NCBI GenBank assembly: GCA_026225115.1
Contig: JAMFSE010000064.1
Location: 1-52,582, forward strand
From: Rhodovastum atsumiense
GTDB taxonomy: Bacteria; Pseudomonadota; Alphaproteobacteria; Acetobacterales; Acetobacteraceae
Direction of reading: 5' to 3'
Length of the DNA stretch: 52,582 nucleotides
The notes beneath the pieces were generated by a model that saw only the letters and a list, made by a program, of their open reading frames with translations, searched no databases and was not told the DNA's origin. Positions 1 through 52,582 of this stretch are shown one piece after another (the stretch's first letter is position 1; each line of letters starts with the position of its first letter). Both the position numbers and the translations under genes were made by a program.

Positions 1-946
1 GCACGGTTTCGATCCGCCCGTCGTCCGTCATGCCGGAAATCTTGCTGACCTCGACCCCGTCGCGCAGCTCGATGATGTCGTCGGGCACGCTGTCCGACAA
101 GGTCCAGTCGATGGTGGGCGACGTCACGCAGGCATAGAACGGTACGTGGTTGTCGTGCGCCGCGAGTGCCTTCAGGTAGGTGCCGATCTTGTTGGCGACA
201 TCGCCGGCGCGCGTCACGCGGTCCGTGCCGACGATGACGAGGTCGACATCGCCGCGCTGCATGAGGTGGCCGCCGGCGTTGTCTGCAATGACGGTGTGCG
301 GAACGCCATGTTTGCCGAGTTCCCAGGCGGTGAGGGATGCGCCCTGGTTGCGGGGTCGGGTTTCTTCGACCCAGACGTGGATGTCGATGCCTTTGTCGTG
401 CGCCATATATATAGGTGCGAGTGCGGTGCCGTAATCGACGGTGGCGATCCATCCGGCGTTGCAATGGGTGAGGACGTTGACGCGGCGGTTCGGTTTGGCG
501 AAGGCTTCGATGAGGCTGAGGCCGTGGGCGCCGATGGCTTTGTTGGTGGCGACGTCTTCATCGCAGATGGCGGCGGCTTCGGCGTAGGCAGCGTCGGCGC
601 GGGCACCGGCGGCGAGGGGTTCGAGTTTTTGCTGCATGCGCGCGAGCGCCCAGCGCAGGTTGATGGCGGTGGGGCGGGTGGCGCCGAGGATGTTGACGGC
701 GTTGGTGAGGTTGGACTCCGATGCTTCCGCGCGCATGGCCAAAGCGACGCCGTAGGCGGCGGTGGCGCCGATGAGCGGGGCGCCGCGCACCAGCATGGCG
801 CGGATGGCGTGGGCGACGGCTTCCATGCTGGTGAGGCGTACGAGGTCGAGCGCCCAGGGGAGTTTGGTTTGGTCGATGATGCGCACCGACCAATTATCCG
901 TCTCGTCTACCCAGATTGCGCGAAACGGCGTGCCGTCGATGTTCAT
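1..946 (-). CDS. mtnA: S-methyl-5-thioribose-1-phosphate isomerase (5' part)
   Basis: Cytoplasmic isomerase of the methionine salvage pathway, converting methylthioribose-1-phosphate to methylthioribulose-1-phosphate. About 315 residues are visible; the C-terminus lies beyond the left edge. The N-terminus reads [15 protein letters not shown], the family motif [14 protein letters not shown] follows at about residues 53-66, and the THCNAG segment with the expected catalytic cysteine is near residue 162. A VGTDR segment with the second catalytic residue (Asp) is near residue 242. The frame is open to the edge, ending in a normal eIF-2B-like region ([14 protein letters not shown]). The ATG at 946 fits the usual family N-terminus. 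Identification is by motif; the rest of any methionine salvage cluster would lie to the left. Confidence 0.93.
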
Positions 947-979
947 TATCAGAGCCCTCAAAGAAGAAGGGCCATTTAC

Positions 980-1183
980 AGCAGTTCTTTTTTGAAAAAA
1001 AGGCTGGCCGCCCGCGGACCAAAAAACTTTTGTTAATCTGGGGCGTGGGTTGTGGCCCAGACGTCGCCTTTCGGTGGGTTAAACCCACTCCATGGGACAT
1101 GGTGCGCGGCGCTCCCGTAGCCGGTGTCCTAGATCAATAAAAGTCTTTTTGCTTCTTTTTCTTCAGAAAAAGAAGTGCTTGCC
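980..1183. repeat. Family A repeat, inverted pair (A1)
   Basis: Two A/T-rich arms (980-1041 and about 1134-1183) face each other around a core of about 90 bases. The left arm contains TTCTTTTTTGAAAAAAA and a GC-rich insert GGCTGGCCGCCCGC; the right arm contains GCTTCTTTTTCTTCAG and AAAAAGAAGTGCTT. Each arm is itself a hairpin. The core carries a degenerate family C palindrome (GGTGGGTTAAACCCAC, near 1074). The right end lies 7 bases from the stop codon of the UPF0262 gene. Confidence 0.85.
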
Positions 1184-1189
1184 TCGCTG

Positions 1190-1666
1190 TTAAAGCGGCT
1201 GGTGGAGGGCGCAAACCAGCGTGAAGAGGCGGCGCGCGGTTGGGAAGTCGATGTTGATTTTGCCTGCCAGGCGTTCCTGCATCAACGCGGCGCCTTCGTT
1301 GTGGAGGCCGCGGCGACCCATGTCGATGGCCTGGATTTTTGCTTCGCGGCCCTCGGCGATGGCGCCTGCGTAGCTGTCGAGCAGCATCTGATAATCTTTC
1401 ATCAGCATTTTGAAGGGGCCGAGTGCGAGCACGACGGCCGTTAGCGGCGCGTCGGTTGCGTCGCGGATGTCGAAGACCAGCCGGCCTTCCTGGATGGAGA
1501 GATGCAGGATGCTTTGCACATTCGGATGGGCGATGGCGGCGAATTCGTTTTCCGATTCGAGATCGGTCACGGCCTGAGTGCGATCGGCTTCCTGCAAACG
1601 CGAAAGGCGGTGCAGGGCAGCGCCTTCGAGAATGATGCGGGTGAGACGGCCGGTGGGTTCATCCAT
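1190..1666 (-). CDS. UPF0262 family protein
   Basis: A 158-residue protein of a conserved alphaproteobacterial family of unknown function. The diagnostic C-terminal part is present: IEAIDMGRRGLHNEG-like sequence (here IQAIDMGRRGLHNEGAAL), then an ERLAGKINIDFPTARRLF block and FTLVCALH at the end. I chose the ATG at 1666 (MDEPTGRLTRI); it overlaps the end of the upstream DUF983 gene by 8 bases, which indicates translational coupling. A longer open frame upstream is only the shadow of DUF983. The stop codon is followed directly by an A-family repeat, which may form its 3' end. No catalytic motif is recognisable. Confidence 0.88.
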   Translation of the reverse strand: MDEPTGRLTRIILEGAALHRLSRLQEADRTQAVTDLESENEFAAIAHPNVQSILHLSIQEGRLVFDIRDATDAPLTAVVLALGPFKMLMKDYQMLLDSYAGAIAEGREAKIQAIDMGRRGLHNEGAALMQERLAGKINIDFPTARRLFTLVCALHQPL

Positions 1667-2096
1667 TCGGCTTCTCCCGGTTGTTGTCGAGCTTGAGGAG
1701 AATGCCGATGACAGCACCCTTCGCCATGCGCAGCACGGCCATGCAGAGCAGCACCAGCAAGGCGAGCAGGATGGCGATTGCGATGGGGCCCGGGTGCCAA
1801 TGGAACTTGAACATCGCGACGATGAACAGCCCGACGAAATGCGCGACGACGACCATGGCGATGTAGGGCGGCGTATCGTCTGCCGGCATCTGGCCGAGCG
1901 GTGCGGCGCAGGCGGTGCAAACTTCGTGCACTGCAAGGTAGCCGTTGAAGATGGGCGCGTGGCCGCAATGCGGACATTTATTGACAATGCCGCGACCGAT
2001 GGTTGTTCCCCAGCCCGGCATGATCCAATCGGAATCGACGGCGGCCGGTGGCCAATGCGCATCGTCCTTGTTGGATTGGGGCAATATCGTGGCCAA
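1659..2096 (-). CDS. DUF983 family membrane protein with zinc ribbon
   Basis: A 145-residue protein with an N-terminal zinc-ribbon-like pair of CxxC motifs (CPHC at 41-44, CTAC at 60-63) and two hydrophobic segments at about 78-102 and 106-126, expected to span the inner membrane. This layout is that of the DUF983 family, common in alphaproteobacteria and sometimes close to cytochrome oxidase assembly genes. No such neighbours exist here; it is coupled to the UPF0262 gene by an 8-base overlap, suggesting a two-gene operon. Function is unknown; the ATG at 2096 is the only start in a sensible place. Confidence 0.85.
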   Translation of the reverse strand: MATILPQSNKDDAHWPPAAVDSDWIMPGWGTTIGRGIVNKCPHCGHAPIFNGYLAVHEVCTACAAPLGQMPADDTPPYIAMVVVAHFVGLFIVAMFKFHWHPGPIAIAILLALLVLLCMAVLRMAKGAVIGILLKLDNNREKPNG

Positions 2097-2739
2097 CCGC
2101 GCAAACTCCTATCGTGATCTTTCTATTAGCCACCGCAATGCGGCGAAGTTCAAGCCAAGGCGGTGCGCAGTCATGCAATGGACATAGCGCTGTTCGGCGA
2201 GCGCCACCATTAAAATCGATTGGCTTTCCGAGATCGCAGCAGCTTGCGAGCGTGCGACAGACGCGGCCGTCTGGATGTTGGGCGCGCTTTGATAAGTGGT
2301 TCGCGCATGATCCGGCGTGGCTTGATTTGCGCTGAGGGGAAGAAGTCTGAACAAATATTTACAATTCATTCCGATTCATCTTCGCCGGTTTTTGTTGCGC
2401 GGATCGAACCGAAATTGGTGTCCAGATTTTTTGGTGCAGGCGTAGAATCGATTCATGGCGCGTCACGTGCGCGCAAAAATTCGCGTGAAAAATGATTCGC
2501 GCTATGAAAAATCCGTTATCAAAACGGCTGTGAAATCGCTTCAGCGACTCTGCGTATTGTGATTTTTTTGCAAATTATAAAAAAAATCACCAATTTGTCG
2601 TCAATCGTGACGCTTTTTGTTGACAGCACTGTATGAGAAGCGGAATAGCGATTCTTGCGTGCGATGCGCGATTCGCGCCGCAACCGACTCATTATTGTAT
2701 CGGTCAAGAGGCCCCGCACGCGATTTTGGAAGGACGGTC
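2097..2739. other. Gene-poor, partly AT-rich intergenic stretch
   Basis: About 640 bases without a convincing gene. Base composition drops to strongly AT-rich between about 2480 and 2620, unlike the surroundings. Short open frames on both strands show no recognisable protein pattern. I see small palindromes (GAATCGATTC near 2448, CGTCACGTGCGCGC near 2462), an 11-bp inverted repeat at 2559-2590 and a perfect TTGACA at 2620-2625 without a clear -10 partner. It could hold the divergent control regions of DUF983 (leftward) and of the downstream rightward genes. Confidence 0.5.
2559..2590. repeat. AT-rich inverted repeat, 11-bp stems
   Basis: GTGATTTTTTT and its exact complement AAAAAAATCAC are separated by about 10 A/T-rich bases. 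It lies about 380 bases upstream of the histone-like gene and 30 bases before a TTGACA. It could be an operator, a bent-DNA site or a transcript hairpin; the sequence does not decide. Confidence 0.6.
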
Positions 2740-2922
2740 ATGGACCGTGACGGCAACCTACCCGGTTTTTTTCAGCTGCAAGGCGATGCCGGGTCAAGGC
2801 TTGGACAGAATAAAGCCGTATTAAAACCACGGGGTCGTTTTGAATTGACCCTCGTGCCGGCGGAAGATTTTCAAGCCTGGGTACCTGGCACCTGTGCAGT
2901 CAGCATTGCTGCAAAGGGATAA
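2740..2922 (+). CDS. Small hypothetical protein, 60 residues
   Basis: A possible short gene starting with ATG at 2740 (MDRDGNLPGFFQLQGD), preceded by a GGAAGGA ribosome-binding site at 6 bases. It ends at 2922 with TCAVSIAAKG. No family is recognised. The stretch RFELTLVPAEDFQAWVPG resembles part of a small soluble domain. It lies just upstream of, and in the same direction as, the lysine-rich protein and could be co-transcribed with it. The support is the ribosome-binding site and the even codon use only. Confidence 0.4.
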   Translation: MDRDGNLPGFFQLQGDAGSRLGQNKAVLKPRGRFELTLVPAEDFQAWVPGTCAVSIAAKG

Positions 2923-2973
2923 ACCGTACGCCGCAACCGGCCTTCTCTAACACCAGCCGAAGGAGCATTCCTC

Positions 2974-3492
2974 GTGACCATTGAAGATACCACCGTAACA
3001 CGTGCCCAACCGTTAGCCGCTAAAGCACCGGCGAAGAAAGTCGCCGCGAAGAAGCCGGCTGCGAAAAAACTTGCTGCCAAAAAACCCGTTGCCAAAAAAG
3101 CTGCGGTGAAGAAGCCGGCTGTTAAGAAAGCCGCCGTGAAGAAAGCTGCCGTCAAGAAACCGGTTGCCAAGAAGGCTGTCGCCAAGAAGCCGGCTGCCAA
3201 GAAGGCCGTCGCCAAGAAGCCGGTTGCCAAGAAGGCTGTCGCCAAGAAGCCGGTGGCAAAGAAGGCCGTCGCCAAGAAGCCGGTAGCTAAAAAGGCTGTT
3301 GCCAAGAAGCCGGTTGCCAAGAAGGCCGTCGCCAAGAAGCCGGTTGCCAAGAAAGCTGTCGCCAAGAAGCCGGTTGCTAAGAAGACTGTAGCCGCCAAGA
3401 AGCCGGCGGTTAAAAAGGCAGCCGTAAAAAAACCACGTAAGTCGGCCACGCCGCCCGTCGCTACCGCGCCTGCTCCCGAGACCATCAATTAA
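2974..3492 (+). CDS. Lysine/alanine-rich histone H1-like protein
   Basis: A 172-residue, very basic, low-complexity protein. After a short start (TIEDTTVTRAQPLAAKAP) it consists almost wholly of AAKKP/VAKKAV units, with about a dozen repeats of a ten-residue double unit, then a tail ending PAPETIN. Such proteins resemble eukaryotic histone H1 tails and bacterial AlgP/Hc1-like nucleoid proteins; DNA binding by charge is the expected role, inferred from composition. The start is GTG at 2974 with a strong GAAGGAG site. The DNA itself repeats with a 30-bp period, so copy number may vary between strains. A strong terminator follows at 3544. Confidence 0.75.
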   Translation: MTIEDTTVTRAQPLAAKAPAKKVAAKKPAAKKLAAKKPVAKKAAVKKPAVKKAAVKKAAVKKPVAKKAVAKKPAAKKAVAKKPVAKKAVAKKPVAKKAVAKKPVAKKAVAKKPVAKKAVAKKPVAKKAVAKKPVAKKTVAAKKPAVKKAAVKKPRKSATPPVATAPAPETIN

Positions 3493-3543
3493 TCTGGATC
3501 AGCGATGACGGACTGACCGTTCCTGCTAAAGGAGCGGACCCCA

Positions 3544-3577
3544 AAAGTGCAGGCATTAAAACGCCTGCACTTTTTTT
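3544..3577 (+). terminator. Rho-independent terminator
   Basis: Stem AAAGTGCAGGC, loop ATTAAAAC, stem GCCTGCACTTT followed by a T run. It ends the histone-like transcript. The A-rich left flank may also let it serve the converging nudC transcript. Confidence 0.92.
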
Positions 3578-3582
3578 GTGTT

Positions 3583-4500
3583 TTATTCGACGGAGTCCAG
3601 CCAGTCGTCGATGAGGCGCCGCGCGATGCTTTGCGGCGGCGGTACGCGGAAGCCCGTTGCCTCGCAATTGCGCACTTCCTCCGGGCTGAACCAGCGGGCG
3701 TCGCGCATCTCGGCCTGTTCGAGGACGATGTCGTCGTTCAGGCCCTCGCCGTAGAAGCCCAGCATCAGGGATGCAGGAAATGGCCAAGGCTGGCTGGAAT
3801 GGTAATGGACGGCGCCGACTTTGACGCCGACTTCCTCAAAGACCTCGCGGCGCACCGCGTCTTCCAGGCTCTCGCCAGGTTCAACAAAACCGGCGAGCGT
3901 TGAGAAGAAATTGCTTTCAACAGGAAAATTATGCGACTGGCCGAGCAGCAGTCTGTTGTTGCGGGTGACCAGCATGATGACGGCAGGGTCGGTGCGCGGG
4001 AAATGCTCGGTGTTGCATTGGCTGCATTGCATGACGTAGCCGCCGCGGATGGGCCTGTTGGCGTGGCCGCAGGCGCTGCAGAATTTGGTCTGGTGGCGCC
4101 AGTGCAGCATGGCGCGCGCGGTGGCGAGCAGGGTGGCGTCGTCGGGCCCGAGCATGCCGGCGACGGCGCGCAGATCGGTGAAGGCGCCGTCGCCGATATG
4201 TACTGCCTCGTGCGGGGCTTCGAGATGGGAGAGGTTGGCTGCGAAATAGGGCGTGCCGTTCTGCAGGCCGAGAAACACCCAGGGGGCGTCGTCATTCAAG
4301 GGTTTTGCGGTGTAGAGGGCGCGGGGCTCGGCGCTGCCCACATCCGTGATCAGCATTTTGCCCTGCCAGAACAATACGAAGCGGCTGGCGGGATCGGCGA
4401 ATGCCTCGCCGATCCATGCGTCGTCGGTGCGGCGATGGGCGGCGCGATCCAGCGTGCCGCCGGTGTAGAAATTCGGCCGGCTTGGGGTGATTGTGGGCAT
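3583..4500 (-). CDS. nudC: NADH pyrophosphatase / NAD-RNA decapping hydrolase
   Basis: A 305-residue Nudix hydrolase that splits NADH to NMNH and AMP and, by family knowledge, removes NAD caps from RNA. All NudC hallmarks are visible: a zinc ribbon with Cys141, Cys144, Cys159 and Cys162; the Nudix box beginning GFVEPGESLED at 204 and ending EEVGV at 226; and the NudC-specific SQPWPFPAS at 236-244. I chose the ATG at 4500 (MPTITPSRPNFY). A longer frame upstream would run antisense through the SRP RNA gene and is rejected. The gene is divergent from ffs, with tandem small palindromes between them. Confidence 0.95.
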   Translation of the reverse strand: MPTITPSRPNFYTGGTLDRAAHRRTDDAWIGEAFADPASRFVLFWQGKMLITDVGSAEPRALYTAKPLNDDAPWVFLGLQNGTPYFAANLSHLEAPHEAVHIGDGAFTDLRAVAGMLGPDDATLLATARAMLHWRHQTKFCSACGHANRPIRGGYVMQCSQCNTEHFPRTDPAVIMLVTRNNRLLLGQSHNFPVESNFFSTLAGFVEPGESLEDAVRREVFEEVGVKVGAVHYHSSQPWPFPASLMLGFYGEGLNDDIVLEQAEMRDARWFSPEEVRNCEATGFRVPPPQSIARRLIDDWLDSVE

Positions 4501-4541
4501 GGGTAAAAATTCGCACGGCGGGCGCCGCGGGGCAACCGCTG

Positions 4542-4602
4542 CCCACGGCGGGCCGCTGCCCACGGTGGGCCGTTCCCACGGTGGGCCGTTCCCACGGCGG
4601 CC
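4542..4602. repeat. Four tandem 16-17 bp units, each palindromic
   Basis: CCCACGG occurs at 4542, 4559, 4575 and 4591, giving periods of 17, 16 and 16. The middle units read CCCACGGTGGGCCGTT, and CCCACGGTGGG is a perfect palindrome about one base. The block lies between the nudC start and the ffs promoter. Confidence 0.85.
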
Positions 4603-4631
4603 TTGCGGAAAGGCGTGGAAGAGGGGATAAA
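4603..4631 (+). promoter_or_regulatory. Probable promoter of the SRP RNA gene
   Basis: TTGCGG at 4603-4608 and GATAAA at 4626-4631 are separated by 17 bases. The start of the SRP RNA falls at the expected distance downstream. It abuts the tandem palindromes on its upstream side. Confidence 0.6.
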
Positions 4632-4632
4632 A

Positions 4633-4737
4633 GGGCGGGAGGTCGGCGGCGGACATGTGCCTCGCCAACCCGGTCAGGGCCGGAAGGCAGCAGCCGCAAC
4701 GAGTTTCCGCATGGGTTGTTGTCCGGCCTCCCACCCG
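4633..4737 (+). ncRNA. ffs: Bacterial signal recognition particle (4.5S) RNA
   Basis: The universally conserved SRP core is present: GGTCAGGGCCGGAAGG at 4672-4687 followed by CAGCAGCC. The 5' end (GGGCGGGAGGTCGG) pairs with the 3' end (GTCCGGCCTCCCACCC), giving the expected single long hairpin of about 105 nucleotides. It acts with Ffh in co-translational membrane targeting. Placement just upstream of dnaX is usual in alphaproteobacteria. Ends are estimated from pairing. Confidence 0.93.
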
Positions 4738-4793
4738 CGATAGCGCAATGGCCGCTTGATGAGCGGCACGAACCGAAGGATTTTTTGCCCCGC

Positions 4794-6638
4794 ATGGCCG
4801 GTTTGTTTGAAGATGAACCGGCGGTGGCACCCTTCTCCGGCCCTTCGCTGTTTGGAGATGAACCGCAAGCGGAGCCTGCCGCCGCAGCATACCGGGTGCT
4901 GGCCCGCAAATACCGTCCGACGATTTTCAGCGACCCGAATGATCCCGAAAGCCTGGAAGGGCTGATCGGCCAGGATGGGCTGGTGCGGACGCTGCGCAAC
5001 GCCTTTGCAATGGGTCGGATTGCGCATGCCTTCATGCTCACCGGCGTGCGCGGGACCGGCAAAACCACTACCGCGCGGATCCTTGCGCGGGCACTGAATT
5101 GCACCGGGGCGGATGGCACCGGGGGGCCGACGCCGGATCCTTGCGGGGTCTGCGATAATTGCGTCGCCATTCTGGCGGACCGGCATCCGGATGTGGTGGA
5201 GATGGATGCGGCGTCGAATACCGGCGTCGATGACGTGCGGGAGATTATCGAAGCGACGCGGTTTCGGCCGCTCTCGGCGCGGGTGAAGGTTTTTATTATC
5301 GACGAAGTGCATATGCTTTCGCGCAACGCGTTCAACGCGCTGCTGAAGACGCTGGAAGAACCGCCGCCGCATGTGAAGTTTGTGTTCGCGACCACCGAAA
5401 TCCGGAAAGTGCCGGTGACCGTGCTGTCGCGTTGCCAGCGGTTCGATCTGCGGCGGGTTTCGGTGGCGGAGTTGTCGCTGCGGTTTTCGCGGATTGCGCT
5501 GCGCGAGGGCGTGAAGATATCGGAATCGGCGATCGGCTATATCGCGCGGGCGGCGGATGGGTCGGTGCGCGATGGCTTGTCGCTGCTGGACCAGGCGATT
5601 GCGCGCGGGGCGGAGGATGGCGACGAGATCAGCGCCGGCATGGTCGCCGAAATGCTGGGCCTGGCGGATCGCAAATATGTGCACCGGTTGATGAAGGCGC
5701 TGGTGACCGGCGATGCGCGCGAGGTGCTGGCGATTACCGAGATTGCGCATGCGCAGGGGACCGATCCCGGTGTGCTGCTGGGGGATGTGCTGGATTTTGC
5801 GCATTTCGTCACCCGGCTGAAGGTAAACCCGGCGCTGGCCGAGAGCCGCGCCGTGCCGGAAACGGAACTCGAAGAGGGGCTGGCTTTGGCGAACAGCCTC
5901 GGGATTCCGTGGCTTGGCCGGTTGTGGCAGATGCTGCTCAAAGGTGTTGCCGAAGTGGAGCATGCGCCGGACCGGCGGGCGGCCGCCGAGATGGTGCTGA
6001 TCCGGATCTGCCATGTGGCGGATATGCCGCCGCCGGGCGAGCTGCTTAAGAAACTTGAAGCCAGGATCAACGAAAATCCAAATCTTTCGAACGGCTACGG
6101 GCCAGGTGATGGTGGTAATGGCGGCGGCATGCTGGCGCAGGCGAGCAACGGTGCGCCGGCGTTCAGCGCCGCACCGCAAGCCGAACCGGCGCCCGCGCCG
6201 CGCGCGCTGAACTTTACCGATGTTGTCGCTTTGGCCGGCGCCAGACATGAGGTGATGCTGTACGCGCATCTTCGGCAATCGGTGCATCTGGTGCGCTTTG
6301 CGCCGCCGGTCATCGAACTGCGGCTGGAGCCGGAAGCGCCGCGGGATCTGGCGCCGCGGCTCGCAGCACTGCTCGAAGCGGAAACCAATCGCCGCTGGAC
6401 GATTGCGCTGAGCCAGGCCGAAGGCGCGCCGACCATTGATGCAATGGAGCGCGAAGCCGAAGCCGGTATCCGGCAATCCGCCAATGACCACCCGCTGGTG
6501 CGCGCAATACTGGAGATTTTTCCGGGCGCGCGTATCGAAGCGCTGCACAGCGCGCCTGAGCCAGTTTCGGAAGAGCCGCCGCCCGATTGGGCGGAGTTCA
6601 CGCCGCCCGACGAAGCCTATTTTGAAGAAGAGGAGTAA
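4794..6638 (+). CDS. dnaX: DNA polymerase III subunit gamma/tau
   Basis: The clamp-loader ATPase of the replisome, 614 residues from the ATG at 4794 (MAGLFEDEPAV). Walker A is GVRGTGKTT at about 84-92, the four zinc-binding cysteines are at 103, 117, 120 and 123, the Walker B/DExx region is IIDEVHMLS, and the sensor SRCQRFDLRR follows. The C-terminal third, rich in Gly/Ala/Glu, is the tau part binding polymerase and helicase. The open frame continues upstream through the SRP RNA, so the start cannot lie far upstream; the chosen ATG gives a normal alphaproteobacterial N-terminus and has GAAGGA about 15 bases before it. The gene is followed three bases later by ybaB. Confidence 0.95.
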   Translation: MAGLFEDEPAVAPFSGPSLFGDEPQAEPAAAAYRVLARKYRPTIFSDPNDPESLEGLIGQDGLVRTLRNAFAMGRIAHAFMLTGVRGTGKTTTARILARALNCTGADGTGGPTPDPCGVCDNCVAILADRHPDVVEMDAASNTGVDDVREIIEATRFRPLSARVKVFIIDEVHMLSRNAFNALLKTLEEPPPHVKFVFATTEIRKVPVTVLSRCQRFDLRRVSVAELSLRFSRIALREGVKISESAIGYIARAADGSVRDGLSLLDQAIARGAEDGDEISAGMVAEMLGLADRKYVHRLMKALVTGDAREVLAITEIAHAQGTDPGVLLGDVLDFAHFVTRLKVNPALAESRAVPETELEEGLALANSLGIPWLGRLWQMLLKGVAEVEHAPDRRAAAEMVLIRICHVADMPPPGELLKKLEARINENPNLSNGYGPGDGGNGGGMLAQASNGAPAFSAAPQAEPAPAPRALNFTDVVALAGARHEVMLYAHLRQSVHLVRFAPPVIELRLEPEAPRDLAPRLAALLEAETNRRWTIALSQAEGAPTIDAMEREAEAGIRQSANDHPLVRAILEIFPGARIEALHSAPEPVSEEPPPDWAEFTPPDEAYFEEEE

Positions 6639-6641
6639 GCC

Positions 6642-6965
6642 ATGAAAAATCTCACCGGGCTGATGAAACAGGCCTCGCAAATGCAGCAGAAAATGCAGGA
6701 AATGCAGGCCAAGCTCGACGCCACCATCATCGAAGGCGTCTCCGGCGCCGGGCTTGTGAAACTGTCCGTCAATGGCCAGGGCGAGCTGAAGGGGATTAAA
6801 ATCGATCCCAAACTCGCCGATCCAAGCGATATCGAAATGCTGGAAGATTTGATCATCGCCGCGCATGCGGATGCCAAAGGGAAGCTGGATAATCTTAAAG
6901 AAACCGAAATGAAAAACGCCACCGGCGGGCTGCAGTTGCCGCCTGGTATGAAGCTACCGTTTTAG
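6642..6965 (+). CDS. YbaB/EbfC family nucleoid-associated protein
   Basis: A 107-residue DNA-binding protein with the typical start [20 protein letters not shown] (coiled coil), the central strand [20 protein letters not shown] and a C-terminal [13 protein letters not shown] tail. By family it binds DNA as a dimer and is nearly always coded between dnaX and recR, as here. A GGAGTAAGCC ribosome site overlaps the dnaX stop. Downstream, an inverted pair of A repeats separates it from recR. Confidence 0.95.
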
Positions 6966-6984
6966 GAAGTTGATGGCAGGAATT

Positions 6985-7128
6985 GAGGAAAGCAGTTCTT
7001 TTTTGAAAAAAAGAACCAAAAAATTTTTGTTCATCTGGGTCATGGGCTTTGGCGGAAACAACGCCCATGCCCCAGAAACAAAAAATTTTTTTGCTTCTTT
7101 TTTTATAAAAAAAGAAGTGCTTCCTTCC
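6985..7128. repeat. Family A repeat, complete inverted pair (A2)
   Basis: The clearest complete copy. The left arm has AGCAGTTCTTTTTTGAAAA and then AAAAATTTTTGTTCATCTGG; the right arm is its inverse with GCTTCTTTTTTTATAAAA. The core between them (about 7040-7077) is CATGGGC...GCCCATG-like and also partly palindromic. The element fills nearly the whole ybaB-recR gap and ends five bases before the recR ATG. Confidence 0.88.
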
Positions 7129-7132
7129 TAAC

Positions 7133-7723
7133 ATGGGTGGGCCGGAGTTAGAGCATCTTATTGGGTTGTTTGCGAAGCTGCCGGGGTTGGGGCCGCGGAG
7201 TGCGCGGCGGATTGTTTTGAAGCTGCTGCGCGAGCGGGAGACGCGGTTGTTGCCGTTGGCTGATGCTATTCGGGCAGCGGCGAATACGGTGCGGACCTGT
7301 TCGGTTTGCGGGAATTTGGATAGCCGGGATCCGTGTACGATTTGTGCAGCACCTTCGCGCGAGGCGATTATTTGCGTGGTTGAGACGGTTGCGGATTTAT
7401 GGGCGTTCGAGCGGGCGCAGATTTATCGCGGGCGGTATCATGTGCTGGGCGGGTCGCTATCAGCACTGTCGGGGCGGGGGCCGGAGGATATTGCCATTGC
7501 GTCGTTGCTGGCGCGGATTGCGGATGAGGCGCCGGCGGAGATTATTCTGGCCCTGTCCGCGACGGTGGATGGGGCGGCGACCGGGCATTATCTGGCTGAG
7601 AAGTTGAAGGGGTTTGATATTCCCATATCGCGTCTGGCGCAGGGCGTGCCGATGGGCGGTAGTCTAGAGGTTTTGGATGAGGGCACGCTTGCGACGGCGA
7701 TGCGGGCTCGGCGGATCGCTTAG
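7133..7723 (+). CDS. recR: Recombination protein RecR
   Basis: A 196-residue DNA-repair protein acting with RecO and RecF in loading RecA at gaps. The helix-hairpin-helix LPGLGPRSARR is at 16-26, the zinc finger uses Cys56, Cys59, Cys68 and Cys71, and the Toprim domain contains VVETVADLWAFE followed by YHVLGG. The C-terminus ISRLAQGVPMGGSLEVLD is typical. The A2 repeat sits in front of the ATG and leaves little room for a good ribosome-binding site (TTCCTTCCTAAC precedes it), which could lower translation. Confidence 0.95.
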   Translation: MGGPELEHLIGLFAKLPGLGPRSARRIVLKLLRERETRLLPLADAIRAAANTVRTCSVCGNLDSRDPCTICAAPSREAIICVVETVADLWAFERAQIYRGRYHVLGGSLSALSGRGPEDIAIASLLARIADEAPAEIILALSATVDGAATGHYLAEKLKGFDIPISRLAQGVPMGGSLEVLDEGTLATAMRARRIA

Positions 7724-7724
7724 G

Positions 7725-8999
7725 TTAGACGCCTAGTTTGTCGCGGGTGCGGTAGTACCAGGATCCTAGAACTGTGAGCGGTACCCGTAAGGTTTTGCCG
7801 CCGGGGAAGGGGTAGTAGGGCAGGTTTGCCAGGATGTCGAAGCGGGTGGGCGCGCCGGCGATGGCTTCGGCGACCAGGCGGCCGAGGAGATGGGTCGTGG
7901 TGACGCCGTGGCCGCTGCAGCCATGTGAGTAGTAGACGTTCGGTGACAGGCGGCCGATTTGCGGGAAGCGGGTGAGGGTGAGTGCGAAGTTGCCGCTCCA
8001 GGCATAGTCGATCCGGGCGTCGCGGAGTTCCGGGAAGGTTTTCAGCATGTTCGGCAGGATTTTTGCGCGGATGCTGTCCGGGTCCTGGCCGCCGTAGACG
8101 ATGCCGCCGCCGTAGATGATGCGGTGGTCGGCCGTGCGGCGGTAATAGTCGAGCACGTAGTTGGCATCTTCGACGCAGACGTTGGAGGGCAGCAGGCGCG
8201 TGGCTAGGTTGCCGAGCGGTTCGGTTGCCAGGACCTGGGTGGAGACCGGCATTATTTTATGGCCGATTTCCGGCAACAGCTCGCCGATATAGGCGTTGCA
8301 GCAAACCAGGACATGTTTGGCGCGGACTTCGCCGGCCGCGGTTTTGACGATGGGTGCGTCGCCGGGATTTACCGCGGTGACGCGGGAGTCCTCGAAGATG
8401 CGGCCACCCAGTTGTTCGACGGCGGCGGCTTCGCCTTGCACCAGGTTGAGCGGGTGCAAATGGCCGCCTTTGTGGTCGAGCAGGCCGCCGGCGTAGCGCT
8501 GGGTGGTGACATGTGGGGCGAGGCCGGGTTTGTCGAGCAGGTCGAAGGCGGTCTGGCCGTATTGCGCCCAGATTCTTTTGTCATGCGCGAGGCCGCGCAT
8601 TTGTTTGGCGTTCATGGCCACGAACAGGCCGCCGTCTACCAGGCCGCAACTGATGTTATATTTTTTGACGCGGTCGCGGATGATGTCGCCGCCTTCCATG
8701 GCCATTGCGCCGATGGCGCGGCCGGGGGCCTGGCCGTAGCGTTTGGAGATGACGTCGAGGTCGCGGCTGTAGCCGTTGACAATCTGGCCGCCGTTGCGGC
8801 CCGAGGCGCCCCAGCCGACGCAAGCGGCTTCCAGCACGATGACCGAGAGGCCGCGTTCCAGCAGCTCGATTGCTGCCGACATGCCGGTGAAGCCGGCGCC
8901 GACGATGCAGACATCCGCGGTTTGCGTGCCTTGCAGCGGCGGCCGGGCGTCTTTGCGGTTGGCGGTGGCGGCGTAATAGGACGGGGCGTGTTCGATCAT
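7725..8999 (-). CDS. FAD-dependent amine/amino-acid oxidoreductase (DAO family, PuuB-like)
   Basis: A 424-residue flavoprotein. The FAD-binding dinucleotide fold is CIVGAGFTGMSAAIELLERG at 31-50, followed by GWGASGRNGGQI, a signature of gamma-glutamylputrescine oxidase and related DAO-family enzymes. The C-terminal half has the typical WSGNFALTLTRFPQIGRL and the FAD-contacting YSHGCSGHGV. The ATG at 8999 is chosen because the family N-terminus starts shortly before PSYYAATA; it lies 7 bases after the stop of the small membrane protein upstream. Oxidation of gamma-glutamylputrescine is plausible, but the substrate is inferred. It converges on recR with two bases between stops. Confidence 0.88.
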   Translation of the reverse strand: MIEHAPSYYAATANRKDARPPLQGTQTADVCIVGAGFTGMSAAIELLERGLSVIVLEAACVGWGASGRNGGQIVNGYSRDLDVISKRYGQAPGRAIGAMAMEGGDIIRDRVKKYNISCGLVDGGLFVAMNAKQMRGLAHDKRIWAQYGQTAFDLLDKPGLAPHVTTQRYAGGLLDHKGGHLHPLNLVQGEAAAVEQLGGRIFEDSRVTAVNPGDAPIVKTAAGEVRAKHVLVCCNAYIGELLPEIGHKIMPVSTQVLATEPLGNLATRLLPSNVCVEDANYVLDYYRRTADHRIIYGGGIVYGGQDPDSIRAKILPNMLKTFPELRDARIDYAWSGNFALTLTRFPQIGRLSPNVYYSHGCSGHGVTTTHLLGRLVAEAIAGAPTRFDILANLPYYPFPGGKTLRVPLTVLGSWYYRTRDKLGV

Positions 9000-9006
9000 G
9001 ATGGGT

Positions 9007-9411
9007 TCAAACCTTGTCGCGCGCGCCCAGCATGGCGACGCCGAAGATGGCACCCAGGATGGTCATGGTGATGACCATGGCGCGGACGTTATAAGCGGAG
9101 TTGCGGGCCTGCTGCACGACTTCCACCCACATGTTGTCGCGCGCGGCGGCGATGCGCGCGGGGAGCGGGCCGGTGCCGTTGGTGACGATGGCGGCGGTAT
9201 CTTCATCCACCGCGTTCGGCAGGTTGGCGATGGCGGCGGCTTCTGCGGGGGTGTTCTGGGCGGCCAGGACGGCATCCAGCGCGGCCGATTGGTGCATGGC
9301 GTCAACGACCGGGGCGGGGATCGAGTAACCCGCGAAGGTGCCGATCAATCCGGGAAACAGAAAGGCCGTCAGCAAGAAGCCGATGCGGCCGAAAGAGACA
9401 CCCCTGAGCAT
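9007..9411 (-). CDS. Hypothetical membrane protein with two end-placed TM helices
   Basis: A 134-residue protein with a hydrophobic N-terminus (FLLTAFLFPGLIGTFAGY) and a hydrophobic C-terminus (AMVITMTILGAIFGVAMLGA) enclosing a soluble, Ala-rich middle of about 80 residues. No family is recognised. It probably spans the inner membrane twice with the middle in the periplasm. It is immediately upstream of the FAD oxidoreductase on the same strand, so the two likely form an operon and may work together. Confidence 0.65.
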   Translation of the reverse strand: MLRGVSFGRIGFLLTAFLFPGLIGTFAGYSIPAPVVDAMHQSAALDAVLAAQNTPAEAAAIANLPNAVDEDTAAIVTNGTGPLPARIAAARDNMWVEVVQQARNSAYNVRAMVITMTILGAIFGVAMLGARDKV

Positions 9412-9493
9412 TGTTCCACCTGTGACCTATACGGCAGCAGATGCAAGCGGAGCGCGTGGCAGTCAATGGGACGTTATTTGGCCCATGCCCATG

Positions 9494-9560
9494 CCCCAGA
9501 GTAAAAAAGTCTTTTTGGGGCTTTGCGGGCGGCCAGCCTTCTTCAGAAAAAGAACTGCTT
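9494..9560. repeat. Family A repeat, single long arm (A3)
   Basis: One arm of the long subtype: CCCAGAGTAAAAAAGTC, then the GC-rich insert GCGGGCGGCCAGCC, then TTCTTCAGAAAAAGAACTGC. The insert is the complement of that in A1. Its right end abuts the stop codon of the glycosyltransferase gene (9562-9564). Confidence 0.85.
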
Positions 9561-9561
9561 T

Positions 9562-10311
9562 CTATTCTCTGATATCCTGCCAAGCCTCGGTGAACGGCTT
9601 TTTGCGGAAGGTGGCCCAGAAGAAGTTCATGGAGTAGCGCAGGCCGATGGTGAAGACGCCCTCGCCGACCAGGCGGCGCCCGGAGGATTGGGCGGGCAGG
9701 CGGAAGGTGAATTTGACGCCGCCGACTTTGCTGAGGCGGCGCGCCATGTCGGTATCTTCGCCGTAGAAGCTGAAGCGGAGCGAGGGTTGGCCGAGTTTGA
9801 GCATGGCGTCGCGTTTGACGATGAAATTGCCGCCCTGGAGCATTGAGCCGACGTTGAGCACGAAACGGTTGAAGAGATAGGCGGAGAAGGCGAGGCGGTA
9901 ATAGCCGGCGACGACCAGGTTCACGCGGTGCGGCACACCATAATATATATAGGGGCCGGAGAGGCCGACCAGTTTTTCGTTGCGGGCAAACTGGCGCAGG
10001 ACTTCGGTCAGCCAGCCGGGGGGGATGATGGTATCGGCGTCGATATTGGCGATGAGGGCACCCTGGCTGGCCTCAAAGCCGCACCAGCGAGCTTGTACCA
10101 GGCCTTTGCGGGGCTCATCGACGACCTGCACGCCTTCGATGGCTTCGGCGACTTCGCGGGTACGGTCGGTGCTGGCGTTGTTGACGACGATGATTTCGGC
10201 ATCTTGGCCCATGATTTGTCCGGCGCGGTGGATTTCGTCGCGGATCGCGGTCAGCGAGCGCGTGAGGAGCGCTTCTTCATTATAGGCAGGCACGACGAAA
10301 CTGATTTTCAT
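9562..10311 (-). CDS. Family 2 glycosyltransferase
   Basis: A 249-residue GT-A fold enzyme. It begins MKISFVVPAYNEEALL, has the nucleotide-binding VVNNASTDRT at 42-51, the metal-binding IDADT at 90-94, and an acceptor-side GEDTDMARRLSKVG near 200, replacing the common ED(T/V)E. Cytoplasmic or membrane-associated transfer of a sugar to a lipid or glycan is expected; the sugar is unknown. The ATG at 10311 follows GGAGCGCTGG. The longer open frame upstream lacks the family pattern. It stands alone, with an A repeat at its 3' end. Confidence 0.9.
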   Translation of the reverse strand: MKISFVVPAYNEEALLTRSLTAIRDEIHRAGQIMGQDAEIIVVNNASTDRTREVAEAIEGVQVVDEPRKGLVQARWCGFEASQGALIANIDADTIIPPGWLTEVLRQFARNEKLVGLSGPYIYYGVPHRVNLVVAGYYRLAFSAYLFNRFVLNVGSMLQGGNFIVKRDAMLKLGQPSLRFSFYGEDTDMARRLSKVGGVKFTFRLPAQSSGRRLVGEGVFTIGLRYSMNFFWATFRKKPFTEAWQDIRE

Positions 10312-10433
10312 TTTTCCAGCGCTCCATCCGACTCGGCGCTCCGAGCCCTCTAAAGGGCGGTATGAACAATTGTCTGCGGCACAAAGCGAATGACCATTTG
10401 ATGACAGGCAGAGCGGGGTTTCTGGGCTGCGGG

Positions 10434-10462
10434 TTGACAGCACCCCCTGTGGCAAAGCATAC
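10434..10462 (+). promoter_or_regulatory. Probable sigma-70 type promoter of rpmJ
   Basis: A perfect TTGACA at 10434-10439 is followed after 17 bases by GCATAC (or CATACC with 18). The -10 is weak. It lies 40 bases before the rpmJ ATG. Confidence 0.42.
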
Positions 10463-10500
10463 CGCGCCACCGAATAACATTTTGACCTTGTGAGCCTAAT

Positions 10501-10626
10501 ATGAAGATCCGTAACTCATTGAAATCAGCCAAGACCCGCGACAAGAATTGCCGCGTCGTGCGCCGTCATGGCCGGGTCTATGTGATCAACAAGAAAAACC
10601 CGCGGATGAAAGCTCGCCAGGGCTAA
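10501..10626 (+). CDS. rpmJ: 50S ribosomal protein L36, zinc-less form
   Basis: A 41-residue ribosomal protein reading [20 protein letters not shown] and ending [13 protein letters not shown]. It is the proteobacterial form with a single cysteine instead of the zinc-binding Cys/His set. It is encoded alone with its own terminator, as usual in alphaproteobacteria. Confidence 0.96.
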
Positions 10627-10663
10627 GCTCCGCGGCTGACTCCGCGATAGCGAGAGCGTTATT

Positions 10664-10690
10664 AAAACCCGGCCCTGCGCCGGGTTTTTT
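10664..10690 (+). terminator. Rho-independent terminator of rpmJ
   Basis: Stem AAACCCGGC, short loop, stem GCCGGGTTT ending in a run of six T. Confidence 0.92.
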
Positions 10691-10706
10691 GTTGGTACAG
10701 AGGGCA

Positions 10707-10747
10707 AGATGGATTGCCACGGCTGCTTCGCAGCCTCGCAATGACGG
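10707..10747. repeat. Family B repeat (B1), variant loop
   Basis: Ends AGATGGATTGCC and CTCGCAATGACGG with an inner palindrome GGCTGCTTCGCAGCC in place of the usual short loop. It lies 8 bases from the stop of the UbiH-family gene. Confidence 0.85.
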
Positions 10748-10754
10748 CTTGGCG

Positions 10755-11969
10755 CTATTCTCCCATTGCTGTGAGCATGAAGCGGCGTTTTAGGCGGGGC
10801 ATGCGGTTGACGGTGGTCAGCCCTAGGTCGCGCATCAGGCGGAGCGCCGGATTGTTGGTGGAGAACAGGCGGTCCAGCACATCGGTTGCGGCCAGCATGG
10901 CGAGGTTGGCGGGGCGGCGCTGAGCCTGGTATTTTGCGAGCAGCTTTGGGGCGCCGGGATCGTCTGAGCCGGCGATTAGGGCGCCGATGGCGAGTGCGTC
11001 GCGCAGGCCGAGGTTCAGGCCCTGGCCGGCGATCGGGTGGATGCCGTGGGCGGAATCGCCGACCAGCGCCAGGCGCGGGGCGGTGTAGCGGGCGGCGTGC
11101 ATAGCCGATAGCGGGTAGGTCCAGCGCTTGCCGATCAGGCGGATGGCGCCGAGATGCGGGCCGAGGCGCTTGGCGACTTCCGGGGTGAAGCGGGCATCGT
11201 CCATCAAGGCAAGGCGCGCGACCAGGTCGCGCTGGTCGGTGAAGACGATTGCCGACATGTGGGGGTGGGCGTCCGAGCCGCTCATGGGCAGCTGGGCGAA
11301 GGGGCCGCCGGGGAGGAAATGCTCGAGTGCGACGCCGCCGTGCGGTTTTTCATGGGCGATGGCGCAGACCACGGCCGATTGCCGGTAGGGGATGCGGGTG
11401 ACGGGAATCCCGGCCTGAGCCCGGATGCGGCTGTTGCGGCCGGAGGCGTCGATCAGCAGCCGGGCTTTGAAGATCCGGCCGGCGACGCTGACCGTGGCTG
11501 CGTCCCCGGTGAATGAGATTCTGGCTTCGGCCGGGGCCAGTAAGGTGATGTTGGGGGCGGATTGAATCTGCCGGTTGAGGGCGATGCGCAGGGCGCGGGC
11601 CTCGATGATCCAGCCGAAGGGCGCGTCGCCGACGGCGCGGTGGTCGAATTGCAGTTGCAAGGGCGATGCTGGGTAGCCTGGCTTACCGTCCGTCACCTTG
11701 ATGTCGAGGATCGGGCAGGGCTGGTAGGGCAGGTTGTCCCAAAGGCCGGCTTCGTCGAGCAGGCGTTTTGAGCCGGCGGCGATGGCGTAGGCGCGGCCGT
11801 CGAAATCCGGGTGCTCCATTGGGGGAAGTGCGGCCTGGTCGACCAGTAGGATCTTTTTCCCCGACGCGGCGAGTTGGCAGGCAAGCGATCCGCCGACCGG
11901 TCCGGCGCCGATGATGGCGATATCTACGGCGTCGGCAGCGGGTTCTTTAAGGGTTTCAGCGGTATTCAT
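10755..11969 (-). CDS. UbiH/UbiF/COQ6-family FAD monooxygenase
   Basis: A 404-residue flavin hydroxylase, expected to hydroxylate the ring of a ubiquinone precursor at the membrane. The N-terminal FAD motif is IIGAGPVGGSLACQL at 19-33, a DGRAYAIAAGSKRLL segment typical of the family follows near residue 57, and the second FAD motif LVGDSAHGIHPIAGQGLNLG is about 85 residues from the C-terminus. The last segment, TTVNRMPRLKRRFMLTAMG, is the usual UbiH tail. Which ring position it attacks cannot be told from sequence alone. Divergent from the ammonium transporter across 270 bases. Confidence 0.92.
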   Translation of the reverse strand: MNTAETLKEPAADAVDIAIIGAGPVGGSLACQLAASGKKILLVDQAALPPMEHPDFDGRAYAIAAGSKRLLDEAGLWDNLPYQPCPILDIKVTDGKPGYPASPLQLQFDHRAVGDAPFGWIIEARALRIALNRQIQSAPNITLLAPAEARISFTGDAATVSVAGRIFKARLLIDASGRNSRIRAQAGIPVTRIPYRQSAVVCAIAHEKPHGGVALEHFLPGGPFAQLPMSGSDAHPHMSAIVFTDQRDLVARLALMDDARFTPEVAKRLGPHLGAIRLIGKRWTYPLSAMHAARYTAPRLALVGDSAHGIHPIAGQGLNLGLRDALAIGALIAGSDDPGAPKLLAKYQAQRRPANLAMLAATDVLDRLFSTNNPALRLMRDLGLTTVNRMPRLKRRFMLTAMGE

Positions 11970-12136
11970 GCCGCTCTTGTGCCAGAGTCAGCTGGTTGCG
12001 CAACCAGGACCGGACGACTGCCACATTCTAACAATGCTTAAATGCTGTTCAATTAATCGCCTGTGAAATGTGCAGTGTCGTTTCGATGAACAGTTCGTAA
12101 CCCGCGCGACTCGCATATAACGATTGCGTGAAAATT

Positions 12137-12152
12137 TGGCATGGAAGCTGCA
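12137..12152 (+). promoter_or_regulatory. Putative sigma-54 (RpoN) promoter of amtB
   Basis: TGGCATGGAAGCTGCA matches the -24/-12 consensus TGGCACG-N4-TTGCW at all key positions: GG at 12138-12139 and GC at 12150-12151, exactly 12 apart. Transcription would start near 12163, giving a leader of about 77 bases. Nitrogen control of amt genes by NtrC and sigma-54 is well established. I could not make out clear NtrC sites upstream. Confidence 0.65.
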
Positions 12153-12239
12153 AGAGGACTGCCGGACGCAAAGCGTGGCCGTGAATCCGCGCTTGTGTTT
12201 TGTGCAACTTACACGGCTGGGACAGTGGAGACGATTTAA

Positions 12240-13607
12240 ATGATAGTTCAAGCGTTACCGGGCAATTGGCTCGATACAGGCGATAATGCCTGGCAGCTTA
12301 CCGCGGCAACTTTCGTCGGTATTATGAGCATTCCGGGCCTCGCTTTGCTTTATGGCGGCGCGGTCAAAAAGAAATGGGCAGTGAACTCGGCGTTCATGGT
12401 GTTCTACGCGTTTTCCGCGGTGCTGATTGTCTGGGTGCTATGGGCGTATAATATGTCCTTCGGCAAACCCTGGTTTAACATGCCGGGCGGCCTTGGGCCC
12501 TTCCTCGGGCATCCGAGCCCGACGACTTCCGCTGATTTCATGGAAAAAGAAGCGGTTATTCCGTCCGCAGCCGCCTTTATGCCGGCGCTTGGCTACGGCA
12601 TGGCGACGATGGTCTACTTCCAGTTCGTGTTCGCCGCGATTACCCCGATCATTTTGCTGGGCGCCATTCTTGGCCGCATCAGCTTCAAGGCCTGGGTGAT
12701 TTTCGTGCCGCTCTGGACGACCTTCATTTACTCGGTCGGCGCCTACTCACTGTGGGGAGGCGGTTGGCTCAGCTCCTTGGGCGTTATCGACTACTCCGGC
12801 GGTTACGTCATTCATTTGGCCTCCGCGGTTTCCGGCTTCGTTGCTGCAGCTGTAATCGGCCCGCGTCTGCCGCGTGACCGTGAGAGCTTCCATCCGAACT
12901 CCCTGCTGATCACGCTGGCAGGTGCCGGTCTGCTCTGGCTGGGCTGGTCGGGCTTCAACGGCGGCGATCCGTTCACGGCCAATGCCGATGCCGGCGTCGG
13001 CGTGATGAACACCCATACCGCTACCGCCGCGGCGCTGCTGACCTGGGTCGTGCTCGACGTGTTTGCCTATGGCAAGCCTTCGGTGCTCGGCGCTGTTAAC
13101 GGCATGATCACTGGCCTCGTCGCCATTACCCCGGCGGCTGGTTATGTGAACGGTACCGGCGCGATCATCATCGGCGTCGTCGCTGCGACGCTGCCGTGGA
13201 TGACCTGGAACTGGCTCGGCCAAGGCAAGACCGCCTTGTTCCGCAAGGTCGATGACACGCTGGGCGTGATTCATACCCATGGTGTGGCGGCTATTGTCGG
13301 CGGGCTTGGCACCGGTATCCTCGCGGATCCGAAAATGGTGGAGTGGTATGGCACCAAGAGTGACCAGATCGCCGTCACCGGCTGGTGGTATGGCAACTTC
13401 CACCAGCTTATCTGCCAGCTTGAAGGCGCCGGCGCGATCATCGTCTACAACGCGATCGGTACCTTTATCCTGCTGAAGATCATCGGCCTGTTCGTGAACC
13501 TGCGGTTTGACGATGAGACGCTGCTCATCGGCGATGACGCGGTCCATGGTGAAGAGGCCTACGCGATCTACTCTGACGGCCAGAAAATCCCCATCATGGG
13601 CGATTGA
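12240..13607 (+). CDS. amtB: Ammonium transporter (Amt family)
   Basis: A 455-residue inner-membrane channel for ammonium uptake with about 11 hydrophobic helices. The start has the family signature TFVGIMSIPGLALLYGGAV, where Amt proteins carry LM.PGLALFYGG. The pore histidines lie in GGYVIHLASAVSG and in VIHTHGVAAIVGGLGTG. It has no cleavable leader (MIVQALPGNWLDTGDNAW). A PII gene (glnK) usually precedes amtB but is absent here on both sides, so this is a stand-alone copy. It is probably under sigma-54 control and ends with a palindromic element and a strong terminator. Confidence 0.95.
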   Translation: MIVQALPGNWLDTGDNAWQLTAATFVGIMSIPGLALLYGGAVKKKWAVNSAFMVFYAFSAVLIVWVLWAYNMSFGKPWFNMPGGLGPFLGHPSPTTSADFMEKEAVIPSAAAFMPALGYGMATMVYFQFVFAAITPIILLGAILGRISFKAWVIFVPLWTTFIYSVGAYSLWGGGWLSSLGVIDYSGGYVIHLASAVSGFVAAAVIGPRLPRDRESFHPNSLLITLAGAGLLWLGWSGFNGGDPFTANADAGVGVMNTHTATAAALLTWVVLDVFAYGKPSVLGAVNGMITGLVAITPAAGYVNGTGAIIIGVVAATLPWMTWNWLGQGKTALFRKVDDTLGVIHTHGVAAIVGGLGTGILADPKMVEWYGTKSDQIAVTGWWYGNFHQLICQLEGAGAIIVYNAIGTFILLKIIGLFVNLRFDDETLLIGDDAVHGEEAYAIYSDGQKIPIMGD

Positions 13608-13613
13608 GGGCGG

Positions 13614-13728
13614 AATTCTACTCCGCTGGCCATCTGAGGCGTGTTTCTCCGCTTCCGGTGCTCACGTACTGAAGTACGCTGCGCTCCGGTTCTCGAAACC
13701 CGCCACAGCTGACTCAGCGGAGCGAATT
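13614..13728. repeat. Nested inverted-repeat element after amtB
   Basis: Outer arms AATTCTACTCCGCTG (13614-13628) and CAGCGGAGCGAATT (13715-13728) are inverted with one small gap. They enclose the palindrome CGTACTGAAGTACG (13665-13678) within CCGGTGCTCA...GCGCTCCGG flanks. The whole can fold into one branched hairpin and lies between the amtB stop and its terminator. Only one copy is in this window. Confidence 0.7.
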
Positions 13729-13744
13729 TGATAGGACTAAAGAG

Positions 13745-13774
13745 ACCCAGGGTGGAAACCACCCTGGGTTTTTT
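13745..13774 (+). terminator. Rho-independent terminator of amtB
   Basis: Stem ACCCAGGGTGG, loop AAA, stem CCACCCTGGGT, then six T. A very strong hairpin. Confidence 0.94.
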
Positions 13775-13836
13775 GTTGGATTGGATTCTGCCGCGATCTG
13801 CACCATGTATGGGGTGGTTCTGGAGCGGAGTTTCCG

Positions 13837-14613
13837 ATGAGACGGTTTTTCTTGGTTTTGGGGTTGGTTTTTGGCGTCGCGGCGGCGGGGGCAGTGCCGG
13901 CTCTGGCGCAGAGCGATACGCCGCAGCAGTTGCAGACGATGATCGCCAATGGCCAGGCGCAGACGGCGCTGGGCGAGCTTCAAAATATTACGCAGGCGCA
14001 TCCGACCAGCGGGGTTGCCTGGTATCTGACGGCTGAGGCGCAGGATAGCCTGGGCAACGAGGCGGCGGCGCGGTCGGCGCTGGCCAACGCGCAGCGGTTT
14101 GCGCCGGGGCTGCCTTTTGCCAATCCCAGCGCCGTTGCACAGTTGCAGGCGCATTTGAGCGCCAGCCCTGCGCCGGTTCAGCCGGTGCATTCGGGCATCA
14201 GCCCGGGTCTGATCGGCATTATTTTGCTGGTTATCGTGTTCATCGGGGTTAGGATGTTTTTCCGGCGGCGCCGTTTTGTGCAGCCTTATGGCAATCAGGG
14301 CGGGTTTGGGCCGGGGGGGTATGGCCCGGGCGGCCCTGGACCGTATCCGTATAATCAGGGGCCCGGCATGGGGTCTGGCATTGGCGGGTCGTTGCTGGGC
14401 GGGCTTGCGGCCGGCGCCGGGTTTGCGGCGGGTGAACGCGTGCTGGGCGACATGTTTGGCGGGAATAACAATAATACCGGTAGCAATCCGGTGGACCCGG
14501 CCTGGGGCGCGCAGCCGGAGCCGAACCGCGATGATGGCCTGCAGGGCTCGCCGGGGTGGGATTCGGGCTCCACCCCGGATGATAATAATTTCGATCCAGG
14601 GAATGGCTGGTAA
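13837..14613 (+). CDS. Exported single-TM protein with Gly-rich tail
   Basis: A 258-residue protein of unknown function. A signal peptide (MRRFFLVLGLVFGVAAAGAV, cleavage near ALAQ at 25) precedes a TPR-like helical repeat at about 29-108 (QTALGELQNITQAHPTSGVA). A transmembrane helix at about 124-142 is followed by basic residues (RRRR), then a Gly/Pro/Asn-rich cytoplasmic tail. The tail includes GGSLLGGLAAGAGFAAGERV, which resembles the end of the unrelated-looking protein at 19764. It is followed after 24 bases by a small membrane protein, probably in the same operon. Confidence 0.7.
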   Translation: MRRFFLVLGLVFGVAAAGAVPALAQSDTPQQLQTMIANGQAQTALGELQNITQAHPTSGVAWYLTAEAQDSLGNEAAARSALANAQRFAPGLPFANPSAVAQLQAHLSASPAPVQPVHSGISPGLIGIILLVIVFIGVRMFFRRRRFVQPYGNQGGFGPGGYGPGGPGPYPYNQGPGMGSGIGGSLLGGLAAGAGFAAGERVLGDMFGGNNNNTGSNPVDPAWGAQPEPNRDDGLQGSPGWDSGSTPDDNNFDPGNGW

Positions 14614-14637
14614 TCGCGCCAGGATAGGGAGGACGCG

Positions 14638-14964
14638 ATGCCTATCATACTGATTATCCTGAGCTTTCTCGGCGGGGCGCTGATCTGCAATTCGATACCG
14701 CATCTGTCGGCCGGGACCCGGGGCGAGGCGTTTCCCTCACCCTTTGCAAAACCGCCGGGCGTTGGGTTGTCGCCGCCGGTGGTGAATTTTCTGTGGGGCT
14801 TTATCAATCTGTTCATTGGGCTGGCGATCCTGCCGCATATTGTTCTGTTGTCGCCGGTGATGCCGCTGTTCAATAGCGCTTGGCTGGCGTTTGCGATTGG
14901 ATTTTTGATCGCCGGGTTGTTTGTGGCCTGGCATTTTGGCCGGGTACGCGGAAACAGGATTTGA
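14638..14964 (+). CDS. Small membrane protein, three hydrophobic segments
   Basis: A 108-residue protein with hydrophobic stretches at 1-18 (MPIILIILSFLGGALICN), about 49-75 (NFLWGFINLFIGLAILPHIV) and 80-102. No family is recognised. It begins 24 bases after the previous gene with GGGAGGACGCG before its ATG, so it is likely translated from the same message. An inner-membrane partner of the upstream tail-anchored protein is possible but unproven. Confidence 0.65.
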   Translation: MPIILIILSFLGGALICNSIPHLSAGTRGEAFPSPFAKPPGVGLSPPVVNFLWGFINLFIGLAILPHIVLLSPVMPLFNSAWLAFAIGFLIAGLFVAWHFGRVRGNRI

Positions 14965-15043
14965 GCGAGGGCCAACGGGCCTGATCGCCTGTGGATGACA
15001 TTTTGTTTGGGAATCAGCCGGTTGTGAGGTATATCGCCTGATT

Positions 15044-17437
15044 ATGGCGATATCTTTTGGCTCCAGGCAGTTTATCTCACCCGGGCTTCGGGCACAGTTT
15101 CACAGGCGGGTGGCGGAGCTAGGGGCGGTCGCGGTGGCGGTTGTCGGGCTGGCGCTGCTGCTGGCGGTAGTATCCTACCATGCCGGGGATCCGTCTTTTG
15201 ATACGGCCAGCGCCGGGCGGACGCTTAATCTGGCGGGGCCGGCTGGGGCGCGGATCGCCGATGTTTTGCTGCAAAGCTTTGGGATTGCCGGGTTTGCGCC
15301 GGGGCTGATCCTGCTGGCCTGGGCTTACCGGCTGGGGTCGCGCGGGAAGCTTGGGCATTTGAAGATGCGGATTTTCCTGGGCGCGCTGGCGATGCCGTTG
15401 CTGGCAGCGTGTCTGGGCGTGGCAGTTGCGGTTATTCCCGGGCCGGCGGTGCCATGGCCGGTGCCGGCCGGGCTCGGCGGGGCGGCGGGGATGCTGTTCG
15501 CCGGCGGGTTTGAGGGCGTGCATTCGATGCCGGGGGCGGCGGCTGCGGGTGCGGTGATGTTTGTTACTTTTGTCGCCGGGCTGGGGGCGCTGGCGTTTTC
15601 GCTTGGGTTCACGCCGAGCGAGTGGCGGAGCGGCGGGAGCCGGGCGGCGCGGGTGGCGGTGGCCTCGGTTGCAGGCGGCAAGCGCGGTGCCGAGGCGGTT
15701 TCATCCTGGCTGACGCCGTTGCTGCAGAGTGCGACCGCCGAGGTTGCGGCGCGCAGCTGGGAGGTGCCGCTTGGCACCGAAAACCGCAGCAAGCTGATCG
15801 GTGCCGAGCCGGCGCCAATGCCAAATCTGCCGGAGCCGAAATTCAAGGTGCCGGCGGTGAAACAGGCGCTGTTGACGAAGAAAGCGCCGCCGAAGCAGGA
15901 GCGGCTGCCGCTGCTGGATACCGGGTGGAATTTCCCGTCGCTGGATTTGTTGCAGGCAGCACCTGTTAGAACGTCCTCCGGCCCGTCGGCGGATTCGCTG
16001 CAGAGCAATGCCAGGCTGCTGGAGACCGTGCTGCAGGATTACGGCGTGCAGGGGAAAATTGTGGAGATCCGGCCGGGGCCGGTGGTCACACTTTATGAGC
16101 TGGAGCCGGCGCCGGGGATAAGGTCGGCGCGGGTGGTGGGGCTGGCGGATGATATCGCGCGCAGCCTGTCCGTGGTGGCGGTGCGGATTGCGACGGTGAC
16201 CGGGCGCAATGTGATCGGCATCGAGGTGCCGAATGCGAAGCGGGAGACGGTTTATTTATCCGAGTTGTTGGGCGCCGAGATGTGGGACCAGCAGACCGGC
16301 AAGCTTTCGATCGCGCTGGGCAAGGATATTTCCGGCGCGCCGATTGTGGCTGACCTGGCGCGGATGCCGCATTTGCTGGTGGCCGGGACCACCGGGTCCG
16401 GCAAGTCGGTTGGCATCAATGCGATGATCATGAGCCTGCTGTTCCGGCTTTCGCCTGAGCAGTGCAGGCTGATTTTGATCGATCCGAAAATGCTGGAGCT
16501 GTCGGTTTACGACGGAATTCCGCATTTGATGGCACCGGTGGTGACGGAGCCGGCGAAGGCGGTGGCGGCGCTGAAATGGGTGGTGCGCGAGATGGAACGC
16601 CGCTACCGCTCGATGAGCCAGCTCTCGGTGCGGAATATCGCCGGGTATAATGACCGGGTGAATGAGGCGCGGGCCAAAGGCGAGGTGGTGACAAGGCGCG
16701 TGCAGACCGGGTTTGATGCGGAGACCGGCAAGCCGGTGTTCGAGGATCAGCCGCTGGCGCTGGAGGCGCTGCCGTTTATCGTCGTGTTTATCGATGAGAT
16801 GGCGGATTTGATGATGGTGGCCGGCAAGGAGATCGAGATTGCCGTGCAGCGCCTGGCGCAGATGGCGCGGGCGGCGGGGATTCATGTGATCATGGCGACG
16901 CAACGGCCGTCGGTGGATGTGATTACCGGGACGATCAAGGCGAATTTCCCGACGCGGATCAGCTTTCAGGTGATCTCGAAATTCGATAGCCGTACCATTC
17001 TGGGCGAGCAGGGGGCGGAGCAGCTGCTGGGGCAGGGCGATCTTTTGTACATGGCCGGCGGCGGGCGGATTACGCGCGTGCATGGGCCGTTCGTGTCGGA
17101 CCGGGAAGTGGAAGACGTGGTGGCGTTTCTGCGGGAGCAGGGTGAGCCGGCTTATCTCGATGAGGTTACCGAGCCGGTGGAGGATGATACGCCTTCGATT
17201 GCCGGGATGATTGGCGGGAATACCACGGCCGAGGGTAATTTATATGACCAGGCGGTGTCGCTGGTGGCGCGCGAGGGGAAGGCCAGTACCTCGTTTATCC
17301 AGCGGCATTTGCAGATCGGATATAACCGGGCGGCGAAGCTGATTGAGCAGATGGAAAAAGAGGGCGTGGTGAGTAGTGCGAACCATGTTGGGAAACGCGA
17401 AGTACTCGTCAGGCGTGAGCGAGATGATGATGACTAG
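15044..17437 (+). CDS. ftsK: DNA translocase FtsK
   Basis: A 797-residue septal motor that pumps chromosome ends at division. About four N-terminal transmembrane segments (within 25-195), a short linker, then the RecA-like motor: Walker A VAGTTGSGKSVG near 450 and Walker B IVVFIDEMADLMM near 590. The C-terminal gamma winged helix that reads KOPS sites is complete (STSFIQRHLQIGYNRAAKLI). The linker is short compared with E. coli FtsK, as usual in alphaproteobacteria. It stands alone; B and A repeats lie just downstream. Confidence 0.96.
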   Translation: MAISFGSRQFISPGLRAQFHRRVAELGAVAVAVVGLALLLAVVSYHAGDPSFDTASAGRTLNLAGPAGARIADVLLQSFGIAGFAPGLILLAWAYRLGSRGKLGHLKMRIFLGALAMPLLAACLGVAVAVIPGPAVPWPVPAGLGGAAGMLFAGGFEGVHSMPGAAAAGAVMFVTFVAGLGALAFSLGFTPSEWRSGGSRAARVAVASVAGGKRGAEAVSSWLTPLLQSATAEVAARSWEVPLGTENRSKLIGAEPAPMPNLPEPKFKVPAVKQALLTKKAPPKQERLPLLDTGWNFPSLDLLQAAPVRTSSGPSADSLQSNARLLETVLQDYGVQGKIVEIRPGPVVTLYELEPAPGIRSARVVGLADDIARSLSVVAVRIATVTGRNVIGIEVPNAKRETVYLSELLGAEMWDQQTGKLSIALGKDISGAPIVADLARMPHLLVAGTTGSGKSVGINAMIMSLLFRLSPEQCRLILIDPKMLELSVYDGIPHLMAPVVTEPAKAVAALKWVVREMERRYRSMSQLSVRNIAGYNDRVNEARAKGEVVTRRVQTGFDAETGKPVFEDQPLALEALPFIVVFIDEMADLMMVAGKEIEIAVQRLAQMARAAGIHVIMATQRPSVDVITGTIKANFPTRISFQVISKFDSRTILGEQGAEQLLGQGDLLYMAGGGRITRVHGPFVSDREVEDVVAFLREQGEPAYLDEVTEPVEDDTPSIAGMIGGNTTAEGNLYDQAVSLVAREGKASTSFIQRHLQIGYNRAAKLIEQMEKEGVVSSANHVGKREVLVRRERDDDD

Positions 17438-17480
17438 GCTGGGTGGCTGAGTCTGATTCCCTTGAGCGTTTAAAAAGAAA

Positions 17481-17512
17481 AATGGATTGCCGCGCTTCGC
17501 TCGCAATGACGG
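17481..17512. repeat. Family B repeat (B2)
   Basis: AATGGATTGCCGCG...TCGCAATGACGG, the standard short-loop form, 23 bases before an A arm (A4). Confidence 0.85.
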
Positions 17513-17534
17513 CGGTGGGCGGGCATGCCTCATG

Positions 17535-17588
17535 GCCCAGATTAATAAAAGTTTTTTGCGCCGCTTTTTTTCAAAAAAGCGGCTGCTT
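17535..17588. repeat. Family A repeat, single arm (A4)
   Basis: CCCAGATTAATAAAAG, then GCGCCGCTTTTTTTC and AAAAAAGCGGCTGCTT. The hairpin stem has GCCGC in place of GCTTC, with the matching change on the other side (GCGGC), so pairing is kept. The outer end faces the MFS gene start. Confidence 0.85.
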
Positions 17589-17644
17589 GGCTGATCTGCT
17601 TTGGCTGGCCTTGTTGCTGTGCAAGGTGGTTTGTATTTCGGGGG

Positions 17645-18850
17645 ATGCCTAGTCCGATAGTCACGCGCCGGTTGCCGGTTTTGCTCGGGTTTTTGATCGC
17701 GGTGGGGCCGGTTTCGACCGATATGTATTTGCCGGCATTTCCGGCGATTGCGCGGCAATTTCATGATCTGGGGGCGCCGCAGATTTCGCTGGCGGCGTAT
17801 TTTATCGGGCTGGCAATTGGGCAGATGACGATGGGGGCGCTGTCTGACCGGGTAGGGCGGCGGCGGCCGTTGTTGACCGGGTTGGCGATTTATACGGTGG
17901 CGTCGCTTGGCTGCGCGGTTTGCTGGAGTGCCAGTTCGTTTGCGGTGTTCCGGTTTCTCGCGGCTTTGGGCGCTTCGGCCGGGGTGGTTATTCCGCGGGC
18001 GATGGTGCGGGATCTGGCGGATGGGCCGGCGGCGGCGAAATTGTTTTCCAAACTGATGCTGGTGATGGGGGTGGCGCCGATTGTGGCGCCGATGCTGGGA
18101 TCGCTCTCGATGACGCTGGCGAGCTGGCGGTTCATTTTTGTGATCGCTTCGGTTTACGGCGCGTTGGCGGTGGTGCTGATCTGGCATTATCTGCCGGAGA
18201 CTTTGCCGCTGGAACGCCGCACGGAGCTGGGGCCGGGCGCGGTTGCCATGCGGTATGTCGAGATTTTCCTGGAGCGGCATTTTATTACCCATGCGCTGGT
18301 GCTGACCAGCAGTGCTGCGGCGTTGTTCGCGTTTCTGGCGGGCAGTCCACAGATATTTGTCGGGCTGTATGGCTGGAGCACGGCGGAATATGCGGCGTTG
18401 TTCGCGTTTACCGCGAGCGCGTATATCGGGTTTAATCAGCTGAATCCGATTTTGGTGTCGCGCTACGGGATTGCGCCGGTGATTACGGTAGCGAGCAATG
18501 TGTTGTTGGGAAGTACGATGTTGCTGGTTTTGCTGGCCTGGCATCCATTTGGGCCGTTTGCCATTATCGCGGTGTTGCTGGTGGCCGAGTTCGGGTTTGG
18601 GCTGGCGATGCCGAGTTCCATGGTGGGCGCGCTTTCGCGCCATCAGGCGCATGCCGGGAGTGCCTCGGCGCTGATGGGGACGCTGCAGTATGGCGGCGGG
18701 GCTCTGGCGGCGCTGGCGATTGGGGCTTGGGCTGAGAATAGTGAAACGCCGATGGCGGTGGTGATGCTGGGTTGCGCAACGCTCGCGGTGCTTGCGGCGA
18801 GCCTGCGGCCGCGGGTAATCTTGGTGCGAGCGGAGACGAAAAATGCCTGA
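17645..18850 (+). CDS. Bcr/CflA family drug-resistance MFS transporter
   Basis: A 401-residue, 12-helix proton antiporter. The Bcr/CflA signature is VSTDMYLPAFPAIARQF near the N-terminus and the MFS motif A is GALSDRVGRRRPLL near residue 62-75. The substrate cannot be predicted; relatives export bicyclomycin, chloramphenicol or sulfonamides. The ATG at 17645 directly follows a GGGGG stretch. The 3' end overlaps the next gene by 8 bases, so export and the hydrolase downstream are probably co-translated. Confidence 0.9.
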   Translation: MPSPIVTRRLPVLLGFLIAVGPVSTDMYLPAFPAIARQFHDLGAPQISLAAYFIGLAIGQMTMGALSDRVGRRRPLLTGLAIYTVASLGCAVCWSASSFAVFRFLAALGASAGVVIPRAMVRDLADGPAAAKLFSKLMLVMGVAPIVAPMLGSLSMTLASWRFIFVIASVYGALAVVLIWHYLPETLPLERRTELGPGAVAMRYVEIFLERHFITHALVLTSSAAALFAFLAGSPQIFVGLYGWSTAEYAALFAFTASAYIGFNQLNPILVSRYGIAPVITVASNVLLGSTMLLVLLAWHPFGPFAIIAVLLVAEFGFGLAMPSSMVGALSRHQAHAGSASALMGTLQYGGGALAALAIGAWAENSETPMAVVMLGCATLAVLAASLRPRVILVRAETKNA

Positions 18851-19592
18851 TGTGAGCGTTGTTGGGATTCCAGCCTGTACGAAACTGATATCCGGGCATG
18901 TTCAGCATGCGACGCCGGCGCGGTATGGGGCGTCGCTGATTGCGGCTTCGAATGCGATACCGGTGTTGTTGCCGCCGGAGGGCGAGCAGATGCTGGCGGT
19001 GCTGGATCGGCTGGATGGGATGCTGTTCAACGGTAGCCCGTCGAACGTGGCGCCGATGCGCTATGGCGCGGATTTTGATGCGACGCCGGATTTTCATGAC
19101 CCTGAGCGCGATGCGAAGACGTTGCCGATGATACGGTCGGTGCTGGAGCGCGGGATGCCGATGCTGTGCATTTGCCGGGGGTTTCAGGAATTGAACGTGG
19201 CCCTAGGCGGGACGTTGTTTCAGGAAGTGCATAAGGTTGCGGGGCGGCTGGATCACCGGGCGGGGGATGGTACCCGCGAAGAGATGTTCCGGCTGAAGCA
19301 TCGTGTGAAATTGTCCGGAGCGCTGGCACGGATTTCCGGGGCGGATGAGATAGAGGTGAATTCGCTGCATGGGCAGGGGATTGATCAGCTGGCGCCGGGG
19401 CTGGTGGTGGAGGCGGTGGCGCCGGACGGGACGATCGAGGCGGTGCGGGTTGAGGGGGCACGGGGTTTTGCCTTCGCCGTGCAATGGCATCCGGAGTGGG
19501 AGGTGCTGCATTTTCCGGACCGGAAGCGGTTGTTTGAGGCGTTTGGGAAGGCGTGTGCGGCGTATCGGCAGGGCGTGAGACAAGCCGCTTGA
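18843..19592 (+). CDS. Class I glutamine-amidotransferase-like hydrolase (peptidase C26, PuuD-like)
   Basis: A 249-residue enzyme of the gamma-glutamyl-gamma-aminobutyrate hydrolase family. The nucleophile elbow is MLCICRGFQELNVALGG near 108-124 with the catalytic cysteine, and the His-Glu pair is VQWHPEWE near 216-223. It also has FNGSPSNV and NSLHGQGIDQLAPG, typical of PuuD. It overlaps the MFS gene by 8 bases. Hydrolysis of gamma-glutamyl-GABA in putrescine breakdown is plausible; a PuuB-like oxidase is coded at 7.7-9.0 kb, but that link is inference. Confidence 0.9.
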   Translation: MPDVSVVGIPACTKLISGHVQHATPARYGASLIAASNAIPVLLPPEGEQMLAVLDRLDGMLFNGSPSNVAPMRYGADFDATPDFHDPERDAKTLPMIRSVLERGMPMLCICRGFQELNVALGGTLFQEVHKVAGRLDHRAGDGTREEMFRLKHRVKLSGALARISGADEIEVNSLHGQGIDQLAPGLVVEAVAPDGTIEAVRVEGARGFAFAVQWHPEWEVLHFPDRKRLFEAFGKACAAYRQGVRQAA

Positions 19593-19640
19593 TGCCGATT
19601 TGATTTTGGATTTTCTGTCAGGCCGCCGTCGATTCAGTAA

Positions 19641-19693
19641 AGATGGATTGCTTCGCTTCGTGCGAACGCATGCGCGTGACGCTCGCAATGACG
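19641..19693. repeat. Family B repeat (B3), long-loop variant
   Basis: Ends AGATGGATTGC and CTCGCAATGACG as usual, but the loop is lengthened with its own palindrome around CGCATGCG. The ends are intact. Confidence 0.8.
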
Positions 19694-19763
19694 TGGTTGG
19701 GGATGTGATCGGGGTTGGGCGTGCCTATGTTGATCGCGGCTACTCAAATCTAGGAGAATGACC

Positions 19764-20252
19764 ATGGATGTGCAGAGCATTGATGCGGCTTATGGGCAGT
19801 TGCAGACCCAGGCGGAGACGACGGTTCAGGAGTTGAAGGCGCTGGCGGGCAAGCTGCAAGCGGCGAGCCAGGCGGGGAACCCGGATGCGCGGGAGTGGCT
19901 GCTGGATTTGCGGGAGATTGCGCTGGCGATTCAGGCTGAGCAGAATCAGGTTTCCAATTTGTTGCAGCAATTGCATGGGTATGTTGAGAATCAGGCGCGA
20001 GCAGTGAGCCAGTTGCCCGCTTCGGTGCCGCAGAGCCTGCCGCAGGCCGCTTGGCAACCGCAGCCGCAATCGCCGGCTTATCCGCCGCAAGGATATCCGC
20101 AGCAGGGGTATCCGCCGCAGGGCTATCCGCAACTGGGTTACCCTCAGGGGGGCGGGATGCTGGGCGGTTTGTTCAATTCCGGGTTTGGCCGGGCGATTTT
20201 GACCGGGGCCGGATTCGGGATTGGGGATGATTTGATTAACAAGATTTTCTAG
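19764..20252 (+). CDS. Hypothetical coiled-coil protein with PQGYP repeats
   Basis: A 162-residue protein, apparently soluble. An N-terminal half rich in helix-forming residues (QLQTQAETTVQELKALAGKL) forms a likely coiled coil to about residue 75. A middle with repeated YPPQGYPQQGYPPQGYPQ follows, and a Gly-rich end GMLGGLFNSGFGRAILTG closes with FGIGDDLINKIF. The end resembles that of the protein at 13837. I chose the ATG at 19764 rather than 19758 because AGGAG is then spaced 7-8 bases. No known family is certain. Confidence 0.65.
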   Translation: MDVQSIDAAYGQLQTQAETTVQELKALAGKLQAASQAGNPDAREWLLDLREIALAIQAEQNQVSNLLQQLHGYVENQARAVSQLPASVPQSLPQAAWQPQPQSPAYPPQGYPQQGYPPQGYPQLGYPQGGGMLGGLFNSGFGRAILTGAGFGIGDDLINKIF

Positions 20253-20376
20253 CCGGATACCCGTATTGGGTGATGGCGGCGCCTGATTTACCCATAGTTG
20301 CGGCCGGCCGCCTGTCTTGCCGATTAAATGTAGGCCATCTGGTGGAATTGCAACGGGCGATCTCTATGTTTTCACG

Positions 20377-21261
20377 ATGCTCAGAGCGCCAGCGATCATT
20401 TTAGTCGGCATTTCCGTCGCGTTTCTCATCCTAGCGTTGCGTCGATTATCCGTTAGGGATTTTTTTGATTGCAACAAGGATTTGCGTCGCAAATCCTTGA
20501 TTCTGCGCGGTATGGTTGCGCTTATCATGCTGTGTTTTTGCGTCATGGCGGTGCAGTTCATTCGGGAGGGAAACCGATCGGACGGCTTCAGGGAAGATCT
20601 GTTCGGCGCGGCCATTTCGATTTTTATCTCTGCCTTCGTATATGTTGCGGCTGGCATTACCAGGCAGACTGCGCATTTGTTCAACGAACTTGGGTCAATG
20701 CGCACGCTCGCGCACCGGGATGCGCTGACAGGACTTTTCAACCGCAGGTATTTTGATACCGCGCTCGCCAAAGCAATTGAATTCTCGAAATTTGCAGGAG
20801 AGCCGCTGGCATTGATCGCCATCGACATTGATAGTTTAAAGCAGGTTAACGACCAGCACGGGCACGCTTTCGGCGATGAGGTGATTCGTCGTGTTTGCGT
20901 TACGATTTCCGGCGCGAGCCGAGCCCGGGATGCGGTTGTGCGGCTGGGCGGCGATGAGCTCATGATTATCTCTCAAGGGACTGACCATGCGGCGGCTGTG
21001 TTGTTTGCCGATCGGGTACGGCATCTAGTCGAGCGGATTGAATTCTGCCCGCAGCGGGGCGGGGTCTTCAATGTTTCCATTAGCGCCGGCACCGCGAATC
21101 ACCGCCGGAACGAAGAAGCCGCGGATTTGATCTCGCGGGCTGACGCAGCGATGTATCGCTCGAAGATCGGCGGCAGAAATCGTGTCCATCACGATCGTGG
21201 TGAAAATACGTTGCCAATGCAAGATGAAGGTTTCGCCGGGCCGCGCCTGCGCGAAGCTTGA
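20377..21261 (+). CDS. Membrane-bound diguanylate cyclase (GGDEF domain, GGDEL variant)
   Basis: A 294-residue protein with about three N-terminal transmembrane segments (4-21, 42-62, 76-94) and a C-terminal GGDEF domain (about 112-275) that would make cyclic di-GMP. DALTGLFNRRYFD starts the domain, the metal-binding IDIDSLKQVND is at 149-159, and the active-site loop is GGDEL at 191-195 instead of GGDEF/GGEEF. The inhibitory RxxD site is present as RARD at 182-185. The start is uncertain: a TTG at 20317 would add 20 residues. It is a single gene with no obvious partner. Confidence 0.88.
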   Translation: MLRAPAIILVGISVAFLILALRRLSVRDFFDCNKDLRRKSLILRGMVALIMLCFCVMAVQFIREGNRSDGFREDLFGAAISIFISAFVYVAAGITRQTAHLFNELGSMRTLAHRDALTGLFNRRYFDTALAKAIEFSKFAGEPLALIAIDIDSLKQVNDQHGHAFGDEVIRRVCVTISGASRARDAVVRLGGDELMIISQGTDHAAAVLFADRVRHLVERIEFCPQRGGVFNVSISAGTANHRRNEEAADLISRADAAMYRSKIGGRNRVHHDRGENTLPMQDEGFAGPRLREA

Positions 21262-21393
21262 TCGGCAATCGGCTCGCTCGCGTGGTTCCATTCTTGCCGG
21301 CGGGTGAATTAGAGATCAGGACAGCGCCCCGGCATTGGCCAGGGTATCGGGCTGCCTATGTTTTGGTCGGATTATTGGAATAGGACCGTCGGC

Positions 21394-22362
21394 ATGTCTG
21401 AGAACGATTTGAGGGCAAAGCAGCGCGCGATTAAAGCGCAGGTCGCGGCAGCCGATAAGGCGCGGCCGGTAATTGAGATGAAGGGGGCGATGCAGGCGGG
21501 GGCGCGGGCCTATCCGGAGCCGCCGTTTGATCAGAGCAATGCGCAGGTTGATCGGATTGAGGGGGAGCTTTCGCTGGCGCCGCTTTACGATGCGCCGTTC
21601 TGGCGTGGGTCGGGAAAGCTCGAGGGCAGGACTGCCATTATTACCGGCGGTGATTCCGGGATTGGTAGAGCGGTTGCCGTATTGTTTGCCCGTGAAGGCG
21701 CGGATGTGGCGATACTGCATCAGCCGGATGAGGAGGCGGATGCGGCTGTCGTACTAAAAGCGGTAGAGGCCGAGGGCCGCGCGGGGATGGCAATCGGCGG
21801 GGATGTTACGGATCGGGCCTTCTGCTTTGCTGCGGTGGCTGAGGTGGTTGAGCGGTTCGGGAAGGTCGATGTGCTCGTCAATAACGCGGCGTTTCAGATG
21901 CATGTCAGCCGGTTTGAGGATCTGACCGAGGACCATTTTGATCTTACGGTGAAGACCAATCTGTATGGATATTTTCATATGGCGCAGGCTTGTTTGCCGC
22001 ATATGAAGCCGGGCTCGGCGATTGTGAACTCCGGCTCGGTGACGGCGCTTTTTGGAAACTCCGATATTATTGACTACACGATGACCAAGGGCGGCATTCA
22101 TAGTTTTACGCAGGCGCTGTCCGGCAGTCTGGCATCGCGCGGTATTCGGGTGAATGCGGTGGCGCCGGGGCCGGTTTGGACGCCGCTCAATCCATCGGAT
22201 CATCCGGAGAAGCTTAAAAGCTTCGGAATGGAAACGCGGATGAAGCGGCCGGCGCAGCCGGAAGAAATTGCGCCGGCTTATGTGTTTCTGGCATCGCCGC
22301 AGATGTCGAGTTATATCACCGGGGAAATTTTGCCGGTGATCGGCGGATATACGGACCGGTAG
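21394..22362 (+). CDS. SDR-family oxidoreductase (YghA/YhdF-like)
   Basis: A 322-residue short-chain dehydrogenase of the class with an N-terminal extension (YPEPPFDQSN, SLAPLYDAPFWRGSGKLEG). The NAD(P)-binding motif is TGGDSGIGRAVAV, NNAA follows, and the catalytic Ser-Tyr-Lys set is SGSVTALFG...YTMTKGG. Relatives are general stress dehydrogenases of uncertain substrate. The ATG at 21394 has AGGA 8 bases before it and is preferred to the ATG at 21358. No operon partner is apparent. Confidence 0.9.
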   Translation: MSENDLRAKQRAIKAQVAAADKARPVIEMKGAMQAGARAYPEPPFDQSNAQVDRIEGELSLAPLYDAPFWRGSGKLEGRTAIITGGDSGIGRAVAVLFAREGADVAILHQPDEEADAAVVLKAVEAEGRAGMAIGGDVTDRAFCFAAVAEVVERFGKVDVLVNNAAFQMHVSRFEDLTEDHFDLTVKTNLYGYFHMAQACLPHMKPGSAIVNSGSVTALFGNSDIIDYTMTKGGIHSFTQALSGSLASRGIRVNAVAPGPVWTPLNPSDHPEKLKSFGMETRMKRPAQPEEIAPAYVFLASPQMSSYITGEILPVIGGYTDR

Positions 22363-22397
22363 GTTGATGCCATCGTTCAGCTCCAGAATGTCTTGAT

Positions 22398-22423
22398 TTA
22401 GCGAAGCTAACCCACCCTACGGG
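22398..22423. repeat. Family C repeat (C1)
   Basis: TTAGCGAAGCTAA followed by CCCACCCTACGGG, half of the fuller palindromes found elsewhere in the window. Ten bases from the stop of the symporter gene. Confidence 0.75.
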
Positions 22424-22432
22424 ACCTTTTGG

Positions 22433-23959
22433 TTAAACGTAGTCGAGTGCCGTGGTTTCGTCCTGGGCTCGGTCCGAGAGGATTGCGTTGAAGATCGGGC
22501 TCAGGATCGCGGCGACGACGGCGTTCAGGATGACGGTGGCAAACGCGATGTAGCTGGGGATGGTCCAGCCCAGGATGTGGAAGAAGTATAGGGAACCGAG
22601 GAAGTGATTGAGGGTGACCAGATAGGTGGCGGTGAAAATCCCGACGGCCAAGCAGATGAGCAGAGCCCAGCCGTTGAAGAATCGGGTGAAAAACGAGAAG
22701 GCGATGGCAGGGAAGGTCTGGATGATCCACATGCCGCCGACCAGCTGCAGCTGCACGGCGTAGGTGTTGGGAATGACGAGGATGAAGACCAGGGCGCCGA
22801 TGATCATGAAGATTGAAAAGAATTTGGCGATTTTGGTCTCGGAGCCGGCGGAAGCGTTGGTGACGAACTGGCTGTAGATGTCGCGGGTGAAGATATTGGC
22901 CGAAGCGATGGCCATGATGGCGGCGGGCACCAGGGCACCGATGGCGATGGCGCCGAAGGCGACGCCGACGAACCAGCCTGGGAAGGCGTTGAGGATTAGC
23001 GCCGGCACGGAAAAACTGGTGCCGAAACGTTTAAATCCGTCGGCGAATTGCGGCATGGTGGAGACGCCGGAGGCAACGGCCATGAAGCCGAGCAAGGCGA
23101 GCAGCCCAAGCATGATGGTGTAGGCGGGAAGCAGGGCGGCGTTGCGGCGGATCACGCGCGGGCCGCTGGAGCTTAGGATGCCGGTAGTGGTGTGCGGGTA
23201 GAGGAACAGCGCCATGGCGGAGCCGAAGGCCAGGGTCGCGTACCCGGTATAGGCGCCGGTGCTGTGCGCCGGCGGGGTTGGCAGCAGCAGTTTCGCCGGC
23301 GGGATTTTGGCGAAGATCGCGCCAAAGCCCCCGAGTTCGGCCGGGATAACGATAATGGCGACGATGACGGTGAGGTAGATCAGCAGATCCTTCACGACCG
23401 AGATCATGGCCGGCGCGCGCAGACCGGAGGTGTAGGTGAAGGCGGCGAGCACCAGGAAGGCGATGGCCAGCGGGATGTGCCCCGGGATGCCGAGCGCGCC
23501 GATAACGGTGTGCATGCCGATGAGCTGCAAGGCGATATAGGGCATGGTCGCGAAGATGCCGGTGACGCCGATGGCGAGGCCGAGCCAGCGATTGCCGTAG
23601 CGGCCGCGGACGAATTCAGGGCCGGTGATGTAGCCGTGTTTCTGCGCGACTTTCCAGAGCTTAGGGAACACCAGATAGAGAATGGGATAGCAGACGACCG
23701 TGTAGGGGACGGCGAAAAAGCCGACCGCGCCGGCGCCGTAGATGAGCGCCGGAATGGCGATGAAGGTATAGGCGGTGTAGGCGTCGCCACCGATCAGGAA
23801 CCAGGAAATCCAGGTGCCGAAGCGGCGGCCGCCGAGGCCCCATTCCTCGATGCTGTGCAGATCGGCTGATTTCCAGCGGCCGGCGGTGAAGCCGAGGATG
23901 ATGACGAAGGCGATCAGCGCCAGGAAGACCGCGGTTGCGATGGGATAAGGGAGGTGCAT
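22433..23959 (-). CDS. Sodium:solute symporter (SSS family), probable monocarboxylate permease
   Basis: A 508-residue permease with about 13 hydrophobic helices. It has the SSS-type start FTAGRWKSADLHSIEEWGLG and GGDAYTAYTFIAIP, and the conserved SANIFTRDIY segment in the later half. Pairing with a DUF3311 gene directly upstream (overlapping by one base, TAATG) is characteristic of MctP-like lactate/pyruvate or other monocarboxylate permeases. The substrate is inferred from this pairing. Confidence 0.88.
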   Translation of the reverse strand: MHLPYPIATAVFLALIAFVIILGFTAGRWKSADLHSIEEWGLGGRRFGTWISWFLIGGDAYTAYTFIAIPALIYGAGAVGFFAVPYTVVCYPILYLVFPKLWKVAQKHGYITGPEFVRGRYGNRWLGLAIGVTGIFATMPYIALQLIGMHTVIGALGIPGHIPLAIAFLVLAAFTYTSGLRAPAMISVVKDLLIYLTVIVAIIVIPAELGGFGAIFAKIPPAKLLLPTPPAHSTGAYTGYATLAFGSAMALFLYPHTTTGILSSSGPRVIRRNAALLPAYTIMLGLLALLGFMAVASGVSTMPQFADGFKRFGTSFSVPALILNAFPGWFVGVAFGAIAIGALVPAAIMAIASANIFTRDIYSQFVTNASAGSETKIAKFFSIFMIIGALVFILVIPNTYAVQLQLVGGMWIIQTFPAIAFSFFTRFFNGWALLICLAVGIFTATYLVTLNHFLGSLYFFHILGWTIPSYIAFATVILNAVVAAILSPIFNAILSDRAQDETTALDYV

Positions 23960-24186
23960 TATTCGGCTCCGTTATCTTCGGCGCGGAACACCAGGAAGAT
24001 GAGGATGGAGGCGACCGGCACGCAGGCGATCTGGTACCAATAGAAGAAGGGGAAGCCGAAAAGCGTTGGGGTGACGCGGTTGAAGAACGGCACCGCCAGG
24101 GTAGCGACGAAGATGACCAGGAAAAGGATGCGTAACGGGCTGGCGCGGCGGCGTGGCGCACCGGGGGTGGAGGCGTCGGTTTTCAT
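23959..24186 (-). CDS. DUF3311 small membrane protein
   Basis: A 75-residue protein with two hydrophobic helices and the family pattern PTLFGFPFFYWYQ. It is coded one base-overlap upstream of the SSS permease, its usual partner, and probably assists that transporter as an accessory subunit. The ATG at 24186 follows AGAGGAATCGCC. Confidence 0.88.
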   Translation of the reverse strand: MKTDASTPGAPRRRASPLRILFLVIFVATLAVPFFNRVTPTLFGFPFFYWYQIACVPVASILIFLVFRAEDNGAE

Positions 24187-24251
24187 GGCGATTCCTCTTT
24201 TATTTGGCAGATTCGGTAATCCTTTGCATTGAGTTGGGCAAGTCCGTCCTA

Positions 24252-24947
24252 TTATGCAAGCGGGACAGGTTCGAATGGCGCGATGTCCGGCGGGCCGGCT
24301 GCGAAAAGCCAGACGGGGGGTGCGCTTGCCGAGAGCGTGATGACGGCGGCGCTGACGGTGGCGAAGCCGTCATCGGCGGGGATGTTCAGGGCGCTGGATT
24401 CCGGCGGGGAATTGTCGGCGAGCAATTCGGGCCAGGTTGCGGCTGGGGCGGCGTCAAATTTCGGCATATGGCGGGCGATGCGGGGGAGAATGAGGTCGTT
24501 GGGCTCGCCGGAGGTGATCATCCAGGTGCCTTGGGTGAGGATCTGTTTGGCCGGTGCGCCGGATTCCAGGCCGCGGCAGAGGATGGCGGAGGTAGCGTCG
24601 GCGATGACGAAGTTGAAGCTGCGGTAGGCGCCGGCATCGAGGGATTGGATTTTGGCGGCGGCGGCTTCGAGGTTTGATTCCGCGAGGGCGAGCAGCGGGA
24701 GTTCGCCGCGGCTGCGTTTGCCGGGGGCGGGGCCGAGCGTGCCGTGGCGGTTGAGGATGGCGGCCATCATGCCATGCTGGTTTAGCGCGAGCCAGGTGCC
24801 GCCCGCGGTGCGGTCGCGGCCGGCGGTGACGCCTGGGTATTCAGGCCAGTATTGGGCGGGCGGGTCCCAGGCGCGGTCGATGCGCTCGTCGCGGTTGGCG
24901 CCGATCAGGATGCCGCCCGGGGATATACGGAGAATGATGCTGCACAT
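24252..24947 (-). CDS. NRDE family protein (TANGO2-like)
   Basis: A 231-residue protein of the NRDE family: MCSIILRI at the start with Cys2, then GANRDERIDRAWDPP with the family-naming Asn-Arg-Asp-Glu, and GGTWLALNQHGMMAAILNR. The Cys2 start resembles that of N-terminal-nucleophile folds, but activity has not been established for the family, which is linked to heme or lipid handling. The ATG at 24947 is chosen to expose Cys2; the frame upstream runs through a B repeat and is not used. Confidence 0.88.
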   Translation of the reverse strand: MCSIILRISPGGILIGANRDERIDRAWDPPAQYWPEYPGVTAGRDRTAGGTWLALNQHGMMAAILNRHGTLGPAPGKRSRGELPLLALAESNLEAAAAKIQSLDAGAYRSFNFVIADATSAILCRGLESGAPAKQILTQGTWMITSGEPNDLILPRIARHMPKFDAAPAATWPELLADNSPPESSALNIPADDGFATVSAAVITLSASAPPVWLFAAGPPDIAPFEPVPLA

Positions 24948-24955
24948 TAAGCGTA

Positions 24956-24988
24956 AGATGGATTGCCGCGCTGCGCTCGCAATGACGG
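24956..24988. repeat. Family B repeat (B4)
   Basis: AGATGGATTGCCGCG...CTCGCAATGACGG. Its right end is two bases from the purB stop codon (24991-24993). Confidence 0.85.
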
Positions 24989-24990
24989 TT

Positions 24991-26322
24991 TCATGGGAAG
25001 ACTCGGGCAAAGAGCGTGTCTATTTCCGCGAGGTGGAGGTTGGGGTCCATGGCGGCGTCGATCTGGGCGGGGGTGATGCGGCCGGCGACTTCGGGGTCGG
25101 CCAGGAGGTTTTCACGGAAGTCGGCGGCGTCGGCATGGCCGAGCTTGGTCCAGGTGGCCATGGCGTTGCGTTGGACGATTGCGTAGGAATCCTCGCGCGA
25201 GATGCCGGCGCGGGTGAGCGCCAGCAGGACCTCGCCGGAATGCACGACGCCGCCGAGGCTTTCCAGATTGGCCAGCATTTGTTGCGGGTAGATCGTGAGT
25301 TTTTCCATCATGCCGGCAAGGCGGGCGAGGGCGAAGTCCAAGGTAACGGTGGCGTCCGGGGCGATGCCGCGCTCGACCGAGGAATGGCTGATGTCGCGTT
25401 CGTGCCAGAGGGTGACGTTTTCCAAGGCGGGAATGACGGCGGCGCGGACCAGCCGGGCGAGGCCGGTCAGGTTTTCCGAGAGGACCGGGTTGCGCTTATG
25501 GGGCATCGCGGATGAGCCCTTTTGGCCGGCGTGGAAGAATTCCTCGGCTTCGCGGACCTCCGAGCGCTGCAGGTGCCGCACCTCCGTTGCGAGGCGCTCG
25601 ATGCCGGACGCGATGACGGCGAGTGCGGCGAAGAAAGCGGCGTGGCGGTCGCGCGGGATGATCTGGGTGGAGATGGGTTCCGGGGCCAGGCCGAGTTTGG
25701 CTGCGACATAGTCCTCAACGCGGGGGTCGACATGGGCGAAGGTGCCGACGGCGCCGGAGATGGCGCAGGTGGCGATCTCGGCGCGGGCGGTGAGCAGGCG
25801 GGTGCGGTTGCGGGAGAATTCGGCGTAATGGCCGGCAAGTTTGAGGCCGAAGGAGGTGGGTTCGGCATGGATGCCGTGGCTGCGGCCGATGGTGATGGTG
25901 TGTTTGTGTTCGATGGCGCGGGTTTTAAGGGCGGCGAGGAGCGCATCGATATCGGTGAGGAGCAGGTCGGCGGCCTGGGTTAGCTGGACGGCGAGGCAGG
26001 TGTCGAGGACATCCGATGAGGTCAGGCCCTGGTGGACGAAGCGGCTGTCCTCGCCGATGTGGTCGGCGAGCCAGGTGAGGAAGGCGATGACGTCGTGGCG
26101 GGTGACGGATTCGATCTCATCGATGCGGGCGGTGTCAGCGGGGCTGAATTTTGCCATGGCGGCGTCGCCGCGGGTGCGGATGTTCTGGGCGGCTTCGGCC
26201 GGGATGGCGCCGAATTGGGCCATGGCTTCGCAGGCCAGCGCCTCGATTTCGAACCAGATGCGGTAGCGGTTTTCCGGCGACCAGATGGCGGCGGCCTGGG
26301 GCCTTGAGTAGCGGGGAATCAT
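24991..26322 (-). CDS. purB: Adenylosuccinate lyase
   Basis: A 443-residue purine-synthesis enzyme that removes fumarate from SAICAR and adenylosuccinate. The start MIPRYSRPQAAAIWS, the TSSDVLDTCLAVQL region, the catalytic His in RSHGIHAEPTSFG and the signature GSSAMPHKRNPVLSENL are all present. Length and ATG are normal for the family. It stands alone; a B repeat abuts its stop codon, and B and A repeats occupy the upstream gap. Confidence 0.96.
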   Translation of the reverse strand: MIPRYSRPQAAAIWSPENRYRIWFEIEALACEAMAQFGAIPAEAAQNIRTRGDAAMAKFSPADTARIDEIESVTRHDVIAFLTWLADHIGEDSRFVHQGLTSSDVLDTCLAVQLTQAADLLLTDIDALLAALKTRAIEHKHTITIGRSHGIHAEPTSFGLKLAGHYAEFSRNRTRLLTARAEIATCAISGAVGTFAHVDPRVEDYVAAKLGLAPEPISTQIIPRDRHAAFFAALAVIASGIERLATEVRHLQRSEVREAEEFFHAGQKGSSAMPHKRNPVLSENLTGLARLVRAAVIPALENVTLWHERDISHSSVERGIAPDATVTLDFALARLAGMMEKLTIYPQQMLANLESLGGVVHSGEVLLALTRAGISREDSYAIVQRNAMATWTKLGHADAADFRENLLADPEVAGRITPAQIDAAMDPNLHLAEIDTLFARVFP

Positions 26323-26396
26323 GAGGGCAAGGGCTCCGTGGGTATTACGTCGGTGTTACGGGACGGATTAGTCTTTGTCGGCGCGAGTTGCAAAGA

Positions 26397-26428
26397 AGAT
26401 GGATTGCCGCGCTTCGCTCGCAATGACG
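26397..26428. repeat. Family B repeat (B5)
   Basis: AGATGGATTGCCGCG...CTCGCAATGACG, the standard form, 45 bases before an A arm (A5). Confidence 0.85.
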
Positions 26429-26473
26429 ACTGTTGGGCGGGCAGGGGCTGTGACGGTGCCAACGCCCAACGCC

Positions 26474-26525
26474 CATATTAATAAAAGTTTTTTGCTTCTT
26501 TTTTTCAAAAAAGAAGTTCTTGCTT
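26474..26525. repeat. Family A repeat, single arm (A5)
   Basis: CCCATATTAATAAAAG, then GCTTCTTTTTTTC and AAAAAAGAAGTTCTTGC. The outer end faces the TerC-like gene. Confidence 0.85.
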
Positions 26526-26563
26526 ACGTTGACATGGCGTGCGGGCCGGGGCCACCAAGCGGT

Positions 26564-27166
26564 ATGGATTTTTCGCATGTCGCCGAGCTTTTTCCGGTTT
26601 TGCTGCAGGTATTGCTGATCGATCTGGTGTTGGCGGGCGATAATGCGGTGGTGATCGGGCTGGCGGTGAACGGGCTGCCGGCGTCGCAGCGGCGGATTGC
26701 GATCTGGGTCGGGATTGCCGGGGCCACCGCGGTGCGGATTGGCTTCGCGCTGGTGGCGCTGAAAATGCTGGCCATTATCGGCTTGACGCTGGCTGGCGGG
26801 ATATTGCTGCTCTGGGTGGTCTGGAAGTCGGCGCGGGAGTTGCGCGGTTCGGCGAATGAAGCGGCGGTGCCGAAGCCGAAGAGTCTGGCAAGCGCCATTT
26901 TTCGGATCATCGTGGCGGATATTTCGATGAGTCTGGATAATGTGCTGGCGGTCGCGGGCGCCGCGCGCAATCATCCGGCGGTGCTGGCGCTGGGGCTGCT
27001 GGTGTCGGTAGCGCTGATGGGGATTGCCGCCAACCTGGTGGCGAAGCTGCTGACGCGGTTTCGCTGGCTGGCCTGGGTTGGGTTGGCGATTGTGCTATAT
27101 GTGTCGTTGATGATGATTTATCAGGGCTCGTTCGAAGTTATCCATCATGTTGGCGCCCATTCATGA
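26564..27166 (+). CDS. TerC/YjbE family membrane protein
   Basis: A 200-residue protein with about six helices. Two acidic family motifs are seen in membrane segments: LVLAGDNAVVIGLAV near residue 22 and DISMSLDNVLAVAGAA near 116. The family is linked to metal ion (manganese) export or insertion of proteins; the role here is unproven. I prefer the ATG at 26564 (MDFSHVAELFP), matching homologues, over that at 26534. It overlaps mlaE by four bases (ATGA), so it is part of the phospholipid-transport operon. Confidence 0.85.
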   Translation: MDFSHVAELFPVLLQVLLIDLVLAGDNAVVIGLAVNGLPASQRRIAIWVGIAGATAVRIGFALVALKMLAIIGLTLAGGILLLWVVWKSARELRGSANEAAVPKPKSLASAIFRIIVADISMSLDNVLAVAGAARNHPAVLALGLLVSVALMGIAANLVAKLLTRFRWLAWVGLAIVLYVSLMMIYQGSFEVIHHVGAHS

Positions 27167-28269
27167 GCGTGGCGGCCGTGGACATGCGGGTGGAGGACGG
27201 GCGGGTTATCTTCTCCGGGCCGCTGGAGGTGAAGAGCATTGCCGCGGTCTGGCAACAGGCGATGGTTGCGGCAAAGCGGGGGCCGGGGCAGGCGCTGAAT
27301 ATCGATATTTCGGAATGCCCGCATGTGGATACCGCGGGTGCGACCTTGCTGCTGGCGATGGAACGGCTGCATGAGAGTGAAGTGAATCTGACCGGCGCCG
27401 ATGCGAAGGCGAGCGCGCTGATTGAACAGATGCGGCATATTATTCCGGCGGAGATGACTGAGAAGCAGGTGGTGGCGGCGCAGCGCGAGGCGGACAAGGC
27501 GCAGGCGGGGCCGGATTTGATGTCGATGCTGGAGACGCGGATCGCGTTTTTTGGCGAGACGGTGGTGGCGCTGATCGCGCTGCCGGCGAAGATGCGGTTT
27601 CTGCGCGGGTCGGATTTTGCGCATATCGCCGATAATGCCGGGCTGAAGGCGGCGCCGCTGGTGCTGATGCTCGGGTTTTTGATTGGGATGATTCTGGCGT
27701 TTCAATCGGCGATTCCGATGCGGCAGTTTGGCGCGGATTTATACGTTGCGAATCTGGTGGCTATTTCGCTGTTCCGGGAATTGGGGCCGCTGCTGGTGTC
27801 GGTGATCCTCGCCGGGCGCACGGGTTCCGCCTTTGCCGCCGAGCTTGGGACGATGAAGGTGAATGAGGAGGTGGCGGCGCTGACCACCATGGGGATCGAT
27901 CCTGAAACGATGCTGGTGCTGCCGCGGATTGCGGCGGCGGTGGCCGTGATGCCGGGACTTGTGATCTTGATGGACGTATCGGGCCTGATCGGCATGGGGG
28001 TGGTGCTGATGATTCTGGGCTTCCCGCCCAATGCGATCATCGCGCAGATTCTTTCCACAACCGGGCCGGCGGATTTTCTGCTGGGTCTATCAAAAGGGTT
28101 GGTGTTTGCGGCGGCGGTGGCGATGATCGGCTGCCGGGCGGGGCTGACCGCGGGGAACGGGCCGCGGGCGGTGGGCGAGGCGGCGACCTCTGCCGTGGTG
28201 GGCGGCATTGTGGCGACGGTTCTGCTGGACGGATTGTTCGCCGTGCTGACGTACAGGCTGGGTCTCTGA
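27163..28269 (+). CDS. mlaE: MlaE-type ABC permease with N-terminal STAS domain
   Basis: A 368-residue fusion. Residues 1-110 form a STAS domain (ALNIDISECPHVDTAGATLL), the counterpart of the separate MlaB protein in E. coli. Residues about 130-368 are the MlaE permease with five to six helices and the family motif FRELGPLLVSVILAGRTGSA, followed by ELGTMKVNEEVAAL. The complex moves phospholipids between the membranes. The start overlaps the TerC gene by four bases; mlaF begins two bases after the stop. Confidence 0.93.
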   Translation: MSVAAVDMRVEDGRVIFSGPLEVKSIAAVWQQAMVAAKRGPGQALNIDISECPHVDTAGATLLLAMERLHESEVNLTGADAKASALIEQMRHIIPAEMTEKQVVAAQREADKAQAGPDLMSMLETRIAFFGETVVALIALPAKMRFLRGSDFAHIADNAGLKAAPLVLMLGFLIGMILAFQSAIPMRQFGADLYVANLVAISLFRELGPLLVSVILAGRTGSAFAAELGTMKVNEEVAALTTMGIDPETMLVLPRIAAAVAVMPGLVILMDVSGLIGMGVVLMILGFPPNAIIAQILSTTGPADFLLGLSKGLVFAAAVAMIGCRAGLTAGNGPRAVGEAATSAVVGGIVATVLLDGLFAVLTYRLGL

Positions 28270-28271
28270 GG

Positions 28272-29051
28272 GTGGAGACTGCGCTGCCGCACGACGCCAA
28301 GGACGACGGTGTTGCCAGTGAGATTGTGGTGGCGGTGGATAATGTCGCGCAGGAATTCGGCAGCCGCACCATATTCAAGGATGTCAGTTTCAATATTCAT
28401 GCCGGCGAAGTGTTCGTGGTGCTGGGCGGCTCGGGTTGCGGGAAGTCGACACTGCTGAAGCAGATGATCGGGCTGCTGCCGCCGACCAGAGGGCGGATCA
28501 GCGTTTACGGGCATGACGTGGTGAATGAAACCGATGCGGTAAGATCGCAGATCGGGGTGATGTTTCAGTCCGGGGCGCTGTTTGGGTCGATGAACCTGCT
28601 AGAGAATATCATGCTTTCGCTGGCGGTGTTTACCGATTTGCCGCTGGCGGCGCGGGCGGAGATTGCGCGCGGCAAGCTGGCGATGGTTGGGCTGGCGGAT
28701 GCGGCGCTGCGGCTGCCGGCAGAGATTTCCGGCGGCATGGCCAAGCGCGCGGCGATTGCGCGGGCGCTGGTGCTGGACCCGCCGATATTGTTTTTGGACG
28801 AGCCTTCGGCCGGCCTGGACCCGATAACCTCGGCCGGGTTGGATAAATTGATCCTGGATTTGCGGGATACGCTGGGGGCGACGTTTGTGGTGGTGACGCA
28901 TGAGCTGCAATCGATTCTGGCGATTTCCGATCGTTGCATCATGCTGGACCGGGAGGCGCAGGGAATGATCGCGTTGGGACAGCCGAAAGACTTGAAGGCG
29001 CAAAGCACCGAGCCGGTGGTGCGCGCCTTCTTCAACCGGGAGACGATGTAA
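28272..29051 (+). CDS. mlaF: MlaF-type ABC transporter ATPase
   Basis: A 259-residue ATPase driving the phospholipid transporter. Walker A is GGSGCGKST at 52-60, the ABC signature is SGGMAKRAAIARAL, Walker B is ILFLDEPSAGLDP, and VTHELQSILAISDR holds the switch histidine. The start is GTG at 28272, preceded by the mlaE stop with GTCTCTGAG; there is no ATG in a suitable place. The stop overlaps the mlaD ATG by one base. Confidence 0.94.
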   Translation: METALPHDAKDDGVASEIVVAVDNVAQEFGSRTIFKDVSFNIHAGEVFVVLGGSGCGKSTLLKQMIGLLPPTRGRISVYGHDVVNETDAVRSQIGVMFQSGALFGSMNLLENIMLSLAVFTDLPLAARAEIARGKLAMVGLADAALRLPAEISGGMAKRAAIARALVLDPPILFLDEPSAGLDPITSAGLDKLILDLRDTLGATFVVVTHELQSILAISDRCIMLDREAQGMIALGQPKDLKAQSTEPVVRAFFNRETM

Positions 29052-30040
29052 TGGCTTCAAGAAATGCGGCGTTTCGCGTCGGCATGTTCGTGGTTGCCGG
29101 TATTATTGGGCTGCTGGCGCTGGTTTTTTTTCTCTCAGGGTCGGCGCTGCATCCGGGAATTAAATTCGAGACCTATTTTCAGGAGTCCGTACAGGGGCTG
29201 GACGTTGGGACGGCGGTGAAATTCCGCGGCGTGACCATTGGCGCGATTACCGAAATCGGCTTGGTGACTGCTGAATATCCGCCGCCTGATGGAACGAAAA
29301 ACGAGAAGGTCTATCGGCAGGTGGTGGTCCGGTTTCAGGTCGATCCGCGCAAAATCGGCACCGCAGTCAATATCAAATCTGCCATTGCGCATGGTTTGCG
29401 CGTGCAGATTGCGCCGCAAGGCATTACCGGTCTGGCCTATATGGAGCTGACGTTTGTTCCGACTTCGCAATATCCGATCCCGACCGAGCCCTGGACGCCG
29501 GATTCGCCGGTGCTGCCTTCGATACCGAGCACGCTGACCCAGGTGCAGGATGCGGCGACGCAGATACTGTCTTCGTTCAGCAAGGTGGATTTCGGCAAGG
29601 TGATCAATGAGGTTTCACAGTTGACCGCGTCGCTGGATCAGGAGGTGACGGCCGGGGATGCGCATCAGGCCTTGGCAAATGCCAATGCGCTGCTCGGCAA
29701 TTTGCGAACGCAGATGCAGGCGGCGGATTTGGCGGGGACGACGGCGGCGGTGCGCAATCTGGCGGATGGGGCGCAGACGAAGCAGATTATCAGCCAGCTG
29801 AACCAGACGACGCAGCAGCTGAGCAAGATGAGCGCGCAATTACCGGCGCTGGTTGCGTCGTCGCAGGCGACGATCAACCAGGCCAGTGAAACGACCGCGG
29901 ATCTGCAGGCGGAAATGATACCGGTGTTGCAGAATTTACAGGCGGCAACGGCAAGCTTGAACGAATTGACGCAGCGGCTGAAAGGGAACCCCGCCCAGGT
30001 TCTGCTGGGTGCGCAGCCGCCGCCGGAGGATAAGCCATGA
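29051..30040 (+). CDS. mlaD: MlaD-type MCE-domain substrate-binding protein
   Basis: A 329-residue inner-membrane-anchored lipid-binding protein. The single N-terminal helix is GMFVVAGIIGLLALVFFLSG (about 11-30), then an MCE domain (SVQGLDVGTAVKFRGVTIG, GITGLAYMELTF) and a long helical C-terminus (about 175-310) rich in Gln, Thr and Ala, longer than E. coli MlaD and like the Mce/PqiB kind. Helical tails in this superfamily make a tunnel across the periplasm. It sits between mlaF and the lipoprotein gene with overlaps on both sides. Confidence 0.93.
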   Translation: MASRNAAFRVGMFVVAGIIGLLALVFFLSGSALHPGIKFETYFQESVQGLDVGTAVKFRGVTIGAITEIGLVTAEYPPPDGTKNEKVYRQVVVRFQVDPRKIGTAVNIKSAIAHGLRVQIAPQGITGLAYMELTFVPTSQYPIPTEPWTPDSPVLPSIPSTLTQVQDAATQILSSFSKVDFGKVINEVSQLTASLDQEVTAGDAHQALANANALLGNLRTQMQAADLAGTTAAVRNLADGAQTKQIISQLNQTTQQLSKMSAQLPALVASSQATINQASETTADLQAEMIPVLQNLQAATASLNELTQRLKGNPAQVLLGAQPPPEDKP

Positions 30041-30633
30041 AACGCCGTATGATTGTTGCAGCGCCGGTATTGCTGGCGGGATGTTCGTCGCTTTTGCCGA
30101 AGCAGAAATATATCGCGCAGGTGAGCTGGCCGTTGAACCCGCAGCCGCCGGCGAGTTCGGCCGCGAATACGGCTGGCAAGGTGGTGCTGTTGCGTGGGCT
30201 GGGTGCGGGGCCGGGTATGAACAGCCAGGGGATTCAGATCCTGCAGGCGGACGGCAGTGTTTCCAGCAGTTACTATAATACCTGGGCGGTGGCGCCGGCG
30301 GATGCGGCAACCGAGGTGCTGGCGGCCTGGCTGACGGCGAGCGGGGCATTCAGCGCTGTGGTCTCGCCCGGCAGCCGGCTGACGGCGAATTTAATTGTTG
30401 AAGGCGAGTTGTCGGAGTTGTTGAGCGACCAAAGCGCGGGGGAGGCGAAGGCGGCGCTGACGCTGGTGGTAATTCAGAATTTGAACGGGAATACGCGACC
30501 GCTGGCGCAGCAGCGAATTGTTGGGATCGCGAAGTTGGGCGGGACGGATTACGCGGCGCAGGTGGCGGCGCAGAATGCGGCGTTGGCGGATGCGATGCGG
30601 CAGGCTGTGAGTTTGATAAGTAGATTCAGTTGA
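30037..30633 (+). CDS. ABC-type transport auxiliary lipoprotein (PqiC/DUF330-like)
   Basis: A 198-residue lipoprotein with the lipobox PVLLAGCSSLLP at 10-21 (Cys16). The mature part follows the pattern of auxiliary lipoproteins coded at the end of MCE operons (LLRGLGAGPGMNSQGIQIL, ATEVLAAWLTASGAFSAVV). It overlaps mlaD by four bases (ATGA). Expected at the outer membrane, where it would accept or pass on lipid; this is inferred from its operon. Confidence 0.88.
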   Translation: MKRRMIVAAPVLLAGCSSLLPKQKYIAQVSWPLNPQPPASSAANTAGKVVLLRGLGAGPGMNSQGIQILQADGSVSSSYYNTWAVAPADAATEVLAAWLTASGAFSAVVSPGSRLTANLIVEGELSELLSDQSAGEAKAALTLVVIQNLNGNTRPLAQQRIVGIAKLGGTDYAAQVAAQNAALADAMRQAVSLISRFS

Positions 30634-30637
30634 GGTG

Positions 30638-30865
30638 AAGCAATTCTTTTTGTGAACAAAAAGAAGCGGGCCGCCGGTGCGGCAAAACAACTTTTTTAAT
30701 CTGGGGCGGGGGCGTTGGTGGCATCGCGTCTCTGACATTAAGAAAGAGGGTGGGGTAGCGGAGCTACCCCCACCCTACGAGCTTGGGCGTTGGTGGCGAC
30801 ACAGCCCATGGCCCGGAATAACAAAAGTTTTTTGCGCCGCTTTTTTCAAAAAAGCGGCTGCTTTC
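30638..30865. repeat. Family A repeat, inverted pair with C repeat in core (A6)
   Basis: Left arm 30638-30707 (GAAGCAATTCTTTTTG, AACAAAAAGAAGCGGG, GC-rich insert, CTTTTTTAATCTGGGG); right arm 30803-30865 (CCCGGAATAACAAAAG, GCGCCGCTTTTTTC, AAAAAAGCGGCTGC). A complete C palindrome lies in the core. The right end directly abuts the SDR stop codon, the left end begins five bases after the lipoprotein stop. Confidence 0.85.
30748..30780. repeat. Family C repeat (C2) inside A6
   Basis: GGGTGGGGTAGCG then GAGCTACCCCCACCC and TACGA, an almost perfect palindrome. Nested within an A pair. Confidence 0.85.
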
Positions 30866-31642
30866 CTAGGCTGGTTTTCTTTTCACGTTATTGAAGATCG
30901 ACTTCGGCATCAGGTTGCCGATGCGGGCACCGATGCTGAACCAGTAAGGGAAGGTGATGTGGGTTTTGTTGGCGGCGAGGCCGGCGCGGATTTTTGCGGC
31001 GGCTTCGCCGGCGTCGATGATGCCGGGCATTTTGTAGGGGTTGGCGGCGGTCATGGGCGTGTGGATGAAGCCGGGGCGGACCAGGGTGAGGGCAATGCCG
31101 TCTTTGGCGAGGTTGGGGGCGGAGGCGGAGACCCAGAAATCCAGCGCGGCTTTGGCGGCGGAGTAGCTGGGAGTTGTGGGAAGCGCGATGAGGCCGGCGA
31201 TGGAGCCGATGAAGGCGATGCGGCCGCGATTGCCGTTGGGGCCGACGGGTTGTTGGGACATGGCGGCGATGGCGGGCAAAGCGGTGTTCAGGGCGCCGTC
31301 GATATTGGTGGCGAAAATGGAACGGATGTTTGCGGGGGCTTCGGCATTGGCGTGGCCGGGGCCGGCGGAGATGCCGGCGTTGGCGATGACGAGGTCGAGC
31401 GGGCCGGCGTTGGTGATCCAGTTTTGCATGGCTTCGGGGTCGGTGACGTCGGCCTTGGTGGTGTGGGCGGTGGCGCCGAGATTGCGGCAGGTGGTGGCGG
31501 CCTCGGCGAGGCGGGCGGCGTCGCGGCCGGTGAGGTGGAGGGTAACGTCAGGGTGGGCGTAGGCGATGGCCAGCGCGCGGCCGAGACCGCTGGAGGCGCC
31601 GGTGATGGCGATATGGGTATATTGGCTGGGGCGTGCGGGCAT
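30866..31642 (-). CDS. SDR-family oxidoreductase
   Basis: A 258-residue short-chain dehydrogenase with TGASSGLGRALAIAYA at the NAD(P)-binding fold, NAG in VIANAGISAG, and the catalytic set IGSIAGL...YSAAKAAL. The C-terminus TPMTAANPYKMPGIIDAGEA and PYWFSIGARIGNLMPKSIF resembles fatty-acyl or sugar SDRs of the 'DltE-like' kind, but the substrate is unknown. Divergent from yicC across 38 bases. The stop codon touches A6. Confidence 0.88.
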   Translation of the reverse strand: MPARPSQYTHIAITGASSGLGRALAIAYAHPDVTLHLTGRDAARLAEAATTCRNLGATAHTTKADVTDPEAMQNWITNAGPLDLVIANAGISAGPGHANAEAPANIRSIFATNIDGALNTALPAIAAMSQQPVGPNGNRGRIAFIGSIAGLIALPTTPSYSAAKAALDFWVSASAPNLAKDGIALTLVRPGFIHTPMTAANPYKMPGIIDAGEAAAKIRAGLAANKTHITFPYWFSIGARIGNLMPKSIFNNVKRKPA

Positions 31643-31680
31643 ATGGGCAGGGTATCATCTGGCTGCTATGACGCCACCCC

Positions 31681-32613
31681 ATGGGAAATAACGCAGAAAA
31701 CAAAATTAAACCGGGTCTGGCATCGATGACGGGGTTTGCGCGGTCGCAGGGCGAGGTGATCGGCGACGGCGGCGCCATCGCCTGGATCTGGGAATTGCGC
31801 AGCGTGAACGGCCGGGGGCTGGATTTGAAGCTGCGACTGCCCTCCGGGTTGGACGGGCTGGAGCCGGGGATGCGGGATGCGGCGACGAAGCTGCTGAAGC
31901 GGGGGAATGTTTCCGGGACGTTGAGCATCAAGCGCGAGGCGGTGAGCGGGTTGACCGCGGATATGGCGGCGCTGGAGCGGGTGAAAGCGCTTGCAATTGA
32001 GCTGGCGGATAGCATCCCCGGCGCCTTGCCGCCGAGGGCCGAGGCGCTGCTGGCGCTGCCCGGGGTGATGCGGAACCTGGGCGCGCAGGATGACAGCGCG
32101 GCGCTGCAGGCGGCGCTGCAAACGGCGGTGCGGACCGGCTATGCCGAGGCACTGGATGGGCTGGTGGCGGCCCGCGCCGGCGAAGGCGCCAGGCTGCAGG
32201 AGATTGTGGACGCGCAGCTGGATGAGATTGCGGCTTTGCATGCGGAGGCGCTGGCCGAGGCGGCCGGGCAGCCGGCTTTACACAGGGCGCGGCTGATGGG
32301 GCAGCTTGCGGAGATTATGGGATCGGCGCCGGGCCTGCCGGAAGAGCGGATTGCGCAGGAGGTGGCGTTGCTGGCGACCAAGAGCGATGTGCGCGAAGAG
32401 CTGGACCGGCTGACATCGCATATCGCGGCGGCAAGGGTGCTGGTGGCAGAGGCCTCCGGGGTTGGGCGAAAACTCGATTTTCTGGTGCAGGAATTCAATC
32501 GGGAAGTGAATACGCTTTGCAGCAAGTCGGTTTCATTGCCGTTGACGGCGATTGGGCTGCGGCTGAAGGCGGTGGTGGAGCAGCTGCGCGAACAGGTGGC
32601 GAATATTGAATAA
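31681..32613 (+). CDS. YicC family endoribonuclease-like protein
   Basis: A 310-residue protein of the YicC family. Family marks: SMTGFARSQG near the N-terminus, WELRSVNGRGLDLKLRLP, the C-terminal IGRKLDFLVQE-like VGRKLDFLVQEFNREVNTLC and final LKAVVEQLREQVANIE. YicC of E. coli is an RNase. Position directly before gmk, as here with an 8-base overlap, is usual for the family. The start at 31681 is not supported by a strong ribosome site; the internal ATG at 31726 is an alternative. Confidence 0.92.
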   Translation: MGNNAENKIKPGLASMTGFARSQGEVIGDGGAIAWIWELRSVNGRGLDLKLRLPSGLDGLEPGMRDAATKLLKRGNVSGTLSIKREAVSGLTADMAALERVKALAIELADSIPGALPPRAEALLALPGVMRNLGAQDDSAALQAALQTAVRTGYAEALDGLVAARAGEGARLQEIVDAQLDEIAALHAEALAEAAGQPALHRARLMGQLAEIMGSAPGLPEERIAQEVALLATKSDVREELDRLTSHIAAARVLVAEASGVGRKLDFLVQEFNREVNTLCSKSVSLPLTAIGLRLKAVVEQLREQVANIE

Positions 32614-33199
32614 TCCGGCAAACCGGCGCGGGCTTTGCCTGGTGCTGGCGGCACCCTCGGGGGCGGGGAAGACCTCGCTGTCGCGGGCGCTGCTGGCGGA
32701 GGATTCGGGGCTGGCGCTTTCCGTGAGTGTGACGACGCGGGCGCCACGGATGGGCGAGGTTGAAGGCAAGCATTACTATTTTGTCGATCAGGACACATTC
32801 GACGGCATGGTCGCGAATGATGCGCTGCTGGAACATGCGCATGTGTTCGGGCGGTCTTATGGGACGCCGCGGGTGCCGGTGGAGACGATGCTGGGGCAGG
32901 GCAGGGACGTGTTGTTCGACATCGATTGGCAGGGTTTCCGGCAATTACGCGAGGCAATGCCGGGGGATGTGGTCGGGGTGTTTATCCGGCCGCCATCGCT
33001 GCAGGCGCTGGAGATGCGGCTGCTCGGGCGGGGTGATACGCCCGAACAGATCGAGCGGCGGATGTCGCATGCCGAGGCAGAAATGAGTCACGGGAAAGAA
33101 TTCGACTTTCTGGTGGAGAATAACGATTTCGCAACGGCGCTGGAGGATTTAAGGGCGATCTTGCGGGCGAGCCGGCTGGCGAGTTTTCGGCAGGCGTAA
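32606..33199 (+). CDS. gmk: Guanylate kinase
   Basis: A 197-residue enzyme that phosphorylates GMP to GDP. P-loop AAPSGAGKTSLSR at about 15-27; GMP-binding SVSVTTRAPRMGEVEGKHYY; VLFDIDWQGFRQL near 107-119. The start is TTG at 32606, inside the yicC stop region (8-base overlap); no ATG exists near enough, and the first residues fit the family. This suggests translational coupling with yicC. Confidence 0.95.
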   Translation: MNNPANRRGLCLVLAAPSGAGKTSLSRALLAEDSGLALSVSVTTRAPRMGEVEGKHYYFVDQDTFDGMVANDALLEHAHVFGRSYGTPRVPVETMLGQGRDVLFDIDWQGFRQLREAMPGDVVGVFIRPPSLQALEMRLLGRGDTPEQIERRMSHAEAEMSHGKEFDFLVENNDFATALEDLRAILRASRLASFRQA

Positions 33200-33307
33200 G
33201 GTTTTCCGCCGTATCGAAATTTTTGTCATCACGGAAATGTCATTGCCTTGCCATGAATAAAAGTGAGCGGAGCCTGTCTTACCTGCATCGATAGAATGGA
33301 GCAGGTC

Positions 33308-34249
33308 ATGACGGATGAAAACGCGGCGGTTTTTGCCGGGCGGCGGCGGACGATTGGTTGCCTGGGGTGGTTTGGCCTCGGCCTGGTTTGGACGGTTGCC
33401 GGCGGCGTGCCGCGGACGGTTGGGATGATCGGCTCCGCGCAGGCCGCGGAGGATCCGGCCGGCTTTACCTTCCTGCAAATGAGCGACAGTCATATCGGCT
33501 TCAAGGCGGGGCCGTATCAGGACGTGGAAGGAACGTTGGCGCAGGCGATCGCCAAGGCGAAGGCGCTGCCGGTGCAGCCCAGACTGATGCTGCATACCGG
33601 CGATATTTCGCATCTGGCGAAGCCGGCGCAGTTCGACACGGCCGATCAGATTTACGCAACGCTTGGACTGACCGTTCACCATGTTCCCGGCGAGCATGAT
33701 TTTCTCGATCCCGGAAAGAAGCTTTATCTCGCGCGCTACGGGAAAAATACCGCCGGCGATGGCTGGTATAGTTTCGACGATCATGGCGTGCATTTCATCG
33801 GTCTTGTAAATGTGCTGCACAACGCGCCGGACGGGCAATGGCTGCTGGGCGACGAACAGATCGCCTGGCTCGGCAAGGATTTGCAGGGTGTCAGCGCGTC
33901 AACGCCGATTGTCGTGTTCGCGCATGTACCGCTGTGGAGCGTCTATGCAAAATGGGGCTGGGGTACGGCGGATGCGCCCGTCGCGATGCCGCTGTTCCGC
34001 CGCTTTGGATCGGTGACGTTTTTGAACGGGCATATTCATCAGATTACTCAGAAAGTCGAGGGTAATTTGAAGTTTCATACTGCGCGCTCCACCGCATTTC
34101 CGCAGCCGGCGCCCGGCACCGCGCCGCATCCCGGACCGATGCTTGCGTTGCCGGCGGGAGAGATCGGCGCCTCCCTTGGCATTACCACCGCCCGGGTGGT
34201 GCAGAGCGATACGCCGCTTGCCGTCACCGACCAGCAGCTTGCTACCTGA
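33308..34249 (+). CDS. Exported calcineurin-like metallophosphoesterase
   Basis: A 313-residue phosphoesterase. A twin-arginine-like leader (RRRTIGCLGWFGLGLVW) is followed by the metal site motifs SDSHIGF, HTGDISH, PGEHD (Glu in place of the usual Asn of GNHD), FAHVPLW and NGHIHQ. It would act in the periplasm on an unknown phosphoester. The ATG at 33308 has GGAGCAGG before it. It is followed on the same strand by an ECF sigma factor and anti-sigma factor gene, suggesting one regulated unit. Confidence 0.85.
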   Translation: MTDENAAVFAGRRRTIGCLGWFGLGLVWTVAGGVPRTVGMIGSAQAAEDPAGFTFLQMSDSHIGFKAGPYQDVEGTLAQAIAKAKALPVQPRLMLHTGDISHLAKPAQFDTADQIYATLGLTVHHVPGEHDFLDPGKKLYLARYGKNTAGDGWYSFDDHGVHFIGLVNVLHNAPDGQWLLGDEQIAWLGKDLQGVSASTPIVVFAHVPLWSVYAKWGWGTADAPVAMPLFRRFGSVTFLNGHIHQITQKVEGNLKFHTARSTAFPQPAPGTAPHPGPMLALPAGEIGASLGITTARVVQSDTPLAVTDQQLAT

Positions 34250-34376
34250 TAGGCGGCGGCATGCGGAACGTAGTTGGCGGCGTTTTGAGGGGCGCCCAAA
34301 ACCGTTGCTTTTCCGGGCTGAAATTGCGTGCTAGGAAAGCGTGGAAATAGTCGCGTTGACGGCGGACAGGCACGCA

Positions 34377-34904
34377 ATGACCGGGGAAAATCGAACCGAA
34401 CGATTCCGCGCTCTGGCGCTGCCGGAACTCGGCTATTTGCATCGCATGGCGCGCGCCTTGACGCGCAATCGCCAGGAAGCGGAGGATCTCGCGCAGGAGA
34501 CCATGCTGCGGGGCCTGCGCTATTTCGACAGCTATCGGGGCGAGAATTTCCGCGCCTGGATGGCGGCGATCATGCGCAATCTGCATCGCGATCGTCCGGC
34601 GGGTGCTACGATGGCGATGGATGATCATGATATGGTACAACTGCACGACAATGACCCCGACCCGGAGCACTATTTGGCCGCGAGCGATACTGCCGTGAGA
34701 TTACGCGGACTTGTGGCGGCCCTGCCGGAACGGCTTCAGCAAGTACTGGTTCTGCGGGAGTTCGGCGATCTTTCCTATGCGCAGATCGCAACCACGCTGG
34801 CCGTGCCGATCGGGACCGTGATGTCCCGGCTGGCGCATGCGCGCGATGCATTGCGTGCGGCCTGGCTTGAGGCCGAACCCGCCGCACCGAGGAACAAACC
34901 ATGA
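34377..34904 (+). CDS. ECF-type RNA polymerase sigma factor
   Basis: A 175-residue sigma factor. Region 2 is present (DLAQETMLRGLRYFDSYRGE), as is region 4 (LPERLQQVLVLREFGDL and AVPIGTVMSRLAHARDAL). A GTG at 34341 with AGGAAAGC would add 12 residues; the ATG at 34377 fits the family better. The gene overlaps the anti-sigma gene by four bases (ATGA). It likely controls this cluster, possibly in response to an envelope or redox signal; the signal is unknown. Confidence 0.93.
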   Translation: MTGENRTERFRALALPELGYLHRMARALTRNRQEAEDLAQETMLRGLRYFDSYRGENFRAWMAAIMRNLHRDRPAGATMAMDDHDMVQLHDNDPDPEHYLAASDTAVRLRGLVAALPERLQQVLVLREFGDLSYAQIATTLAVPIGTVMSRLAHARDALRAAWLEAEPAAPRNKP

Positions 34905-35620
34905 GCTGCGATGAACGGCTGGTGCAGCTGAGTGCGTTGCTCGACGGCGAGCTGAGGGCGGCCGAAGTTGCCGAACTGACCACGCATCTTGCGGTTTGCC
35001 CGGATTGCGCGCGCCGGTTGGCGGAACTGGGCAGGCTTCGCGCCGCATTGGCCGATGCGGTACCGGAAGAAGAGATCTCCGCGGCATTTCTGGCGCGCAT
35101 TGAAGCCGCTTTGAATGCTGCGACCCCGGCGCCGGCAAGTGCCCAGGTGCTGCCGTTCGTGCCGCGCCGCCGGCCCGATTTGCGCGCTTTCGTTTTGGGT
35201 GCGGTGGCGGCGGCAGCGGCGGCGATGCTGCTGTTCACGTCGATGAAGCCGCCGAAAAATATCATTGATCTTGCCGCGGTCCATGACGCGTCGCTGCGCG
35301 GGGGTGCTATCGGGCTGGGTAAATCCGCGGGGCCCACCGACATGCCTGGCATTCCGGGTTTCGAACTCGCAAGCGCGCATCGCGATATTGTCGCTGGACA
35401 TGCGGCTGAGGTGCTGGCCTATACGGCGCCGCAGGGGTCCATTACGCTTTGCATCTGGAAGGCCAATGGCGAACCCGCGCATACGCCGCGCGAGGGCAAT
35501 TATCGCGGCACGAACATCATGTATTGGAATAATGGCCGGGAGGAATACTGGGTGGCCGGCAGCCTGCCGATGCAGACGATCGAGGCTTTTGGGCAGTTGG
35601 TGAGAAGCGGGCAAAGCTGA
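34901..35620 (+). CDS. Zinc-binding anti-sigma factor (ZAS domain)
   Basis: A 239-residue membrane protein that holds the neighbouring sigma factor inactive. The N-terminal zinc anti-sigma motif is HLAVCPDC (His29, Cys33, Cys36). A single transmembrane helix (LRAFVLGAVAAAAAAMLLF) lies near residue 96-114, and the rest is periplasmic, with a GHAAEVLAYTAPQGSITLC stretch and a metal- or redox-sensing look. It is coded immediately after the sigma factor with a four-base overlap. A perfect palindrome lies 54 bases downstream. Confidence 0.9.
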   Translation: MSCDERLVQLSALLDGELRAAEVAELTTHLAVCPDCARRLAELGRLRAALADAVPEEEISAAFLARIEAALNAATPAPASAQVLPFVPRRRPDLRAFVLGAVAAAAAAMLLFTSMKPPKNIIDLAAVHDASLRGGAIGLGKSAGPTDMPGIPGFELASAHRDIVAGHAAEVLAYTAPQGSITLCIWKANGEPAHTPREGNYRGTNIMYWNNGREEYWVAGSLPMQTIEAFGQLVRSGQS

Positions 35621-35673
35621 GCGCCGCTGTCCGGGCGCATCACGCACGCTTATTTTTGAGTCGAAGTTAATTG

Positions 35674-35713
35674 GAAAATGGGATACGCGCACCGGTGCGC
35701 GTATCCCATTTTC
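35674..35713. terminator. Perfect 40-bp palindrome between convergent genes
   Basis: The half GAAAATGGGATACGCGCACC is followed without a loop by its exact reverse complement. It lies in the middle between the anti-sigma gene (+) and the small coiled-coil gene (-). It could act as a bidirectional terminator, as AAAA/TTTT flank the ends, or form a cruciform. Confidence 0.7.
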
Positions 35714-35753
35714 AGTCTTCATTGAAATAGCTGCGTTGTTTCCAGGAGAAATA

Positions 35754-36011
35754 TTAACCGCCGGTCGCGATATCGAATTGCGCGCCGAGCGGCAGATTGG
35801 AAGCCGGCTGGACGACGACAGTTTGCTGCGGCGAGGTTTCGGACTGGCTCTGCAAGGCTTCGACCTGCGTGGTCAGCGTTCGCACCTGGCTCTCAAGGGT
35901 TGCGATATGCGCCCGCTGAACGGCGGGGGTGCAGTTGATTGTTGCTGCCTGCGCCGAGGCGGCGGCGAAGAGAATGCCAGCGGACAGCGTTAGATTTTGC
36001 AGAATTTTCAT
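35754..36011 (-). CDS. Small exported coiled-coil protein
   Basis: An 85-residue protein with a signal peptide (MKILQNLTLSAGILFAAASA, cleavage after AQA) and a mature part with one cysteine and a helical heptad-like stretch (AHIATLESQVRTLTTQVEAL). No family is recognised. The ATG at 36011 follows GGAACCCTGAA. Convergent with the anti-sigma gene, sharing the palindrome as possible terminator. A relation to the ECF unit is possible but unproven. Confidence 0.7.
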   Translation of the reverse strand: MKILQNLTLSAGILFAAASAQAATINCTPAVQRAHIATLESQVRTLTTQVEALQSQSETSPQQTVVVQPASNLPLGAQFDIATGG

Positions 36012-36211
36012 TTCAGGGTTCCTTTGGGACGCCGCGTCACGATGATGCGGACTGAACAAATAACTAGACCGGAGGCGGGCCGGTTTATTCCGGCGTTGCG
36101 GGTTTTTAATTCAGCCTGGGTCCGCAACGGAAAATAACGATGTTGTGATGGAATATTCCGCGCGGATGCGAGTCTTTGGTGGTTTGGACTTAGAGATTGG
36201 GGAGACTCGCG

Positions 36212-36622
36212 ATGCGGTTGGAATGGCGAATTGGTTTGGCTGCTACGGCAGGTTTCGGGGTCATGATGCGGGTGGCGCTGGCGGCGCCGGCGCTATATAC
36301 GGCGGATCAGGCGAAAGCCGGCCAGGACGTTTTCGCAGGAAATTGCGCTGCCTGCCATGGGCCAAATCTTGGCGGCGATGAGGGGCCGGCGCTGGCGGGT
36401 CCAAGTTTTGCACCGGCCGCGAATCACCTGACGGTCGGCGGCATTTTCAATTTCATCACATCGCAAATGCCGCAGAGCGCGCCGGGCAGCCTCAGCCATG
36501 TTCAGTACGAACAGGTGATGGCGTTTTTGTTGAGTAAGAACGGCTATCCGGCGGGGACCTCCGCATTGGATTATGCGGCGGCGTTAAAATCGGCGGCGCC
36601 GCTGGTGTCGACAGTGCCTTAG
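36212..36622 (+). CDS. Small periplasmic c-type cytochrome
   Basis: A 136-residue class I cytochrome c with one heme. A leader (MRLEWRIGLAATAGFGVMMR) precedes the heme motif CAACHGPN at about 46; the distal ligand Met is in QMPQSAPG. The ATG at 36212 has GGGGAG before it. It carries electrons in the periplasm, perhaps for a dehydrogenase or terminal oxidase coded elsewhere. It lies 590 bases downstream of the anti-sigma gene and may or may not belong to the ECF unit. Confidence 0.88.
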   Translation: MRLEWRIGLAATAGFGVMMRVALAAPALYTADQAKAGQDVFAGNCAACHGPNLGGDEGPALAGPSFAPAANHLTVGGIFNFITSQMPQSAPGSLSHVQYEQVMAFLLSKNGYPAGTSALDYAAALKSAAPLVSTVP

Positions 36623-36649
36623 GATTTCAGTTAGCCGCTCCGTGGCTGT

Positions 36650-37053
36650 TCAGACGATACAGTTGACGCCGCCGCCGTCGCACAGGATCGTCTCGCCGGT
36701 GGTGTAGGCGGCCTGCACCGAGTAGAGATAGGCGGCCAGGCTGGAGATCTCCTCGACCGTGCCCTGGCGTTTCATCGGCAGGTTGTTGTTGCTGCGGGCG
36801 CGCAACTCCTGCGGGGTTGACCCGATCTCGGCGGCGCGGGCGGCGACCCAGGCGGCGGAGGCTTCGGTTGCGATGGTGCCGGTGCCGATGGTGTTGACCG
36901 TGATGCCGAATGGCGCGACTTCGAAGGCCATCGCCTTGCAGACCGAGGAAGCCGCGAGGCGGACCGTGTTTGGCAGGACATAGGCGTAGCCCTGGGTGCC
37001 GCGCTGCGGCGCCTTGGAGGTGCCGCGTTTCCAAGCTTTGTTGCGTTGGTCAC
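36650..37053 (-). pseudogene. 5'-truncated SDR-family oxidoreductase remnant
   Basis: Only the C-terminal half of a short-chain dehydrogenase is left: a KAMAFEVAPFGITVNTIG block followed by GTVEEISSLAAYLYS and the GETILCDGGGVNCIV end. The frame extends back to about 37053 (GTSKAPQRGTQGYAYVLPN), but no NAD(P)-binding TGxxxGxG motif, no NAG and no start codon with ribosome site precede it. About half of the expected 250 residues are missing. An alternative is a short expressed piece from the ATG at 36931. The region upstream holds no missing half. Confidence 0.7.
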
Positions 37054-37219
37054 GGTGTGACGCCGTACGGTGAGCCGGCGGTGCCGATAGTCAAGAGGAT
37101 TGGGCGGCGTTCGAAAGATGTTACATGCTTCGAATATTCCGGCCGGTTTTTGGAACGACTATTGATTGCGGTTATCATGCAAGTTAATGACGAGACGGAT
37201 TTTTCGGAGAGACGAGAAA

Positions 37220-37411
37220 ATGAAAGCAGTTAACCGGTCGCGCTTTGGTTTCGCGATGCTTTTTATACTCGGTTCTCTCGCCGGTTGCTGTTCAAGCCTT
37301 GGCACCGGCGGCGGAAAGCCCAGCACCACCTATATCGTCGTGCCGGCCGGGCAGCCGATACCGGGGCAGAACGGGCAGCCGTTACCCGGTGCGGTGCAGA
37401 CCAGCCACTAA
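37220..37411 (+). CDS. Small lipoprotein
   Basis: A 63-residue protein with a clear lipobox: MKAVNRSRFGFAMLFILGSL then AGC (Cys23 or so). The mature part is short, polar and rich in Gly/Pro (TTYIVVPAGQPIPGQNGQPL). AGAGACGAGAAA precedes the ATG. Such tiny lipoproteins anchor at a membrane; no function is known. Convergent with the DUF2459 gene, five bases between the stops. Confidence 0.75.
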   Translation: MKAVNRSRFGFAMLFILGSLAGCCSSLGTGGGKPSTTYIVVPAGQPIPGQNGQPLPGAVQTSH

Positions 37412-37416
37412 CGCCC

Positions 37417-38067
37417 TTACGGATTTCCCTTGATGGAACATGTTCTGCTGGCGATATGTTCCGCCGCGGACATGGTCTGCCATGAGAAGATGTCGCCGGC
37501 AGGGTTGATGTTCAGACCCGCCGCCTGCAAAGCGTCAGCGGTCCAGGTGTTGCAGGTGCGCGAGCCGGCGTATCGCGTTTCGGTGCGGTAGAAGATGCTT
37601 CCGGCGTAGAAGCCGGGGCGAAGTTCTATTGGTGTGCCGTGATCGGTTTTCAGGGTTTTCCAGAGGAAGTTTGAGAGATTTTTGGGCCCGTCTGGCGGCA
37701 GATTCAGGGTCGCCAGGATACCATTCGGATAGGCCACATCCGGCGGTGCGCGCAACGCGGTGACCAGCAGAAGTCCTTCGCCGGGAAAGGGTCCGATCAG
37801 CAGTTCGCCGCTGGTGTGAACGGGCGCGGTCATGAAGGTGCGCTTGCCGAAGCCAAAGACGAGGATTTTTACGCCGGGAAATATCCGTTGGAAGATCGTC
37901 ATGTTGCCGCGCAGTTCAGCGCTCGGGATGGCGAGATCGGTGTGCCAGCCATGTTTCATCAGATAGACCACGTTGGCTGGTGGCGTCGTGGCTGAAACGC
38001 AGGGCGGCGGCGTGGCGGCGCAGGCGCTGAGAGCGGCGGTTGCCAGTAGCATCGCGAACCATCGCAT
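37417..38067 (-). CDS. DUF2459 lipoprotein (TIGR02117-like)
   Basis: A 216-residue lipoprotein with the lipobox LLATAALSACAAT at about 7-19. The mature part has the family patterns VVYLMKHGWHTDLAIP and SRTCNTWTADALQAAGLN. DUF2459 resembles cysteine peptidase-type folds, with the conserved His and Cys in those two blocks, but function is unknown. I chose the ATG at 38067, which gives a compact signal. It lies downstream of xerC on the same strand. Confidence 0.85.
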   Translation of the reverse strand: MRWFAMLLATAALSACAATPPPCVSATTPPANVVYLMKHGWHTDLAIPSAELRGNMTIFQRIFPGVKILVFGFGKRTFMTAPVHTSGELLIGPFPGEGLLLVTALRAPPDVAYPNGILATLNLPPDGPKNLSNFLWKTLKTDHGTPIELRPGFYAGSIFYRTETRYAGSRTCNTWTADALQAAGLNINPAGDIFSWQTMSAAEHIASRTCSIKGNP

Positions 38068-38122
38068 CGCTCGCCCGGACCGGCTTCGCCCGGCATCGAA
38101 ATTCACTCTCAAGGATTTTTGC

Positions 38123-39043
38123 TCAGGCGGCGCCGGAGCGGGGATGGGCGTTGCGCCAGACGGTCATGAGCTGCTCGGTGTCGATTTCGGTGTAGCGCTG
38201 GGTGGTGGAGAGGCTGGCATGGCCGAGCAGTTCCTGGATCGAGCGGAGGTCGGCGCCGTTGGACAGCAGATGGGTGGCGAAGGAGTGGCGCAAGGCGTGG
38301 GGCGTGGTGTGTTCGGGGAGGTTGTTGAGGCGGCGGAAGTCGCGCAGCGTTTTCTGTACGACGCCGGCGTTCAGGCGAGCACCGCGGGCGCCGAGGAAGA
38401 TGGGCGATTCCGGAACGGGGTTGGGGTGGAGTTTCAGCCAGGTGGCCAGCGCGGTGCGGATGGCAGGGAGCAAGGGCACGATGCGTTGTTTGTTGCCTTT
38501 GCCGGTGACGAGCAAGGCATTGTCGGCGGCGGGGATGTTGTGGATGTTCAAGGATAAAGCTTCGTTGATGCGAAGGCCGGCGCCGTAGAGCAGGCACATC
38601 AGGGCGGTGTCGCGGGCCTGGATGGCGGCGGTGTCCGTTGCGTCGCCGATGTCGTGGGCGATCATCAACGCATCGGCGGCGGAGAGCGCGCGGGGGATGG
38701 GAAGGGCCGCGCGCGGGCGGTGGATGAGGGTGAAGGCGGTGTTTTCGACGCCGTGGTTTTTGCGGAGGTAGCGGTAGAAGCTGCTCAGCGCCGAGAGTTT
38801 TTTGGCGCGGGTGGCGTTGCCGCTGCCGTTTGCGGCCGCATAGGCGAGCCAGGAGCGGATTTCGGTTACGCGCAGGCCTGCCAGGGTGGTGAGGGTGGGT
38901 TCCTCGGCGTTGTGGCTGGTGAGGAAGCCGAGGAAGGCCGCGAGGTCGCGGCTGTAGGTCTCGACGGTTAGTTTTGCGGCGCGGCGTTCGCCGGACATGT
39001 AGGCGAGGAAGGCGAGGCGGAGGGATTCGGCGGATTCAGACAT
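38123..39043 (-). CDS. xerC: Tyrosine recombinase XerC
   Basis: A 306-residue site-specific recombinase resolving chromosome dimers at dif with XerD and FtsK (whose gene is in this window). N-terminal SAM-like core-binding domain (YSRDLAAFLGFLTS), then the catalytic domain: LYGAGLRINEAL with the first Arg, HALRHSFATHLL with His-x-x-Arg, LLGHASLSTTQRYTEI with His and the nucleophile Tyr. XerC rather than XerD is chosen on general likeness. A transaldolase gene follows upstream across an A repeat. Confidence 0.9.
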   Translation of the reverse strand: MSESAESLRLAFLAYMSGERRAAKLTVETYSRDLAAFLGFLTSHNAEEPTLTTLAGLRVTEIRSWLAYAAANGSGNATRAKKLSALSSFYRYLRKNHGVENTAFTLIHRPRAALPIPRALSAADALMIAHDIGDATDTAAIQARDTALMCLLYGAGLRINEALSLNIHNIPAADNALLVTGKGNKQRIVPLLPAIRTALATWLKLHPNPVPESPIFLGARGARLNAGVVQKTLRDFRRLNNLPEHTTPHALRHSFATHLLSNGADLRSIQELLGHASLSTTQRYTEIDTEQLMTVWRNAHPRSGAA

Positions 39044-39069
39044 AGGCGTGGATGGCCCAAATTCCCCAG

Positions 39070-39121
39070 GCCCGGAGTAATAAAAGTTTTTTGGTTCTTT
39101 TTTTCAAAAAAGAACTTTCCT
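39070..39121. repeat. Family A repeat, single arm (A7)
   Basis: CCCGGAGTAATAAAAG, then GGTTCTTTTTTTC and AAAAAAGAACTTTCC. It ends exactly at the transaldolase stop codon (39123-39125). Confidence 0.85.
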
Positions 39122-39122
39122 T

Positions 39123-39776
39123 TTAAATTGTCTGGCCTGTTTTTGCCCAGTCCACGAGGAAGGCGGCGAGGCCTTTGTCGGTCAGGGGGTGGCTGTAGAG
39201 CTGCTTGATGACGCTGGGGGGGATTGTCGCGACGTCGGCGCCCATTTTGGCGGCTTCGATCAAATGGATCGGGTTGCGGATGGAGGCGACCAGGACCTCG
39301 GTTTTGATGGCGGGATAGTTGTTATAGATCTGGGTGATGTCGGCGATGAGGTCCATGCCGTTCATGCCGATGTCGTCGAGCCGGCCGACGAAGGGGGAGA
39401 TGAAGCTGGCGCCGGCTTTGGCGGCGAGGAGGGCCTGGGCGGCGGAGAAGCAGAGGGTGACGTTGACCATGGTGCCTTCGGAGGAGAGGGCGTGGCAGGC
39501 GCGCAAGCCGTCCGGCGTCAGCGGCACTTTGATGGTGACGTTTTTGGCGATGGCTTTGAGCACGGCGGCTTCGCGCAGCATTTCCTTATAGTCGGTGGCG
39601 GCGACTTCGGCGCTGACGGGGCCTGGCACCACGTCGCAGATTTCGGCGATGACCTCGGTGATTTTGCGGCCGGATTTGGCGATCAGCGAGGGGTTGGTGG
39701 TGACGCCGTCGAGCAGGCCGGTGGCGGCAAGTTCGCGGATTTCGGAGATTTCGGCGGTATCGACAAAGAATTTCAT
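39123..39776 (-). CDS. tal: Transaldolase / fructose-6-phosphate aldolase type
   Basis: A 217-residue small transaldolase of the TalC/Fsa type, a decamer-forming TIM barrel in the pentose phosphate pathway. [17 protein letters not shown] opens the protein, [13 protein letters not shown] and the Schiff-base Lys in [12 protein letters not shown] follow, then [11 protein letters not shown]. Whether it works as transaldolase or aldolase cannot be told from motifs alone. The ATG at 39776 is divergent from priA with 41 bases between the starts. Confidence 0.92.
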
Positions 39777-39817
39777 GTTGGGTTCCGGCGGTGCTGTGGT
39801 CGTGGCAAGCATATAGC

Positions 39818-41806
39818 ATGTGCCTTGCGAGTCCTATCCGCGTTTCCGTGTTGCTGCCCTTACCGTTTGAGGCGGCTTTTACCTATGCGGCCGAGGAGGC
39901 GCTGGCGCCTGGGACGCTGGTGAGGGTGCCGCTGGGGCCGCGGATGGTGGTGGGGGCGGTGTGGGATGATGCGCCGGACGAAACGGTGCCGGAGCGGCGG
40001 CTGAAGGCGGTGGCGGAGGTGCTGGATTTTCCGCCGCTGCCGGAGAGTTTGCGGGAGTTCGTGGCGTGGGTCGCGCAATATACGCTGGCGAAGCGGGGCG
40101 AGGTGCTGGCGCTGGGGGTGAAGGCGAATTTGCTGGTGGCGGCGAAGGGCCGGCGCAAGGTTTTTGAATTTGGCGGCGCGGATGCGGGGCTGGCGGGGCC
40201 GGCGCTATCGGAAGATCAGGCGGTGGCCGGGGCGGCGCTGCGGGCGGCGGTTAAGGCCGAAAAATTCGGGGTGACGTTGCTGGACGGCGTTACCGGGTCC
40301 GGCAAGACCGAGGTTTATCTGGAGGCGGTGGCGCAGGCGCTGGCGGTGGGCAAGCAGTCGCTCGTGCTGCTGCCGGAGATAGCACTTTCGGTGCAGTTTC
40401 TGCAGCGGTTTTTCAGCCGGTTCGGGGCGATGCCGGCGGTCTGGCATTCCGAGCTGACGCCGGCGGTGCGGCGGGCGACATATAAGGCGGTGGCGACGGG
40501 GGCGGCGAAGGTGGTGGTGGGGGCACGGTCGGCTTTGTTTTTGCCGTTTCCGGATCTCGGGCTGATTGTGGTGGATGAGGAGCATGAGAGCGCGTTCAAA
40601 CAGGAGGATGGGGTGACCTATCATGCGCGCGACATGGCGGTGGTGCGGGCGCGGATAAGCCGTGCGCCCTGCGTGCTGGTTTCGGCGACGCCGAGCCTGG
40701 AGAGCGTGGAGAATGCGAATTCAGGAAGATATCAGCGGCTGGATTTGATGGCGCGGCATGGCGGCGCAAAAATGCCGGCGGTGGCGGCGCTGGATTTGCG
40801 CGAGGATCCGCCGGAGCGGGGAAAATTTCTGGCGCCGGCTCTGATTGCGGCGGTGCGCGAGACGCTGGCGCGCGGTGAGCAGGCGATGCTGTTTTTGAAC
40901 CGGCGGGGGTACGCGCCGCTGACCTTATGCCGGCATTGCGGGCATCGGATGGCGTGCCCGAACTGCACGGCCTGGCTGGTGGAGCATAAGAGTCATAAGC
41001 GGCTTATTTGTCATCACTGCGGGCATAATGAGGCGTTGCCGGAAAGCTGTCCGGCCTGCGGGGCGGAAGAGAGTTTTGCCGCCATCGGACCGGGGGTGGA
41101 GCGGATTGCGGAAGAGGTTGCGTTGGTTTTTCCCGAGGTGCCAGCGCTGGTTATGGCGAGCGATGTGATTACGGGGCCGAAAGAGGCGGCCGCGGCAGCG
41201 GCGGCGATTGCGGCGCGGGAAGTGGATATCATCATCGGCACGCAGATGGTGGCGAAGGGCTGGCATTTTCCGCATCTGACACTGGTGGGCGTGGTGGATG
41301 CCGATCTGGGGCTGGGCGGCGGCGATTTGCGGGCCGGCGAGCGGACCGTGCAGATGCTGTACCAGGTGGCGGGGCGGGCCGGGCGCGAGGAGGCGCCGGG
41401 GCGGGTGTTGCTGCAGACCTACTCGCCGGAGCATCCGGTGATGCTGGCGCTGCTGTCGGGCGATCTGCCGGCGTTCATGGCGCAGGAGGCGGCCGAGCGC
41501 AGGCCGGGGCATTGGCCGCCGTTCGGGCGGCTGGTGGCGCTGATTGTGAGCGCGCTGGATGAGGGGCTGGCGGACCGGACGGCGCGGGCGCTGTCGCGCA
41601 GTGCGCCGCATGGGGCCGGGATTGAAATTCTGGGCCCGGCGCCAGCACCTTTTGCGTTGTTGCGGGGCAGGTTTCGGCGGCGGCTGCTGATGAAAACCCG
41701 GCGGGATTTGCCGGTGCAGGGGCTGGTGCGCGAGTGGCTGGCGCGGACCGAGATCGACCGGGCGGCGCGGGTGGATGTGGATGTGGACCCGGTTTCGTTT
41801 ATGTGA
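39818..41806 (+). CDS. priA: Primosomal replication helicase PriA
   Basis: A 662-residue replication-restart helicase. The N-terminal DNA-binding part ends near 110, Walker A is [14 protein letters not shown], Walker B is the DEEH in [17 protein letters not shown], and the zinc-binding insert has [13 protein letters not shown] and [18 protein letters not shown]. The helicase motifs VSATPSLES and YQVAGRAGR complete it. A few residues shorter than E. coli PriA. I chose the ATG at 39818; earlier GTG is less likely. Confidence 0.95.
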
Positions 41807-41910
41807 AGGATGCTGTGGATCGCTTGACTTGGCGTAGGGCGTGAAACACTGTCGAGGGGTCGAAATGGAGATTCCGAAGGGATCGATCGCGGCCTGACCC
41901 TTCCAAAATT

Positions 41911-42255
41911 ATGCAGATCGGCATGGGGTTTTTCGCCTCCAAAACCTTGTTGAGCGCGGTTGAACTTGGGCTGTTCGATACGGTTGCCGATGGTCCGCCG
42001 GGCCTGAGGAATTAAGCCGGCGACTTCAGCTGCATGAACGCAGTGCCGCGGACTGCGATCGAGAATGTCATCGATGATGCGCGGCGGGTGAATGCCAACG
42101 GCCTTCTCATGTCGCTCAACATGTTGATCGAAACGAATGACGGGTTCGATTATACATTTGTCCAGTTCGATGGCTGGTGCCGCGCCGCGGGGTTTAAATC
42201 GACGGAGATTATTCCGCTTACAGGTGGGACGAGCGCCGCGGTGGCCTGGAAGTAA
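41911..42255 (+). pseudogene. Gutted SAM-dependent O-methyltransferase
   Basis: Two remnants of one methyltransferase. The first (41911-42015) keeps the N-terminal dimerisation start MQIGMGFFASKTLLSAVELG and ends with LFDTVADGPPGLRN and a TAA. The second (42034-42255) carries the C-terminal end: NANGLLMSLNMLIETNDGFD and WCRAAGFKSTEIIPLTGG. The whole central SAM-binding fold (about 230 residues) is missing. Start and end lie in order and on the same strand, so a large internal deletion is the simplest reading. The second piece begins with an ATG and could be translated, but would lack the active site. Confidence 0.75.
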
Positions 42256-42275
42256 GTAGGGCGTTCAACGAAGAT

Positions 42276-42313
42276 AAGGTGGGTTACGCGCTGCGCGCTT
42301 ACCCACCCTACGG
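42276..42313. repeat. Family C repeat (C3)
   Basis: AAGGTGGGTTACGCG, CTGCG, CGCTTACCCACCC then TACGGG. A near-perfect palindrome, 11 bases from the stop of the SGNH gene. Confidence 0.85.
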
Positions 42314-42323
42314 GTTCCGGGAG

Positions 42324-43079
42324 TTATTCCGTGTAGCGCTTTACTTCCGGTTGGATGTAGGCGGCGATGCCGGCCATGCCGGCGGCGTTAGGGTGCAGGG
42401 CCGGTTCCGGGGGGACCATTTTCGGGTCGACGTATAAAGCCGGGTCGGGTTTGCCGTCGCGCAGCAGGACGTGGCCGGCGTTGACGAAAGTGACGACCGG
42501 GCTGCCGGCGTAGTGCTCGGCCAGTGCAGCGTTGATGATGGCGGTTTGCTGGTCGACCCAGGCGGAGCGGATCGAGGGTAGGACGCCGAGCAGCAGGATG
42601 TGGGAATCGGGCAGGCGGGTGTGGGCGTTCTCGACCACGGCTTCGATGCCGGGGATGGTCATGGCGGCGCCCCAATGGACGCGGCCGAGGTTGTTGGCGC
42701 CGATCAGGATGATGGTGAGCTGCGGGTGCAGGCCGGCGACCTGGCCGTGGTCGAGGCGCCAGATCAGGCTGGAGGTGGTGTCGCCCACGAAGCCGAAATC
42801 CAGCGCGTCGTAGGGGGCGTAATATTCGTTCCAGATGGGCAGGATGTTGTCGTAGCCGAGCGTGCCCATGCGCTGCCAGTATTGGGTGATGGAATCGCCG
42901 AGCCAGACGATGCGGGCACCCGGATGCTGCTTGCCTTGCTGCAGCGAGTCGACCCAGCGGGTGTGCCACCAGGAGAGATTGTTGCGGCCGATGGGTGCGG
43001 TGGCGAGGTTGGTGGCGTGCGCGGTGGCGGTAAGGACGAAGGGGCTGAGCAGCAGCAGGGTTTGCAGGAATTTACGCAT
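42324..43079 (-). CDS. Exported SGNH/GDSL-type esterase
   Basis: A 251-residue protein with a signal peptide (MRKFLQTLLLLSPFVLTATA, cleavage near AHA). The block I motif is IVWLGDSITQYW with the catalytic Ser; block II GFVGDTTSSLIW and block III LIGANNLG follow, and HPNAAGM carries the catalytic His. The Asp usually three residues before the His is not seen (PEPALHPN), so the catalytic set differs from the standard. The substrate may be a polysaccharide acetyl ester or a lipid. It lies on the same strand and adjacent to uppP. Confidence 0.85.
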   Translation of the reverse strand: MRKFLQTLLLLSPFVLTATAHATNLATAPIGRNNLSWWHTRWVDSLQQGKQHPGARIVWLGDSITQYWQRMGTLGYDNILPIWNEYYAPYDALDFGFVGDTTSSLIWRLDHGQVAGLHPQLTIILIGANNLGRVHWGAAMTIPGIEAVVENAHTRLPDSHILLLGVLPSIRSAWVDQQTAIINAALAEHYAGSPVVTFVNAGHVLLRDGKPDPALYVDPKMVPPEPALHPNAAGMAGIAAYIQPEVKRYTE

Positions 43080-43916
43080 CTAGATCCCGACGATGATGGC
43101 AACAAATGCGAGCGCGCCGCCGATGGCACAGTACCAGGCGAAAGGTAGCAGCGCCCAGGAGTCGTGGTTATGAAAATAGCGCATCAGGAAGGCGGTGCTG
43201 AGCCAGGCGACGATGCCGGAGACGACCGCGGCGATCAACGAGATGCCGAACAATGCGTGGATTTCATGCTGGTGCATGAGCTCCGGGATTTCCGGCACGG
43301 CGGCGGCGAGAATGATCGGGGTGCCCATGAGGAAGGTGAATTTGGCGGCGGCTTCATGCGGGATGCCGCGGCGCAGGCCGCCGACGATGGCAGCACCCGA
43401 GCGCGAAATGCCAGGCAGGAAGGCGAGGCATTGGAAGAAGCCGATGACGAGGGCGTCCGCATAGGATAGGCTGCTGGAGGATTTGCCGCCGCGGGCGCGC
43501 AGGCGCTCACCCAGCCAGAGCAAGCCGCCATTGGCGATGAGGAACAGGCAGGCGGCGAGCGGGTTGGCGAAAAGATGGGCGACCGGCTTTTTGACGATTA
43601 TGCCGATGAAGACGGCGGGCAGCGTGGCGACGATCAGGCGGAGCAGCAGGCCGCGTTGGGTAGTGACTTCCGCTTCGTAGCCGCGGCCGAGCAGGCCTTC
43701 CAGCATGGCGAACCAGTCGCGCCAGAAATAGACCAGCAGGCCGACGGCGGTGCCGAGATGCAGCATTACCAGGAAGGGCAGGAAAGCAGGGGAGGCCTGG
43801 TTGATATTCCAGTGCAGGAGTTTTGGGACGATGACCGCATGGCCGAGGCTGCTGACGGGGAAAAGCTCGGTTGCCCCCTGCAAAACGGCGAATAGAAGAG
43901 CGTGCAGAAGGTCCAT
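43080..43916 (-). CDS. uppP: Undecaprenyl-diphosphatase
   Basis: A 278-residue inner-membrane phosphatase recycling the undecaprenyl carrier for cell wall synthesis. It has about eight helices, the TELFPVSSLGHAVIV motif near the N-terminus (usual form TEFLPVSSTGHL) and the second active-site motif LPGISRSGAAIVGGLRRG. It looks like the alternative UppP type with PVSSLGH and VIVPKLLHW. The ATG at 43916 fits the family start MDLLHALLFAVLQGATE. Its stop (43080) directly follows the SGNH start (43079), suggesting one transcript. Confidence 0.93.
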   Translation of the reverse strand: MDLLHALLFAVLQGATELFPVSSLGHAVIVPKLLHWNINQASPAFLPFLVMLHLGTAVGLLVYFWRDWFAMLEGLLGRGYEAEVTTQRGLLLRLIVATLPAVFIGIIVKKPVAHLFANPLAACLFLIANGGLLWLGERLRARGGKSSSSLSYADALVIGFFQCLAFLPGISRSGAAIVGGLRRGIPHEAAAKFTFLMGTPIILAAAVPEIPELMHQHEIHALFGISLIAAVVSGIVAWLSTAFLMRYFHNHDSWALLPFAWYCAIGGALAFVAIIVGI

Positions 43917-44011
43917 TGTGACTCCAGGATGGCTTTGGTGCTTCGTGACGGATGTGCCGTGGAAAGGCAATACGCTGCGCTGCACAAGAGAATCTTAGGC
44001 GCCGAATATAA

Positions 44012-44659
44012 TTATAATTTGTTGGATTCGGGTTTAATTCGCGGCGTTTTGGGTGGTTTGGCGGCGTCGGCGGCGCGCCAGAGATAGAGGGCGGCGGTGG
44101 TGCGGTAAGGGGCGTAGGCCTCGGCGAGGACGGCCAGGGCCTTGGGTTTGGGTTGGGCCTCCAGTTGGTGGATGCGGCGATAGCCCTCGCGGATGCCGAA
44201 ATCATCGACCGGGAAGACATCCGGGCGGCGCAGGTTGGAGATGAGGAGCATTTCCACTGTCCATTGGCCGACGCCGCGAAGGCTGGTCAGGCGCTCGATC
44301 AGGGCGGCGTCGCTGAGGTGGCGGGCGCGGGCGCGGGTGGGGATGGTGCCGTCCAAAGCGCGGCCGGCGATGTCGCGCAGCGCCAGGGTTTTGGCGCCGG
44401 AGAAGCCGCAGGCGCGCAAGGCGATGTCCGGCATGGCGAGCAGGGTGGCGGGGGCGGGCCAGTTGCCGTCGCAATGATCTTTCAGGCGGCCGAGGATGGA
44501 GAGGGCGGCTTTGGCGTGGAGTTGCTGGTGGGCGACGGCGGAGAGCAGGGCCTCGTAGGGCTCGGTGAAGTCGGGTTTGCTGCGTTTGAGCGGGCCGTAG
44601 GATTTGATGAATTTTCCGAGCGCCGGGTCGGCATTGGCAAGGTGCTCAAGGGCGGTCAT
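44012..44659 (-). CDS. DNA-3-methyladenine glycosylase II (AlkA-type, HhH-GPD)
   Basis: A 215-residue base-excision-repair enzyme. The helix-hairpin-helix motif is LTSLRGVGQWTVEMLLISNL, followed by the catalytic Asp in DVFPVDDFGIREGYRR. It lacks the N-terminal domain of E. coli AlkA, as in the short AlkA/MPG II forms. It would cut alkylated purines. It stands alone; the region downstream is A/T-rich. Confidence 0.9.
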   Translation of the reverse strand: MTALEHLANADPALGKFIKSYGPLKRSKPDFTEPYEALLSAVAHQQLHAKAALSILGRLKDHCDGNWPAPATLLAMPDIALRACGFSGAKTLALRDIAGRALDGTIPTRARARHLSDAALIERLTSLRGVGQWTVEMLLISNLRRPDVFPVDDFGIREGYRRIHQLEAQPKPKALAVLAEAYAPYRTTAALYLWRAADAAKPPKTPRIKPESNKL

Positions 44660-44734
44660 GGGGCTGGCGTAACATGGAAAAGGCGCTTGCGCATCACGGC
44701 GGAGCTAGTGTGGCTCCGCCGTGCGTTTGCCAGG

Positions 44735-46828
44735 TTAGCCCGGGTGTTTTGGCTGTTCCGGATGCGGGGGTTCCGCATGCGGGGCTGGGGCCGGATGCGG
44801 CGCCTGCACGGGGTGCACCTGCACCATGGCGGGCGGACGGGCGGCCTGGGCGGCCGGGTGGAAAACCGGCGGAGGGGCGGGGTGCGGGGCTTCAACCGGC
44901 GGGTGGAAAACCGGGGCGGCAGGATGCGCTGCCTCAGCCGGCGGGTGGAATGCCTGGGTTACCGGCATAGGGTGCGCCTGTGGTTGCGGGTGGAAGGCTG
45001 GGGCGGGAGGATGCGCGGCCTCGGCCGGCGCGTGATAGGCCTGGGCGGCCGGCATCGGGTGAGCCTGCGGTTGCGGCTGGACTCCGGGCGCGGGTGGATG
45101 CGCCGGCTGGGGCGGATGGAATATTTGGGTGGCCGGCATGGGGTGTGCCTGGTTTTGTGGTTGCGGCGTTTGCGGGTGGACGAATTGCTCGGGGGCGTGG
45201 TTCATCGCGTCCGGGCGGATATTTTGCGGATGCGCGCCGGGCGGCGGCGGCGGCGCGTGGTAGCCGGGCGCGGTGGCAAAGTTTGGACGGTTGGCAGCCT
45301 GCATCGGCATTGCGCCGTGCGGCGCGGGGGCACCCGGGACGCCCGGTGCGCCTGGGCGGGCGTTGAACGGTTCGTGCGACAGGGTGGCCGGCGGCGGGCT
45401 ACGGCGCGCCGCGAATTGCGTCGGCCGCGGTGCCGTGCCGGGGCGGAGTTGGGCCATGGGTTTGGCTGCTTCGGGCAGGCGGAACGCGGCGGGCTGGCCG
45501 GCCGGGTGCCCGGGTTGCTGGGTACCGGTCATTTCGACGGAGCGCGCCGAGGCCAGCATGGCCTGGGGGGCCGGATGGGCATAGCCGCCGACATGTTCGC
45601 CGTTGCGCATGACGTCGGCCGGGACATAGGTGGCGCCGCGGCGGTTGGCGAGCCGGTCTGGCGTGAAGTTTCCGGCGTTGTAATTGTTGTTGAAATTGCG
45701 GACGTTCACCTCGTTGATCTGGCGGATATAGGCGGGCGAGGCGTGGTAATGCGGGTAGTAGGGCTCATTGGGGCCAAGCGGCACCCAGCCGACGGAGCCT
45801 GAGGAGAGCGCTGCTGCGGTGATGCCGGCGGCAACCGCGACGCCGAAGAAGGTTACCACGGCCGGGGCATAGACGGGCTGGTAGGATGGGCCATAGCCGC
45901 CCTCGGCCGAATAGGCTGGGGCAGGGGCCCAGCCCCAGCGATTACCGTCATCGACCCAGCGGCCGTAATGGAAGGGAGCAAAACCCCAGGGTTCGTTTTC
46001 CACCCAGGTCCATCCCCAGGGCGCCACGTTCGCCCAGTAGCCGTTGCGATAGGGCGCCCAGCCGGAAGCGACGTTTGGATACCATACGGCGCCGTATTGC
46101 TGGCTCTGGTTCCAGCTGCCGTATTGGCCGAGCTCGGACGTGCCGGTCATTTGCTGGACGACGGGGGGTGCGTAGGACGGTGGTGGCGGGGCGTTTTGCG
46201 CCAGCACGGTGCTGGTGAAACTGTCCTGCTGGGCCTGGCCGAGCTGCAGGGTTGTCTGGTCGGCGCCGGAGAGATAAGCGGCCTGGCCGGCGGCGAGCTG
46301 CTGGGTGGCGCCGGGGGCGGTTACCGTGGCGGCGCCTTGAAAGACATTGACGGTGGTTGGATTGTTGGTGTCGCCGGCGACGACATCGTATTCGCCGTTC
46401 TGGGCGATGGCGACGGTGCCGCGCGGGGTGGTGACGGCAAAACTCTGGCCGGGTTGCAGGTCGTTGATGGCGTAGACGGCTTCACCCTGGCTTTGGGTGG
46501 CGGCGAAATTATTCTGGTCGAGGCCGGTGACCTGCAGCTCGGTATCGGCGGCAAGGCTGATTTTGCTGGAGTCCAGCGCGATGGCGGCGTTTGCGTTATC
46601 CTGGGTGTAGAGCGTGTCGCCCGAGCTCACCGGATAGTTCAGCGCGGCTTGCGCCCAGCCGCCGGAGCCGGAGCCGTCGAAGGAGACGTTGCCGTTCAGC
46701 GCTGCGATCTGGCCGACGCGGGACGGCGGCGTTGCATCCTGCGCGAAGGCCGGCAGTGCCGGGAGCGCCAGAGTGAGGGCGGTCGTGAGGCTGAGCACAT
46801 GGCGCAGTGTGAAATTCGATGGGGTCAC
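44735..46828 (-). CDS. Exported FecR-domain/DUF6600 protein with His/Pro-rich tail
   Basis: A 697-residue protein. A signal peptide (VTPSNFTLRHVLSLTTALTL) ends near AFAQD. A FecR-like beta domain (about 35-200, with NGNVSF, NFAATQSQGEAVYAI, VTTPRGTVAIAQNGEYDV) is followed by the W/Y/P-rich DUF6600 part (WAPYRNGYWANVAPWG, then RWGWAPAP). The last 250 residues are Pro/Ala/His-rich with tandem units around QPQAHPMP...AYHAP. The start is GTG at 46828 with AGGAG 8 bases away. A cell-envelope role, perhaps metal-binding by the tail, is inference. Confidence 0.85.
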   Translation of the reverse strand: MTPSNFTLRHVLSLTTALTLALPALPAFAQDATPPSRVGQIAALNGNVSFDGSGSGGWAQAALNYPVSSGDTLYTQDNANAAIALDSSKISLAADTELQVTGLDQNNFAATQSQGEAVYAINDLQPGQSFAVTTPRGTVAIAQNGEYDVVAGDTNNPTTVNVFQGAATVTAPGATQQLAAGQAAYLSGADQTTLQLGQAQQDSFTSTVLAQNAPPPPSYAPPVVQQMTGTSELGQYGSWNQSQQYGAVWYPNVASGWAPYRNGYWANVAPWGWTWVENEPWGFAPFHYGRWVDDGNRWGWAPAPAYSAEGGYGPSYQPVYAPAVVTFFGVAVAAGITAAALSSGSVGWVPLGPNEPYYPHYHASPAYIRQINEVNVRNFNNNYNAGNFTPDRLANRRGATYVPADVMRNGEHVGGYAHPAPQAMLASARSVEMTGTQQPGHPAGQPAAFRLPEAAKPMAQLRPGTAPRPTQFAARRSPPPATLSHEPFNARPGAPGVPGAPAPHGAMPMQAANRPNFATAPGYHAPPPPPGAHPQNIRPDAMNHAPEQFVHPQTPQPQNQAHPMPATQIFHPPQPAHPPAPGVQPQPQAHPMPAAQAYHAPAEAAHPPAPAFHPQPQAHPMPVTQAFHPPAEAAHPAAPVFHPPVEAPHPAPPPVFHPAAQAARPPAMVQVHPVQAPHPAPAPHAEPPHPEQPKHPG

Positions 46829-47089
46829 CGGAGGCTCCTGATTATTGTGTTGCTGTCTTGTTGTCGGGCGCGTGTCGTTACGTATGTGGTGCGCCGCCGT
46901 TGAAGTTACTATGGCGATGATGATGGCATTGCCGAGGCATGTTTGCGGCGATGGATTGGCGGCGCGGTGTGTTGCGCGCTGCAACAATGCTTTACATTCC
47001 GATGCTCTCGGCGCCGCAAACTTGCCGCAAATTATTGGCAGTTTTTAAAATTGACATGAAGACAAGCGGGTGACCGCAAGGAGTTTGAG

Positions 47090-47332
47090 ATGCGTGGAGC
47101 GAGGATGAATTTTGTGAAAGCTTCGAGGACGGCGATGGTGCTGTGCGGGCTGGGCTTGGCGCTTTCGGGTTGCGTGGTCTATCCATCGAGCTATGGCTAC
47201 GGTTATGGCGGCGGCGGGTATTATTCGGCGCCAGCCTATTACGCGCCGCCGGTGGTGGTTGGCGTCGGTGGCGGCTGGGGATGGGGCGGCGGATGGGGAC
47301 ATGGCTGGGGTGGCGGCGGGCATTGGCATTAA
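47090..47332 (+). CDS. Small Gly/Tyr/Trp-rich lipoprotein
   Basis: An 80-residue lipoprotein with the lipobox LGLALSGCVVYP (Cys28). The mature part is low-complexity: YGYGYGGGGYYSAPAYYAP, then GGGWGWGGGWGHGWGGGG and HWH. AAGGAG lies 6 bases before the ATG. Function unknown; such sequences occur in surface-anchored glycine-rich proteins. Divergent from the DUF6600 gene across 260 bases, which also has a W/Y/P-rich part. Confidence 0.75.
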   Translation: MRGARMNFVKASRTAMVLCGLGLALSGCVVYPSSYGYGYGGGGYYSAPAYYAPPVVVGVGGGWGWGGGWGHGWGGGGHWH

Positions 47333-47456
47333 ACTCCGCATTGCGCCGTTTAAGAATTACCAAGAAGCCATTTAGGTTTTAGCAGCTTCCGGCGTCATCA
47401 TCCCTATGTCCCGTTCATGCGATCGCGATGATGCGGCGTGGTGAAGGAGATGAATG

Positions 47457-47960
47457 ATGTCGAGTCCGGAAAGTCTGAAAGATATTTATGCCGATGAGAT
47501 CAAGGATCTTTGGTCCGCGAATGACCAGATGGCGAAATCCGTGAAAGCCATGGCAGGGCGTGTGCATGATGCCAAGCTGAAGCAGACGCTGGAGTCGTCC
47601 TACGAAGGCATCAACAAACATGCCGATACGTTGAAGGGACTGCTCGAGAAGAACGACGAAGAGGCGAAGCCGGAGAAATGCATGGGCATGGCGGGGCTGA
47701 CCTCGGAAGCGGAAAAACATACCGCCAAGGAAGCGCCGGAAGATGGCGAGCTGCTCGATATTATCGTGCTCTCACAATATCAGAGAATGTGTCATTACGG
47801 GATTTCGGGTTTCGGCACCGCCGCGACTTACGCCAAGGCGCTGGGTAAGAAAGATGATGAGAAGATTCTGAAGTCCATCGTCGCCGATATTTATCAAGCC
47901 GATGAATATGCAACGAAACTTGCCGAAAAGACCGAACGGGTTGTCGCCAAGGCAGCTTAG
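47457..47960 (+). CDS. YciE/YciF ferritin-like protein (DUF892)
   Basis: A 167-residue four-helix protein of the DUF892 family: SLKDIYADEIKDLWSANDQM is the usual start, and helical carboxylate/histidine positions recur (KHADTLKGLL, SEAEKHTAKEAPEDGE, YQRMCHYGISGFGTAA). Members are stress-induced and have a ferritin fold with a di-metal site. I chose the second of two adjacent ATGs (47457), as AAGGAG is then 7 bases away. A strong terminator follows. Confidence 0.92.
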   Translation: MSSPESLKDIYADEIKDLWSANDQMAKSVKAMAGRVHDAKLKQTLESSYEGINKHADTLKGLLEKNDEEAKPEKCMGMAGLTSEAEKHTAKEAPEDGELLDIIVLSQYQRMCHYGISGFGTAATYAKALGKKDDEKILKSIVADIYQADEYATKLAEKTERVVAKAA

Positions 47961-47973
47961 GCGTTTGGTTTTG

Positions 47974-48001
47974 AAGCGGGGTGAGAAATCACCCCGCTTT
48001 T
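47974..48001. terminator. Bidirectional terminator overlapping a stop codon
   Basis: Stem AAGCGGGGTGA, loop GAAA, stem TCACCCCGCTT with T on both sides. The right half includes the last codons and stop of the PLP decarboxylase gene (stop 47989-47991). Confidence 0.88.
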
Positions 48002-49398
48002 GCGCGTTCGAGTACCGCGGCCGCGAAAGCGTCGATATCGGCTTGCGTGGTACGGTGATTGACGATTGCTGCGCGGATGGCCAGGCGGCCATCGATGATG
48101 GTGGTGGACGGGGCGAATTCCCCGGATTCCTGCAGGTCGGCGACCAAAGATTCTATTTGCGCGTCGGACAGATTATGCGGCCTAAAGCAGACAATGTTCA
48201 AGCCGACCGGGGCTGCGAGTTCCAGGCTGTTGCTGTTGTTGATGATATATTCGAGATGTCTGGCGAGTGCGCAGGTTTGGTCAACGATCGTGCTTAGCGC
48301 ATCGGACCCATAGGCCGATAGGGTCATCCATATTTTCAGGGCGCGGAAACCTCGCGAAAGGTCCGGGCCAAGATCGCAGGGCCAGGGTTCACCGCCGGCG
48401 AGGCCGCGTTTGGCGCCCGCCAGGTAACTGGTTTTTTGCGCGAAGGTGGCGAGCGCGATGCCGGGGTCGCGGATCAGGACGCAGCCGGCATCGTAAGTTA
48501 CTTGCGCCCATTTGTGAAAGTCGAAGGCGATGGAATCGGCGCGTTCCAGGCCGGCCAGGCGCGGTTTGATTCTGGGCGAGAGGGCGGCGAGGGCGCCGAA
48601 AGCGCCGTCCACATGGAACCAGGTTTTTGTCGTGGCAGCGATATCGGCGAGTGCTGTCAGGTCGTCGATGGCGCCGACGTCTACCGAGCCCGCGGTGCCG
48701 ATGATGAGGAAGGGTTGCTTTCCCGCCACGATATCTTCGCTGATGGCGGCTTGCAGTTTGGCGATATCGATGCGGTGGTCGGCGCCGGTGGGGATCAGGC
48801 GCAGGGCATTGGACCCGATGCCGGCCATGTCCATGGCGCCGGGAATGCAGCGGTGGGCAGAGGCGGCGGCGTAGGCGGTTAGCTGCGCCGTGGCGATGCC
48901 GTGCTGGCGGACGTCAGCACCCAGCGCTTGGCGGCGGGCGCAAAGGAGTGCCACGAAATTGGCCATGGAGGAGCCGGTGAGCAGGACACCGCCGGTACTG
49001 GGCGGCATGCCCAGCATTTCCGCCGCCCAGGCAATGACCTGGCGTTCCACGGCGATGCCGGAATGGTCGCGGCCGCCGCAATTGGCGTTCATCGCTCCGG
49101 CGAGCAATTCGGCTAGCATTGAGATCGGATTGCCGCCGCCATGGACCCAGCCCATGAACCGCGGGTGGGTGTTGCCGGTGACGTAGGGTTGGATGGTCTC
49201 GGTGAAGCTCTGGTAGAGGGTGGTTGGATCGGTGGGCGTTGTGGGCAAGGGTTTTTTGAAGCTGTCGCGGATCGGGTCGGGCATTTTTTGCCAGACGGGG
49301 ATGTGGCGCAGGTTGGCCAGATGGTCGATCATGTCGTCCATCATCTGGTGGCCGAGGGTGCGCAGGTTGGACCAGTCGGTCGGGTCTAGGGTGGGCAT
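47989..49398 (-). CDS. PLP-dependent group II amino-acid decarboxylase
   Basis: A 469-residue enzyme of the aromatic-L-amino-acid decarboxylase class. It begins MPTLDPTDWSNLRTLGHQM, has HPRFMGWVHGGGNPISML near 75, the substrate-side GTAGSVDVGAIDDL, and the PLP-binding Lys in SIAFDFHKWAQVTYDAGC. The usual HVDAAYGG block reads FHVDGAFGAL. The substrate could be an aromatic acid, Glu or another amino acid; the pattern resembles the general 'pyridoxal-dependent decarboxylase' class. It is a single gene; its stop lies in the terminator hairpin shared with the YciE-like gene. Confidence 0.9.
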   Translation of the reverse strand: MPTLDPTDWSNLRTLGHQMMDDMIDHLANLRHIPVWQKMPDPIRDSFKKPLPTTPTDPTTLYQSFTETIQPYVTGNTHPRFMGWVHGGGNPISMLAELLAGAMNANCGGRDHSGIAVERQVIAWAAEMLGMPPSTGGVLLTGSSMANFVALLCARRQALGADVRQHGIATAQLTAYAAASAHRCIPGAMDMAGIGSNALRLIPTGADHRIDIAKLQAAISEDIVAGKQPFLIIGTAGSVDVGAIDDLTALADIAATTKTWFHVDGAFGALAALSPRIKPRLAGLERADSIAFDFHKWAQVTYDAGCVLIRDPGIALATFAQKTSYLAGAKRGLAGGEPWPCDLGPDLSRGFRALKIWMTLSAYGSDALSTIVDQTCALARHLEYIINNSNSLELAAPVGLNIVCFRPHNLSDAQIESLVADLQESGEFAPSTTIIDGRLAIRAAIVNHRTTQADIDAFAAAVLERAKAG

Positions 49399-49414
49399 GG
49401 TTGGGTCCTGGGGT

Positions 49415-49445
49415 GGTGGGGTAGCGGAGCTACCCCACCCTACGG
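49415..49445. repeat. Family C repeat (C4)
   Basis: GGTGGGGTAGCGG then AGCTACCCCACC and CTACGG. A perfect palindrome just upstream of the decarboxylase start. Confidence 0.85.
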
Positions 49446-49463
49446 TGTGGGGCGTTTAAACAG

Positions 49464-49492
49464 AAAAGCCCCGAATTGCTTCGGGGCTTTTT
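49464..49492. terminator. Bidirectional rho-independent terminator
   Basis: Stem AAAAGCCCCGAA, loop TTGC, stem TTCGGGGCTTTT. It ends the leftward livK transcript and could also block readthrough rightward. Confidence 0.9.
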
Positions 49493-49511
49493 AGTTTGGC
49501 ATCGAAACCTT

Positions 49512-50630
49512 TTACGGCTTCAGCGCGAAGACGGTGTAGTTGCCGTCGTGGAATTTGTAGATGGCGTAAGCGGCGTTGACGACGTCGCCTTTGGCATCGA
49601 AGCTGATCGGGCCGAGGACCGAGGGCCACGGGCCGCCGGCTTTCAGCTCTTTGGTGACGATGGCGGGTTTGGTGCTGCCGGCTTTGGTGGCGGCTTCGGC
49701 CCAGACCTGGAGGGTGGCGTAAGAGTAGAGGACGTAGCCGGTCGGGTCGAGTTTGGCTGCGGTCAGCTCGGCGACGACGGCGGCGGCGGCGGGGTCTTTT
49801 TCAGCCGGCGGCGGGAAGGTCAGCAACACGCCCTCGCCGGCCGGGCCGGAGACTTGCCAGAAGGCTTGGGTCGCTGCTGCGTCTTCCGAGAAATATTGCG
49901 GGGTAAAGCCCTGGGCCGCACCCTGACGGACGATCAACCCGGTATCGGAATAATAGCCGCCGAGATAGACGAAGGTGATGCCCTGTTGTTTCAGGCGGCT
50001 GACCAATGCCGAATAGTCTTTGTCGCCGGCGGTGAAGGAGGTGTTATAGACGACGGGAATGCCAAGCGTTTTGAGGTTCATGCGAACCTGGTCGGCGATG
50101 CCTTTGCCGTAGGTTGAGTTGTCATCGAGCACGGCAATTTTGGCTGTGGGAAAATGATCCTTGATATATTCCGCGGCGACCTTGCCTTGCTGATCATCTC
50201 GGCCGCAGACGCGGTAGGTGAAGGGCGTGCCGTCATCGGTATATTGCGGATTGGTGGAGGCCGGCGAAATTTCGATGATACCGCTATCGGAATAGACTTT
50301 GCTCGCAGGGATTGAGGAGGACGAGCAGAAATGACCGTCCACCACGACGACGCCATCGGAGACCAGCTGGTTGGCGGCGGTGACCGCCTGTTTCGGGTCG
50401 CAGGCGTCATCGACGGCTTCTTCCACGAGCGGCTTGCCGAGGACGCCGCCTTTGGCGTTGATGTCGGTGACAGCCTGGTCAAAGCCGGTTTTCAGCTGGG
50501 TGCCGAAGGCGGCGTTGGAGCCGGTGAGTGGGCCGGCGACGCCGACCTTGGTTTGGGCCTGGGCCGGCGATGCCGCCATGGCAACGCCGAGGGCGAGCGT
50601 GGCTGCTGCGCCTAAGAGGATGTTTCGCAA
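49512..50630 (-). CDS. livK: Branched-chain amino acid ABC transporter, periplasmic binding protein
   Basis: A 372-residue binding protein with a signal peptide (RNILLGAAATLALGVAMA, cleavage near AQA) and the family patterns KVGVAGPLTGSNAAFG, DDACDPKQAVTAANQL and VDGHFCSSSS. The start is TTG at 50630 with AAGGAG 8 bases before it; there is no ATG. It is the last gene of the operon livM-livG-livF-livK and would deliver leucine/isoleucine/valine, though the binding preference is not decidable. Confidence 0.92.
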   Translation of the reverse strand: MRNILLGAAATLALGVAMAASPAQAQTKVGVAGPLTGSNAAFGTQLKTGFDQAVTDINAKGGVLGKPLVEEAVDDACDPKQAVTAANQLVSDGVVVVDGHFCSSSSIPASKVYSDSGIIEISPASTNPQYTDDGTPFTYRVCGRDDQQGKVAAEYIKDHFPTAKIAVLDDNSTYGKGIADQVRMNLKTLGIPVVYNTSFTAGDKDYSALVSRLKQQGITFVYLGGYYSDTGLIVRQGAAQGFTPQYFSEDAAATQAFWQVSGPAGEGVLLTFPPPAEKDPAAAAVVAELTAAKLDPTGYVLYSYATLQVWAEAATKAGSTKPAIVTKELKAGGPWPSVLGPISFDAKGDVVNAAYAIYKFHDGNYTVFALKP

Positions 50631-50709
50631 TATAATTCTCCTTGTTGGTAGGCTTGGTTATAAAGGGCAAATGCGATGTCGGGAGTATGCGCCCAAATTC
50701 TGGGCAGCA

Positions 50710-51429
50710 TCAATGGCCGCCCTCGAGATAAGCGGCGCGAATTTCCGGGCGGGCGAGTAATTCCGCGCCAGTTCCGGCCATGGTGATGGCGCCGTTGACC
50801 AGAACATAGCCACGGTGGGCGAGGCGCAGCGCCTGGTTGGCATTTTGTTCGACCAGCAGGACGGTGAGGCCGGTCTCCTTGTTGAGCTGGCGGATGGCGC
50901 CGAAAATCTGTTTGATGACCAGCGGGGCGAGGCCCAGCGAGGGTTCGTCCAGCAACAATAGTTTCGGCTTGGACATCAGCGCGCGGGCGATGGCGAGCAT
51001 TTGCTGCTCGCCGCCGGACAGCGTGCCGCCGCGCTGGCCGAAGCGTTCTTTCAGCCGCGGGAAGAGGTCGAACATTAGGCCGAGCTGCTTGTCGTAATCG
51101 GCGAATTTTACGACCTGAGAACCCATGAGTAGATTTTCCTCGACACTCATGCGGGCGAAGATGCGGCGGCCTTCCGGCGATTGGGCGATGGCACGCCTGG
51201 CGATCTCATGCATCGGCAGTTTGGTGATGTTCTCGCCGCGGTAGACGATGCTGCCGGAGCGGGCCTGCGGACTGCCGCAGATGGTCATCATCAAGGTGGA
51301 TTTGCCGGCGCCGTTGGCGCCGATGAGGGTGACGATTTCGCCTTCGTTTACCTCCATGCTGACATCGCGGAGCGCCTGGATGGGACCGTAGAAGGTGTCG
51401 ACGTTTTTTAAGGTAAGCACGGCGCTCAT
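50710..51429 (-). CDS. livF: Branched-chain amino acid ABC transporter, ATPase LivF
   Basis: A 239-residue ATPase. Walker A is GANGAGKSTLM near 38-48, the signature TLSGGEQQMLAIARAL and Walker B KLLLLDEPSLGLAP follow, and LLVEQNANQALRLAHRGYVL holds the switch His. Coded after livG with a four-base overlap (ATGA). It works with LivG on the LivHM permease. Confidence 0.95.
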   Translation of the reverse strand: MSAVLTLKNVDTFYGPIQALRDVSMEVNEGEIVTLIGANGAGKSTLMMTICGSPQARSGSIVYRGENITKLPMHEIARRAIAQSPEGRRIFARMSVEENLLMGSQVVKFADYDKQLGLMFDLFPRLKERFGQRGGTLSGGEQQMLAIARALMSKPKLLLLDEPSLGLAPLVIKQIFGAIRQLNKETGLTVLLVEQNANQALRLAHRGYVLVNGAITMAGTGAELLARPEIRAAYLEGGH

Positions 51430-52295
51430 GCGTGATTCTCTTCGCCGATCTCGGCGCGGGTCTCGTGCAAGGTCTCAGCAATTGGGGCGTCGGGGTCGTC
51501 TTCGTCGCCTTCGCCGAGATAGGCGGAGATGACCGCGGGGTCGTTGCGGATCTCCAACGGCGTGCCGTCGGCGATTTTTTTGCCGTGGTCTAGGACGATG
51601 ATGTGGTCGGAGATTTTCATGACCACGCCCATGTCGTGCTCGATCAGCAGGAGCGAGCAGCCTTCGGCGCGGATTTTCAGGAGCAGGTCGTTCAGCGCCG
51701 CACTTTCGCGCGGGTTGAGGCCGGCGGCGGGCTCGTCGAGGCAGAGCAGGACCGGGTTGGTGCACATGGCGCGGGCGATTTCCAGCCGGCGCTGGGCGCC
51801 GTAGGGCAGCGAGCCGGCGGGCTCATCGGCGCGGGCGAGGAGGTCGGTGGCGACGAGCCAGTGCTTGGCGCGCTCGATGGCGGCTTTCTCGGCGGCGCGG
51901 TAGCGGCCGAGGCCGAGGATGGCGAGCACGCCGAAGCCGGTGGCGGCTTGCAGTTCATTGTGCTGGGCGACCAGCAGGTTTTCCAGCACGGTCATGCCGC
52001 TGAACATGCGGATGTTCTGGAAGGTGCGGGCGACGCGGCCCTTACGGGCGATGGAATGGCCGGGGAGTTTGTTCAGCAGCATCGAGGCGCCGGGTTGGTG
52101 GTGGATGCTGACGCTGCCGGAGCTTGGTTTGTAGAAGCCGGTGATGCAGTTGAAGACGGTGGTTTTGCCGGCGCCGTTGGGGTCGATGACGGCGGTGATG
52201 TCGCCGGATTTGGCCTCGAAGCTGAGCGCGTTGACGGCGGTGAGGCCGCCGAAGCGCATGGTGAGCTGGCTGACGGTAAGGAGGGTTTGTTTCAT
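51426..52295 (-). CDS. livG: Branched-chain amino acid ABC transporter, ATPase LivG (altered Walker A)
   Basis: A 289-residue ATPase. The family has LIGPNGAGKTT; here residues 37-46 read IDPNGAGKTT, so the first Gly of Walker A is Asp. The rest is normal: RTFQNIRMFSGMTVLENLLV, LPYGAQRRLEIARAM (signature), LLCLDEPAAGLNPRESA. About 30 residues longer at the C-terminus than common LivG. The ATG at 52295 follows AAGGAGGGTTTGTTTC-like sequence read on its strand. B6 and A8 separate it from livM. Confidence 0.93.
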   Translation of the reverse strand: MKQTLLTVSQLTMRFGGLTAVNALSFEAKSGDITAVIDPNGAGKTTVFNCITGFYKPSSGSVSIHHQPGASMLLNKLPGHSIARKGRVARTFQNIRMFSGMTVLENLLVAQHNELQAATGFGVLAILGLGRYRAAEKAAIERAKHWLVATDLLARADEPAGSLPYGAQRRLEIARAMCTNPVLLCLDEPAAGLNPRESAALNDLLLKIRAEGCSLLLIEHDMGVVMKISDHIIVLDHGKKIADGTPLEIRNDPAVISAYLGEGDEDDPDAPIAETLHETRAEIGEENHA

Positions 52296-52315
52296 AGGCA
52301 AGCGGCTCGCCAGGA

Positions 52316-52348
52316 AGATGGATTGCCACGCTTCGCTCGCAATGACGG
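52316..52348. repeat. Family B repeat (B6)
   Basis: AAGATGGATTGCCACG...CTCGCAATGACGGG, in the livG-livM gap, next to an A arm. Confidence 0.85.
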
Positions 52349-52371
52349 GCGTAGGAGATGCCAACGCCCAA

Positions 52372-52430
52372 GGCCCAGAGTAACAAAGTTTTTTTGCTTC
52401 TTTTTGTTCACAAAAAGAAGTTTCTTCCTT
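52372..52430. repeat. Family A repeat, single arm (A8)
   Basis: GCCCAGAGTAACAAAG, GCTTCTTTTTGTTC and ACAAAAAGAAGTTTCTTCC. The outer end lies nine bases from the livM stop codon (52439-52441). Confidence 0.85.
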
Positions 52431-52438
52431 GCTGGCAT

Positions 52439-52582
52439 TTATCCGTGACCTTCCGATATCATTTCGGCGCCTATTATTTTTGCCTTGCCGAGCGAGACGG
52501 AGGGTTTGCGGGTGGAGATGAAGCCGCGGGGGCGGAGCACCATGATGGTGACCAGAGCGATGCCGAAGATCAGCATGCGGTA
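52439..52582 (-). CDS. livM: Branched-chain amino acid ABC transporter permease (3' end)
   Basis: The last 47 residues of a permease, read from the right edge: YRMLIFGIALVTIMVLRPRG, then FISTRKPSVSLGKAKIIGAE and a final short tail. The IFGIALVTIMVLRPRGF end matches the last helix of LivM-type permeases (usual form LLIF..MIFRPRGL). It is the gene before livG on the same strand; LivH is expected farther right. Assignment as LivM rather than LivH is from operon order and is likely. Confidence 0.75.
   Translation of the reverse strand, partial: YRMLIFGIALVTIMVLRPRGFISTRKPSVSLGKAKIIGAEMISEGHG

Follow-up and report, generated by a model that had tools for sequence, protein, structure and literature searches.

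The intergenic repeat that occurs at eight places in a 52,582-nt stretch of DNA (the window, i.e. the whole stretch analysed) is perhaps best read as a BIME-like mosaic element that spread in the past and now acts as an RNA module at gene ends, a reading with a probability of about 0.48 (i.e. just short of even odds); the RNA effect for which the host would keep the copies is one that we infer from their structure. A full copy (~130 bases) has a G/C-rich stem in its middle and an A/T-rich hairpin on either side of it, the two hairpins usually being unlike; the order is that of a flank ending AAGC, an A/T hairpin, an A-tract, the long G/C-rich stem, a T-tract, the second A/T hairpin and a flank starting GCTT (the outer flank consensus of the arms being CTT(T/C)CCTT). 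The arms are of four types: alpha (GTTC stem), beta (loop CTTCAG), gamma (loop GTTCAC) and delta (GCCGC stem).

Inspection of the sequence located the pattern at all eight places for which the initial annotation had claimed it (8/8). Three of these hold two inverted arms, as had been said (at about 975-1185, 6985-7125 and 30638-30869), and five hold a single arm, which brings the number of arms to 11 and not the ten counted before. Each single arm resembles one half of the two-arm unit. The arms and the other palindromes noted among them are:

982 to 1049, minus strand: left arm of full element 1, with a G/C-rich insert in its hairpin
1121 to 1177, plus strand: beta-type arm on the right of full element 1, its loop CTTCAG, with the stop of a minus-strand gene (1190-1666) 12 nt away
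6993 to 7046, minus strand: left arm of full element 2, alpha type, 27 nt past the stop of the gene at 6642-6965
7064 to 7119, plus strand: right-hand arm of full element 2, lying 13 bp upstream of the recR ATG at 7133 (an open reading frame start; the gene caller's later start lies 256 bp from the element)
9488 to 9557, plus strand: single arm 3, with a G/C-rich insert in its hairpin; the minus-strand gene 9562-10311 has its stop 4 nt away
17466 to 17511, plus strand: REP-like palindrome with the end CAATGACG, shortly before arm 4, CGTC-type by eye
17529 to 17584, plus strand: single arm 4, delta type with the G/C-rich stem GCCGC/GCGGC, 91 nt past an ftsK-family gene
26383 to 26428, plus strand: REP-like palindrome preceding arm 5, CGTC-type by eye
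26465 to 26518, plus strand: single arm 5, located where the genes for adenylosuccinate lyase (purB) and TerC diverge
30643 to 30705, minus strand: left arm of full element 6, gamma loop GTTCAC with an insert, assigned by hand and outside the list of matches to the arm model R1 (see below), its hairpin about 10 nt past the stop at 30633
30748 to 30779, no strand assigned: GTAG-like palindrome within the centre of full element 6, by eye
30805 to 30860, plus strand: right arm of full element 6, delta type, at a convergent gene pair whose minus-strand member (30866-31642) has its stop 5 nt away
39064 to 39117, plus strand: single arm 7, flanked by two minus-strand genes, with 5 nt between its outer end and the stop at 39123
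52302 to 52347, plus strand: REP-like palindrome preceding arm 8, CGTC-type by eye
52367 to 52422, plus strand: single arm 8, gamma loop

Arm 5, in its divergent gap, is an exception to the gene-end rule, and to the right of arm 8, at the edge of the window, the neighbouring gene is a weak call. Judged by its sequence, the host (GC about 62%) is a relative of Acidocella, which NCBI places in the Acidocellaceae, order Acetobacterales. The best matches of the recR protein are those of Acidocella (73-87% identity).

The 12-mer AAAAGTTTTTTG occurs 43 + 37 times in the 3.67 Mb genome, against 1 + 6 occurrences of the same letters in reversed order, an excess which, together with the matches to an arm model (R1, built from 16 arms), indicates that the pattern is a repeat and not a product of chance. 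R1 gave at least 150 matches in this genome (150/150 of the candidates scored, out of 1976, the worst with an E-value of 1.5e-4), and the collection of genome copies by profile that had been proposed as a check did find enrichment beyond the window. Within the genus, 20/36 congeners match at E 0.01, eight of them with 25 or more matches and 16 of the 36 with none. The element had been called specific to this lineage, which is too narrow, as 105 of the 299 genomes of the order (own genome included) match at E 0.001, in 26/64 genera and all in one family; outside that family there is one weak match each in two genomes of other families (E 0.01). Among the named recR loci, Pseudoroseomonas aestuarii matches well, as do several Acetobacteraceae, and Acetobacter garciniae weakly. 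The element also seems to occur on plasmids: of five records, two from Pseudoroseomonas cervicalis fit (at a convergent and at a tandem gap), while the other three, with short A/T matches of 29-37 bases each, were rejected.

Of the 202 own arms, 166 form a perfect hairpin with at least 8 bp, and 125 of these 166 have the loop TTCA, closed by T-A (68), C-G (37) or G-C (20); in another genome (G207) the loops are TTCA in 18/35 and TACA in 12/35. On the strand leaving the gene, TTCA reads UGAA. In an alignment that was fitted to the structure, with 136 distinct rows drawn from the top 150 among 177 R1 matches, 1155/1166 helix cells hold a standard pair, and 108 cells are changed on both sides compared to 25.2 in shuffles (with 0/500 shuffles as high), by which the paired stem changes noted initially are borne out. 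The central stem is looser than the arm helix, with pairs in 75.8% of its cells across 60 full copies. For the whole structure (with a reference structure taken from one copy), 153 cells are changed on both sides versus 93 in shuffles, with no excess over shuffles in the number of pairs with both-side changes, nor in pair types. A search of Rfam over the elements of the window and 10 loci returned only weak matches, all below the gathering threshold, and a known RNA family was consequently rejected as the identity of the element.

The two hairpins of a copy tend to differ. Both hairpins were resolved in 37 own copies, and in none of these are the two of the same type (6.4 such pairs expected); in coarser hairpin classes 12/51 are alike versus 19.9 expected (6/76 by another count). 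Of two further genomes, G101 pairs alpha with a beta-loop hairpin in 25/25 copies and G259 has the same unlike pairing in 26/27; G207, on the other hand, pairs 15/17 alike by loop class, and the rule is therefore not general. The order of alpha and beta shows no orientation bias in G101 (7 vs 7). The G/C-rich delta hairpins mark convergent gene pairs, being present in 21/30 convergent versus 9/46 tandem own copies (p = 1.4e-5).

As to position relative to genes, the 110 own loci comprise 77 full copies, i.e. 46 tandem, 30 convergent, 0 divergent and 1 unplaced, so that divergent gaps account for 0/76 placed full copies versus 38/153 background gaps (p = 6e-8). Stop-side ends lie at a median of 7 nt from the stop (101/106 within -20 to 40 nt): 42/46 tandem copies are at most 15 nt away, compared to 17.9 expected under uniform placement in the same gaps, 22/30 convergent copies have both ends within 15 nt of a stop, and single arms face the stop with their outer end in 38/48 cases, 37 of these within 16 nt. 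For the first 70 loci (133 arms), 80/88 stop-adjacent ends are within 15 nt; the available text of PMC12306157 puts 446/4072 E. coli REPs that close. In G101, which belongs to a second genus, 0/25 full copies are divergent versus 22/78 background gaps (p = 0.0014), with 24/36 stop distances at 0-22 nt and 10/36 above 40 nt, and in G207 2/16 placed copies are divergent and the median stop distance is 17.5 nt. A strict TAA target was rejected, since the abutting stops (35 TAA, 27 TGA and 26 TAG, versus 97, 109 and 60 overall) show a mild bias. On the other side, 19/46 tandem copies end at most 30 bp before the next called start, which leaves little promoter room; the recR copy, by the start of its open reading frame, is a further such case.

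At sites shared by G101 and G259, base changes number 13/1020 sites in A/T hairpins, 19/438 in tracts, 68/830 in the centre and 170/5098 in flanks, where the first figure covers hairpins identified in a single genome, a choice biased towards low counts. With the union of hairpins found in either genome, 24/1116 sites are changed versus 2747/36866 third codon positions (p = 1.4e-14) and versus the centre (p = 8e-10), a three to four times slower change than in either, and the difference from the flanks has a p of 0.045. The hairpin runs do vary in length, with 17 gap positions in the union hairpins versus 1 in the centre (p = 0.001). These gap positions and the weak contrast with the flanks slightly lower the odds of the preferred reading. 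The centre changes at about the rate of third codon positions, and its fold is kept better than under random changes (mean change in folding energy 1.2 vs 4.2 kcal/mol, p = 0.008, n = 13 of 17). Slow change of the hairpins may also come from gene conversion among copies. Gene-end position, unlike hairpin pairs and slow A/T-hairpin change had all been passed over by the initial annotation.

On the preferred reading, the copies would have spread earlier as non-autonomous DNA through some activity, and the host would now keep them as gene-end RNA modules. In the transcript, the first hairpin would fold shortly past the stop codon; attenuation or termination, partial and in both directions, could then be the work of the central stem and its T-tract, and the hairpins may shield the 3' end of the mRNA or serve in its processing. 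The delta marking of convergent copies fits a role connected with transcription, as do T-tracts broken by C (17/46 stop-side vs 6/46 start-side arms, p = 0.015, paired p = 0.035). Predicted folds show a G/C-rich stem followed by a T-run, and the order of A-tract, stem and T-tract holds in both directions; the stem starts about 45 nt past the stop (estimated from the alignment), and for the tR2 terminator in E. coli near-maximal termination is described beyond 30 bp from the stop (available text of PMC4824070). Full termination is nevertheless doubtful, because of the many tandem copies that end directly before the next start. T-run length was discarded as a sign of a terminator, since its bias is weak (longer in 25, shorter in 13 and equal in 8, p = 0.078). 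A terminator scan of window positions 1-20000, which take in four of the eight places, left the central stems unflagged, although its loop limit of 8 may miss them; its matches within elements were in the insert of arm 1 and at the end of arm 4, and plain terminator-like sites were found at 3543 and 10664. Close next starts and unflagged central stems together favour an attenuating or protecting gene-end module over a strong terminator. A bolder version, in which the element is family-wide, host-kept punctuation whose unlike pairs of TTCA-loop hairpins are read as folded strands by a dedicated protein, with the type matched to gene direction, is conceivable but rather doubtful, and equally tentative is the idea that such punctuation sets the element apart from both RAYT-type REPs and ordinary terminators.

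Possible traces of mobility come from relatives. The spacer before recR spans between 0 and about 40 bp and lacks a palindrome in 17/19 Acidocella-like loci (L031-L049), and L040 and L045 carry a different one; the window carries a full copy, and more distant loci (L051, L053, L055, L058 and L080) have one there too. The purB/terC gap is 241 bp in the window versus 63-94 bp in 24/26 congeners, with a lone beta hairpin in L182 and other palindromes in L190. By these sequence comparisons, gain in the lineage of the window is a simpler reading than loss, though loss is conceivable. Possible short target repeats were seen by eye at the recR site of L051, L053 and L055 (one site, three genomes). 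About 130 kb of G101/G259 synteny (88-98% identical by block), from which a 1.8 kb unaligned stretch of one G101 region (G101:C4) was left out, held no clean filled/empty pair with a target duplication, and two of its breakpoints involve an element, alongside other changes.

A rival reading is that the element is purely selfish (MITE- or REP-like) and owes its gene-end position to target choice or to the purging of insertions that did harm. The uneven spread of copy numbers among congeners, the element-free gaps of near relatives at recR and purB/terC, the possible target repeats and the occurrence of solo hairpins all agree with this, yet hairpin bases change slowly at shared sites, hairpin type follows gene direction and the synteny holds no clean filled/empty pair, which makes a purely selfish nature unlikely, if still worth serious thought. 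Nor did the partner proposed for it, a RAYT, turn up: the one transposase family searched, PF01797 (Y1/RAYT), has 0 matches in the own draft genome (98.79% complete). PF01797 matches occur in 5/38 genomes of the genus, in 7/24 high-copy genomes of other genera and in 2/13 without an R1 match (the latter two groups chosen by hand), and as its presence does not track copy number either, a RAYT partner was rejected. Two arm-gene-arm composites seen by eye (L011 and L028) are candidates for an autonomous partner.

Two further explanations dispense with copying or with RNA. Plain intrinsic two-way terminators, made alike by selection and not copies of each other, would account for the A-tract, paired G/C-rich stem and T-tract in both directions; copies have centre and hairpins in common beyond what a terminator needs, however, and next starts are close, so that this is quite improbable. 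A slim likelihood is left for a DNA-level site, at which A/T-rich DNA downstream of genes would recruit a GapR-like nucleoid protein or gyrase against positive supercoils: the own genome has a GapR-family gene and no full copies in divergent gaps, and GapR has a preference for DNA rich in A/T and for genes with high expression, at their 3' ends (available text of PMC8510090), but a folded single strand, as opposed to A/T duplex, is suggested by the TTCA loop with T-A, C-G or G-C closure, by stem covariation and by the G/C-rich stems of the delta type.

Compared to known systems, the element resembles the REP/BIME sequences with RAYT of E. coli and Stenotrophomonas (as far as described in the available text of PMC2817692) in its many extragenic palindromes, inverted unlike pairs and preference for gene ends, and the dispersed, palindromic, extragenic repeat with BIME-like inverted pairs that had been proposed is supported. 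It differs from them in having no PF01797 match in the own genome, in the absence of a GTAG or CGTC tag at the arm foot, and in its A/T-rich stems and longer unit. The element behaves in the manner of a BIME; it is not filed as REP, because RAYT and tags were looked for and not found. With MITEs it has in common that it is short, dispersed and patchy with terminal inverted repeats, but there is no proven target duplication and no parent transposase in the PF01797 family, and its hairpins change slowly. Bidirectional intrinsic terminators share the A-tract, stem and T-tract at gene ends, whereas the element adds two A/T hairpins, often directly before the next start, and has a central stem unflagged by a simple scan. 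No description of it was found in the open-access literature (including the available parts of PMC3733652, PMC4686929, PMC5756330 and PMC12306157), subscription journals being mostly outside that scope. The element may be conserved gene-end punctuation in acetic acid bacteria and relatives; if kept by the host, it would be a dispersed repeat turned into standard gene-end equipment, its parts fitted to gene direction, offering many natural replicates per genome for testing how repeats turn into regulatory punctuation, and possibly a use in expression design in acetic acid bacteria. Look-alikes (by eye) of the GTAG/CGTC palindromes treated in PMC3733652 adjoin or sit inside some copies, while the A/T element itself is without tags. 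The available text of that paper says that CGTC repeats are missing in Acetobacteraceae; contrary to this, CGTC-like copies occur in the window.

Some of the A/T hairpins (those in the window listed below, together with compared loci L008, L015, L024 and L121) carry a recurrent G/C-rich insert, GCGGGCGGCCAGCC or CCGCACCGGCGGCCC, which is located in the 5' strand of the hairpin, and the side of the insert was constant among the hairpins that were inspected by reading. A/T hairpins also occur solo, without tract or centre, in the purB/terC gap of genome G020 (L182) and near position 1656 of L022. In inside-out relatives (L040, L042, L045 and L097) the A/T-tract stem forms the outer part and one or two hairpins the inner part.

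REP-like palindromes, tagged CGTC or GTAG by appearance, adjoin element copies or sit within the copy centre, frequently at sites without the element's second half (in the window and at L005, L112, L132, L144, L015 and L028).

Features of the window:
982-1049, 9488-9557, 30643-30705: A/T hairpins with G/C-rich insert
17466-17511, 26383-26428, 52302-52347, 30748-30779: REP-like palindromes at copies
3034-3434: lysine-rich coding repeats, each of 15 bases, in a long run
4637-4735: bacterial small SRP RNA

The lysine-rich run resembles a histone H1-like protein. Elsewhere, an element copy lies ~1.2 kb from a GapR-family gene (genome G000, contig C88, about 15466-16957; L221, L338).
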